NCBI GenBank assembly: GCA_022432975.1
Contig: CM039515.1
Span: 19,223,554 to 19,287,553 of the forward strand
From: Begonia masoniana
Taxonomy: Eukaryota > Streptophyta > Magnoliopsida > Cucurbitales > Begoniaceae
Direction: 5' to 3'
Length of the DNA: 64,000 nucleotides
The translations under genes were made by a program, and so were the position numbers. Under the pieces are notes generated by a model. That model saw only the letters and a list, made by a program, of their open reading frames with translations. It had not been told where the DNA came from and did no database searches. Shown here in pieces: positions 1 to 64,000 of the stretch; position 1 is the stretch's first letter, and each line of letters starts with the position of its first letter.

Positions 1-301
1 TGAATTGTCCAACCGTCTGAAGCATTTGGAACATCATTGGTTTCAGTTCGAATCTGATGGCGCGAAGGTCAGGTCTGACTATTCCAGGATTAAGATCGTT
101 CAGTATAGGAATTGCAAAATCCTGAATAGGTATATCTCTATCATCACGAACACGTTCGGCATTGATTCTTTCTTCCTGTGCATTCGCCATATTTTCTCCT
201 TCAATAAACTGTTGTTGCTGTTGTCTTCTTCTAGCTCTAAATGTCCTTTCAATTTCGGGATCTATAGGTACAAGATCCTGTGCGTCTTCTTCGTCCGGCA
301 T
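1..301 (-). CDS. Ty3/gypsy (Athila/Tat-like) gag, N-terminal part
   Basis: Reading leftward from an ATG at 301, the frame stays open to the left edge (about 100 codons), so only the gag start is in the window. It begins MPDEEDAQDLVPIDPEIE, has an Arg/Gln-rich stretch (RARRRQQQQ) and then FELKPMMFQMLQTVGQF, a segment characteristic of plant Athila/Tat-type gag just before the retrotransposon gag domain. Gag is the capsid protein that packages element RNA in the cytoplasm. The ATG lies about 100 nt inside the primer binding site, as expected for this element class. No stop is seen in the visible part. Lineage assignment rests on this motif and the tRNA-Asp-like primer site. Confidence 0.75.
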   Translation of the reverse strand, partial: MPDEEDAQDLVPIDPEIERTFRARRRQQQQQFIEGENMANAQEERINAERVRDDRDIPIQDFAIPILNDLNPGIVRPDLRAIRFELKPMMFQMLQTVGQF

Positions 302-398
302 AAATCAATAATATCTGAAAATAGATAAACAAACGAAAATAAAATAACGTAAAATAAAATAAAATAATTATAGCAAAATAATAACAACTAAACAATAT

Positions 399-415
399 CC
401 CCCGCAACGACGCCA
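399..415 (-). other. Primer binding site, tRNA-Asp type, degenerate
   Basis: The plus strand reads CCCCCGCAACGACGCCA, close to the 3' end of plant tRNA-Asp (CCCCGGCAACGGCGCCA) with one missing G and one G-to-A change. It lies 6 nt inside the LTR end, as a minus-strand primer site should. The stretch from here to the gag ATG at 301 is AT-rich leader. Confidence 0.7.
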
Positions 416-421
416 AAAACT

Positions 422-2011
422 TGTTAGTGGTTTTACACACTTACACGCAAGTGCACGTGTCGCTAACGAAGTAATAGAGTAAGTAAAGTATCGATCCCAC
501 GAGGATATTGTTAATCGAATTAATCGCTATAAAAATCTTATAAAAATATTAAATTGCTGGATAAAAATTAGAAATAAAATATGAATAATGATGAAATAAA
601 ATAAAGCAAGATTAAACGAGATAAAAACAATAAAAGGAAGCCTTGGCTAGAATCGATTTTCTTCGTTACGATGATTCTGCTACTAATGCTCTGGTAATGC
701 TCTGCAGCATTATCTAAAAAACAGCAAGAATAAAAATATTTTCTAGGATTCTGTCGAATTGCCTAGGTAAATTCAATTTAGAATTTCTTTCTACCTTGAA
801 AGAATGTAACTAATATTGAATTTTCGATACGTGCTATTCTTATCGCCAATCAAAATAATGTTAACTACGTTGTAACAATTTAATTCGATTAATTATTCGT
901 GCATCTGAAATTTATATCTAACTGTCGATACAATATAAACATGAATCGTCAACCTATCTATCGATACGATCTGACTTAGCAAGAAAATTTCACAAATAAT
1001 TGTTCAATAGGTAATTGCAGAAACAAAACCAAGATCGTAGCAAAATATCGCAACAAATACTATCGTCCTAACCAAGATTAAAAAGTTTAGCTACGAGACA
1101 TAATTAAAATAAAACTAAAAGTAATAGTGTTCATAGAAAAATAAAGCAATAAAAATAAAAGAAGAAGAAGAAAGATCTTCAAGGCTCGGCGTCGGTGGTC
1201 TCCTCCAGATCCAGACCTTCTGGTCCAGCCAAAAGTCCCCTTTATGGTTGAAAAGTATCCCCTATTCTTTTTTGCTTGATTCCAAGATTTTGCTTTTCTC
1301 TCTCATCCATTATGTTTGATTGTTTTGTCATCTAGTGCTGCCCAAGTTTAACTTTCTTCCGCTGCCCAGTGACCATCTTTTATTCTTTCCCTTCTAGTCT
1401 TCCGCTGCCCAGCTCCTTCTAGTCTTCTGCTGCCCAGCTGCCCACCTTCCTTCTTTCCCTTCTAGTCTTCCGCTGCCCAGCTGAACAGTGCTCTCTTCCG
1501 CTAGTTTTTATTTCTTTTATTTCAGCGTCTTCCGCCACTTTTGTCATCTAATGCTGCCCCTCATCACGTCTTCCGCTGCCCAGCTTGCTTTATTCCCTTC
1601 AGTTTTCTGCTGCCCAGCTGCCCATTCTTCAAATCATCCGCTGCCCTATTTAATTAAATCCAAATCTAATTCTTCCATGAATTCAACATTCTCTTCTCCA
1701 TAATCAGCAACTAATTTCCTCAATTTATGTGATTTGATTCCTCTCTCTCCATGATCTTCAGCTTTTGAACTTTATTCTCCCTCTAATAACATTACATTCA
1801 AATACGAAACTGTGAAATTCAAATTAAAGAGAAAAATCTACTTTTGATGGAAAATCTACATAAATATATTAAATTGAATCAAAACACTAATGCTGCAAGA
1901 TTAAATAGCCATTATATTAAATTCATACCACTTTATTATTGCAATCACTCAATTCATACAAGTTTTCTTATGTAAAGTTTGCATAAAATGACTCTAAAAT
2001 AAGAGTCATCA
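422..2011 (-). mobile_element. 5' LTR of Athila/Tat-like gypsy element
   Basis: The 1,590-bp segment runs from TG (422, next to the primer site) to CA (2011). In its own orientation it starts TGATGACTCTTATTTTAGAG, which contains a short self-complementary stretch. It sits inside a MULE transposase reading frame: the codons for HRYC are intact up to about 2012 and then the LTR begins. The rest of the element and its 3' LTR lie left of the window, so the target duplication cannot be checked. No coding capacity is seen in the LTR. Confidence 0.8.
1325..1645. repeat. Degenerate CTTCCGCTGCCCAG repeats in the LTR
   Basis: At least eight imperfect copies of TCTTCCGCTGCCCAGCT occur with variable 20-50-bp spacing, mixed with CCCTTCTAGTCTTC. 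The spacing and drift fit an old minisatellite inside the LTR. A similar core (TCTTCCGCCCAG) recurs in LTR D near 25130-25760. Confidence 0.75.
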
Positions 2012-3203
2012 GAGGCAGTAGCGGTGTTCGGTTGACGGTAATTCTTGCTGCATAGTGGGCAACATCCCCTGATATTTGAAATAACAACATAGTCAACATA
2101 AAACAATATAACTACCACAACGCCTCAATATTTGAAAGACCAGTACAAAATACATTATACCTTTTGTCGATCAGAAACAAATATTCATCCATATCCCGAT
2201 TCAGTATTTAGGTCTTCTTTTAATAATTTCAAAAACCACGTCCATGAATCCATATACTCTGATTTCACATTGGTAACAGCAGTGGGATATATTCCATCGT
2301 TGTCATCAATGCTGACAACTGCCAGTAATTGGTCGGGACATGAGCCATTTAGATGACAATCATCCAAACATATATTAGGTCTATAACACTGCAGCAAATC
2401 TGTCTTGCAAGCAGTCATACTTATATACATTCTTTTGAATACACATAACTAATTATCGGCGGAGCCCACCAAGTAAGTTTGTAGGCCCAATGTGCTACCC
2501 AAATTTGATCTACGAATTTCTTCTGCATACAACCACAATAGCTTTTATTGTTCATCGCTCTTCTCTTCATTAACTTTTCGAATTTTGCTTTTTGCTCTTC
2601 TAGCAAGACTTGGTGTAATATTGACATTCAAATCATTCCTCATTGTCTCGATAATGGACGGAATTTCCCACATAGATTGACTTTTGAACCTATCTAAATA
2701 ATGATTTGCCACTCATTTTGAAGTAGCGTGTCGATTCTCAATTTTTCTTGAACAATTTTTTGACAATCGTTGAAATTTTTTATTTGAAACGTAAGCTCAT
2801 TTTGTATCTTCGAACCATGCAGTCACCAATCACATCCGTCTCCACACACTGTCGTCAGTCGCCGAGATTCACTTTTAATGAATTTGATCTCATAACCATT
2901 ATTCAAAGCATATTTTACTATTTCTTCTCTAATTGCCTTTACAGAACTATATTTTTTTCCCATATAAAATCTCATCAAAATTTATTCTCTTACCGGTATG
3001 CTTTCAACTTCATCATTATCCGAGTCGACCGGTGTTCGAAACTCATCATCTAGAGTTTTCGACGTCGATTGCACATCTATTTCTTCATTACCTTCAAAGT
3101 GATCGAATGCCCGAAAATCACTATATATGGGCGTGGAGTACGAATACCTGTCCACATTGTCATCACAAGTTGTTGTCTTGTCTAAATCAACTGATCTACT
3201 CAA
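2012..3203 (-). pseudogene. MuDR/MULE transposase, 5' part, with intron
   Basis: Read leftward from 3203. An acidic N-terminus (MSRSVDLDKTTTCDDNVD) is followed by the plant MuDR N-terminal domain (YSSVKAIREEIVKYALNNGY) and then the MULE transposase core, with NICLDDCHLNGSCPDQLL (first catalytic Asp), DSWTWFLKLL and, across an intron, PSTEHRYCL. The intron is 2069-2160: its donor follows the ACAAAAG codons of the DRQK motif and its acceptor gives CAG/GGGATG, restoring RQKGMLPTMQQ. Frameshifts and stops (for example near 2430 and 2640) make it non-functional. The C-terminal half is lost to the LTR insertion. A relative lies at 17355-19680. Confidence 0.8.
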
Positions 3204-3300
3204 ATCAAAATCTGCGTCACTAATAAAAAGAAAATTCGTCGGAGCAAGAAAGAGTAGAGGTTTGAGGATTTTTTTTGCCAGCAGAGGGTGAGAATGGGGG

Positions 3301-3780
3301 GGATCGGGGGGTCATTTCGAGGCGGCGACCCCCCCATTCTCAATCTTACCAAAAAGTTAGGGTTAACAATGGGGGCCGATCTGGGGCGGTGACCCCGTTC
3401 CTGAGAAACTTGAAAAGAGAGAGGCATAGAACGGGGGGCCGATCTGGGACGGTGACCCCCCGTTCTCGAATCACATGCAGTGCACGTTGAACAGGAGGTC
3501 TCCACGCCCCACATCGACCCCTCATTCTGAGGCAAAATAATTGAGATCGGGGGTTATTTTGGAGCGGCGACTCCCGTTCTCAATCTTACCAAAAAGTTAG
3601 GGCCAACAACGGGGGGCCGATCTGGGGCAGTGACCCCCTGTTCCCTAGAACCTTGAAAAGAGAGAGGCAGGGAATGTGGGGCCAATTTGGGGCAGTGTCC
3701 CCTGGTCTCGAATCACGTGCAGTGTACATTGAACGGGAATCTCCAGCCCCCACATCGACCCTCCAACCCAATATATCTAG
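3301..3780. repeat. Two-copy 240-bp GC-rich tandem repeat upstream of MULE-A
   Basis: CAATCTTACCAAAAAGTTAG occurs at 3341 and again at 3581, and the flanking GATCGGGGG...GCGGCGAC...CCGTTCTC context repeats with it, giving a period of 240 bp. Within each unit runs of G and C alternate (GGGGGCCGATCTGGGGCGGT). MULE-B has a comparable but not identical GC-rich block at 16920-17260, so the block seems to belong to the transposon family. Confidence 0.8.
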
Positions 3781-3992
3781 TGTCACGTAAGTACTGGACA
3801 GATCGAGAGGCCATTCAATTTATATAGGTCCCCCCGGTCTCGCCGTAAATTGAGAACGATGGGTGATCGTCCCGGCTAGAGTTTGATTTGTTACATTTTG
3901 GATAGTTTAAGGTTTTAGTTGTTAAAATTTTTAGTTTATGGGTTATTTCAAATTAAACTCTTACTTTTTCGTTCAAATTAGTTTTAACCCTG

Positions 3993-4780
3993 TATTATTT
4001 TTAGGAAAACGTATGTTCTTTTTTGAAAAAAATACAAACTATTTTGAAAACAATACACGTAAAAGTTGAAAGAAATTTTGAAATATTTACTAATAAAAAA
4101 TTAACTTAAAAAGTATTAAATTATAGATACATACATTTTGAATGAACAACACGTGTAAAGTGAAGTCACGGTGTTGAACACTTTCGCGTGACAATAGAGT
4201 TTTGTTTGGTCACGATAATAAATTTAGGTACCTGATGGCTGATTATATAAAAACAATTTTAATGTGTTTGTCGTCATGTTTAGGGGGTAAAATCATGATT
4301 ATATTAAATCAAAATTATTTAGTGATGTACTGTAAAATCAATATGAAATGATTTAGTGATGGATAAGATTGTAAATGTAGCATACAACCCTAATTGAAGT
4401 GCATACATCTATCTAATTCACATAGTATAATAATAAGAATTGTACTATCTTTGAGCTCCATTTGACATCGTAGTAGAATCCGAATGTTCGAAAATTAAAT
4501 CCCTCAAAAGTAATTATCTCAATTAACAAAAGTCACTCAATCTAAAAAATATAATTTAAAGACGATTTTGTTAATAATCTCATAGTTTGAGGGTTCTTTA
4601 TAATATACTAATAATCTTTTAGTTTATTAAAAAAAAAAAAACTTATGAAAACATTATTGAAATTGTGAAAAAAAGTGTTTGGCAGCCAAGAAAATGAAGC
4701 ATGGAGGCTTAAAAACTAGATCAGATTCTCATCCAACACCATCTTCTTCTCAATTTCATGAACAGATTAAACCCAAAAAA
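3993..4780. other. AT-rich intergenic stretch
   Basis: About 790 bp of AT-rich DNA with a poly-A run near 4630 and no reading frame, repeat or motif I can support. It separates MULE-A from the 3' end of the threonine aldolase gene. Confidence 0.6.
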
Positions 4781-4790
4781 AAGTAACATT

Positions 4791-4796
4791 TTTATT
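4791..4796 (-). terminator. Poly(A) signal AATAAA of threonine aldolase gene
   Basis: The minus strand reads CTGAATAAAAATG about 90 nt past the stop codon at 4887. AATAAA at this distance is a plausible near-upstream polyadenylation element; plant signals are loose, so this is a likely rather than certain site. Confidence 0.5.
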
Positions 4797-4886
4797 CAGA
4801 AAGTTGCAGACATGACAATAGCAAAGAGAGAAGAAGATGATAGATGATATATATGAGCCTGAAGGGTGCAGCCAAAGTTTCCAATT

Positions 4887-7469
4887 CTAGCTGCCATTTT
4901 GCTCCAGTCCTCCATTCAGAGCGTGCTGTAAATTCATTTTTTGAGTTAAACAAAGTGTTCGTTTTTTCGTCTTCGAATCGAAATCATAAAACTCTGCACT
5001 GATCATTTCTGTGTTTTTGTTTTTTAAAAGCGAGAGCGAAATGACAAGTTCTGTTTGTTCGAAAACTATTTTACCATAGCTGAGTTTAAACTTTGGCAAA
5101 GCATCAAGTATCGCAAATTGAGATAGTAAATAGTTTGGTTATGATGGTCGTGAATAAAGCGTAAGAATTTACCTGGAAGCATGACAGGGTGTACTGCACA
5201 TCGCCACTCGAAACTTGGTGGTGAAGAACGATTCTAATCCTGATCGAAAAAAAAATTCAAAACGTATATTTTTCCACAAACCAAACAAGAATCTCGGCCT
5301 TTCGAGTTTGAGAATTGTACATCGAAATGTATAACTCGGAAGCTTACTCATACCTTGACCGGCTCTCGGGAAGTAATAGTATGCCACGTTCTTTCAATTT
5401 CTTGCATAATTTATCGGCTGATATATTTGCATCGATATCGAAATATAGCTGGTAAAAATAATCATAATTATTAGAGAATGGAAAATTATAGAACTTCCAC
5501 CAATCGATTTGATCTTTTAATCTATCTAACGTAAAAATTAAGAACAATGCAATGTCGAAGCCGGTTCGAGCTCGAAAAATAAACAAGCGTCATGAAACTC
5601 ACTATGTTGGTCTCGACCGAGTCGATATCAACTTTGAGTCCTTTGATTTTATTCAGCCCATCTGCAAAGAAAGGAATGAACTATCCAAAAAGAAAGAAAA
5701 GAAAAAAAAAAAAACATCATAAAGGGAAGGATTGATCTAATCACCAGCTAAAATCTGTGTCTTCTCGTGATCTGCTTGAAGCTTTTTAACATTATTTTGA
5801 ACTGCGACTAAAGCGGCGGCACACAGAATCCCGACCTGTCTCATTCCGCCACCTAAGGTTTTCCTGAGCCTTCTTGCCTGAAAATAACACAAAAACTTGC
5901 TTAAACAAGCTTCCGAGCGGAGAAAAGCCTGATCGATCAATTTATTTCTTCTTTGCAAAAATTACAAGCCTTACCTTTGCGATAAAGGCTTTGGACCCGA
6001 CAATGACTGATCCGACAGGAGCTCCCAAACCTTTTGACAAACAAACCTGTTCGACAATAATGTGTGTGTATATATATAGTGGATGTATGCCCGTATACAA
6101 GTAATATACGTTAAACAATGTGGAGAATTAAAATTGTCAAAATGAGGTCGTACCGATACTGAATCAGCTGCCTGGACAAGCCGATGAACGGGAACACCGA
6201 GAGCCTGGAAATCAAAGCATGTGACATAGAATACCGAGAACGATTTATGTATAGTTTACATGAAACAAGGAAATTAAATAAAGAACGATGAACAATCACT
6301 CTATATCTCTTTAAAAATAAAAAAGATGAATGAGAAATAGACGAATTAACAACTATTACGAAGGAAATAATGCACATTCAGCAGCATGACTCTGTTTTAG
6401 ATGATCGTCTGCTTTACACGGCGATCCTTCTTTTAATTATGAAAAGAGGGAATCTGCCCAAGTTGTGGAAACCATTTTGTGAAAACGCAAAGAAGCATTG
6501 AAGTGTTTGCATTTTACTACAATAATGGAGAAAAAAACTTGTTCAATCGAATTCCGTATCCAACAGGGAAGATAAAAACATAAAATTGAAGCTGAGAACA
6601 GATCTGAATCTTGCAAAGAAATCCGACGAGAGTTCATTTAAGCAAACTCGTTCATTATATATAAACATATAGAATGAAATATTAAGAATCCGGAAAATTT
6701 TCTACTTACGACTGAAGCATTGAAAATTCGAGCGCCGTCGATGTGAAGCTTTAGACCATGTTTTTTAGCCAATTCCCCAACTCTGTCTGTATATTCTACA
6801 GAAAGGCATCTGCCACCACAGCTGTATTTGGCAAAATAACCCACTTGGTAAGGCATAAGATCATAAAATCATCATTTAAACTCAATTAGATTCAGAGGAT
6901 CCATAAAAATCAAGAAAGATGAGTCCTTTTAGTACTTCTTCGAATGCAAAAGCCGACAATTTCGTACTTTTCCTAAATTTTACACTGTCAACTGACAAAA
7001 TTAACATAAGATAAGATGATCATTACTTTGCATGTGTATTTTCCAAGCAAATAAGCCGTGTAGTCGGATAAACAATCTCCCCAGCTGGATCTCTAATGGC
7101 AGCTTCGATCAAATCGATATCCATCGTCCCATCTTTGTTGTTTTTGACCGGTCTCGGATGAACACCGCCGATCGTAGAAATTCCGCCATTTTCATAAATA
7201 TGGATGTGACAATTATTGCCAAGAATCACTTCACTCCCCCTGATTTCACAATGTACAAGCACACTAATGAGGTTCCCCATCGTGCCGGACGGCACGAAAA
7301 GAGCGGCTTCTTTTCCGGTGATCTCAGCCATTTCGGTTTCCAAGCGAAATGCAGTTGGATCGGAGCATAAGACGTCGTCGTCTACCTCTGCATTTGCCAT
7401 TGCAGCTCTCATCATTTCGGTTGGTTTGGTGACGGTATCGGAACGGAGATCCACAGTTCTGAACACCAT
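4887..7469 (-). CDS. THA1: L-threonine aldolase (THA-type), nine coding exons
   Basis: Pyridoxal-phosphate enzyme cleaving L-threonine or L-allo-threonine to glycine and acetaldehyde, presumably cytosolic. Coding exons (minus): 7469-7027, 6821-6710, 6204-6154, 6046-5975, 5877-5745, 5661-5603, 5448-5354, 5239-5173, 4925-4887. All introns are GT-AG and phases join exactly to 1,071 nt, giving 356 aa, about the size of the Arabidopsis enzymes. Landmarks: [20 protein letters not shown] at the N-terminus, LENTHANCGGRCLS across intron 1, [10 protein letters not shown] (PLP-binding Asp) ending exon 2, and [12 protein letters not shown] in exon 4, whose Lys207 is the expected Schiff-base lysine. GGGMRQVG and [18 protein letters not shown] follow. 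The start at 7469 is preferred over an upstream in-frame ATG (7532) because TTTTGTTTCAG just upstream looks like a 5'-UTR intron acceptor. No defect is seen. Low-specificity versus allo-specific naming is not decided by the sequence; the symbol follows Arabidopsis. Confidence 0.95.
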
Positions 7470-7840
7470 TTTCGTTGGAACTGAAACAAAATTGAACATG
7501 ATTTGAGGGGGACGACTCCAACAGTCTCTCAAATTATAGTCTGACTCAAATAGATGATGAAAATCAGTTAAAAAGTTCAGAATCGATGATTGTGTGGGAA
7601 AAGAAGTAGATTAATCAACGATTTCATGCAGAGTGATTTTTAGAGATGTTATTCTGCATCCAGCAGAATAACTGATGATAATTCAAATATGAACTGAAAA
7701 AAGGAACTGATAAGGCCCTTCTATGAGAGAGAGAGAGAGATCTACCGATAAAGGACTTCTTTCTTCTTCTTCTTCAGTTCACCAGAGAAACTATGCAGAC
7801 TTAATCCAAATTCTTCACTGCAAAAGAAATGAAAACCCTC
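7470..7840 (-). promoter_or_regulatory. 5' leader of threonine aldolase with probable UTR intron
   Basis: TTTTGTTTCAG ends about 13 nt before the ATG, indicating a leader intron. A (CT)n tract on the minus strand (about 7726-7741) and a CTTCTT-rich run (about 7755-7780) are typical of plant 5'-UTR or core-promoter Y-patches. The donor and transcription start are not certain; first-exon leader is likely between about 7740 and 7840. Confidence 0.5.
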
Positions 7841-9730
7841 ACTGGATGAATATCAAAAGATGAACAAAAATGGAACGGAAAAAGAAAATCCAAGAAAAGC
7901 AAATATATCTACAGATTAACCAACAAAAGCGCTTGTGATGGCCTGCATGCAAAGGCAAAGCACCTAAGAAACTCAAAAGACTAATTAAAGAAAAAGATTT
8001 TCAACAAAAACTCAAAAAAAAAAAAAAGAAGAAAAAGAAAAACAGTGATGCATGTTCTTGAGCACACAAGAGTGGATGGATACCTTCAAGAAATAAACAG
8101 ACAAAACAACATTATTCAGAATCATAAACCCACTAAAGTTCTTCCACTTAGAAAAAATTGGAGGCCCACCTTCTCTTTTTCGGGAAGAATCTCAAAAAAT
8201 ATGCAAGTACCCCACAAAAATTCTTCAGCTAAGACACCAAAGTAGCCTGATAGAAAACAGTGAAAGAGCAAGAAGATCATATAAAATAAACCAGCAAAAC
8301 CAAACCAACCACCCAAAACATGAACACGTAACCCACTTCGAAGCAACATTTATTCGTCATGCAAAGGTCAAAAATCGAGTAAAAAATTACTCACAAGAAG
8401 ACATTAAAGAGAGAAAGAAACGGAGTTAAAAACAGTTTTACAGAGTATGGCAAGGAATACTAGCAATGGCAGAAAACAGTCATAGAATACTCATCGCTCC
8501 GTCAAAATCAAAAGACAAATTAATCAGAAAAATGATTGTAAGAGAAAGTGGCACAAAGAATTTTGAGCAGTTCTTTATTTTATTTCTGGGTTTTCCCCGT
8601 TCTCTAATCATGTCCCCTACAGTCTTATTGAGTAAGAACAGATTCTCGAAATGTTGTTTTCGTGAGAAGGGTATTTGGCTCAACCAACAAAATACAGGTA
8701 TGTCCTACGTGATCATGACCAACACATCGTTCAAAATCAGACGTCTAGGGAATCTCAGGTCTCCTAAGAAAAGTACGAAGTGGTTTTATAATGTTTTCAC
8801 ATCTATTGTCAAGCTAGCTAGTTGGTATCAGAGTGATTATGATCCTCCTCCAGGCTCCAGGTTGTGCGGGAGGGTGGTTGGCCGACGCGGATGGGTTCTG
8901 GGAAAACGCTGGCCGCTGTAGACACCGGTTCTGAACAGATTAAAATGCAACGACTCATTTGGAATCACATCGAACGTGAGATGTGGATTTATAACTTGTC
9001 GGACACCCTCTCGTGTTATAAAAACAACTGTGGGAAGTCGGAGTTTTTCTCAGGTGTGTCGAGTTTATTGTAAACTATCAAATGAAAAATCGCCTTGGAA
9101 CTTGGTGCAGACAAACAAAAAAACACCATTTTCTTATCATTTCACTCATAAACAACAATCCAAGACAAAAAAAAAAAAAAAAAATGACAACTTTAAAAAT
9201 CCCAAGTCGAAAATCCTTGCATACCATCAATGGCTGCATCACATTCCACGTACCTACGAAGGCTTTGCAACTGGCAACAGCAGAGAGAGAAAGAGAGAGA
9301 CAGAGAAGAGAGTCAAGTTATAATCTTTAGGAAAGCTGAATCGGACATACATATATATGTATATATGCAAAAAGGAATGATCATTGTGGAGACAGGTTGG
9401 CAGTTGGCTTAGGTGGGATGGTCATCCGATGGAATTATTTAGGACAGAAGCTTAGACAATTCAGAAACGTCTGCGCTCACACAAATGCAAGCGCATGATC
9501 AAGTGGAAAGATAAGATTTGTACTTTGATGGCTTCAACTTTAATGCAAAAGAGCCTCCACCCAGATGGTGGAATCCAATTTTGCTTTCTTGGATCAAACT
9601 ACATTGAATCTATTCAATGCATTTCGCTCTCGACGCGACCTAAATCTTTTGATGGAATAATGTGCGTTGACAACATAAATCAACAGAGATTATTTCAAAT
9701 CGAAATTGAAAACTATACAATATTATAAGA
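7841..9730. other. Intergenic region with possible retroelement relic
   Basis: No gene is supported. TTGGTATCAGAGTGATTATG at 8822 resembles the initiator-Met tRNA primer site used by many plant LTR elements, and the next 250 bp (GC-richer, with palindrome-like CACATCGAACGTGAGATGTG near 8966) could be a decayed leader or LTR fragment, but no coding remnant or LTR pair is visible. Also present: a poly-A run (about 9167-9184), a GAGA microsatellite (9282-9310) and an AT-alternating stretch (9347-9368). Confidence 0.35.
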
Positions 9731-10022
9731 TTAATTGACTCTTATTATGAAAATAACAATGTTCATGTCTCATCTCTCTGCAAAACAAGTCTCAATATTC
9801 AACAGTTTCACCTACTGATTACAAACGAACATAGTTCCAGATTTGATCCCTCTTTTGTCAACGAGAACAGAGCAGAATCGTCCATCTTTGATTACAAACA
9901 TTTTACAAAATTATAAGAATTGCAAATGAGTTTTGTAAACATTTTCACTTACCCACTTGAAATCTCCAGACTCATCTTCATTTCCAGCCCCCAAATCTAA
10001 GATCTCCTCTTGTGAGACGTAA

Positions 10023-14480
<4,458 letters not shown>

Positions 14481-14536
14481 CTAACTTCACTGTTGTTGTT
14501 TTTATACTTATTATACTTGATAAATAATTAAAAATA

Positions 14537-16241
14537 AGATAATTATCGATTTTAACGGTGTACTATGCATATTATTTTAGTCAGCTGCCTGTACTAAAAC
14601 AACCGATAAATCAAACCTTATACTTTGATTATAGGGTAATTATCGAATTGAACCATGTACTATACACTTTTTCTCAATTCGCCCTCTGTACTAAAAAAAC
14701 CAACAAATTAAACTATATACTTTGATTTTGTTATCAATTTTGACATTCTATCAACAATTTCATTAAACCCTCGTTTAAAAAATTATCAAATGATCTTGGA
14801 TTCTGTTGAAATTTTTTTCACATGTTCACTACTTACTGAGAAGATAATCTGGAAATTTTCATGAGTTTTTAGCATATGTATGATTTATTGTAATTTTATT
14901 TTAGCATGTTATAAAATAATTATAATAAATCATACAAATTTTAGAAAATCACGAACATCTTTCTCTTATCTACCCATAATAGGTGGAACGTGTAGAAAAT
15001 TTTTCAAATAAATTAAATATCGTTTGTTAGTTTTTTAAAAATTAATTTATAAAGTAAAGAAGAAACTAAGATTTATTTAAACAAATACCAAACGATATTT
15101 GATTTATTTGAAAAAATTTTCACATGTTGAACCCATTATGGGTAGATAATATAAAACTTTTCATGATTTTCTAAAATTTGTATGATTTATTATAATAGTT
15201 TTATAAAATACTAAAATAAAATTACAATAAATTGAACATATGTTAAAAAATTACGAAAAGTTTTAGATTATCTTTTCATTAAGTAGTAAATATGTGGTAA
15301 AAATTTCAACTGAATCCAAGATTGTTTGGTAATTTTTTAAACGAGGGTTTAATGAAATTATTGATATAAGGTCAAAATTGATAACAAAATCAAAGTACAT
15401 GGTTCGATTTGCCGGTTTTTTTAGTACAGGGGGAGAATTGAAAAAAGTGTATAGTACAGTGTTCAGATCGATAATTACCCTTGATTATATTATTAGATTT
15501 GACCTTCCATCAACAATTTCGTTAAACACTCATTTAAAACATTACCAAACGATATTGGATTCACTTGAAATTTTTACCACATGTTCATTACTTAATTAGA
15601 AGATAATCTGAAAATTTTCGAGCTTTTTTAACATATGTACGATTTATTGTAATTTTATTTTAGTAATTTATAAAAATATTATAATAAATCATACAAGTTT
15701 TAGAAAATCACAACATATTTTCTATTATCTAACCATAATAGGATGAACATGTGAAAAAAGTTTTCAAATAAATCCAATATCGTTTGGTATTTTCTTAAAA
15801 ATTAATTTATAAAGTAAAGAAAAAATTTAGATTAATTTAAACAAAATAACAAAAGATATTGAATTTATTTGAAAAACTTTTCACATGTTTAGTACATTAT
15901 GGGTAGATAATAGAAAAAGTTTCGTAATTTTTTAAAACTTGTATGATTTATAATAATATTTTTATAAAATACTAAAATAAAATTATAATAAATCGTACAT
16001 ATGTTAAGAAATTACGAAAATTTTCAGATTATCTTCTCATTAAGTAGTGAACATGTGGTAAAAGTTTCAAGTAAATCCAATATCGTTTGGTAATTTTTTA
16101 AATGAAGGTTTAACGAAATTGTTGATGAAATGTCAAAACTAATAACAGAATCAAAGTACAGGGTTTGATTTCCCATTTTTTTAGTGCAGTGGGCTAACTA
16201 AAATAAAGTGCATAGTACATAGTTAAAATCGATAATTACCT
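14537..16241. mobile_element. Long foldback MITE, Mutator-type (outer copy)
   Basis: The element starts AGATAATTATCGATTTTAAC and ends with the near-complement GTTAAAATCGATAATTACCT. It is flanked by a perfect 9-bp duplication TTAAAAATA (14528-14536 and 16242-16250). Both halves of its sequence (14537-14633 and 15490-16241) fold back on each other over hundreds of bases. It encodes nothing. A 9-bp duplication with long terminal inverted repeats is the mark of a non-autonomous MULE. The inner copy 14634-15480 interrupts it. It lies just upstream of CDC5. Confidence 0.9.
14634..15480. mobile_element. Long foldback MITE, Mutator-type (inner, nested copy)
   Basis: This 847-bp near-palindrome begins GGGTAATTATCGA and ends TCGATAATTACCC, with arms of about 420 bp meeting near 15057. 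It is flanked by a perfect 9-bp duplication TTGATTATA (14625-14633 and 15481-15489) whose sequence lies inside the outer copy. The arms match each other and the arms of the outer copy, including GTACTAAAAAAACC and AATTTTTTAAACGAGGGTTT. Coding capacity: none. It inserted after the outer copy. Confidence 0.92.
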
Positions 16242-16250
16242 TTAAAAATA

Positions 16251-16775
16251 ATATAAGGATAAATAACAATATGGATTAGGGGTCGTTTGGTTCAGTTCGG
16301 TTCGGTTCAGTTTGTTGGTTTCGAATCGATTTTAAACCCCCCTAATCCATATTGATTTTGGTTGGTCTTTCAAATTCTACCGAACGGACATTGATTTCTA
16401 AAATTTAAAAACTGATAAAATTCAGTTTGATTTCGATTAGATATAAGCAAAATTGAAAGTAACCGAACTGCAATATCATTAAATTTTAAAAAATAATCAA
16501 TTTTTTGTGTGTGAATGAATGGAAAATTTTGATTAAAATTTTAAATATATTTTTGTAACATTTAATATAATTAAGCATGTTTAATTAGTAATTTTATTAT
16601 TATTAATAAAAATGAAATTGTGGAAAATTAAAATTTGAATTATATTTGGTTAGAAGATTTGAGAACCAAATGAATTTAATTTATAGTAATTTGAAAAATA
16701 TTTACTTTATTTCTAAAATTTAATAAGAGAGTTGATTTGATGGTTTTTAGTTTACACTAATTTTTAATTAGGGTT
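16251..16775. other. AT-rich spacer with a small hairpin
   Basis: No reading frame is supported. ATATGGATTAGGGG (from about 16270) and CCCCTAATCCATAT (from about 16338) form a 14-bp stem around a GGTTCGGTTC-type stretch, possibly a short MITE relic. The rest is featureless AT-rich DNA. Confidence 0.5.
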
Positions 16776-19700
16776 AAATACATTTTAAATTTCATACTTC
16801 GGTCAAATCCTCAAAAAACTCTCAGAGTACGTTTATCTTAAAAAAAAAAACCTTAAACTATCAAAAACATATCAAAATAACCACTAGCAACCGATAACTC
16901 TTCGTTCTAAATTTTACACATAGAACGGGGGACCGTTCTCTGACAACGGTCCCTCGTTCTATCGGGGTGTTCTCCCCATGCAGTGCACATGGAGGGCGGG
17001 GGGTGGAGACCCCCCGCGCCCACTCACACATGCCCTGCACATAGGCGCGGGGGCTCTCCACCCCCCGACGCACCCCCCGGCCCTCCACGTGCACCGCACA
17101 GGGAGAGAGAGCGGGGGTCTTCACCCTCCAAAGCACCCCCCGTTCTCTCCGTTAATTGATCACCCCATGTCCCTAAATAATTGATCACCCATGACTCTGA
17201 ATAATTGATCACGGGAAAACGGAGGATCGTTCTCTGAGAACAGTCCCTCGTTCTCCAACCTTATAAAAGGAGCATTCTATGCTCCATGCTCACCACTCCA
17301 ACTCCAACTTCTTTCTCAAACCTCTCTACTATTATCTTGCTCCGGAGGATTTTATTATTATAAGTGACAACGATGAATTCTGATTCTCCTAAATAAGTTG
17401 ATTTAGACGAGCCAACAAATTTTGAGGTCGATATGGATTGGTATTCGTACGTAACTCCTGCATATGGAGATTTTTGAGCCATTGATCACTTATATGAAAA
17501 TGAAGAAATCGAGGTGCCTTCGACCTCCAGAAGTCTAGACAAAGAGCTTCGAACACCGGTCGATTCAAAAGATGATGAAGTGGTAAGCAGACCGATAAGA
17601 GAAAAAACCTCATCAATTTTTTTTTTTTTTTGGAAAGAATATGATTATTTGAAGGTTCTTAGAGAGAAAATAGTTCAATATTCTATTGAAAATAGTTATG
17701 ACATAAAATCCATTAAAAGTGACAGGCGGCGACTGACGGCTGAGTGTGAAGACAGGTGTCAGTGGCGACTGCATGCTTCTTAGAAGCAAGATGAGCTGAC
17801 GTTTCAAATAAAGAGTTTGATCAATTCTCACAGCTATTCGAGAAAAATTGAGAATCGACACGCTAGAGTAAAATGTGTGGCAGAGCATTATCTTGATATG
17901 TTCAAAAGTCAACCTATGTGGGACATCTCTTTCATTATCGAGACAGTGAGGAAGGATTTGAGTGTCACCACTACACCTAATATTGCCAAAAGAGCAAGAA
18001 GCGTAGCTCGAACAATGAACGAATGAAAAAGCGACGAATAATACAAGCTAGTGTGGTCGTACGCATCAAAAATATATAGATCAAATCCGGGTAGCACATT
18101 ACAAGTACATACTTATGAAATGAGACATGGTTCATTGGTATGCCAAAGAATGTATATGTGCATGACTACTTGCAAAACATGTTTGTTGTGGTACGGTCGC
18201 CCTGTTATCTGTTTAGATGGTTGTCATCTTAAAAGCTAGTGTCCCGATCAACTACTTACAACCGTCAGTGTTAATGGCAACGATGGAATATATCCCGTTG
18301 TTGTTACCAACGTCGAAAAAGAGTGCACTGACACATGGACGTGGTTCTTGCAAAATTTGAAGCGAGACCTGAACACAGAATCAGGAGCCAGATGGACAAT
18401 TATTTATGATCGACAAAAGATATAATAAATTTCCAACTGTTATTTAAAAAAAAAGAGGCGTTATGATAATTATATTGTTTGATATTAACTTTGTTTTTAT
18501 TTTCAAATATTAGTGGTGTAATTGTACTGTATAAATAAGTTCTGTCTAGGAGACTAGAATTTAAGTAGGACGATTTGTGACTCCTGCAGCCTTTCCTGGA
18601 AACTTACTTGGAAATGTAATTCTGTCTAAGAGATTTTCTAGTACAGTTTTTTCTGGGAATTATCTTGATCAGTACTCTCCACGTTATATTGTTTTATGTT
18701 AACCCTGTTTTTCTTTCAAATTTTAAGGTTTGCTGAAGGCGGTGGAAGAGGAATTTAAAGAAGCCGAACACCGCTACTGCCTTCCGGCATATGTACGCAA
18801 ACTTTAAAGGTCAATTTCGGGGCAGAGCCTACAGAGATACGATATGGAATGCGACGAGGGCAACAACAAGGTGGCATTTCAAAACAGAAATGCAAAATTT
18901 ACACCATCTTAGCCCGAAGGCCCACACATGATTTCGAGCGAAAGAGCCTAGATATTGAGCTAGTCATGCCTTTTCTTCGAATCCCAAGTGCGACATGGGA
19001 TTGAATAATTTGTACGAGTCATTCAATACACTTCTATTGCTGGTCAGGGACAAGTCGATCCTGACCATGTTCGAGATGATCCGAAAGATCATGATGACTC
19101 GCATTGGAAAGAAATTTGAGAAGATAGCCCAATCAACAGGGCTCCTGTGTCCCCAGATAAAGAAAAACCTTGAGAATCTAGACGTTGCAACTCGAAATTG
19201 GAGTCATGACCGTGGGGGAGGTGGACGATTTGAGGTCAGCAACGGCCACGAATAATACGTGGTCGACATGATTATGGGTGTGTGCAACTGCACTAGATGA
19301 GAGCTTACTGGAATCTCGTGAGTCAACTTCATTCCATGCATGCACTGGATGAGAGTGGCACCGAAAAATTACGTGCATCAATGCTATCACTGGACAACTT
19401 ACCTGCAGATGTACTCACAGTTTATTCAACCCATGAGCAGTCCCCAAATGTGGCCGCAAATACCAGATTGACAGAAACTGAACCCACCTAGAACATATTG
19501 CCAACCTGGTAGGCCGAAGAAGACAAGAGTGCGAGATGTCGATGAGTCGTCAAATTCGACAATGAGTAGGCGGAACTCAAAGATGTCGTGCAGGCACAAT
19601 AGTCACACTTGTCCTCACCGGGGATCCACTTCAAGCGCTGCTTCTCAAGACACGTTTATGAGTTTCAACACATTTAATGAGACGCACGTATAATTCAACA
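16776..19700 (+). mobile_element. MULE-B: decayed Mutator-like element
   Basis: The left end is probably GGGTTAAATACATTTTAAAT at 16776, followed by an AT-rich stretch, a GC-rich block (16920-17260) with inverted repeats such as GAACGGGGGACCGTTCTC, a TATA-like CTTATAAAAGG (17260), and a transposase pseudogene (17355-19680). The right end is unclear. It is related to MULE-A in protein sequence, gene order and intron position, but is a distinct copy. Confidence 0.7.
17355..19680 (+). pseudogene. MuDR/MULE transposase pseudogene
   Basis: In order: acidic N-terminus (VDLDEPTNFEVDMDWYSY), MuDR N-terminal domain (LREKIVQYSIENSYDIKSIK...CQWRLHAS), and the MULE core with VICLDGCHLK (first Asp), DTWTWFLQNLKRDLNTESG and IIYDRQK (second Asp). 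EAEHRYCL follows an intron, then NNLYESFNTLLL (probable catalytic Glu region), a SWIM-type zinc finger remnant (CNCTR...ELTGIS, with Cys-His replaced) and a C-terminal RPKKTRVRD...CRHNSHTC knuckle. Several stops (17395, 17477, 18238, 19253) and frameshifts kill it. The intron (about 18420-18727) has lost its donor (AT for GT) and contains a partial duplication of its acceptor region, making it three times longer than in MULE-A. Confidence 0.85.
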
Positions 19701-19854
19701 CATTTCCCTCGTATCTTTCTGTCATTTTTTTTAATATAGTTTTCATTATGTGTAGGAATCTGCAACAGGCAGGCGCGACCGAGCAGCAATTAGTGACTGT
19801 TGTAATTTCGCTCCAGGGTCTCTTTTTTAAATTTTATTAATAAATAAAAATAAA

Positions 19855-20175
19855 TAATTTTATATAAAAAAATAAATAATTATAATTTGAAATATCTTCG
19901 GGTTGTAATTTGTTATATCGGTTTATTCAGACTATAAGGATATCACAAAATTTAATGCTTGCAAGGAAGGTTTGAGTACTTCACTATTTTCATAATCTAA
20001 CGATTTTAGAAAGGCAGTTAAAATCTTTAGATTATGAAAATAGAGGAGTACTCAAACCTGTCTTGCAAGCATTAAGCTTTGCGATATCTTTCTAGTCCGA
20101 AGAAGTCGATATAACAAATTACAGCCTGAAAATATTTCAAATTATAATTAATTTTTTTTATATATAAATTTTTTA
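19855..20175. repeat. 320-bp near-perfect palindrome (MITE-like)
   Basis: Arms 19855-20007 and 20019-20175 are complementary around a loop of about 11 nt (AGAAAGGCAGT). Matching pairs include ATAATTATAATTTGAAATAT with its complement near 20140, and TGCTTGCAAG with CTTGCAAGCA. The ends are A/T-rich and I could not fix a target duplication, so the superfamily is open. Confidence 0.8.
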
Positions 20176-21503
20176 TGTTAGGTTAGTCTAAGTGTAACGA
20201 CCCCGACCCTCTCCAAGGCCGTCACAGGACTTGACTTTACATTGACTTAACCTTGACCTAAGCCCTCGTATTTTCACGTAAAATTTTTCATTTTTACTTA
20301 ACACTTTAAAAGAAAACAAACTTAGACAATTGACCCACCTCTATCGACCTTTAGGGGCTAACTTTTACTTAGACATTTTGAGCGTAAATTAATTTGACTT
20401 TTAAAACATTTAAAACGAGGCTAAAACTATTTTTCGATAAAGTGTCGGCTCGGTTTTTGGGTCCTTAAAGTCCTTTAAAATGCGTGGGGGTCGCTCGTAA
20501 AATATGTTTAAAAAGTATCGTAAAAAGTCGGGTTGAAACGTGTTTTGGAAAGTAAATTTTTAAAAAATCATTTTTGGTCTCGGGTGGTGCGGCACGCAAC
20601 GCCCAAACAGCGCGCACGCTGACGCTGCGCGCAACGCGTGCGCACAGAGCGCTGATCGATCGGCAGGCTCTTTTCCCACACGATCGTATCCTAGCGCACG
20701 CGGCGATCGATCGGCGCTGTGCTCCCAGCGCGCCTACCGCGCGCGCCCAGTGTGCTCTCCGCACCTCATGCACGGCTCCCATCATCTTTTCACCACATTT
20801 TTCATCTTTTCCCTCTTCCTTCACCTACACTTCACCCATAAACTTTTCTAAAACATTTCTAAACATAAAATACCTCGAACCTAAAAATCTCGACTTAAAA
20901 TGGCCCCCAAAAATGTATCCGAAAACGTATTTAAAATTCAAGAAAAACAAACTGCGTGGATTGCTCTAAAAACCGAGCATATCCTTACAAATTTAAAAAC
21001 ATCCAAACAACTCTAGTAAATTTTCCAAATAAAGACTTCACATCCTAAACGTTCTACTCTCACAACATTCACATAAAAACTTGACTTTTCATACATTTTT
21101 CTATTAAAACATTCTATCCACATACATAAACATTCTCGTTCACTTCCTTAAACAAAACGAATACTTACCCATTCACAAAACTAACGCATACACATAATAA
21201 CCCAAGATACGTACCCCTACTAACCACGGTCGGAATCGCCCTAACAATATTGCCGGGTTGACGTCATGGTCGTACTCCTCCAACTGCGTCTGTAATCCTA
21301 GCAATCTCGTGAAATCTCACCGTGCTGCTCTTCTTCACCTACATCACAGAACTCAAACTATAAGCTTAATGCTTAGCAAGTAATGCAATTATGAATTTAA
21401 AAAATTTAACTTAACATATACAGTTTCTACTGTTTCATCGTACATAATCATTTCGTTTCTGTTTCTACCATTTCCATCGTTTCGATCATTCATACATGTA
21501 ATC

Positions 21504-22886
21504 TGTTGACTTAAATAAGTTTAAGTCTAAATATGTTTTTGATGATGTATTTGAATGATAAGTAAGTAATTTGATTATGTTTATAAAATGAGAATATTGA
21601 ATTATGCATTGATTTTAATCCTGTGGAAATACCCTTGAAAAGGGTATTTTAGTTGTCTAATGAATCGGGTTAAGTGTACAGGGCTAAATAACTTATTCAA
21701 AGGTTACATCTGCCGATGAGTTTCAAAGTGCTTCTGCCGACGGGATTTGAAGCAACACATACCGATGGCAATCGCTAAACGACAAAGAAAATATCTCTTC
21801 TGCCGATGGCATCCAAAGCCTGCATCTGCCGATGACATATCAACTTGCATCTACCGATGGCGCTGTCAAGTTTGCACCTGCCGATGGACTTCAAGGCGTG
21901 TATCTGCAGATGGCTTTTCAAGCCTGCATCTGCCGATGGCACTTGAAGCTGTATCTGCCGATGGCACTTGAAGCTGTATCTGCCGATCGCACTTGAAGTT
22001 GTATCTGCCGATCGCGTTTTAAAGCTGCATCTCCCGATAGCGTTTGGAGATGCATCTGCCGATGGCGCTGCCAAGATTGCATCTGCCGATGGACTTCAAA
22101 GCTTGCATCTGCCGAAGACTTATCGTGTTGCATCTACCGTGGAGTTTGTGAAGATACTCATGCCGATAGCTTTTAAAGCTGCTTCCACCGATGATCTTCC
22201 GCCAGAATTCAAAATAGTCGCGAAGCTACAGTGACGTCGTTTTCAGCATTAACTCCAGAACTTTAATGGCGACGACGACTTGCAACCACAGACGGCAACG
22301 GCTACCTGATCTAGTACGGATGCTTCCCAATGGTAACATTTTCCATTTGAAGAAAGAAGCTTTCAATTCTGAGCTAAAAAATAAGACAGAGTATTTAAGC
22401 CGAGGTTAGAGCACGAAAATCCAACTTTTTTGCGAATATTCATTGCTGAGCCCTAACTTGAAATTATTCATACTCTGTGATATTATCTACATCTCTCCTC
22501 ACCAAAACTTGATTCCGTTTTTGAGAGTTTGTAGATTATTGTAATCTGTGATTCAAATCTGAAAACCCTGTAAGGCAGTGGATTGACGCCCGTAAAGTTC
22601 AATCCAGGATTGTGTAAGGCTGTGGATCGAAGCCCGAAAAGTTTGATCAGCATTTCTCGTTGAGGAGAAGTAAGGAATCTTCAAGGGGAGCCTTGGAGCG
22701 TGGACGTAGGCAGTTTGGCCGAACCACGTTAAAAACTGTGGTGTTGAATTTTCTCTCACTCTCTTTACTTTATTTGATTGTATGCTTTTAGACTTTAAGC
22801 TTCATTCAAGAGAGAAATTGATTTAGAAAATTAAGTTAATTTAAAAAGTCTAATTCACCCCCCTCTTAGACAATATCGATCTTACA
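21504..22886 (+). repeat. 5' LTR of the copia element
   Basis: 1,383 bp, from TGTTGACTTAAATAAG to GATCTTACA. A TATA-like TATTTAA (about 22395) within GACAGAGTATTTAAGCC probably marks the promoter. Positions 21705-22200 hold about fifteen degenerate 26-32-bp units with core CTGCCGATGG, a minisatellite upstream of the TATA box (U3). The same is in the 3' LTR. Confidence 0.9.
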
Positions 22887-22888
22887 AT

Positions 22889-22900
22889 TGGTATCAGAGC
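22889..22900 (+). other. Primer binding site TGGTATCAGAGC (initiator Met tRNA)
   Basis: Two nt after the LTR end. Matches the 3' end of plant initiator Met tRNA, the usual primer of copia elements. Confidence 0.9.
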
Positions 22901-23534
22901 TTGGTTATCATTGTCTAAGCTGTGTTTAAACACTCTGTGTTATATATTTTCACAATGGCATTCAACACTAACACCACACAAATAGAAGGTCAAGCAACGA
23001 ATAGACCTCCTTTTTTCGATGGGAGTGATTATGTCTACTGGAAGTCCAGAATGAGAATATTTGTTCAAGCTGTGGACTATGAACTATAGAATAACATAGA
23101 AAATGGTCCTTACATTGCTATCAAAACAGAAAATGGTGTGAAGATCCCCAAAGCTTCACATGAACTAAATGATACAGATAAAAAGAACTTGAGCTTAAAT
23201 GCCAAGGCTATAAACACCCTGTACTGTGCTCTGAATAGAGACGAATTTAATAGAGTACAAGGGTGTGAGTGTGCCCAAGAGATTTGGCACTTATTAGAGG
23301 TCACACACGAGGGCACAAATCAGGTGAAAGAGAGCAAGTTAAATATGTTTGTAACACCCGGCATTTTTGCCACGTAATGGTTTCCCGTATTGTATTTAAA
23401 TTATTTAAATACAATGTATATTTTGGTTGAAATGATGGAATGTTTAAGAGAGGACCAAACTAATGACCAACTAACCAAAACAAGTCAATTTAGTTAAAAA
23501 CCAATGGAAGGGTAAAATAGAGAACTAATTAAGG

Positions 23535-24672
23535 TTGGTGGGAGAAAGCCAATGGAGGATCGCCAAGTGGCAACTTGTTGAAGAAGCTAAGCTCTTCCTC
23601 CTACGTGAAACCCTATTCACTTCACTTCCCTGCTCTCTCTCTCTCTCTTTCTCACCTCTGCATTCTCTTTCTCAGTCGACGAACAGCCATCGAAGTTACT
23701 TCGATCTCCTCTGTTCCTTTCTGTTTCTCCGCTAAGGTAAGCATCCTTTAATGCTAACAAGTTTGGATGATGAGTTTTACCGAAGTTTAGGGTTTCGGTA
23801 TTTGGTGAAAACTCTCTGTTTTTGGATGAAAACACACCGGTTTGTTTTCTAAGGGTTTGGATGAGTTTGGAGCAGATTCTACCAACTTACTAGTTAACAT
23901 TTATAGCTATTTAATACCTCTTCATGCATACTATAGGTCCGAGCATTCCAGGGACATTCGAGCATCTGACACCGCAGCAAACAGGTAAGTTCATAACCGT
24001 AGGTTGGCCCTTATGGCCCTACATCACAGAGGTACTAGGGTTCCTGTTCTGTCGGGTAGTTTTGGGTAGAAATGTTATAGCTTCTGTTCAGTTTGTGTTC
24101 TGTGTTGTCTGCTCAGTTCACGTTCTGAATTGTCTGTTTTCTATCTCACAATATGCCCTGTTATTTCTGATGTCTACTGTCATAGGTTCAGGCACTGAGA
24201 ATGTCATGCATACACTGTTTTCCTGAAAATTCATGTAAAAACCGATTTCTGTACACCGTTTGAAACTAATAAGATAAAATCCGACTGAAATGTACCAGGT
24301 TAAGTGCGAGACGGGGACTGGCCACTGAACTGTTACTGTTTACCGTTTACTGTACTGTATCCCTGAATGTGCCTGATAGTGCACCCTCTCCCCTCCCCCA
24401 CTGTACTGTACCCCTGAATGTGCCTGATAGTGCACCCTCCCCCTCCCCCACTGTTTACCAGTTCCCCTATAAGCTCCACTTAATTCTACTGCCACTGTAA
24501 CTTAATGCTCTATACTGTCACCGTATTTCTGAAAAACTGCATGCATAGCATTTTGCATCACTGTATTCTGATTATGTCCTTACTGAGTTTTAGACTCATA
24601 GGTGAACTCTCTGATGTAGGTACTGAACCTGAAACCGAGGACCTTGTTCCTCAAAATGATGATCTGATGTAA
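23535..24672 (+). pseudogene. LTR D three-exon mini-ORF, frame lost at first junction
   Basis: Candidate exons: 23535-23736 (ATG; MVGESQWRIAKWQLVEEA), 23937-23984 (48 nt) and 24620-24672 (stop TAA). Exons 2 and 3 join in the shared phase to GTFEHLTPQQTGTEPETED followed by LVPQNDDLM and stop. In exon 1 a TAA occurs one nt before the donor (CGC TAA G/GTAAGC), so translation from the ATG would end there unless another start or site is used. Splice signals are good (CTAAG/GTAAGC, ACTATAG, ACAG/GTAAGT, GATGTAG). Confidence 0.45.
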
Positions 24673-24939
24673 ATGGTGGATCGAGCTCACAGGGTGGTTG
24701 TTGCAGTCAGACATGTTTCTGCTCTGAGGTTTCAGTTTTTAAGTAGAGTTTATGTCTGTAGGTTTTACTGAACTCTGGTGTTTTGTTTCAAAACTCTGTC
24801 TGGATTTTTGTTAGAAACCTGATTTATGTATAGGTTTTGTTGGTGTATTCTAAAACCTCTGTATTTGACAGTTGTATTTATGTTTTTCAATGTGTCGAAA
24901 TCATTCTGGAACTGCTGGGATTCTTCCTTTCAGGTTGTG

Positions 24940-24972
24940 CATGGATAGCCTCGAATTCTAGAGCTATCCATG
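24940..24972 (+). other. Conserved hairpin in LTR D
   Basis: CATGGATAG (24940-24948) pairs perfectly with CTATCCATG (24964-24972). The same hairpin, with changed stem bases, occurs in LTR C at 56851-56877 and 61376-61402, at the same place downstream of the third exon. Confidence 0.6.
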
Positions 24973-25127
24973 CAGTTTGTTTTCTTGAATCTGTCATTTG
25001 TGAGGCATGTTTCATAATCTTGTTCTGATTCGGGTTTGGAGGCTTGAAGCCTTATTGCTTTTTGTTTCGAAGTTTTCTGTTGGCATGTCTTTCTGTTAAA
25101 ATTTGTCAAGTTTCTGCCTTAAAAACC

Positions 25128-25760
25128 AAGTCATCCGCCCAGTGTAAATATGTCTTCTGGCTGATGTCAGCATAAGTCTTCCGCCCAGTTTAAAACCCCA
25201 TCTTCCGGTTGACATCACCCAAGTCTTCCGCCCAGTGTAAATATGTCTTCCGGCTGATGTCAGCATAAGTCTTCCGCCCAGTTTAAAACCCCGTCTTCCG
25301 GTTGACGTCACCCAAGTCTTCCGCCAGTGTAATTACATCTTCCGGTGACGTCATCTGTCTTGTCTTATTCGACATCCACCGCCGGCTTATCTCTCCCGCC
25401 CAGTCCATTCACAATTTCTGTCTGTATCTTCCAGCTGACGTCATCCATCTTTCGGCTGACGTCATCACCTCGTCTGATTTCATCAATTGTCTGCATCCTC
25501 CGGCTGACGTCACCCATCTTCCGGCTGATGTCACCATCTCTTCTGCCCAGTTTTACTCAGCCTCTTTCGCTGAATACTGTTCGTCTTTTGTCGTATCTGA
25601 ATCCACCGATAGCTCTAATCTTCCGCCTGACGTCATCTCCTGCTTCTGTCTTTGCATTTACATCTTCCGGCTGACGTCATTCAAGTCTTCCGCTGCTCCT
25701 TTAAACTAAGTCTTCCGTCGGTATTTGCCTAAGTCTTCCGTCAACGTTTCCTGTTTCCTC
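25128..25760 (+). repeat. TCTTCCGCC / TGACGTCA repeat array in LTR D
   Basis: Two near-identical units of about 94 bp start near 25128 and 25222, followed by shorter degenerate units. The octamer TGACGTCA occurs seven times (25303, 25346, 25436, 25457, 25505, 25628, 25672). That palindrome is the core of TGA/bZIP binding sites in plants. It lies in the last third of the LTR, downstream of the third exon. Confidence 0.8.
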
Positions 25761-27149
25761 CTCCGCCAGCCTTATGCTAATTTCTATTGTGTTATCCATT
25801 ATTGAAACCTGTTTTAAATTTCTACACCCGAGAACTCCCTCTCCCTCTGTCAACGTTTTAAAGAGTTATGTTTCAAAAAAAAATAGTCACCGTTTTCTGT
25901 CCACTGTCTCGGAGTGATGGCTCCGATCTCGGACCCCGATCGGGTTTCGGTTTCGGGTCGTCACAATGTTAGTTCACAAGTATGAACTTTTTACCATGTT
26001 AAAGGATGAGTCTATTTCATCTATGTTTACTTGTTTCACTAACATTACTAATGGTTTAAAAGCTCTCGGTAAGATTTACTCAGGTGAAGAACAGGTAAGA
26101 AAAATTTTGAGATGTCTACCTAGAGCCTGGCAACCAAAGGTGACAGCAATACAAGAAGCTCGGGATCTAAAGGTGCTCAAGCTGGAAGAGCTCATTGGCT
26201 CTCTGATGACTCATGAGATAACCATGAGGGCCAATGATAAGGAAGATCTCAAAGAAAAGGAGATCAGCAAGAAAAAGGATATTGCTCTTAAAGCCTCATC
26301 GAGTAAGCAAGAGGAATCAGAAGAAGAAGAAGATGATGATGATATTGCTCTCATCACTAGGAGATTCAGCAAGTTCCTTCGAAGGAAGAAGTTGCAAGGG
26401 AGAAGTTTTCCTAAGAATGAAAGACAATCCAAAGACAAGGAGATTACCTGCTTTGGATGTGGAAAGCCAGGCCACATGAAGGCTGACTGTCCACAAGCTA
26501 AGGGTCCCAAGAAATTCAAGAAAAAGGCAATGAAGGCCACATGAGACGATAGTGAAAGTGATACCTCCTCGGAAGATGAAGAGGTTGCCAACCTGTGCTT
26601 CATGGCACACGAGGATGAGGTAAATCTTTCTTCTAGTGAGAGTGATAATGATGAGGGAGAGTTAATAGATGCCTTCAATGATTTAGTGAAACAATATAGC
26701 ATGCTAAAAACTAAATACAATGCTCTGAAAAGAGAAAATATAGGTTTATTAGAAAAGCATGCTAAAGAAGTGAACTTGCATGAAAAGGAAATCACTGAAC
26801 TTAAGAAGAAAAATGAGTCTTTGAATAAACTTGTTCTTTGGTTCTCAAATGGTAGCAAGAACTTAACATTGCTAATAGGGAATCATAGAGCTACTCATAA
26901 TAAAGCAGGTTTAGGCTATGACAAGTTCAATAAAAGAAAAGCTTTTAAGAATTTCTTTGTCAAACCGTCTACTTGCCATACTTGTAATGAAGTAGGACAT
27001 AAATCTTTTGAATGTCCTTTGAAATCTAATAAGAAATCAAATGGAAAACTTCAATGGGTTCCTAAGGGAACCAGACCTAACACTAGGACCCAAAAGATTT
27101 GGGTACCTAAGAAGACAACCTGATTTCTGTTTTGCAGGATGATGCGTCT

Positions 27150-30100
27150 CCCTTAAGGAATCAATGGTAGCTGGACAGTGGCTGTTCAAGGCACATGACT
27201 GGAGATGCATCTATGTTTGCTGCTGTCAGCAAGAAGAAAGGAAGTGTTACTTTTGGTGGAAACCAAAAGGGCAAAATTGTTGGCATTGGCAACATAGGTA
27301 ACCCTATCAATCCTATTATAGAAAATATTTTATTAGTTGATGGGTTAAAACACAATCTGCTCAGCATAAGTCAATTATGTGACAGAGGTTATGAAGTGAT
27401 ATTTAAATCAGATTCATGCATAATCAAAGATAGCTCATCCAGTTCTATACTCTTCAAAGGATTTAGAAAAGAAAATGTGTATATTATTGATTTAGATAAT
27501 ATAGAATTTTCTGATGAAAAATGTCTTGCTGTGAATTCTTCTAATGACTGTTTGATCTGGCATAGGAGATTAGGACACGTAGGGATGGATACCTTAGCTA
27601 AGATTACTAAGGAGAACTTAGTTAGAGAAATCCCTAAGATATCATTTGAAAAGGATAAGGTCTGTGAAGCCTGCCAAATGGGCAAGCAGATCAAAAGTTC
27701 CTTTGCATCGAAGAATGCAATTTCTACTTCTAAGCCTCTCCAACTCCTTCACATGGACCTCTTCGGTCCTTCAAATATAGCCAGCTTAGGAGGAAAATTC
27801 TATGCATTTGTCATTGTTGATGATTTTTCTAGATTTACTTGGGTTCACTTTCTGAAGTCTAAGGATGAGACTTTTGACAACTTTTCTAGTTTTAGGAAAA
27901 GAGTTCAAAATGAAAAGGAGCTCACCATAGTTGCTATTCGTAGTGATCATGGTGGAGAATTTGAAAATGAGAAATTTGAACTCTTGTGTCTCAAGTATGG
28001 AATTGAGCACAATTTCTCTTCTCCTAGGACCCCTCAGCAAAATGGTGTTGTTGAGAGGAAAAATAGGTCTCTCCAAGAGCTAGCTCGGACTATGCTTAAT
28101 GAGAATTCCCTTCCAAAATATTTCTTGGCAGAAGCTGTGTCAACAGCTTGCTATGTGCTTAATCGGGTCTCCATAAGACCTATTATTGAGAAAACTCCCT
28201 ATGAGCTTTGGAATGTTAAAATCCCGTCTGTCAAGTATTTTAGAGCTTTTGGAAGCAAATGCTTCATTCTAAACACTAAGGATAACTTGGAAAAATTCGA
28301 TTCCAAATCAGATCTTGGAATTTTTCTGGGTTATTCCCTTTCCTAGTAAAGCATATAGAGTATTCAATAGGAGAACTCTAGTTGTAGAGGAATCAGTTCA
28401 TGTTAACTTTGATGAGTCTCCTCAACCCACAATCAATGTGGATGAGGATGATATTTTGGATAAACAACTAGATTCTATTTCCTTAGAAAAGCCTAGTGAT
28501 TCTCCTCAAGTAGAAAAATCAATAGAACCTTCTTCTACATCTCTAGATATTGTTCCTGTTAAGGATGAAAATCCTGCTCTTTCTAAAGATTGGAAATATG
28601 TCAAAAATCATCCAATAGATGAAGTTTTAGGTGATCCTTCTTTAGGAGTTAAGACTAGAGCTTCTCTTATGAATCTCTGTGTCAATGTGGCATTCATTTC
28701 ACAAGTAGAGCCTAAGAAATTTGAAGAAGCCGAGTGTGATGAAAATTGGATTTTGGCCATGCAAGAAGAGTTAAATCAATTGGAAAGGAGCAAGGTATGG
28801 GAACTTGTTCCACGGCCTAAGGATCATCCCATTATTGGAACAAAATGGGTTTATAAGAATAAATTGGATGAAAATGGGATTGTTGTGAGAAATAAGGCTA
28901 GACTAGTTGCTAAAGGTTACAATCAAGAAGAAGGAATAGATTTTGAGGAAACCTTTGCACCTGTTGCTAGATTAGAATCAATTAGGATGCTCTTAGCCTA
29001 TGCTTGCTACAAAAACTTCACACTCTTCCAAATGGATGTGAAGAGTGCTTTCTTAAATGGGTATATTCAGGAAGAAGTTTATGTAGAGCAGCCCTTAGGA
29101 TTTGAAGATTTTGCAAAACCTGATTATGTGTATAGACTTAAGAAGGCACTTTATGGACTTAAGCAGGCTCCTAGAGCTTGGTATGATAGGTTGAGGAACT
29201 TCCTTGAGGAAAGGAATTTCAAAAAGGGTAACACCGACTCAACTCTATTTACCATGCAAAAGGATAAGGATATTCTGTTAGTACAAATTTATGTTAATGA
29301 CATTATTTTTGGATCTACTAATGTCAATATGTGTAATGAGTTTTCCTCCCTCATGCAAAGTGAATTTGAGATGAGTATGATGGGGGAGTTAAAATTCTTC
29401 TTAGGATTTCAGATTAGCCAATCTCTTGATGGAATTTTCTTCTGTCAAGAAAAGTACATTAAGGAACTTCTTAAGAAATTTGGTTTAGAATCTGTCAAAT
29501 CTTCTAGAACCCCCATGAGTACTACCACAAAATTGGACAAAGATGAAAGTGGATTAAGTGTGGATATTAAGAAGTATCGTGGTATGATTTGATCCTTGTT
29601 ATATCTGACTGCAAGTAGGCCAGATATTCTATTTAGTGTATGTCTTTGTGCTAGATTCCAAGCTGCCCCTAAGGAGTCTCATTTAACTGCTGTAAAAAGG
29701 ATTTTCAAGTATTTGAGTGGGACTTATGATTTAGGACTATGGTATCCAAAGGGCACTTCTTTTAATCTGATTGGATATTCAGATTCTAATTATGCATGTA
29801 GTCTTGTTGATAGAAAAAGCACTAGTGGCACCTGTCAGTTCTTAGGTGAATCTTTAGTCTCCTGGTATTCTAAGAAACAGAACTCTGTTGCATTGTCAAC
29901 TGCTGAGAGTGAATATATTGCTGCAGGCAATTGCTGTGCACAAATACTTTGGATGAAGCAAACTCTAGAAGACTATAATCTGTTTTATGATAGGATTCCT
30001 ATTCGGTGTGATAACACCAGTGCTATCAACATTTCCAAAAATCCTATCCAGCACTCTAGAACCAGCATATAGATGTTAGGTATCACTTCATTCGTGATCA

Positions 30101-30238
30101 TGTTCAAAGAAGAGATATATCTTTAGAATTCTTTAATTCAGCAGACCAACTAGCAGACATCTTTACCAAGCCTTTGGATGAAAAATCTTTCAATAATATT
30201 AGAATAAGGTTAGGCCTCATTCGGGTAGATAAAAACTA
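27150..30238 (+). pseudogene. Copia pol: protease, integrase, RT, RNase H
   Basis: Protease LDSGCSRHMTGD directly after a stop at 27168; GAG-pre-integrase LIWHRRLGHVGMDTL; integrase core with HMDLFGP, RSDHGGEF and TPQQNGVVERKN (DDE residues present); RT with [11 protein letters not shown] and [13 protein letters not shown]; RNase H with STAESEYIAA. Defects: TAG at 27168, one extra base near 28345 shifting frame after the integrase, RT active site YVND instead of YVDD (29290-29301), TGA at 29590, and a one-base loss near 30065. It drives reverse transcription and integration in live relatives, but this copy cannot. Terminal LADIFTKPLDEKSF is present to the stop at 30238. Confidence 0.9.
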
Positions 30239-30569
30239 AGATTATTTCTCTGCTGGTGAATCTTGTGTAATAGAGCTATTTTTAGTTGTGAGGGCATCAG
30301 TAGAAGCAATGTTGTTCAATGGGCATCGGAAGATGCATATACATTGGTAGATGCAGTGTTTTTCACAGGCATCGGAAGATGCATTTCTATCGGTAGGTAT
30401 CGGATGATGAATTCTTAATCTGCCGACACGTGTGACCCATCGAACTAATGGTCGTACACGTGTAACTTCATCTCATCGGGCAATGCCCTACTCTTTTTAA
30501 ACTCTATTTCTTCTCAAAGACGTTTCACATTTCGCGCTCTTTCTGAAAACCACTGCCTTTACATATTTT
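30239..30569 (+). other. Copia spacer after pol
   Basis: No reading frame. Contains three copies of GGCATCGGAAGATGCAT-like sequence and GATGCA/TGCATC units resembling the LTR minisatellite, then AT-rich DNA leading into the inverted block. Confidence 0.5.
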
Positions 30570-30782
30570 GAATGTGTAATAATATATCACAATCTAAACT
30601 CTCTCAAAGAATAATTCTCAAGTTTGGTTTCGAGAGGAGTAGATGAAATACAGAGTATGAATATTTCAAGTTAGGGCTCAGCAATGAATATTCGCAAAAA
30701 AGTTGGATCTTCGTGCTCTAACCTCGGCTTAAATACTCTGTCTTATCACCCCAAAAGGGCATTTATGAACTGGGGGGTAATC

Positions 30783-31190
30783 TCTATATGTTTGCTATAC
30801 ACATAGCTCCTTATAATAGAGAAATCCGAAGTAAAACTTATATTTGCATAGAACATCCTGATTGCCTTCAGGGTAATAGTATGATTCTACTTCAAATAAA
30901 CCTAGTAACCCGAGATCCTTCAAGGGTTCTATGATATTCATTCCTGTTAAATCATCAAAGTAAATCCCTCGACTGGGAATCAAGGTTTTGTACCTATAGT
31001 CGTCAGGTACCTTAACTCAGCAGCCTTAGAGAGAAAGAAGAGAGATGGCCACTCTTTGGCACGAGGAATCTCTCGGGGAGGACGTGCTGACACTTTGGCC
31101 TTCTTCTTAGCCAGTTCCTTAGCAGCGCGAGAAGATGAACCCGGAAACTCCATTGAAGGAATAGGACTTGCGAGAGAGAGAGAACTGATA
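30783..31190 (-). pseudogene. Inverted N-terminal part of SIRE env-like ORF
   Basis: Reading leftward: SSRAAKELAKKKAKVSARPP, REIPRAKEWPSLFF, then LIPSRGIYFDDLTGMNIIEP and LFEVESYYYPEG, ending ELCV-stop. This resembles the N-terminal domain of the env-like/plant transposon protein of SIRE elements, but lies opposite to the host element. A second copy is at 32862-33270 (minus). Confidence 0.6.
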
Positions 31191-31194
31191 GGGC

Positions 31195-31650
31195 AGGGGA
31201 TGACTCTGAGATACCTGCTTTTGGTAATTCCCCTTCACAATCTCAAGCTTCTAGCTTCCAACCTCCTCCTCTAGTGAGAAGGCGTATCTCTAGAGCCCAT
31301 GTTTCAGAGGCAATCTCTACTCCCTCCTCTGTGCCCCTACCCCTTCCAGAGAATCCTCCATCTCCTCCTCCTGCACTTCCTTTACCGGCTCTACCTTCTC
31401 CAGCTCCTCCCTCTCCAGTCCAACAGACTATGTCTCCTCCATCACCAGTCCAACCACCCCCTTCAGTCCAATTACCTCCTCCAAGTCCAACTGCTTATCA
31501 AGTCCCAATCCCTTCACCTCCTTCACCTGCACTTTTGATGCCTTCACTACCTGCCCTTCCACCTATCCCCCTCACTTATCAAGTACCAGTATCCTCACCA
31601 CTTCCCTCAGTTCCTCCTGCCACTCCTCTAACTTATCAGAGGAGATTTTC
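31195..31650 (+). pseudogene. SIRE env-like ORF, proline-rich part (first copy)
   Basis: Forward frame DDSEIPAFGNSPSQSQASSF, RRRISRAHVSEAIS and then about 100 residues of Pro/Ser/Leu repeats (PLPENPPSPPPALPLPALPS). It stops at the gypsy-A LTR start (31651). Duplicate of 33273-33729. The extensin-like composition is usual for the env-like ORF of SIRE elements; its function is unproven. Confidence 0.7.
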
Positions 31651-32740
31651 TGTAACACCCCTAATACTGTACCCTTATTTTACCCGTATAAATTTTTCAT
31701 TTTCATTTTTGTACTTATTTCTTTCCTCTACTTTAATTAAAACCTTATGCGGAATTTAAACTATGGTTGAAATCGGAACTGAATCGGAATTAAAACTGAA
31801 CCTTAAATGCATTTAAAACAAATCTTTATTAAAACTTAAAAGAAAACCTTTAAAAGAAAACTTTAAATTAAATTAAACAAGTGGGAGGGCAGAATTGGAA
31901 CTCTGTCCTCAAAATGAAACAGGCGACCGATCTCTGCACTGCAGCAGAGATCGATCGCTGCCATGCATTACAGCAGGGGCGATCGATCTCTGCTGCAGAG
32001 CAGAGATCGATCGCTGCTAGCTGTGCAGCAATCCGATCGCTGCTAACTATAGCAGCGATCCCTTCTCCCTTTCAGACTTCAAACCTCTAACACTTCGCAT
32101 TTCACAAGCAGCGACCGATCTCTGCATTGCTGCAGAGATCGATCGCCGCACACTTTCAGTGCAACGATCAGTGAAAACTTCAGCGACCACTTCAGCGACC
32201 ACCTCCTACTTCAATCGCCTTCACTTTTCTTTACACTGCTCTCTGGAATTCCAGAGAGCAAACACTTAACAATACTCTCTGGAATTCCAATTCCAGAGAG
32301 CGATTCATGCTACTGGAAACTCTCTGGAACCTGATTCCAGAGAGCAAACATTACTGAATTTAACACCAATTTCTTCCATAACAATCGCCCAACTTTACAG
32401 TCTCCTTGGACTTTGGCGAAATCCCGAGTCGTGATGCATCAAACATCGCGCATAAACCGTATCAACCTAAAACCAATCAGACATTCAATAACTGCATTAA
32501 ACAGTTTACCAATGTTTTTACATACAATATCAAAAAGTTATCATCCCCTATCCAGATCCAAACAGAACCTAAATATTCTATACAATTATCAACTCAAAAC
32601 ATCCCAAAATAACCAAGTCCAGGACATACATCCCCAGGGTCAGAAAGCGCCTCGACTACATAAGGCGCACTCCCACGGCCGTCATCCATCAACTGCATCA
32701 AGGAGGAACGCCGTCCCACCGGTCGATATCACCTAAGGAG

Positions 32741-34815
32741 TAATGAAATTCGAGTTAGGGCTCAGCAATGAGATTCGCAAAAAAGTTGGATCTTCGTGCT
32801 CTAACATCGGCTTAAATACTCTGTCTATCACCCAAAAGGGCATTTATGAACTGGGGGGTAATCTCTATATGTTTGCTATACACATAGCTCCTTATAATAG
32901 AGAAATCCGAAAGTAAAACTTATATTTGCATAGAACATCCTGATTGCTTCAGGGTAATAGTATGATTCTACTTCAAATAAACCTAGTAACCCGAGATCCT
33001 TCAAGGGTTCTATGATATTCATTCCTGTTAAATCATCAAAGTAAATCCCTCGACTGGGAATCAAGGTTTTGTACCTATAGTCGTCAGGTACCTTAACTCA
33101 GCAGCCTTAGAGAGAAAGAAGAGAGATGGCCACTCTTTGGCACGAGGAATCTCTCGGGGAGGACGTGCTGACACTTTGGCCTTCTTCTTAGCCAGTTCCT
33201 TAGCAGCGCGAGAAGATGAACCGGAAACTCCATTGAAGGAATAGGACTTGCGAGAGAGAGAGAACTGATAGGGCAGGGATGACTCTGAGATACCTGCTTT
33301 TGGTAATTCCCCTTCACAATCTCAAGCTTCTAGCTTCCAACCTCCTCCTCTAGTGAGAAGGCGTATCTCTAGAGCCCATGTTTCAGAGGCAATCTCTACT
33401 CCCTCCTCTGTGCCCCTACCCCTTCCAGAGAATCCTCCATCTCCTCCTCCTGCACTTCCTTTACCGGCTCTACCTTCTCCAGCTCCTCCCTCTCCAGTCC
33501 AACAGACTATGTCTCCTCCATCACCAGTCCAACCACCCCCTTCAGTCCAATTACCTCCTCCAAGTCCAACTGCTTATCAAGTCCCAATCCCTTCACCTCC
33601 TTCACCTGCACTTTTGATGCCTTCACTACCTGCCCTTCCACCTATCCCCCTCACTTATCAAGTACCAGTATCCTCACCACTTCCCTCAGTTCCTCCTGCC
33701 ACTCCTCTAACTTATCAGAGGAGATTTTCTGTAACACCCCTAATACTGTACCCTTATTTTACCCGTATAAATTTTTCATTTTCATTTTTGTACTTATTTC
33801 TTTCCTCTACTTTAATTAAAACCTTATGCGGAATTTAAACTATGGTTGAAATCGGAACTGAATCGGAATTAAAACTGAACCTTAAATGCATTTAAAACAA
33901 ATCTTTATTAAAACTTAAAAGAAAACCTTTAAAAGAAAACTTTAAATTAAATTAAACAAGTGGGAGGGCAGAATTGGAACTCTGTCCTCAAAATGAAACA
34001 GGCGACCGATCTCTGCACTGCAGCAGAGATCGATCGCTGCCATGCATTACAGCAGGGGCGATCGATCTCTGCTGCAGAGCAGAGATCGATCGCTGCTAGC
34101 TGTGCAGCAATCCGATCGCTGCTAACTATAGCAGCGATCCCTTCTCCCTTTCAGACTTCAAACCTCTAACACTTCGCATTTCACAAGCAGCGACCGATCT
34201 CTGCATTGCTGCAGAGATCGATCGCCGCACACTTTCAGTGCAACGATCAGTGAAAACTTCAGCGACCACTTCAGCGACCACCTCCTACTTCAATCGCCTT
34301 CACTTTTCTTTACACTGCTCTCTGGAATTCCAGAGAGCAAACACTTAACAATACTCTCTGGAATTCCAATTCCAGAGAGCGATTCAGGCTACTGGAAACT
34401 CTCTGGAACCTGATTCCAGAGAGCAAACATTACTTAATTTAACACCAATTTCTTCCAATAACATCGACCAACTTTACAGCGGACTTTGCGAAATCGACTG
34501 CGTGGATGCATCTAAACATCGAGCATAACCGTATCAACCTAAAACCAATCAGAACATTTCCATAACATTCATTAAACAGTTTAAACCAAATGTTTTACAT
34601 ACAATTATCAAAACGTTATCTAATCCCTATCCAGATCCAAACAACCTAAATATTCTATACAATTATCAACTCAAAACATCCCAAAATAACCCCAGAGTCC
34701 AGACATACATCCCCCGGGTCAGGAAAGCGCCTCGACTACATAGCGCACTCCCACGGCCGTCATCCATCAACTGCATCAGACGGAGGAACGCCGTCCTCAC
34801 CTGGTTCGATATCAC
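32741..34815. repeat. 2.08-kb duplication, second copy
   Basis: Same order as the first copy: inverted copia LTR scrap (32745-32830), inverted env-like piece (32862-33270), forward env-like piece (33273-33729), gypsy-A LTR from 33730. Here the LTR continues to its end, so this is the copy in the original context of gypsy A. Confidence 0.8.
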
Positions 34816-36736
34816 CTAAGAGGTTACCTACACCATACAGACACATATGAGATATTGAAATCTCAGTAAGCTACGTAAATGCAGATGCATGCGTGCGTAT
34901 GCCATTCAGAAATCATGCTCAGATTCAGATTACAGATACAGAATTACAGATTACAGATTCATTTTCATTCCTTTCAGATACAGAAACAGATACAGATACA
35001 GATTCAGATTACAGATGCAGAATTACAGATTACAGATTCATTACGTCACAGACAGACAGAATTGTCACCGAAACCTCGACCCACTAACCCAAGGGGGCCC
35101 GTCCGGCGGTTTGGACTACCCCGTGGGGTTAGAGAGGGGGGGTACACGCTTGCAACACGCACAGCCGTGCCTGAGCCCCATCTCGCATGACCAGAAACAG
35201 ACAGATTACGTTTATTCATTCAGATTACGTTACAGATTTCATTTCAGATATACGTCCCATTCAGATTACAGATACAGAATTACAGATTACAGATTCATTA
35301 CGTCACAGACAGACAGAATTGTCACCGAAACCTCGACCCACTAACCCAAGGGGGCCCGTCCGGCGGTTTGGACTACCCCGTGGGGTTAGAGAGGGGGGGT
35401 ACACGCTTGCAACACGCACAGCCGTGCCTGAGCCCCATCTCGCATGACCAGAAACAGACAGATTACGTTTATTCATTCAGATTTCGTTACAGATTTCATT
35501 TCAGATATACGTTCCTTTTCTTAAAAACACGTGCAGAAATTCCTTTTCATGACTTTCGAAAACCGTGATGCATGAACAGTTCATATCAGCGGAAAGTAAA
35601 CAAACAACGTGCATACATTCATGGCAGTAAAGCAGAACCTATAAACAACTAACCTAACTACCCAACCAGAGTAACATAAAACAAACAGTTCCTCGAGTAT
35701 TCCCGAGACGACGACGAAGTATGGTGCAGACCTTTGGGTCAAAGTAAGTCACGAAAACTTACCTGGAGCGCGCTGGATCTCAACTTCGTCCACGGGAGTC
35801 GCGTGTCTGAGACAAAACACGATATTTGTCGTTAAACCCAATTTAAACGATTAAATGTCCAAACTAATAAAATCCTTAATTCAACAAATCGAAGCTTTTA
35901 AACAACGACACAACGCTCGATAAATCTGGAATTCCATATTACGAGTTATTTCCGAAAACTCGAAAATATAACGATTTATAACTTTTTCGCAAATAAATTT
36001 CTCTTCGTCCAATAACGTCCAATACGTTCAATTTACACGTAATCACGGCTAACCTATTAATTACGAGTCCTAATTTCGACATTTTATCGAAACCCTAGTT
36101 TGCCGAAATGCTACAAACGTCGAAATAAAGCTATAAGATTAAAGGCACATACCGAGGGTAGCGAGAGAGGAAGAAACGTGAAGGACGGAGGAAGAACGGA
36201 GGTCGGACGGAGGTCGGATTGTGAGGAGTCGCCGGCGGCCGAGAGAAGAAAGCCTTCTCTGTTCGTGCGATCCAGAGAGAAAAGAGAGAAAGAGAGAAAG
36301 TGAGGGAAAAGAAATGTTTTGTGATGTTTTATAAAATGGATTTGCAAATTACCATTTTGCCCTTAGCTCTTGTTTCGTCCTTCGTTTCATTAATCGTCCA
36401 ACGATTCGGATTCTCGAAAACTCCATATTTTGCCAATAACTCATATTCATCACCAGGGCTTTATTAAAACTGTCCGTTCGAAATTTGGACTTCATTCACT
36501 ATTTTTACTAAAACGTCATTTAATTTACGATAGTGGTAATTACTCGGAATATAGCGTTACTATTCCGAAAATTCCCAAAACTTCCTTAAAATCCTTTTTA
36601 ATCGTTAGAATCGTAATGACGCTTTCCATTTGCGAAACTGACTTGATTTGACATATTTAATAAAAATGCCTCATATAATATCTATATATGAATATAATAT
36701 ATTAAATCCAAAAGTCCGTACGAACCGGATATTACA
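33730..36736 (-). repeat. Gypsy A 3' LTR
   Basis: Begins TGTAACACCCCTAATACTG and ends CGAACCGGATATTACA on the plus strand. Contains a palindromic GATCGATC block (33995-34240), GAATTCCAGAGAGC hairpins (34310-34430), and a CAGATTACAGATACAG array with a duplicated unit of about 250 bp (34915-35470). Exon-1-like frame (36347-36153) has lost one base relative to the 5' LTR and so loses the shared phase. Confidence 0.9.
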
Positions 36737-36777
36737 TTCTACCCTCCTTATTCAGAATTTTGTCCACAAAATTTAAA

Positions 36778-38048
36778 TCATACAAACAACTCGGGATATC
36801 TAGACATCATGTCCTGTTGTCGCTCCCAAGTCGCTTCTTCCACCTCATGGTTCCGCCACAAGACTTTGACCAGTGGGATCTCCTTATTGCGTAAAACTTT
36901 GACGGAATGCTCCAAAATACGTACCGGCCTTTCCTCGTAGGTCAAGGTAGGCTGTACCTCGATCTCTGTAGTCGCCACGGCATGTGATGGATCACGTAGG
37001 CATCTCCGAAGTATCGATACATGAAACACGTCGTGGATAATTTCCATAGAAGCTGGAAGTTGTAGTCGATACGCCATCTTCCCGATCCTCTTCAGAATAG
37101 GAAAGGGCCCCACATACCGAGGGTTTAACTTACCCCTCCTTCCAAACCTCGCAATGCCCTTGAACGGCGAAACTTTAAGATAAACCTCGTCACCTTCCTC
37201 GAACTCTAGCTCTCTCCGTCTGGTGTCAGCATAGCTCTTCTGTCTGCTCTGAGCTACCTCAATGCGCTGTCGGATAACGGCAATCTTCTCTGCCGTCTGC
37301 TGCAGAATCTCAGGTCCAACGACGCTGGCCTCGCCAACCTCGTCCCAATACAGCGGAGATCTGCACTTTCGACCATATAAGGCTTCATACGGAGCCATAC
37401 CGATAGTAGCCTGGAAGCTGTTGTTGTACGAGAACTCCACGATCCTTGAAACTCAAGCACACACGCTCTGAGCATATCCTCCAAAATCTGATTCGTCCTC
37501 TCTGTCTGACCATCGGTCTGAGGATGAAACGCTGTGCTGAAGTTAAGCTGAGTCCCCATAGCTTTGTGCAGATTCTTCCAGAACTTCGATGTAAACCTCG
37601 GATCTCGATCCGAGACAATAGAAACCGGCACTCCGTGCAACTTCACAATCTCCTGTACATAGAGCTCTGCGAGCTGATCCATAGAAGACGTCATCTTCAC
37701 AGGCAAAAAGTGAGCCGACTTTGTCAATCGGTCCACAATAACCCAAATGCCGTCATGGCCTCGCGTAGTCCTCGGGAGCCCCACAATGAAGTCCATGGAG
37801 ATCTGCTCCCACTTCCACTCCGGAATCGGCAGTGGTAATAATGTACCGGCCGGTCTCTGGTGCTCCACCTTAACCTGTTGACAAACTAAACAGGTCTCGA
37901 CGTGCTGGGCAACCTCTCTCTTCATACCTGGCCACCAGAAGTGCTGCCGTAAGTCCCGGTACATCTTGGTACTTCCCGGGTGCACAGAATAAGCTGAAGA
38001 ATGTGTCTCAGCTAAAATATCCTTCTTCAGGCTCTCGTCGTTAGGCAC
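36778..38048 (-). pseudogene. Gypsy A integrase with chromodomain-like C-terminus
   Basis: Element-order reading from 38048: HHCC zinc-binding region (THSSAYSVHPGSTKMYRDL, CLVCQQVK), core with SMDFIVGLPRTTRGHDGIW (first Asp), SIVSDRDPRFTSKFW (second Asp) and FHPQTDGQTERTNQILEDML (Glu), then MAPYEALYGRKCRSPLYWDE, GPFPILKRIGKMAYRLQLP, and a terminal RILEHSVKVLRNKEIPLVKV/LWRNHEVEEATWERQQDM block resembling the chromodomain of Tekay-type chromoviruses. A small deletion near 37435 shifts the frame after EFQGSW, so it is two overlapping frames (38048-37254, 37440-36778). Stop at 36778. Confidence 0.88.
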
Positions 38049-38059
38049 GTACCACCTTA

Positions 38060-39537
38060 GGCACCTTAGAAGACTAATCCATAAGGGAAGATATTAAATC
38101 GGTTAGAAGATTTTAACCGACTTACCAGGTGGGAGACTTAGTGAAGTTAAGAATAATTAATGAGTAGTAGGCACGTTAGACCTTTGGTGTTGCTTGAATA
38201 GAGGTAAGTAAACAAAAACATAGGAGTTAAGATTTAAACGTGGTGACTACTAAGGAAAAATTTAGCACTTCAGGTTTAAGGTTGTGCTAAAGAGTTTCAA
38301 GTAGCATGAGTGACTATAGGAAGGATAGCGACGCAGTTAGAGCAGGTTTATAGTGTGTACGGTTTAAGTTAAGAACCGCAAACGTAGGGCTTACCTCCGG
38401 TAAGGAAGTAGAAACATTAGTGTTCAATGATCTAGGAAGGTTAAACCTTAATGAAAAGAAGTTTCTGAATCCTTCTCTTGGAAAATAGAGGGGGAAGAAC
38501 TGAGAATCTGAAGAAGCTTATCAGCAACAAGTTTGTAAATGAGTAGACTGTTGAACAAGTTATCGTGCAGGAGCCAAGCGAAGTAATTAGAACCCGACTA
38601 AAAAGACCATCGGGTAATTGTGAGAAGTATAGCACGACATTTGAGATAAGTACGGGGGATCGTAGATCCAATGAAGAGTTAAGATTAGAAGTTTAACTCA
38701 GTGGTTAATGTCGTACGAATCGTGAGCTTTGCAATTTTAAAGAATATGACTCGTATTTGACGAATCGTGACCGATGGATATATAAGTGACTTAAGGTTAG
38801 AATGAGTGGCTTTAGAGCAAATCCACAGCGAGACTTAGAGACCTTACTGTGCTCGAGGTTAATGGAGATTCGTGTTAGATAAACGAGCATATTGTTATAC
38901 TCGATAGGTGGACAATCGTAATGCAGTTAAAAGAACTTAACGTTGGAGCAAGTAATTTGAGAAGGTCTCGAGGGCGTGAAAGGGTTAGTTACGTATTCAA
39001 CAGACACGAGATTAAGAAGTATAGAAACTAAAGGGACTTACTTTGAGAAGTCGAAGTTAGAATGAAGAGGAGTTTAGAATTATATTGAAATCTGGGTTAC
39101 AACCCAGAATTTGGATACAGTGTAGGCATTCAATTTGGCTGGCGTTAGGGAGCTTGGATGTAGCTCCAACCTGAGGGAACGACAGAGGAAAGACGTCGAT
39201 AAGAGGGAACTTTGAAATTTGTATTATTTAAAGGTAATCGGTGAATGATTAAGTGAGAGTCGAAAGTGGATGCATGTGCAAATATTGAAGTGACAAATAC
39301 GTCGTTGGGTCAATTGATTTAAGGATTTGAAATTTTAATATGTCCATGCTTGAGTGGGGTCGCTCGCGATCAAATCGAAAGTGGGGAAGTATGAATTTAA
39401 GGTCAATGTGGGAGAGTATAGTGAGGAGTTTTGGCTTAGAACCACGAAGAACGACTGTAAGTGCGGACGAAAAATCGAAGTGTGATACCGCAAGACGCGA
39501 GACGTTAATATCAAGGACTATACTATATACCCTTTCT
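38060..39537. other. Non-coding segment replacing pol in gypsy A
   Basis: About 1.5 kb without reading frames where protease, RT and RNase H should lie. Read on the plus strand it shares short blocks in order with 54590-54965 (for example CTTACCTCCGG...AGTAGAAACAT and GAGTAATTTGA-like ends), where the neighbouring gag is on the plus strand. If that is homology, the block is inverted relative to gypsy A. Confidence 0.45.
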
Positions 39538-40059
39538 TCACTCTAATATTATTCGTCCTATTAAATATTCGAACAAAACTTTACCTGTAATAGCCGAAGG
39601 TTGGGCGGTTTCTTCTTCTCCAGTCGAGGCAAGCAACATTCGGGCATCGTTTCCCTGATTTGCGTCTCGTTGGCCTGTACCCGGTTGACCTCGGCCCGGC
39701 CTTGGGCAGTCTTTGACGAAATGACCATTCTCTCCACATCGAAAGCATTTATCTGTGCCTGATCTGCATTTCCCACGATGCTGCTTCTGGCAACTAAGAC
39801 ACAGAGGTCTTTGCGAAGTTCTTCGTGCGCGCTTTGGTCGGCTTTGATCGACTCTCTTCTTGTCCTTCCTCTTGGTACCGTGGTCATGAGGAGCATCCAC
39901 GCCATGAATCCTAAGTTCTTCTTGGTTAGTCAATAGTTGGAGTTGACGAGATTGTCTATCGATAAGTTGTGCTTGCCGGTCCATGTGCTGTGACTGACGA
40001 TTTAGTAACTCCGTAAGTCGATCTAGAACGTCATCTCGAGGATCTTTTCCTCGAAACAT
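39538..40059 (-). pseudogene. Gypsy A gag with central deletion
   Basis: 173 residues: MFRGKDPRDDVLDRLTELLN and a Gln/Arg-rich helix (HMDRQAQLIDRQSRQL), then directly a basic linker and CLSCQKQHRGKC plus CFRCGENGHFVKDC (C-X2-C-X4-H-X4-C knuckle). Compared with the gag at 62276 the capsid domain of roughly 200 residues is absent. It ends at a stop shortly after the knuckle without a protease. The frame is open, so a small RNA-binding protein could still be made. Confidence 0.8.
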
Positions 40060-40202
40060 GTTTATAAAACTCCTATAAAACGAAACAGTATACTTCTTAG
40101 AAACCTAAATCAAACAGAGCAGAAAACATACTTACAGTTGATGAAGGATGTCCGCGTAGTGGCTGTGCAGTCGAGCAGTCTACAGAATCGATTTTAAAAC
40201 CC

Positions 40203-40218
40203 GGGGGCTCTGATACCA
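40203..40218 (-). other. Gypsy A primer binding site (Met tRNA type)
   Basis: Minus strand TGGTATCAGAGCCCCC, four nt from the 5' LTR end. The following CGGGTTTTAAAATCG and CTGTAGACTGCTCGA leader is shared with the leaders at 50230 and 62125. Confidence 0.9.
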
Positions 40219-40222
40219 TAAC

Positions 40223-43200
40223 TGTAACACCCCTAATACTGTACCCTTATTTTACCCGTATAAATTTTTCATTTTCATTTTTGTACTTATTTCTTTCCTC
40301 TACTTTAATTAAAGCCTTATGCGGAATTTAAACTATGGTTGAAATCGGAACTGAATCGGAATTAAAACTGAACCTTAAATGCATTTAAAACAAATCTTTA
40401 TTAAAACTTAAAAGAAAACCTTTAAAAGAAAACTTTAAATTAAATTAAACAAGTGGGAGGGCAGAATTGGAACTCTGTCCTCAAAATGAAACAGGCGACC
40501 GATCTCTGCACTGCAGCAGAGATCGATCGCTGCCATGCATTACAGTAGGGGCGATCGATCTCTGCTGCAGAGCAGAGATCGATCGCTGCTAGCTGTGCAG
40601 CAATCCGATCGCTGCTAACTATAGCAGCGATCGATCTCTGCTCTGCAGCAGAGATCGATCGCTGCAAGCATGCAGCGATCCCTTCTCCCTTTCAGACTTC
40701 AAACCTCTAACACTTCGCATTTCACAAGCAGCGACCGATCTCTGCATTGCTGCAGAGATCGATCGCCGCACACTTTCAGTGCAACGATCAGTGAAAACTT
40801 CAGCGACCACTTCAGCGACCACCTCCTACTTCAATCGCCTTCACTTTTCTTTACACTGCTCTCTGGAATTCCAGAGAGCAAACACTTAACAATACTCTCT
40901 GGAATTCCAATTCCAGAGAGCGATTCATGCTACTGGAAACTCTCTGGAACCTGATTCCAGAGAGCAAACATTACTTAATTTAACACCAATTTCTTCCAAT
41001 AACATCGACCAACTTTACAGCGGACTTTGCGAAATCCGACTGCGTGGATGCATCTAAACATCGAGCATAACCGTATCAACCTAAAACCAATCAGAACATT
41101 TCCATAACATTCATTAAACAGTTTAAACCAAAACGTTTTACATACAATTATCAAAACGTTATCTAATCCCTATCCAGATCCAAACAACCTAAATATTCTA
41201 TACAATTATCAACTCAAAACATCCCAAAATAACCCCAGAGTCCAGACATACATCCCCACGGGTCAGAAAGCACCTCGACTACATAGCGCACTCCCACGGC
41301 CGTCATCCATCAACTGCATCAGACGGAGGAACGCCGTCCTCACCTAGTTCGATATCACCTAAGAGGTTACCTACACCATACAGACACATATGAGATATTG
41401 AAATCTCAGTAAGCTACGTAAATGCAGATGCATGCGTGCGTATGCCATTCAGAAATCATGCTCAGATTCAGATTACAGATACAGAATTACAGATTACAGA
41501 TTCATTTTCATTCCTTTCAGATACAGAAACAGATACAGATACAGATTCAGATTACAGATGCAGAATTACAGATTACAGATTCATTACGTCACAGACAGAC
41601 AGAATTGTCACCGAAACCTCGACCCACTAACCCAAGGGGGCCCGTCCGGCGGTTGGACTACCCCGTGGGGTTAGAGAGGGGGGGTACACGCTTGCAACAC
41701 GCACAGCCGTGCCTGAGCCCCATCTCGCATGACCAGAAACAGACAGATTACGTTTATTCATTCAGATTACGTTACAGATTTCATTTCAGATATACGTCCC
41801 ATTCAGATTACAGATACAGAATTACAGATTACAGATTCATTACGTCACAGACAGACAGAATTGTCACCGAAACCTCGACCCACTAACCCAAGGGGGCCCG
41901 TCCGGCGGTTGGACTACCCCGTGGGGTTAGAGAGGGGGGGTACACGCTTGCAACACGCACAGCCGTGCCTGAGCCCCATCTCGCATGACCAGAAACAGAC
42001 AGATTACGTTTATTCATTCAGATTTCGTTACAGATTTCATTTCAGATATACGTTCCTTTTCTTAAAAACACGTGCAGAAATTCCTTTTCATGACTTTCGA
42101 AAACCGTGATGCATGAACAGTTCATATCAGCGGAAAGTAAACAAACAACGTGCATACATTCATGGCAGTAAAGCAGAACCTATAAACAACTAACCTAACT
42201 ACCCAACCAGAGTAACATAAAACAAACAGTTCCTCGAGTATTCCCGAGACGACGACGAAGTATGGTGCAGACCTTTGGGTCAAAGTAAGTCACGAAAACT
42301 TACCTGGAGCGCGCTGGATCTCAACTTCGTCCACGGGAGTCGCGTGTCTGAGACAAAACACGATATTTGTCGTTAAACCCAATTTAAACGATTAAATGTC
42401 CAAACTAATAAAATCCTTAATTCAACAAATCGAAGCTTTTAAACAACGACACAACGCTCGATAAATCTGGAATTCCATATTACGAGTTATTTCCGAAAAC
42501 TCGAAAATATAACGATTTATAACTTTTTCGCAAATAAATTTCTCTTCGTCCAATAACGTCCAATACGTTCAATTTACACGTAATCACGGCTAACCTATTA
42601 ATTACGAGTCCTAATTTCGACATTTTATCGAAACCCTAGTTTGCCGAAATGCTACAAACGTCGAAATAAAGCTATAAGATTAAAGGCACATACCGAGGGT
42701 AGCGAGAGAGGAAGAAAACGTGAAGGACGGAGGAAGAACGGAGGTCGGACGGAGGTCGGATTGTGAGGAGTCGCCGGCGGCCGAGAGAAGAAAGCCTTCT
42801 CTGTTCGTGCGATCCAGAGAGAAAAGAGAGAAAGAGAGAAAGTGAGGGAAAAGAAATGTTTTGTGATGTTTTATAAAATGGATTTGCAAATTACCATTTT
42901 GCCCTTAGCTCTTGTTTCGTCCTTCGTTTCATTAATCGTCCAACGATTCGGATTCTCGAAAACTCCATATTTTGCCAATAACTCATATTCATCACCAGGG
43001 CTTTATTAAAACTGTCCGTTCGAAATTTGGACTTCATTCACTATTTTTACTAAAACGTCATTTAATTTACGATAGTGGTAATTACTCGGAATATAGCGTT
43101 ACTATTCCGAAAATTCCCAAAACTTCCTTAAAATCCTTTTTAATCGTTAGAATCGTAATGACGCTTTCCATTTGCGAAACTGACTTGATTTGACATATTT

Positions 43201-43278
43201 AATAAAAATGCCTCATATAATATCTATATATGAATATAATATATTAAATCCAAAAGTCCGTACGAACCGGATATTACA
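40223..43278 (-). repeat. Gypsy A 5' LTR
   Basis: Same landmarks as the 3' LTR, but with one additional 48-bp palindromic unit (about 40630-40677) carrying CGATCGATCTCTGC and GCAGAGATCGATCG. Splice-like sites (minus): exon 1 from ATG 42889 to donor at 42694, exon 2 42347-42304 (44 nt), exon 3 from 41370. Exon 1 is in the shared phase here, but exon 2 is one base shorter than in LTRs B and C, so the joined frame ends early; exon 3 still carries the PGEDGVPPSDA tail in the frame used elsewhere. Confidence 0.88.
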
Positions 43279-43922
43279 TTTTCGGTGAGTGAGACTCAGT
43301 ATAATGAGTTGAAGGCCTCTATTGACCGCATTGAGACAGCTCTCAGTTCCTTTGAAAGTAGGATTGTACAGTCTCTTGATGCCAAGCTGGCCATGAATCA
43401 AAAAGACATATGCAAAGATTTAGATACCGGTCTTGGCTTGTTGTCTCAGAAACTGGATGCTGATAGGCGCATTGTAGACAGGGAATTTGAGTCACTCAAA
43501 TCCTCACTTGACAATCTGAACCAGAACCTGAACCATCTAGCTCTGACAGTGTTCCAGAGGCCTGCTTTGAAGATTGGTTTCTTCCCTTCTCCAGGCCTGT
43601 AGTTGCTAATGATGTGCGCTTGATGTCATTGGCTCTTCAGGAGGCTGAACTAGCATTTTCCTCCCCTGCTGTTGCTACTGCTGGTCTGTCTGTCGAGTCT
43701 CCTCCATGTATGGACATGGTGGTGTATCAAGGTCCCTCTCCCTTTGTTGCTCCTCAGCCAGAGACTACTCCGTGTCTGGAACTCGTGCCTTATCAACCAC
43801 CCCTTTCTCTTGATATTCACTCACTTCCAGCACTTGTAGATGCTTATCTTAATTCGAACTGTGAAGTGCCCGCTTGGATTAGCCAAGCTTTTTGGACACA
43901 TTTTGTAGCCTTCTTTAAATAA

Positions 43923-44240
43923 AATACTTGATTTAATGTGTACACATTTCTTGATTTTCTACTGTCATTATTCTGATGGTTTTCCGAATTGTGTTAAATC
44001 CATTATTTCTCTTGTTTCTCTGATTGTTTTTGATAATGTCAATGGGGGAGAATATCTATTTGATTGATATTGGATATGCATGTGAAATATGTTACTATGA
44101 TTTGTGATTGTATATATTTTTTAAAAATCTGTAAATCTGGATATATACATGTTTTAGAATATATGCATTTGCTATGGGGGAGCTAGGATTATGGGGGAGA
44201 ATAACAATTAATCAAATTGATACTAATATTTTGTCATCAT
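43923..44240 (+). other. Copia non-coding spacer before the polypurine tract
   Basis: AT-rich, with repeated GGGGGAGAA-type purine runs at about 44044, 44175 and 44192 that resemble extra polypurine tracts. No reading frame. Confidence 0.6.
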
Positions 44241-44255
44241 AAAAAAGGGGGAGAT
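44241..44255 (+). other. Copia polypurine tract
   Basis: AAAAAAGGGGGAGAT immediately before the 3' LTR; the plus-strand primer for reverse transcription. Confidence 0.85.
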
Positions 44256-45644
44256 TGTTGACTTAAATAGAGTTTAAGTCTAAATATGTTTTTGATGATG
44301 TATTTGAATGATAAGTAAGTAATTTGATTATGTTTATAAAATGAGAATATTGAATTATGCATTGATTTTAATCCTGTGGAAATACCCTTGAAAAGGGTAT
44401 TTTAGTTGTCTAATGAATCTGGTTAAGTGTACAGGGCCAAATAACTTATTCAAAGGTTACATCTGCCGATGAGTTTCAAAGTGCTTCTGCCGACGGGATT
44501 TGAAGCAACACATACCGATGGCAATCGCTAAACGACAAAGACAATATCTCTTCTGCCGATGGCATCCAAAGCCTGCATCTGCCGATGACATATCAACTTG
44601 CATCTACCAATGGCGCTGTCAAGTTTGCACCTGCCGATGGACTTCAAGGCGTGTATCTGCCGATGGCTTTTCAAGCCTGCATCTGCCGATGGCACTTGAA
44701 GCTGTATCTGCCAATGGCACTTGAAGCTGTATCTGCCGATCGCACTTGAAGCTGTATCTGCCGATCGCGTTTTAAAGCTGCATCTGCCGATAGCGTTTGG
44801 AGATGCATCTGCCGATGGCGCTGCCAAGATTGCATCTGCCGATAGACTTCAAAGCTTGCATCTGCCGAAGACTTATCGTGTTGCATCTACCGATGGAGTT
44901 TGTGAAGATACTCATGCCGATAGCTTTTAAAGCTGCTTCCACCGATGATCTTCTGCCAGAATTCAAAATAGCTGCGAAGCTACAGTGACGTCGTTTTCAG
45001 CATTAACTCCAGAGCTTTAATGGCGACGACGACTTGCAACCACAGACGGCAACGGCTACCTGATCTAGTACGGATGCTTCCCAACGGTAACATTTTCCAT
45101 TTGAAAAAAAAAGCATTCAATTCTGAGCTAAAAAATAAGACAGAGTATTTAAGCCGATGTTAGAGCACGAAGATCCAACTTTTTTGCGAATATTCATTGC
45201 TGAGCTCTAACTTGAAATTATTCATACTCTGTGATATTATCTACATCTCTCCTCACCAAAACTTGAGATTCTATTTTTGAGAGTTTGTAGATTATTGTAA
45301 TCTGTGATTCAAATCTGAAAATCCTGTAAGGCAATGGATTGACGCCCGTAAAGTTCAATCCAGGATTGTGTAAGACTGTGGATCGAAGCCCGAAAAGTTC
45401 GATCAGCATTTCTCGTTGAGGAGAAGTAAGGAATCTTCAAGGGAGAGCCTTGGAGCGTGGACGTAGGCAGTTTGGCCGAACCACGTTAAAAACTGTGGTG
45501 TTGAATTTTCTCTCACTCTCTTTACTTTATTTGATTGTATGCTTTTAGACTTTAAGCTTCATTCAAGAGAGAAATTGATTTAGAAAATTAAGTTAATTTA
45601 AAAATTCTAATTCACCCCCTCTCTTAGACAATACCGATCTTACA
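44256..45644 (+). repeat. 3' LTR of the copia element
   Basis: 1,389 bp, TGTTGACTTAAATAGAG to GATCTTACA. I count roughly 30 differences from the 5' LTR by eye (about 2%), many of them transitions at CG sites in the CTGCCGATGG units. The minisatellite occupies 44460-44955. Confidence 0.9.
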
Positions 45645-47095
45645 TAATCCTCTACCAATGGAGGGCAGATTAGTTTCTCCATCTCTAGACGTTCCACAAC
45701 TTCATCTAAAGGGTGAACCACTCCCTTCAGACGTTACATATTTACATGGTTGTAGTTTCTTCATTCTACTCGTGCAAACACATGCTTAAAACATTTTCGT
45801 ATCTTTTCTAAAACATGATGCATAAACAAATTAAACATACATAGAAACATGCAACATAACCTAACGTTCTGTGATGTAGGCCAAAAAGGCAACGTACATG
45901 CATACACTACTTACCTGGCGTCCTTAGCAATTTATCTCTATCAGAACTCTTAATCGTGGAACCTGAAAAACCTAAACATCAAAATATTGCGTTAGAACTC
46001 GCTCGGCATAACTAAACTCTCATTTTTGTGAAACATCTCGAGTGAAATAAATCCTTTACCGACATCTCAAAACATAATCCTCACGTCCATAATTAAATCG
46101 GAGCTCAATTCCTCATAAATTCTATCCAAATCCATTCAACTATTCATTTAGGCAATTTATCGAACACTTCACGTGCACATTTTCAATCACAAATTCCTCC
46201 CTAATCCGACATCCGATCTCAACAATTCAAACGCCTATACGCCACCCATAACGTCTACTTTAATATGCCACAGCTAATTCTCAAACCACACTTAGCGATC
46301 AAGCCTAGAAATTTTGAATTCTAATATACATTAAAACGATATTTCTAAACACTAAAATCCAACTCTATATCCATATTCAAATTAAAAATCATCAATAACT
46401 ATTAATCTTTCATCAATAACCATCAATACATCAAAGCTAACGATTTCTAACAAAAATGTAAATTTACACAAACCCTAAATCGATAAAACCTAACGAATAA
46501 CAATCCCAAATCGACAACTAAACCCCAATATGCTAGAGTCTTCCCTAGAGGGTTGAATCGTCGAAGAAAACGGAGGAGAAACTTCGTTGAATCGTCGGCG
46601 TGAGAGAGTTTGGTTGCGGGAGGGAGAAATCGCAAAACAGGGGGGGGGGGAATGCTCTCTGGCGTGGAGAAGGAGAAGTGAGGGAGGGGGGAATATTTTT
46701 CTTTTTATTAAAAATCAACATGCAAATTACTATTTTGCCCTTTGCTTAATATTTTGCTTAACTCGTTATTTTGTCTATCGATTTGGTTTCTTCGAAATTT
46801 TCTTTTTACTCCAAATATTCCAACTTATTCCTAGGGTCCTAACGAAACTTTTCATTCGCAAAACAGACTTATTTTACTATTTTTACGAATTAACATACTA
46901 AAAGCCTAAAACGAGAACTCTAGCATTACTCTTTCAATTTGGATTTCTAAAATTTCACTTATTCCTGTAAAAATCCTCATAAATTCCTAGGGCTCTAATG
47001 AAACCTCCCGCTTGCAAAACGGGATTAAATTACATATTTATAAAAATAACCCTAGAAATCAGAAAATCTGAAAACCCGAAAACCCAGGTTTTACA

Positions 47096-47701
47096 TCATT
47101 CCCTCTTAAATTAAATTTTGTCCTCAAAATTGCTGTTTTGTTAATCCGTCGATTACCCGCCTTCACATCACCTACGTAATTATGCTCGTAAAGCTAATCT
47201 CGATTTCACTAAGGCCCTAAATCATCTATCAAGAAATGACAATTCTTACATCTCCAAAGTTTTAAATCCTTCTAAGTATGCACTTAATCCCTCAAGTGCT
47301 CATAAGTCCAATGACTTCAACTTAATCCATCATCACTTAAACTCTCAAACCCTTTTCAACTTAATTCTTATCCTAGTTTTCCTCAAGCTAACTTCATTTA
47401 GTTACCCACTACCTTAATTTCGCATCTATCAAGCACGTACTTAACTACATTAAGCTCTGAAACTTCCTCGATTACGTAGCACTAATAACCTAATACGTGG
47501 TTCCCTCACCCTAAATCCCCCACTTCAAATTATTCTCTTCACTACCATCTCATTTCTTAGTCCTCACCCTCATCTTTTACACCTACGTACTTTGGGCAAT
47601 CGTGACGTTCTGTTAGTCACTCTAATACAACCCTAGTACTTAAGGCCCTCAATACTTAAACCTACCCCATTTACTTTCAAAGTATTTTCTAAGTTCCTAT
47701 A
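47096..47701 (-). other. Interior remnant of gypsy E (3' non-coding end)
   Basis: In minus orientation this is the non-coding stretch before the 3' LTR, ending GGACAAAATTTAATTTAAGA and a purine run. No coding sequence. It is cut off at 47702 by LTR B, so the rest of element E is lost or lies elsewhere. Confidence 0.6.
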
Positions 47702-50218
47702 GGTAACACCCAGCTTTTCTGGATATTATGATTTTAATATATAATGGTATTTTTTGTAAATATGTCAAATCAAGTCCGTTTTACGAAAAGAAAGCGTTAT
47801 TAGAATTCTAACGATTAATTGAAATTTTAAGAAATTTACGAGAATTTTCGGAGTAATAACGCTTAATTCCGAGTAATTACGTATCTCGTAATATAAAAGA
47901 CGTTTTAGTAAAAATAGAAAACGAGGTCCGATTTGCGAACAGACAGTTTTATTAAATCCTAGATAATAAGTCTGAGTCAATGGTGAAATAAAGAAATTTG
48001 GAGAAACCGAATCGCTAGCCAATTAATGAAACGAAGGACGAAACAAATAGAAAATCAAAGGAAGGGCAAAATAATAATTTGCAAAGTTAATTTTAATTAA
48101 AATCACTCATCTCTCTTCTCTCCCTCATTTGTTCTCTGCTCCGCGAAAACCAGAGAGGGTTTTTGGCAATCCTCACGTACGCCGCCGACGATTCTCCTTC
48201 AACCGACGCCGACTCCTCCTCCGATCAACGCCGTTCCTTCACGTTTCCTTCCCCAATCGACGCTCTAGGTAAGATTCCGTAGTTTTGGTACGTTAGATTT
48301 CAATTTCTAGGATTTATGGTGATTAGGGTTTCGTTTAGGATTTCGTTAAAAATGTCGATTAGGGTTCGTAATAGATAGATTTACTGTAATTATAGATATA
48401 AAGGACGTATTGAGCATTATTAGACGAAGTTAATAGATTCATTTAGAAATATGAGAATTCGTTAATTTTAGGGTTTTTGAGAAACTTGTTAATGAGGTGT
48501 TAAGCATGGAATGCTCGATATAATGCCTCAACGAATTGAATTAGAATTTTAGGAGATTTCTTTAGTTAAGGTTTTGTTAGTTTGGCGGTTTAACGGATTT
48601 AGCTCGTATTAACGACAACCATTGTAAATTGGCTTAGGTGAACAAGGCTCACGGACGGCGCTCGAATTGCTAAGGACATCAGGTAAGTTCTCGTGACTTG
48701 CTGTGGCCGATAGGCCTACACCATATGTCGTGTTTCGTTGTCGAGGATATTTGGAGTTACGTGTGTTCATTCGCTTTGTTTGGGTAGTTTAGGGTTAGGC
48801 CTTTTATAGGTTATGCTTGTATTGTTTGATGGTATGCACTTTGTATGTTTATGTTACGCTCGTATTGTCATGCATAATTGTTTTATAAACGTCATGAAAA
48901 CGAATTTATGCATGAATTCATGAAAGAAAAGGAAATGTGATGACATGAAATGAGACGACTTACATGAGATGACTATGACGACTAAAATGAGATGACTATG
49001 ACGACTAAAATGAGACGACTATGACGACTTACATGAGACAACTTACATGAGACGACTATATGATAAATGAATGCATGATATGATAAATGAATGTATGATA
49101 TGATAAATGAAATAAATGTACGATATGATAAATGAATGCACGATATGATAAATGAAATGAATGCACGGGAACTTATGAAAATTGCATATACATGTTCATG
49201 CATTGTCATTTACGTAGAATTTACTGAGATTTATTCTCATAGGCATCCTTATGGTGTAGGTGAACCTGAAACAGGTGAGGAAGACGTTCCTCTGTTAGAT
49301 GATCACGCTGGTTGATGAAGGATGCCCGTGGGGAGTGCGCTGGCGTAGTGGGTGCGATTTTGACCCGTGGGGATGTAAGTAAACATTTTGTGGGTTGGAT
49401 AGATAGAAACGTAGGAAGATTGTAAAGATAGAACATTTTAGGATGTTTGGTTCTGACTAGTTGAAAGATAAATGTTTTAATGTTTTTAACGTTTGGAAAC
49501 TTATTTTATAAACGTTTTGATGATTTTGAAGTTTTAATGGAACTGTTGGGTCTTGAACTTTGTAGGGATTTTGTATAGTTTTGAACGTATCTATGTAGTT
49601 GTTTTCACGAATTTTATTACGCTTTTAAGTACGTTCTAGGATAGGCTATGGGTCAATTTTTCGGTGATTGATAAAATGAAAAAACGAGTTAAGATATGTT
49701 GAAGTGTTAGAGTGTATGTGTAGGAGATTGAATTGTGCAGGGAATGGAAAATGTACGGAGGAAATGTGATGTTTTGCTCTCTGGAAGTTCTGATTACAGA
49801 GAGCATGTTAGGCATTTTATACACGCCAGAGTGAGTGGCTACCGATCGCCGAAATGGGCTAGCGATCGCCTGATTGCTGCAGAGACTGGGCGCGCGAGTG
49901 AGGGGCGACTGATCGCTCCTCCTGTTTGTAGCTTCGGCGATCGATCTCCTGAATTTGGAGATCGATCGCCCTTCCCTTTCTTTGGCAGAGTTACGTTTCT
50001 GCCCTCTGCTTTGTTTTAATTGTTTTTATTAATTGTTTAATTAATTTGTTTTAAGTTTTATTTAATTGATTTAGGATTTTGTTTTAAACGATTTTCTAAA
50101 CGAACTTCGATTTCGATTTGATTTCCGCTTAAATTCCACTTAGAGTTTATTTGAAGTATAGAGAAAAAAAAAGAAAAGTAATGTGGAAAAATAAGGGTAC
50201 AGTGTTAGGGTCGCTACA
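47702..50218 (+). mobile_element. LTR B: 5' LTR of a plus-strand gypsy element
   Basis: About 2.5 kb, from a degenerate start (GGTAACACCCAGC) to GTTAGGGTCGCTACA, followed by a mutated primer site (TATGATATCAGAGTACCC) and a gag. It aligns by landmarks with gypsy A and LTR C. Intron 2 holds ATGACGACTAAAATGAGACG-type and GATATGATAAATGAATG-type tandem repeats (48930-49165). Terminal part has GCGATCGATCTCC...GGAGATCGATCGCC (49935-49970). Splice-like exons: end of exon 1 at 48268, exon 2 48638-48682, exon 3 49260-49315 (stop TGA). The joined frame reads EQGSRTALELLRTSGEPETG then EEDVPLLDDHAG, but no in-frame ATG is seen in exon 1. Confidence 0.85.
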
Positions 50219-50811
50219 ACTTATGATATCAGAGTACCCGGGTTTTAAAATCGGTTCTGTAGACTGCTCGACTGCGCAAGGCACTACACGGACATGCTTC
50301 CTCAACTGTAAGTACGTTTAAATGCTTTATGTGATTTAAATTTCTTAGGATTATTTGTTTTAACCCTTATAGGAATTATAAAATGGTCCGAGGTAGAGAC
50401 GCTAGGGACGAAACCCTAAATAGACTGACGGATTTATTGGATCGTCAGGCCCAACATATGGACAGGCAGGTGCAGCAAATTGAGAGCCTGGTAGGCCGTG
50501 TGAACCAGATAGCTCAAGATACAGTCTTTCCAAACAGTAGCAGTATGGGGAGGTTCCAGATGTTGCGACCTCCGATTTTCTACGGACAGTCTTCCGACCC
50601 CTCTATTGCTGAGGAGTGGGTTTGGATTATGGAAGGCATGTTGTCATATGCGGGGATAGAGAACGAGAATAAAGTTGCCTACGTCACTTTTCATTTGGCG
50701 ATGGATGCTCGGTTGGTGGGACTCCATCAAAGCAACAACCGATGTTACAGTAATGACTTGAGAGCGGTTTAAAGCTATATTTTATGATAGATACTTTAGC
50801 CATACGGTACG

Positions 50812-53136
50812 TGTAACACCCGCGAATTTAGAATTAATTAAATGAGGGATATTATAATTACTTAATAAAATAGTTGTTTTAATTAAAAGTGACTTAAACG
50901 TTTATTAATTATGTTTGGGTATTTCTTGGGAAATTAAGCCGTGGATTATAATTTAAGAGCGAGATTTATCGAAAGTCGAAATGGTCGGAAACACGGGAGG
51001 TCAAAACGGTAATTGAGGATTAATTAACGGTTATTATTATTATTATTATTATTTAATTTAAAAAAAAAAAAACTAAAAACACAACAGAATGGCCGAAGCC
51101 ATTCTGACGTGTTCAAGCACCCGAGGGAACAGGGGAGAGGGGAGGGAGAGTCGCCGATTCTCCGCCGCGGTTTCCGGCGTTCTCCGGCCAGCTCCGACCA
51201 GACGACGACGGCGAATCAAGGGCGAGCATCTTCGGCCCTTCTCCGCGCACGAATTGAACGGTAAGTCCCTTTTTTTTGTGCCCTGTTTCGGTTCGGTCGT
51301 GGCCGAGGGTGAGGAGCGACCTTGAGCTCCGATCGCCGGCCGAAATGGGCTGCTTCCGGCGTGGGTTTGCCAACCCTTGGACCGTCTTCCATCACCTGGC
51401 TGTGATGAGCCCGAATTGAGTGAAAAATCCGAGAACCCGATTTAGGGCATTTCGGGTTTTGTGTGTAGCTCGGGATTTTTGGTTAGTTTATACTAATTAA
51501 GGGTATATAAGGTTGATTGGTGAGGAAATGAGGGAGAATTGAGGGAAAATTGGAAAAGGGAAATTTTCGGGTTAAGGGGGCAGTTCGGGTTTTGAGAGTT
51601 TTGACCTAGCTAGGGTCGGTTATTTTAAAATTACTTTTGGCAGATTAAAATAGGTTATTAGAGGAGTACGTGGCCGCTGGAATCGTTCGATTCCGAAAAC
51701 CGACGTGAAAGTTATGCACGTTTGAAGTTTTGGGTCGGTTTTTACCGAACCCAAATTGGTGGCCCATTTAGTTAGGCTTTCATTGGATTAGGCTAGAAAT
51801 AGGAGTTTGAGAGTAATTAGTAGATGTAGGCTTGATTTTAATGGTTTGATGAATATTTATCGTAGGTCGAGCTGTAGATGGACAGGTAATCGAGTACCCT
51901 CAGCGAGCTAGGACGCCAGGTAAGTAGTGGAATGCGTGTTTGTTGCCTTCGGGCCTACACCATAGAACGGTAGGGATTGGTTGCTTGTTTGCTGTGCTTT
52001 GCTTTCTGTTATGCATTGTGTGTCATGCATCGTTGTTTTCTAACTACGAAACCACGTGTTTTGCATGTTTGAGTGGTGGGGATGAAATGGAAGATAAGAA
52101 ATGATTTGCAACTTGGTCTCAAGTAGAATAGCCTCGTCGGGCAAGTGGTTCGCTGAGCACCCCGCGGGGGATTTTACTTGAGATGCCCTGCTAATGTATG
52201 TAATGTGTCGTGAGTATGAATTACTCGACCTGTTCGTGCTTGAAGTGCACAATGAGGATTCTACGATCGATTGAGGGAGATTCGTGTTGGCTGTCCTGGA
52301 CTGTGTTGGGACGTGTGCCTCCGGTCTAGCTCCGTGAATCAAGGCGTGACCGTCCTGGACTGTGTGGGGGCGTGTGCCTACTTGATTCACCTGAAAGTGA
52401 AAGATAAATGCAACCGAAATGAAAAGAAAGCAACAGAGTGTGTAGAAACTGCATGTTAGGGTTGAGTCGAGCATTTAGTGTGTGGTTGTGCATTATTTCC
52501 CTACTTGCTAAGCATTAGGCTTACTTTTGTGTTCTATGGTGTAGGTGGCGCGATTTACTCAGGAGAGGTAGATGAGACAGCCCAGGACTAGACAGCAGTT
52601 GGTGGTGCATGGAGCATGCCGGTGCAGGCAGTTGTCGGGGCGCCTCGACCATGGTCTTCGGGAGAATGTGGGTTTTGTATTTTGGTAGTATTGTAAATGT
52701 CTACTTATAAGTTGATGGAAATGTGTAGTTCTTTTTGGGTGGATGTCTGATATGTATTCGTTGTAAATAGTCATAGGTCAGGGTGAAGTGTTACCCTATA
52801 TTGTGGGCATTTCTTTATTTTGGTTAGATGGTTAGGAATATTCTGGATTGTTTGGGGATTGACTTATTGCAGGTACCTAGCATTTTGGAGGCGCCATTTA
52901 CAGGCGTTACTTTGCCGAAATTTTCGGGAAGAACGCCGTGGTGCTTAAAGGTTAGGAGTAAGGGAATTAGTGAGTCTAGGCAGCTAGGTATGATATAAGA
53001 GAGCCTTGGGAGATTTAGTTTTAAGTCAGCTGCGTCAGTTTCCTTTTATGCTTGTGAGTTTATGAAAATTTCGTTTTAACGTGGAAATGGTTAGCATAGT
53101 AGCTCTCTGAGCCAGGGTGGGTTCGGGGGCGTTACA
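50812..53136 (+). mobile_element. LTR F: solo gypsy LTR
   Basis: 2,325 bp, TGTAACACCCGCGAATTTAG to GGGGGCGTTACA, flanked by GTACG (50807-50811, 53137-53141), inside gag B. No interior accompanies it. It carries the most complete example of the shared internal mini-ORF (51089-52591). Its exon-1 region is GC-rich, unlike the surroundings. Part of it recurs at 57097-57664. Confidence 0.92.
51089..52591 (+). CDS. Putative spliced 90-aa ORF inside LTR F
   Basis: Candidate exons 51089-51260 (172 nt, ATG in exon 1), 51866-51919 (54 nt) and 52545-52591 (47 nt, stop TAG). All four splice sites fit plant consensus (GAACG/GTAAGT, ATCGTAG, CCAG/GTAAGT, GGTGTAG) and both introns are phase 1 (605 and 625 bp). 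The joined frame has 91 codons with stop: a basic N-terminus (MAEAILTCSSTRGNRGEGRE, later RRRRRIKGE), a central VIEYPQRARTPGG and an acidic tail SGEVDETAQD. No family is recognised. The same exon layout and phases occur in LTRs B, C and E, and partly in A and D. Product, expression and function are unknown. Alternatives: a captured host gene fragment, or a non-coding spliced leader whose frame is open by chance. Confidence 0.45.
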
Positions 53137-53820
53137 GTACGGGAGGCAAAAATGATGGAGTTCATGCAATTGACACAGACTGGCTCAATTGCTGAATACA
53201 TCAGGAGGTTTGAGGCCCTATCCCGATTTGCACCACGCCAGGTTAGTGTTAATGAGGATAAGGTGCGTCGGTTTATGCAAGGGCTAGGCCAGGAAATCCG
53301 AAAGAATGTCGTCATATCAGGGGTGCGGAGTGTGCCCTATACAGAAATTGTGGCAAGAGTTCTAGAGATTGAGACAGCTGAACCAACTTACGTCAAACCG
53401 AGAGAGCCAGCAAATGGGTTCTTTCGGGAGATCCAGCCTCGACCTCAGAATGAGATTTGGCAGCTAAGAGGGCAACAACAGTAGCAACGTAGGGGCGTTA
53501 AGAGGCCTTATAACGAAAAGGGCGACCAGGGAAGTGGAAAGAAAATTCAGGGATCTACTGAGAGGCTCGTATGCCGGAAGTGCCAGAAGGCCCATTTTGG
53601 CATGTGTAGATTGGGGACGGACCGATGTTTTAGATGTGGCGAGGTGGGTCACTACGCCCATAATTGTCCAAAGACGGTTACCAATCAGAATCCGGTTACC
53701 CCGAGGATGTTCGACTTCATTGAGCAGGGTAACGTCGATGATGAGGCCAGACCTTCAGCTATTTCAGGTATGGTTTTATGTCAACTGTTAATTAAAAAAA
53801 AAGGGTGTAGTGTAGAGTGA

Positions 53821-55023
53821 GGATTTGAGTGTAATAATTGTGCGATAGATAAAGGTAGGTTTGAAAATAGAGAGGTAAGAGAATAGTAGGTTAGATATAG
53901 GATGATATAGACCTTGTAGAAAGAGAGTTATACGTTAATAAGATTAATCTGACTTAATCGTGAGGAGATGTGCACTTAGAATTTAGTTACCATTAGAGAG
54001 GTAAAATTTATGAGATGTGAGATTTGAGTAGATAGAAACTAGACCCTAATTGATAGGCCCTCGGAGTTTTAGAATATGACGCTTAAGAGAGAAATTTAAA
54101 ACTTAGTTATAAAAACTTATTGAGGAAATATCCTAGATTGTCAAAGTACAATGGTACATCTAAGTGAATAGAGGACCGGTAAGAACTAGTATAATTTAGA
54201 TCCGCGTGAGATTGAAAATATTAAGACGAAAGCAATATTCGAAAGAGAAGTGGCTCTTACTCCAAAAATTTTAGAGATTGTGAATGACCAATATGGAGTT
54301 GTAGACGAAAGATTTAGGCATGGCTTATACGTGTTCGTACTAGCCCATGCCCGCGAAGAAAATAAAAGGATCAAACCCGGATTGGAATGTTGATAAATTT
54401 CGTAGGCATTGAGGGACGAGTAAAGTGTAGACAAAGGCTGGACAATTTTAGAAACCCAAATGTTTTAGTTAATCGAAGAAGGGTTTAACACCTTAAATTT
54501 AAAAATTATGTTTAAAGGTTAAGTGTGACGTGTGTAGCGTCAGGAGAAACAGCGAATCGACAAGAGGGGATGTCACTTGGAGAAAAGGTGGCAAGGTAAG
54601 AAGTTGCCATGGGTCTATAGATAGTACAGTTCAAGTTAAGGATCACGGCCTGAGGCTTACCTCCGGGATGGTAGTAGAAACATCTGTGCTCGAGGAACTA
54701 GGAGGATAAACCTTAACAAAGTGACGTTTCAAGTTATTGGAAAACAGAAGTGAAGAATTTGAGAAATTAAGTGATGATTGACTAAGTGAAGTCGATGGAT
54801 GTGCGAGTAATTGAGCGGTAAGGTGCATAGTTGGAAAGGGTTAGAATTTTGGGAACGTAGGAATTGTCAGTGCTCAGTAGGTGGCTAAGGCCATAGGGTA
54901 CTTGGCAATGGTGTTACAACCATAATTAAGAGGGTAGCGTTGAAACGAGTAATTTGAAAAAAATAAAAAAAAATAAAAAAATATAGTCACCGTTTTCCGT
55001 TAACTGTCCCGGAGTGACGACTT
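53821..55023 (+). other. Non-coding gypsy interior between gag B and LTR C
   Basis: About 1.2 kb without reading frames, of the purine-rich type seen before gypsy 3' LTRs here. Its last 60 bp (ATAGTCACCGTTTTCCG...CGGAGTGACG) match the end region of LTR D (25883-25920). No polypurine tract precedes LTR C, so LTR C is more likely a separate insertion than the 3' LTR of element B. Confidence 0.5.
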
Positions 55024-56996
55024 TGTAATACCCGGTTGTACGGACTTGTATATTATATTATTATTATATTATCGGATGACATTTTTATATTTATGTCAAA
55101 TCAGGTCCGTTTTACAAAAAGAAAGCGTCACTACGATCCTAACGATTAATAGGAATTTTAAGGAAATTATGGGAATTTTCGGAGATTAAACACTATATTC
55201 CGAGCAATTAAGCTTTTCATAATATGAAGGACGTTTTAGTAAAAATAGTAAACGAAGTCCAAATTGCGAACAGACAGTTTTAGTAAATCCCAAATAATAA
55301 GTTGGACTTGTTGGTGAAATTAGGAGGTTTGGTGAACCCGACTAGTTGGACGATTAACGAACCGAATGACGAAACAAAATAGAATTAAGTGCTAAGGGCA
55401 AAACGGTAATTTGCAAAGTAAATTTTTATTAAAAACCTTAAACTCTTTCTTCCTTCTTCATTTTCACGCCAGAGAACATTTCTTCTTTTCTTTCTCGCGA
55501 TCTCCTCTCTGCCCGCAACAAACCCTTCGACGCTGAACTCCGTTTTCTCTCCCGATCGTCTCGTTTTCTTCACGCTTCCTCCTCCAATCGACGTTCTAGG
55601 TATGAACCTACAATCTTAGAGCTTCTATTTCGATATTTACGGCGTTCTAGGCAATTAGGGTTTCGAGAATCTTTCGTTAAAAACGCGAATTAGGGTTCGT
55701 AATTAATAGGTTAGCCGTGATTAAGTATGTATTGCACGTATCTGACGTTATTGGACGAAGTTAAAACAAATTTGAGAATGTTAAAAATTAGGGATTTTCG
55801 AGAGTTTAGGAATAACTCGTAAATTGGAATTTACGGTGCTGAGCGCGAATTGCTTGAATAATAGCCCAATGAATTGGATTAGAACTTTAGGAAGTTCCTT
55901 AGTTAAGGTTTTGTAAATTTGGACGATCGATAGCTTAAACTCGTTTTAACGTCGATATTGTGTTTTGCTTCAGACAAACAACGCTCGTGGACGGAGCTTG
56001 AGCTGCTTTGGACACGAGGTAAGTTCTCGTGATTCTTCTCTGGCTGATTGGCCTACACCGTACGTCGAATGTCGTCTCGAGAGTTTTGGAGATGCGTTTA
56101 TTTAATGTTTACTTGGTTTGGGTAGCTAGGTTTTAGGAGTTTATAGTTTACGCTTTACAGTCTTGAAGGTACATATTATTGCTTGTTTACTGTAAGATAT
56201 TGAACTGTTCACGCATCACTGTTTTTAAAGAAAAGCATGAAAAACGAATTTCCGCACGAAGTTTTAAAGATAACGTAAAGCATTGCATTGGCCGAAAGGC
56301 TTATTGGCCGAAAGGCGTATTAAGCATAGCATTGGCCGAAAGGCTTATTGGCCGAAAGGCGTATTGGTCACGCGAGGTGGGGCTCAGGCACGGCTGTACG
56401 TGTTGTAAGCGTGAACCCTCCGCCTCTAGCTGGAAAGAGTAGTCCGCCCGCTGGATGAGCTCTCTCCGGTTAGAGGGATAGGATCTCGGTGACACCTATT
56501 GAGCATTGCATAGTAAGATAAAATAAAGCATGATTTATCGAACTCATACGCACAGCATGCATTGCATTTACGTAGAGCTTACTGGGATTTTATCTCATAG
56601 GTGTTGTATGGTGTAGGTGACATAGACTTCGAGGTACCAGGTGAGGACGATGTCCCTCCACCTGAGGCATGAGTCAGTTGACGGAGGATGGCTGCGGAGG
56701 TGTGCTGGCGCAGTCGAGGCTCACCTGACCCGTGGGGATTGTTTGGTTCTGGTAGTTGATAGGTTTACATTTGAATGTTTTGGGTAAATTGTTTATAAAA
56801 AAGTATTTAAACGTTATAGAAATGTTTTGGAAATGTTGTAGGTTGGATACGGATAAGCTCGATTTTTAGAGCTATCCATGCAGTTGGATTTCGCAAAGTC
56901 CGCTGTGGGTTGATTGAGTTTAAAATACGTTATAAACTGATACTTTGTTAGGAGTAGGTTGAATTGTGTTAGGTTGAAGTGTGTTGGTTGCTCTTG
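55024..56996 (+). mobile_element. LTR C, first (truncated) copy before the gap
   Basis: TGTAATACCCGGTTGTACGG onward; identical apart from a few substitutions to 59549-61519. It stops at GGTTGCTCTTG where the second copy continues into a GCTCTCTGGAATCCAGAGAGC hairpin, i.e. the contig breaks at the palindrome array. Splice-like exons: exon 1 end 55599, exon 2 55974-56018, exon 3 56617-56672. A TTGGCCGAAAGGC tandem repeat (56286-56366) is in intron 2. Confidence 0.85.
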
Positions 56997-57096
56997 NNNN
57001 NNNNNNNNNNNNNNNNNNNNNNNNNNNNNNNNNNNNNNNNNNNNNNNNNNNNNNNNNNNNNNNNNNNNNNNNNNNNNNNNNNNNNNNNNNNNNNNN
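56997..57096. other. Assembly gap of exactly 100 N
   Basis: A round-number gap of unknown real size. The sequence to its right begins inside LTR F (matching 52566 onward), the sequence to its left ends inside LTR C. Confidence 0.99.
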
Positions 57097-60000
57097 AGGT
57101 AGTGAGACAGCCCAGGACTAGACAGCAGTTGGTGGTGCATGGAGCATGCCGGTGCAGGCAGTTGTCGGGCGCCTCGACCATGGTCTTCGGGAGAATGTGG
57201 GTTTTGTATTTTGGTAGTATTGTAAATGTCTACTTATAAGTTGATGGAAATGTGTAGTTCTTTTTGGGTGGATGTCTGATATGTATTCGTTGTAAATAGT
57301 CATAGGTCAGGGTGAAGTGTTACCCTATATTGTGGGCATTTCTTTATTTTGGTTAGATGGTTAGGAATATTCTGGATTGTTTGGGGATTGACTTATTGCA
57401 GGTACCTAGCATTTTGGAGGCGCCATTTACAGGCGTTACTTTGCCGAAATTTTCGGGAAGAACGCCGTGGTGCTTAAAGGTTAGGAGTAAGGGAATTAGT
57501 GAGTCTAGGCAGCTAGGTATGATATAAGAGAGCCTTGGGAGATTTAGTTTTAAGTCAGCTGCGTCAGTTTCCTTTTATGCTTGTGAGTTTATGAAAATTT
57601 CGTTTAACGTGGAAATGGTTAGCATAGTAGCTCTCTGAGCCAGGGTGGGTTCGGGGGCGTTACAGTACGGGAGGCAAAAATGATGGAGTTCATGCAATTG
57701 ACACAGACTGGCTCAATTGCTGAATACATCAGGAGGTTTGAGGCCCTATCCCGATTTGCACCACGCCAGGTTAGTGTTAATGAGGATAAGGTGCGTCGGT
57801 TTATGCAAGGGCTAGGCCAGGAAATCCGAAAGAATGTCGTCATATCAGGGGTGCGGAGTGTGCCCTATACAGAAATTGTGGCAAGAGTTCTAGAGATTGA
57901 GACAGCTGAACCAACTTACGTCAAACCGAGAGAGCCAGCAAATGGGTTCTTTCGGGAGATCCAGCCTCGACCTCAGAATGAGATTTGGCAGCTAAGAGGG
58001 CAACAACAGTAGCAACGTAGGGGCGTTAAGAGGCCTTATAACGAAAAGGGCGACCAGGGAAGTGGAAAGAAAATTCAGGGATCTACTGAGAGGCTCGTAT
58101 GCCGGAAGTGCCAGAAGGCCCATTTTGGCATGTGTAGATTGGGGACGGACCGATGTTTTAGATGTGGCGAGGTGGGTCACTACGCCCATAATTGTCCAAA
58201 GACGGTTACCAATCAGAATCCGGTTACCCCGAGGATGTTCGACTTCATTGAGCAGGGTAACGTCGATGATGAGGCCAGACCTTCAGCTATTTCAGGTATG
58301 GTTTTATGTCAACTGTTAATTAAAAAAAAAGGGTGTAGTGTAGAGTGAGGATTTGAGTGTAATAATTGTGCGATAGATAAAGGTAGGTTTGAAAATAGAG
58401 AGGTAAGAGAATAGTAGGTTAGATATAGGATGATATAGACCTTGTAGAAAGAGAGTTATACGTTAATAAGATTAATCTGACTTAATCGTGAGGAGATGTG
58501 CACTTAGAATTTAGTTACCATTAGAGAGGTAAAATTTATGAGATGTGAGATTTGAGTAGATAGAAACTAGACCCTAATTGATAGGCCCTCGGAGTTTTAG
58601 AATATGACGCTTAAGAGAGAAATTTAAAACTTAGTTATAAAAACTTATTGAGGAAATATCCTAGATTGTCAAAGTACAATGGTACATCTAAGTGAATAGA
58701 GGACCGGTAAGAACTAGTATAATTTAGATCCGCGTGAGATTGAAAATATTAAGACGAAAGCAATATTCGAAAGAGAAGTGGCTCTTACTCCAAAATTTTA
58801 GAGATTGTGAATGACCAATATGGAGTTGTAGACGAAAGATTTAGGCATGGCTTATACGTGTTCGTACTAGCCCATGCCCGCGAAGAAAATAAAAGGATCA
58901 AACCCGGATTGGAATGTTGATAAATTTCGTAGGCATTGAGGGACGAGTAAAGTGTAGACAAAGGCTGGACAATTTTAGAAACCCAAATGTTTTAGTTAAT
59001 CGAAGAAGGGTTTAACACCTTAAATTTAAAATTATGTTTAAAGGTTAAGTGTGACGTGTGTAGCGTCAGGAGAAATAGCGAATTGACAAGAGGGGATGTC
59101 ACTTGGAGAAAAGGTGGCAAGGTAAGAAGTTGCCATGGGTCTATAGATAGTACAGTTCAAGTTAAGGATCACGGCCTGAGGCTTACCTCCGGGATGGTAG
59201 TAGAAACATCTGTGCTCGAGGAACTAGGAGGATAAACCTTAACAAAGTGACGTTTCAAGTTATTGGAAAACAGAAGTGAAGAATTTGAGAAATTAAGTGA
59301 TGATTGACTAAGTGAAGTCGATGGATGTGCGAGTAATTGAGCGGTAAGGTGCATAGTTGGAAAGGGTTAGAATTTTGGGAACGTAGGAATTGTCAGTGCT
59401 CAGTAGGTGGCTAAGGCCATAGGGTACTTGGCAATGGTGTTACAACCATAATTAAGAGGGTAGCGTTGAAACGAGTAATTTGAAAAAAATAAAAAAAATA
59501 AAAAAATATAGTCAACGTTTTCCGTTAACTGTCCCGGAGTGACGACTTTGTAATACCCGGTTGTACGGACTTGTATATTATATTATTATTATATTATCGG
59601 ATGACATTTTTATATTTATGTCAAATTAGGTCCGTTTTACGAAAAGAAAGCGTCACTACGATCCTAACGATTAATAGGAATTTTAAGGAAATTATGGGAA
59701 TTTTCGGAGATTAAACACTATATTCCGAGCAATTAAGCTTTTCATAATATGAAGGACGTTTTAGTAAAAATAGTAAACGAAGTCCAAATTGCGAACAGAC
59801 AGTTTTAGTAAATCCCAAATAATAAGTTGGACTTGTTGGTGAAATTAAGAGGTTTGGTGAACCCGAATAGTTGGACGATTAACGAACCGAATGACGAAAC
59901 AAAATAGAATTAAGTGCTAAGGGCAAAACAGTAATTTGTAAAGTAAATTTTTATTAAAAACCTTAAACTCTTTCTTCCTTCTTCATTTTCACGCCAGAGA

Positions 60001-61519
60001 ACATTTCTTCTTTTCTTTCTCGCGATCTCCTCTCTGCCCGCAACAAACCCTTCGACGCTGAACTCCGTTTTCTCTCCCGATCGTCTCGTTTTCTTCACGC
60101 TTCCTCCTCCAATCGACGTTCTAGGTATGAACCTACAATCTTAGAGCTTCTATTTCGATATTTACGGCGTTCTAGGCAATTAGGGTTTCGAGAATCTTTC
60201 GTTAAAAACGCGAATTAGGGTTCGTAATTAATAGGTTAGCCGTGATTAAGTATGTATTGCACGTATCTGACGTTATTGGACGAAGTTAAAACAAATTTGA
60301 GAATGTTAAAAATTAGGGATTTTCGAGAGTTTAGGAATAACTCGTAAATTGGAATTTACGGTGCTGAGCGCGAATTGCTTGAATAATAGCCCAATGAATT
60401 GGATTAGAACTTTAGGAAGTTCCTTAGTTAAGGTTTTGTAAATTTGGACGATCGATAGCTTAAACTCGTTTTAACGTCGATATTGTGTTTTGCTTCAGAC
60501 AAACAACGCTCGTGGACGGAGCTTGAGCTGCTTTGGACACGAGGTAAGTTCTCGTGATTCTTCTCTGGCCGATTGGCCTACACCGTACGTCGAATGTCGT
60601 CTCGAGAGTTTTGGAGATGCGTTTATTTAATGTTTACTTGGTTTGGGTAGCTAGGTTTTAGGAGTTTATAGTTTACGCTTTACAGTCTTGAAGGTACATA
60701 TTATTGCTTGTTTACTGTAAGATATTGAACTGTTCACGCATCACTGTTTTTAAAGAAAAGCATGAAAAACGAATTTCCGCACGAAGTTTTAAAGATAACG
60801 TAAAGCATTGCATTGGCCGAAAGGCTTATTGGCCGAAAGGCGTATTAAGCATAGCATTGGCCGAAAGGCTTATTGGCCGAAAGGCGTATTGGTCACGCGA
60901 GGTGGGGCTCAGGCACGGCTGTACGTGTTGTAAGCGTGAACCCTCCGCCTCTAGCTGGAAAGAGTAGTCCGCCCGCTGGATGAGCTCTCTCCGGTTAGAG
61001 GGATAGGATCTCGGTGACACCTATTGAGCATTGCATAGTAAGATAAAATAAAGCATGATTTATCGAACTCATACGCACAGCATGCATTGCATTTACGTAG
61101 AGCTTACTGGGATTTTATCTCATAGGTGTTGTATGGTGTAGGTGACATAGACTTCGAGGTACCAGGTGAGGACGATGTCCCTCCACCTGAGGCATGAGTC
61201 AGTTGACGGAGGATGGCTGCGGAGGTGTGCTGGCGCAGTCGAGGCTCACCTGACCCGTGGGGATTGTTTGGTTCTGGTAGTTGATAGGTTTACATTTGAA
61301 TGTTTTGGGTAAATTGTTTATAAAAAAGTATTTAAACGTTATAGAAATGTTTTGGAAATGTTGTAGGTTGGATACGGATAAGCTCGATTTTTAGAGCTAT
61401 CCATGCAGTTGGATTTCGCAAAGTCCGCTGTGGGTTGATTGAGTTTAAAATACGTTATAAACTGATACTTTGTTAGGAGTAGGTTGAATTGTGTTAGGTT
61501 GAATTGTGTTGGTTGCTCT
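57097..61519 (+). repeat. Second copy of 52566-56996 (probable contig overlap)
   Basis: Carries in the same order the LTR F tail (57097-57664), GTACG and gag B part (57665-58348), non-coding interior (58349-59548) and LTR C (from 59549). Differences are a handful of single-base changes and short homopolymer indels. See findings for why this is probably not a real tandem duplication. Confidence 0.95.
57665..58348 (+). pseudogene. Gypsy B gag, second copy
   Basis: Same as 53137-53820, including the in-frame TAG (58010) and the CCHC knuckle. Listed separately only because the sequence is present twice. Confidence 0.85.
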
Positions 61520-62107
61520 CTGGAATCCAGAGAGCACTTGTGAAAATAAAGGAAACAGAGAAGAAGAGAAAACAGAAGAGAAAATAGAAGGGATCGCGTG
61601 GTGATCGCTGCATAGAGTGCAGCGATCGATCTCTGGCTTGCTAGCTGCAGCGATCGATCTCTGCAGCAATGCAGAGATCGATCGCTGCTTGCTAGCATAT
61701 GCAGCGATCGATCTCTGCATTGCTGCAGAGATCGATCGCTGCAGCATGCAGTGCATGCAGTGCATGCAGCGATCGATCTCTGCATTGCTGCAGAGATCGA
61801 TCGCTGCAGCATGCAGTGCATGCAGCGATCAGTCGCTGCATGCTGCAGCGACTGAGCGCGGCCTCCTTTCCTCGGGCAGAATGTCAATTCTGCCCTCCCC
61901 TTTTATTTTAATCGAAATTAGTTTTAAATAATGGTTTTATTTAATTTGTTTTAAGTTGTTTTAAATGGTTTTAAACTTAGATTTTAATTCCGATTTCGAT
62001 TTTGGTTTCGTTTTCGGTTTAGGTTCCGCCCAGTGTTTAATTAAAGATATTAGGTTAAAAAAAAAATATGGTACGGAAAATACGGGTACAGTATTAGGGT
62101 CGTGACA
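59549..62107 (+). mobile_element. LTR C: 5' LTR of gypsy element C
   Basis: 2,559 bp, TGTAATACCCGG to GTTAGGTCGTGACA-like end (62107), followed by a good primer site and gag, so it is the 5' LTR. Splice-like exons: exon 1 end 60124, exon 2 60499-60543, exon 3 61142-61197 (TGA). Exons join in the shared phase to DKQRSWTELELLWTRG and then DIDFEVPGEDDVPPPEA. The exon-1 frame is open (…TLPPPIDVL) but without ATG. TTGGCCGAAAGGC repeats lie in intron 2 (60812-60890). Hairpin 61376-61402. Palindrome array 61513-61860. Confidence 0.88.
61513..61860. repeat. Palindromic GATCGATC array in LTR C
   Basis: GCTCTCTGGAATCCAGAGAGC (61514-61534) is a 21-nt palindrome. From 61618 there are three or four inverted pairs of GCAGCGATCGATCTCTGC with GCAGAGATCGATCGCTGC, separated by GCATGCAGTGCATGCAG. 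Every unit can fold on itself or pair with its neighbours. Confidence 0.9.
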
Positions 62108-62111
62108 ATTA

Positions 62112-62127
62112 TGGTATCAGAGCCCCC
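62112..62127 (+). other. Gypsy C primer binding site (Met tRNA type)
   Basis: TGGTATCAGAGCCCCC, four nt after the LTR C end, identical to the gypsy A site. Confidence 0.92.
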
Positions 62128-62275
62128 GGGTTTTAAAATCGGTTCTGTAGACTGCTCGATTGCACAGCCACTACGCGGACATTCTTCATCAACTGTAAGT
62201 ATGTTTATAGTTTTATTTGATTACTAGTTTCTTAGAATATTTTTTTTAACCTTTTATAGGAGTTTTATTATAACA

Positions 62276-64000
62276 ATGGTGCGTCCACGAAATGATCGAG
62301 ATGACAGAAACGATACGATTGGTACACTTAAGGACTTTATTGCCCAGCAGTCTTAACATATGGAGAGACAGGCTCAACAGATGGAGAGGCAGTCTCAACA
62401 GTTGGGTACTATGATAGACCGTGAGGGCGTTAGAGCTCGAGAGACAGCGATATCGGGCAACCGCGGGATGGAGAGATTTCAGAAGCTCCAGCCCCCTATC
62501 TTTAACGGACAGTCTACGGATCCCTCTTCAGCTGAGGAGTGGGTTCGCACTATGGAGGACATGCTGGCGTATGCTAGCATAGAGGATGGAGAGAAGGTTG
62601 CATTGGTGACCTACCACTTAGCTCTGGACGCCCGGTTTTGGTGGGATTCCATCAAGACGACCACCGATGTGACTATTATGGGCTTGGAGAGATTCAGGGA
62701 GCTGTTCTACGACAAGTATTTCAGCCATACCGTGCGAGAGGCGAAGATGGTTGAGTTTATGAAGTTACGGCAGATTGGTTCGATTGCCGAGTACATGAGG
62801 AAGTTTGAGGCATTGTCCCGATTCGCGCCACGTCAGGTCAGCGTTAACGAGGATAAGGTACGCCGATTCTTACAGGGACTTAGCCAGGAGTTCCGGATGG
62901 GCCTTACGATATCTGGGGTACGACATGTATCCTATGACGAGATTGTGGCCAGGGCACTTGATATTGAGGCCGTTGAGCAGAGTTCTACCAGACCGAGGGA
63001 GCCATCTAAGGGCTTCTTCCGTGAGATTCGACCTCAGTCTCTGAACCGAGGTTGGCAGCCGAGAGCACAGCCCCAGCAGCAGCAGAGGGGTGTGAAGAGA
63101 CCTCTTGAGGGAGGTAATGACCGGGGTAAGGGTAAGCAAGTACAAGTTGCTTCTCAGATACCTGTTTATCCTAAATGTCAGAAGGAACACTCTGGCCAGT
63201 GCAGGATGGGCACGAATGTATGTAATTGGTGCGGTGAGCCAGGCCATTTTGCTAAAGACTGCCCGAAGCGTGGTAGAGATCAGCCGGGTAGTGATCAGAG
63301 GAGAGTTATGCCCAGGATCTTCGCTTTTATAGAGCCTGGTGATGTTGATAACGAGGATCAGCCTGCCGTGATAGCAGGTACTATATTGCTTACTGGCGTT
63401 CCTGTATTTTCTTTATTAGACACGGGGGCTACACATTCTTTTGTTTCCACCGCTTGTGTGTCGAGATTGAGGCTTGTGCCTGAGTTAGCAGAATGCGAGT
63501 ATAGCGTGATGCTACCTTCAGGAGAGCGTATGAGGTTAGGTCGTGTAGTCCAGGGCAGTATTATCTCGATTGGGGACCGTACTCTCTATGCTCGCCTCAT
63601 AGTTATGGGCATAGAGCAATATGACCTTATTTTGGGGATGGACTGGCTGTCACAGCATTTCGCCACCATCGACTGTCGATCCGGGATTGTCACCTTTCGA
63701 CCTCCGGGTAAAGCTGAGTTTTCTTATCAGGCGATGAGCAGATTGAGTAGCTCGCCTATCTCTTATTCCATGATGGTCAACGAGCAGTTTAAAGGTGCGT
63801 GCTCTATTTATTTGGTCTCTGTCTTTGATTGTCAGTTGCTCAGCGGATTGATGCCGAGCGACATTCCTATTGTCAGAGAGTTCTCTGATATTTTCCTTGA
63901 TGATCTTCCCGGATTACCACCGGACCGGGAGATTGAGTTCATTATTGATGTGTATCCTAACTCCGCACCGAGGTTTAAAAACCCATATCGATTGGCACCA
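62276..64000 (+). CDS. Gypsy C gag-protease-RT polyprotein, 5' part (one stop)
   Basis: From ATG 62276 a single frame runs to the right edge (575 codons) with one interruption, TAA at 62354 after IAQQS, a one-base change from CAA. Order: Gln-rich coiled N-terminus; gag capsid domain (PPIFNGQSTDPSSAEEWVRT, DARFWWDSIKTTTDV, YFSHTVREAKMVEF, FAPRQVSVNEDKVRRFLQGL); knuckle CNWCGEPGHFAKDC; aspartic protease LLDTGATHSFVS and LILGMDWLSQH; start of RT (VREFSDIFLDDLPGLPPDRE). A downstream ATG at 62360 restarts just after the stop, leaving nearly the whole gag open. It makes the capsid and enzymes for replication of the element. This is the best-preserved gypsy coding region in the window. Lineage resembles Tekay/Del-type chromoviruses. 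Confidence 0.92.

Follow-up and report, generated by a model that had tools for sequence, protein, structure and literature searches.

Six gypsy-type LTRs of Begonia masoniana with a candidate spliced small gene and a predicted stem at its last acceptor

Six diverged gypsy-type LTRs (A–F), all found in one window of 64,000 nucleotides (the whole stretch of DNA that was analysed), have in common an exon 1, a mini-exon of 44-54 nt and an exon 3. We propose, with a probability of slightly under one half (about 0.48), that these LTRs harbor a spliced small gene, which would be translated from a non-AUG start and whose acceptor would be masked in the RNA kept for reverse transcription. As read from the DNA, the gene would consist of an ATG-poor, mostly pyrimidine-rich exon 1, a mini-exon that keeps the frame, and an exon 3 with an acidic tail and a stop. 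Intron 2 would act as an RNA device in which a stem, P1, buries the acceptor AG. With P1 closed, intron 2 would be retained, and the full-length RNA could be packaged and reverse-transcribed with the LTR introns intact. With P1 open, splicing would give an mRNA for an acidic-tailed protein begun at a non-AUG codon.

Architecture and identity of the LTRs

The first-pass annotation had placed a mini-exon in each LTR, and all six were recovered where it put them: A at 42304..42347 (-), 44 nt; B at 48638..48682 (+), 45 nt; C at 60499..60543 (+), 45 nt; D at 23937..23984 (+), 48 nt; E at 45915..45962 (-), 48 nt; and F at 51866..51919 (+), 54 nt. Each is preceded by AG and followed by GTAAGT (6/6). 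The acceptor before exon 3 had been described as (A/T)TG(G/A)TGTAG, which holds in A, B, C and F and departs at the first letter in D (CTGATGTAG) and E (GTGATGTAG). The donor of intron 1 is GT in 5/6 LTRs, the exon-1 donor of E being GG, and exon 1 of D ends with an in-phase stop. The peptides given earlier for B, C and D were found again; PGEDGVPPSDA, given for A, belongs to one LTR copy of A, and the copy with the mini-exon at 42347-42304 reads LGEDGVPPSDA.

The 5′ copy of LTR A (40223..43278, -) and its 3′ copy (33730-36736, -) are 98% identical, the former ending at 40223 with the primer site beyond. Intron 2 of A (41371..42303, -) measures 933 nt and includes a 256-nt tandem duplication. 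LTR B spans 47720..50219 (+), with approximate edges as its first bases were not recognised, and comprises a CT-rich exon 1 devoid of ATG (48104..48268, +, its start being the assumed TSS), intron 1 (48269..48637, +) and an intron 2 of 577 nt (48683..49259, +). LTR C lies at 59549..62107 (+), with a truncated second copy at 55024-56996, and LTRs D and F start at 23350 and 50812. LTR E (47095-45645 and 21503-20193, -) surrounds a nested copia element, whose own LTRs occupy 21504-22886 and 44256-45644 and whose insertion is bordered by a TAATC repeat, read by eye. Since this copia element splits LTR E, acceptor 2 of E lies beyond the insertion, at 21339 (-).

A primer site, TGGTATCAGAGC, which we take to be that of tRNA-iMet, directly follows LTRs A and C, and a mismatched form follows B (50224, +, two mismatches allowed). 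In element A, a CCHC gag piece was found at the 5′ end, and Integrase_H2C2 and SH3_Tf2-1 adjoin the 3′ LTR above the Pfam cut-off, with rve below it; a Chromo match (E = 2.3e-4) reached 21.5 bits, under the cut-off of 25.1. The LTR group is probably of Ty3/gypsy type, and probably chromovirus; a Tekay/Del clade label would be a guess. In the viral collections, the integrase C-terminus of A had no relative, one DNA pattern matched a single contig that is unrelated by sequence and was set aside, and a second DNA pattern had no match.

The introns considered were those of the LTR and of the leader. By eye, a putative leader intron of 65 nt (GTAAGT...TATAG; 62195..62259, +) was seen in C between the primer site and the gag ATG, and a resembling interval was also seen by eye in A and B.

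Splice signals and RNA structure of intron 2

The candidate introns, whose splicing is inferred, have the GT-AG ends, strong donor and branch-like signal of spliceosomal introns. In the host genome (795 Mb), the motif joining donor 2 and the downstream pairing element is matched exactly at 27,319 sites, and its reversal at 1. The branch/P3/acceptor-2 pattern, in which CTTRCTNAG stands upstream of TGTAGGTRA, has 41,178 exact matches, against 7 for its control. Thus, by these motif counts, the signals of the mini-exon and intron 2 recur more often than chance would give. The expectation that exons would be better conserved than introns failed among A, B and C, where nucleotide identity is 0.52-0.57 in exon 1, 0.45-0.69 in the mini-exon and 0.60-0.70 in intron 1; over the two introns, conservation is highest at both ends of intron 2.

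These two ends are predicted to pair. In the six LTRs, an element beginning at intron base 32-34 forms with acceptor 2 the stem P1, of 12-17 bp. Its 5′ and 3′ strands lie respectively at 42260..42272 and 41369..41381 (-) in A (13 bp including 3 GU), 48714..48725 and 49250..49261 (+) in B, 60576..60589 and 61130..61143 (+) in C, 24018..24031 and 24607..24620 (+) in D (one C.C mismatch), 45866..45881 and, past the copia insertion, 21337..21352 (-) in E, and 51953..51969 and 52530..52546 (+) in F (17 bp including 2 GU). As the element pairs with the acceptor itself, the AG is predicted to be buried. A hairpin P2 abuts P1 (GGCC-GATA-GGCC in B, 48705..48716, +), and a hairpin P3 stands at the probable branch region (TGAGA-TTTAT-TCTCA in B, 49225..49239, +). 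In 6/6 LTRs, the 64 nt next to the donor pair better with the true acceptor than with any other AG tested (41-101 candidates per LTR), with margins that are small in A (26.5 vs 24.0) and E (37.5 vs 35.0) and wide in D and F. The same pairing test revealed no such stem in intron 1, where the acceptor ranked 34/47 in A, 32/69 in B, 66/90 in C, 34/63 in D, 76/97 in E and 75/93 in F. No Rfam family matched at gathering score within the window.

P1 and P3 carry compensatory changes. For P1, 33 distinct strand pairs were retained from 54 unique sites with an acceptor, out of 90 unique donor sites; C is the only LTR of the window in this set. Position 6 is C-G in 19 pairs and T-A in 14, and positions 6-13 score 222.5 against 190.2 ± 4.9 in shuffled pairings (0/2000 shuffles reach it), the inner pairs being fixed by the choice of sites and the relatedness among LTRs inflating this and all other shuffle tests. 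The second pair of P3 is G-C in 13, A-T in 6, T-A in 4 and A.C in 2 of 25 distinct hairpins, and the score of P3 is 130.5 against 111.0 ± 3.2 (0/5000), the best loop being chosen for swapped arms too. P3 is fully paired in 14/29 cases with its own arms and in 35/700 with swapped ones. A second P3 set comprised 77 distinct strings, for which the second-pair base was left free in the pattern and the best loop was chosen for real arms only; 55/77 of them have a further AG after P3 and before the acceptor.

Folding of whole introns gave P1 a probability above 0.5 in 39/51 ensembles, the other 12/51 native introns not favouring it, and P1 forms equally well once the loop is shuffled (0.69, vs 0.72 in native introns). 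Of 14 LTRs retrieved for a rare acceptor variant, 12 have the 5′ strand of P1, with a compensating base in only 2/12; such uncompensated variants fit decay after insertion. The predicted acceptor of a CATTATG family was discarded, its variants being mostly decay. One could go further and regard the whole as ordinary decayed LTR sequence, alike through common ancestry only, all LTRs being related, many copies damaged and the rare variants mostly uncompensated. We consider this very improbable in view of the compensatory changes in P1 and P3, of the three types of stop codon found at one position of exon 3, of the contrast in pN/pS between frames, and of an ATG depletion that runs along exon borders (see below).

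A stem between the two ends of an intron may also serve as a bridge rather than a lock, looping out a long and variable intron and joining donor and acceptor so that splicing is promoted, in the manner of the zipper stem of the yeast RPS17B intron. P1 does span the distance from intron base 32-34 to the acceptor, and in the 17/24 B-type copies in which an acceptor was found, intron lengths range between 494 and 1486 nt. However, P1 includes the acceptor AG and is situated 3′ of the probable branch region. The RPS17B stem differs in having its partner upstream of the branchpoint, and a bridge has no need to bury the AG. Bridging thus appears doubtful to us, and P1 would mask the acceptor rather than aid it.

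P1, P2 and P3 may otherwise constitute a packaging or dimerisation structure, which placement in an intron would limit to unspliced RNA. They are intronic in 6/6 LTRs, and the spliced junction AAGGANNCCAGGTGAAGA, the one junction type searched, has 0 matches in the genome, which suggests that the RNA is copied in unspliced form; 3/90 of the unique donor sites sampled would yield this junction, and zero spliced copies are equally expected without any splicing. A packaging signal is free in its position, yet P1 sits exactly at the acceptor and P3 at the probable branch region, and we regard a packaging role as rather unlikely.

Coding signal and depletion of ATG

The exon 3 tail reads GEPETGEEDVPLLDDHAG followed by a stop in B (49260..49315, +) and GDIDFEVPGEDDVPPPEA followed by a stop in C (61142..61197, +). 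Among 58 distinct exon 3 sequences, 27 have their stop at the same base in one phase (TAG 12, TGA 8, TAA 7). In this shared-stop class, pN/pS is 0.51 in phase and 1.01 and 1.12 out of phase; over all classes, the values are 0.67 in phase vs 0.82 and 0.82. The acidic residues D and E make up 39%, against 10% in shuffled sequences, and the acidic tail before the stop is about 15 residues long. The third-position excess in disjoint pairs has p values of 0.36, 0.08 or 0.0012 according to the distance range. Exon 3 thus looks coding, with a signal that is uneven across classes: synonymous bias and conserved stop are clear in the 27-sequence class and weaker over all.

The mini-exon behaves differently. 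Its length keeps the frame in 47/72 called cases, and phase 1 is open in 45/72 (the other two phases in 18 and 15) and not open in 27/72, related B-type copies weighing heavily in these counts. No synonymous bias was found in it, pN/pS being 0.82 in phase vs 0.72 and 0.98 in the other frames. The suggested selection on a spliced, possibly coding LTR transcript thus finds support in the splice signals and in exon 3, and does not extend to residue constraint in the mini-exon. Exon 1 was located in 49 cases, and in 12 of them the in-phase frame is interrupted in the last 18 codons before the junction. Three joined leader peptides had no match in Pfam up to E 1.

The reported lack of an obvious ATG proved general: exon 1 has no start ATG in any of the six LTRs, and the mini-exon has none except for one in F. 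Observed vs expected ATG counts are 5/49.7 in the mini-exon ends, 160/160.1 in intron 1, 304/165.3 in intron 2, and 1/20.6 in the first 20 nt of exon 3, beyond which the ratio is 0.74-2.2-fold. ATG depletion follows the predicted exon borders and is strong in exon 1 and the mini-exon.

In most families, exon 3 has a donor-like CAG|GTGAG at +15/+18, which the masked-acceptor model leaves unexplained. A donor further along exon 3, present in B (GATGTAAGT), proved not to be general and was rejected, and a scan of four stretches for a strong internal-region donor joining to the 3′ LTR gave only two scattered candidates.

It is possible, if unlikely, that the leader is a 5′ UTR of gag, spliced and non-coding, and the exon 3 tail a regulatory upstream peptide read from a non-AUG uORF. 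The depletion of ATG, which affects exon 1, the mini-exon and the initial 20 nt of exon 3, would suit such a leader, as would a mini-exon lacking residue constraint and a coding signal that lies in exon 3 and extends to its stop. The CAG|GTGAG of exon 3 and the putative leader intron just before the gag ATG point the same way, and plant pararetroviruses are known to have leaders that are structured and spliced, and to use non-AUG starts (excerpts of PMC5902531). Nevertheless, mini-exon lengths that keep the frame in 47/72 and an open phase 1 exceed the needs of a UTR.

The end of intron 2 and exon 3 could also form a small unspliced frame, at least in B-type LTRs, the splice-like signals having another origin. 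When intron 2 is retained, the upstream in-phase frame stays open over a median of 26 codons (5 and 10 in the other frames), and an in-phase ATG is present in 25/58; this would fit unspliced reading in some families. In-phase ATG is missing in 33/58 and an in-phase stop lies within 9 codons upstream of exon 3 in 18/58, so that in these the tail would be reached only via splicing or a non-AUG start. An ATG-started unspliced frame was therefore rejected as the general case, B-type LTRs excepted. Donor, branch-like and acceptor signals that recur tens of thousands of times also argue against this explanation, which we judge improbable. Under the reading that we prefer, of a spliced gene with a masked acceptor, the presumptive start codon would be non-AUG and the putative protein would end in the acidic tail.

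Significance and comparison with known systems

Introns placed inside an LTR can be inherited only if the copied RNA stays unspliced. An abundant group of elements appears to carry introns in its LTRs, with a covarying stem placed exactly at the acceptor whose use would need to be controlled. The donor-P2-P1 and P3-acceptor combinations provide a DNA signature by which tens of thousands of LTR sites can be annotated. In its widest form, which we advance very tentatively and hold to be unlikely, each LTR, even solo, would contain all the parts of a small regulatory gene (promoter, leader poor in ATG, two introns, non-AUG frame and acidic-tailed product), its last acceptor locked by a stem, and tens of thousands of copies in a single plant genome would possess a retrovirus-like switch between a spliced mRNA with a regulatory role and genomic RNA left unspliced. 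Among the titles, abstract openings and passages covered in the open-licence PMC literature, none reports introns of this kind residing in LTRs.

Reading frames in or overlapping the LTR exist as sag in MMTV and nef in lentiviruses, where they lie in U3. The frame proposed here, split by two introns, lies 3′ of the presumed TSS. We know of no LTR in the plant pararetroviruses CaMV and RTBV, and the structure found here differs from that of their leaders. The latter, according to excerpts of PMC5902531, are structured and combine a splice donor with non-AUG starts. In C. elegans, Cer1 encodes CERV, a regulatory protein made from a spliced mRNA and needed to export unspliced genomic RNA; it has 517 residues from five exons, of which exons 1-3 are in the gag frame (PMC10309623). 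The frame predicted here is much shorter and comes from LTR exons only.

Alternative splicing separates RNA pools in intron-bearing plant LTR retrotransposons, as stated in parts of two reports (PMC12786077; for BARE, PMC3735527), and Ogre carries an intron (excerpt of PMC6317226). For BARE, the division of transcripts between translation and reverse transcription was called a major question (abstract of PMC3735527). Unlike in Ogre, EVADE and BARE, the two introns proposed here lie wholly inside the LTR, and a structured acceptor is not described for those elements in the portions of these reports at hand. Like them, the LTRs of B. masoniana would divide retrotransposon RNA into pools by alternative splicing.

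Mini-exons and their LTRs in the window

The first-pass annotation had placed a mini-exon in each of six diverged gypsy-type LTRs (A, 42347-42304; B, 48638-48682; C, 60499-60543; D, 23937-23984; E, 45962-45915; F, 51866-51919), and all six are present at these positions, each one preceded by AG and followed by GTAAGT. The donor GT proposed for intron 1 is absent in E, which reads GG, and the motif (A/T)TG(G/A)TGTAG proposed at the acceptor of intron 2 (acceptor 2) holds apart from its first letter in D and E. Self-comparison of the window, LTR ends and primer sites indicated that the mini-exons of A, B and C sit inside LTRs of about 2.5-3 kb, followed by a TGGTATCAGAGC-type primer site, mismatched in B. 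The LTR start of D and F is of the same type as in A-C. A copia element with 97.5% identity between its two LTRs interrupts LTR E; TAATC was found by eye on both flanks of the insert, and acceptor 2 of E lies on its far side, at 21339 on the minus strand. This copia element (21504-45644), apparently nested in LTR E, carries copia-type gag and RT domains (25918-29592) and is itself host to other insertions, LTR D among them. In the element with LTR A, integrase zinc and SH3 domains exceed the Pfam cut-off and a chromodomain match lies under it, so that by its domain content this element is likely, short of proof, a chromovirus.

All N in the window form one run of 100 (56997-57096), which links two 4.43-kb units of 99.6% identity (52566-56994 and 57097-61519), possibly an assembly gap or artefact and not a true tandem. 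A 2.08-kb tandem duplication (30665-34820, 96.9% identical) takes in the end of the 3′ LTR of A and its flank. Also, a hairpin GGATA(A)GCTCGA..TTTAGAGCTATCC lies 3′ of exon 3 in D (24943-24969) and in LTR C (near 61387), E holds a similar sequence at about 20960-20990 on the minus strand, and palindromic GCAGCGATCGATCTCTGC-type repeat arrays occur near the LTR 3′ ends of A (40500-40670) and C (61618-61840).

Pairing of acceptor 2 within intron 2

Among A, B and C, identity was 0.78-0.79 in U3. Exon 1 reached 0.52-0.57 and the mini-exon 0.45-0.69, with 0.60-0.70 for intron 1 between them; exon 3 was at 0.62-0.71 over its first 100 nt, and the remaining LTR at 0.54-0.67. Within intron 2 identity was 0.75-0.81 over the first 60 nt, 0.51-0.62 in the middle and 0.81-0.95 over the last 60 nt. 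The expectation that exons would be better conserved than introns thus fails in A-C, exon 1 falling below intron 1, and by the criterion of the first-pass annotation these identities count against a reading as coding sequence alone. The high identity at the ends of intron 2 is explained by three paired elements located there, P1, P2 and P3.

In the six LTRs, acceptor 2 is complementary, in reverse, to an element beginning at intron base 32-34, and the two form the P1 stem. When 41-101 AGs per LTR were tested, the true acceptor was the top-ranked partner in 6/6, with scores against the runner-up of 26.5/24.0 (A), 27.5/20.0 (B), 29.5/24 (C), 28/18.0 (D), 37.5/35.0 (E) and 38.0/20.5 (F); the same test found no such pairing for the intron 1 acceptor (ranks 34/47, 32/69, 66/90, 34/63, 75/93 and 76/97 in A, B, C, D, F and E). 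The core, with its complement, is CACCATA in A, B and F, CACCGTA in C and CATCACA in D and E, the D element having one mismatch to its acceptor.

Covariation was analyzed from 101 donor sites (window and fetched loci), 90 of them unique. The 54 unique sites with TGTAGGTRA within 2 kb, the 36 without one being left out, reduce to 33 distinct strand pairs, LTR C being the sole window member, and the first six pairs are invariant by design as sites were picked by CCTRCA and TGTAGG. Of these 33 pairs, 19 have C-G and 14 have T-A at position 6; position 9 is T-A in 16, C-G in 11, GU in 3 and unpaired in 3; pairing is missing in 10 at position 11 and in 12 at position 13. Summed over positions 6-13, the score was above all 2000 re-pairings. 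Partition functions of introns shorter than 1000 nt gave a P1 probability >0.5 in 39/51, and the mean was hardly changed by shuffling the loop (0.72 native, 0.69 shuffled), which indicates that the loop is not tuned. Among 24 B-type copies, the acceptor was located in 17 (introns of 494 to 1486 nt) and was not found in the stretch examined in 7. The rarer acceptor ATAATGTAG occurs 163 times in the genome; 14 LTRs with it were fetched, and only 2 of the 12 showing the P1 5′ strand had a compensating base, one of these two (L103) being read by eye. This result runs against selection in single copies and fits decay after insertion; the covariation of P1 is between families.

Located at the probable branch region, the P3 hairpin has five base pairs. 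Its anchor motif occurs in 54/54 sites, and the second pair of the hairpin is G-C in 13, A-T in 6, T-A in 4 and A.C in 2 of 25 distinct hairpins. Over 29 distinct sequences the score was 130.5, against 111.0±3.2 for swapped arms (0 of 5000) for which the best loop was picked too, and 14/29 were fully paired with their own arms against 35/700 swapped. With a pattern leaving the second-pair base free, 16 distinct arm pairs repeated the second-pair exchanges (77 distinct strings among the matches listed). P2, a short hairpin adjoining P1, is the weakest of the three: it is most commonly GGCC/GGCC or GCC/GGC, with arms GGCT/AGCC in loci L004 and L068, and an automatic search gave other helices in many of 50 forms.

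Exact pattern matches were counted in the whole host genome (795,452,319 bases). GGTAAGT-N15-40-CCTACAYCAYA, covering the intron 2 donor, the P2 space and the P1 5′ strand, gave 13,719 + 13,600 matches (reversed control 0 + 1), and CTTRCTNAG-N20-36-TGTAGGTRA, covering branch, P3 and acceptor 2, gave 20,566 + 20,612 (control 3 + 4), totals which represent sites and not independent families, the matches listed being all on one contig.

Start codons and reading frame

From the 90 sites, 72 distinct mini-exons were called. Their length is a multiple of three in 47 (21 of these being 45 nt, mostly B-type), and phase 1 is open in 45, the other phases in 18 and 15. The in-phase pN/pS of 0.82 is no lower than that of another frame (0.72); thus the residues are free, and the frame tends to be kept. 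Exon 1, located for 49 of the 72, has no in-phase ATG in 45 and is ATG-free in every frame over its last 100 nt in 41, with an in-phase stop at most 18 codons from the junction in 12. Its openness is weak evidence, because sequence rich in pyrimidines stays open whatever the frame.

Against shuffles preserving base composition only, and among related copies, ATG is scarce in the predicted exons: 1 in the 1179 nt of exon 1 and mini-exon from the six LTRs (10 expected), 5 in the ends of 82 distinct mini-exons (49.7 expected) and 1 in the opening 20 nt of exon 3 (20.6 expected), later 20- and 50-nt windows ranging from 0.74- to 2.2-fold. Intron 1 is at expectation (160 vs 160.1), with 58 vs 78.4 across its end, and two stretches of intron 2 hold 304 vs 165.3 and 757 vs 310.2. 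In the sampled families, intron 2 is mostly 1.8-3.5-fold enriched in ATG, with 1.09 in its last 50 nt and the opposite trend in exons. Even with related copies and simple shuffles, such a change where exons are predicted to begin and end is not easily accounted for in another way. It also means that the frame lacks an AUG, and we infer a near-cognate start codon.

Exon 3, read in the phase proposed in the first-pass annotation, would encode an acidic tail (D+E 0.39 vs 0.096 shuffled; K+R 0.027). Its first stop falls at one shared base in 27 of 58 distinct sequences (TAG 12, TGA 8, TAA 7) and nine bases further on in 14 more, all TGA. The shared-stop class gave a pN/pS of 0.51 (10 disjoint pairs, z 3.18, p 0.0007), with 1.01 and 1.12 in shifted frames; all classes together gave 0.67 in phase (p 0.014) and 0.82 in both others, and a control stretch 1.01. 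The third-position excess in disjoint pairs had p of 0.36, 0.08 and 0.0012 over three distance ranges. The tail might instead belong, at least in B-type LTRs, to a small unspliced frame running through the end of intron 2, which we regard as very improbable: the in-phase frame into the retained intron is open for a median of 26 codons (5 and 10 in other frames) and 25/58 sequences, many B-type, have an in-phase ATG there, yet 33/58 have none 5′ of the tail and 18/58 have an in-phase stop within nine codons upstream of it. The tail would thus imply splicing in many families, not in every one.

Most families also carry a donor-like CAG|GTGAGG in exon 3 (e.g. 49272-49280) at +15/+18, or +24 in C, a possible alternative donor within the coding tail; CAG|GTGAG scored at least 7 at +15/+18 in 32/51 distinct sequences, and later windows gave 1, 1, 0 and 0. 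The Gly codon GGT at this site is retained in most families. Between primer site and gag ATG, C has a putative short third leader intron (GTAAGT...TATAG) at 62195-62259, and A and B have one at the corresponding place. Together, these two features suggest a further splice to gag, which would bypass the tail and might also leave out the primer site.

Proposed splicing, template RNA and known elements

LTR-confined introns with a paired acceptor are not described in the excerpts of PMC12786077, PMC6317226, PMC7730604, PMC3601003, PMC10309623, PMC5902531, PMC3735527 and PMC2536676, and intron and splicing terms are absent from PMC11728184. Tekay elements are missing from the expressed set in the excerpt of PMC7730604.

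Our preferred explanation, a spliced small gene resident in the LTR with a P1-masked acceptor, is given a probability of about 0.48, slightly lowered by the open intron 2 frame and the weaker all-class pN/pS. It seems rather doubtful that each LTR, even solo, would be a complete small regulatory gene with a stem-locked last acceptor, a case that these two points also weaken slightly. The joined junction AAGGANNCCAGGTGAAGA, which would arise from 3 of the 90 sampled unique sites, has zero matches in the whole genome; this lack of spliced genomic copies for one junction is no proof of splicing.

By the established retroviral mechanism, introns in R/U5 outlast reverse transcription only when the template is unspliced, and therefore the copied RNA should retain its introns. 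In the simplest reading, P1 would bury the acceptor AG and intron 2 would stay in the RNA; the main rival to such masking is that P1 acts as a bridge helping splicing.
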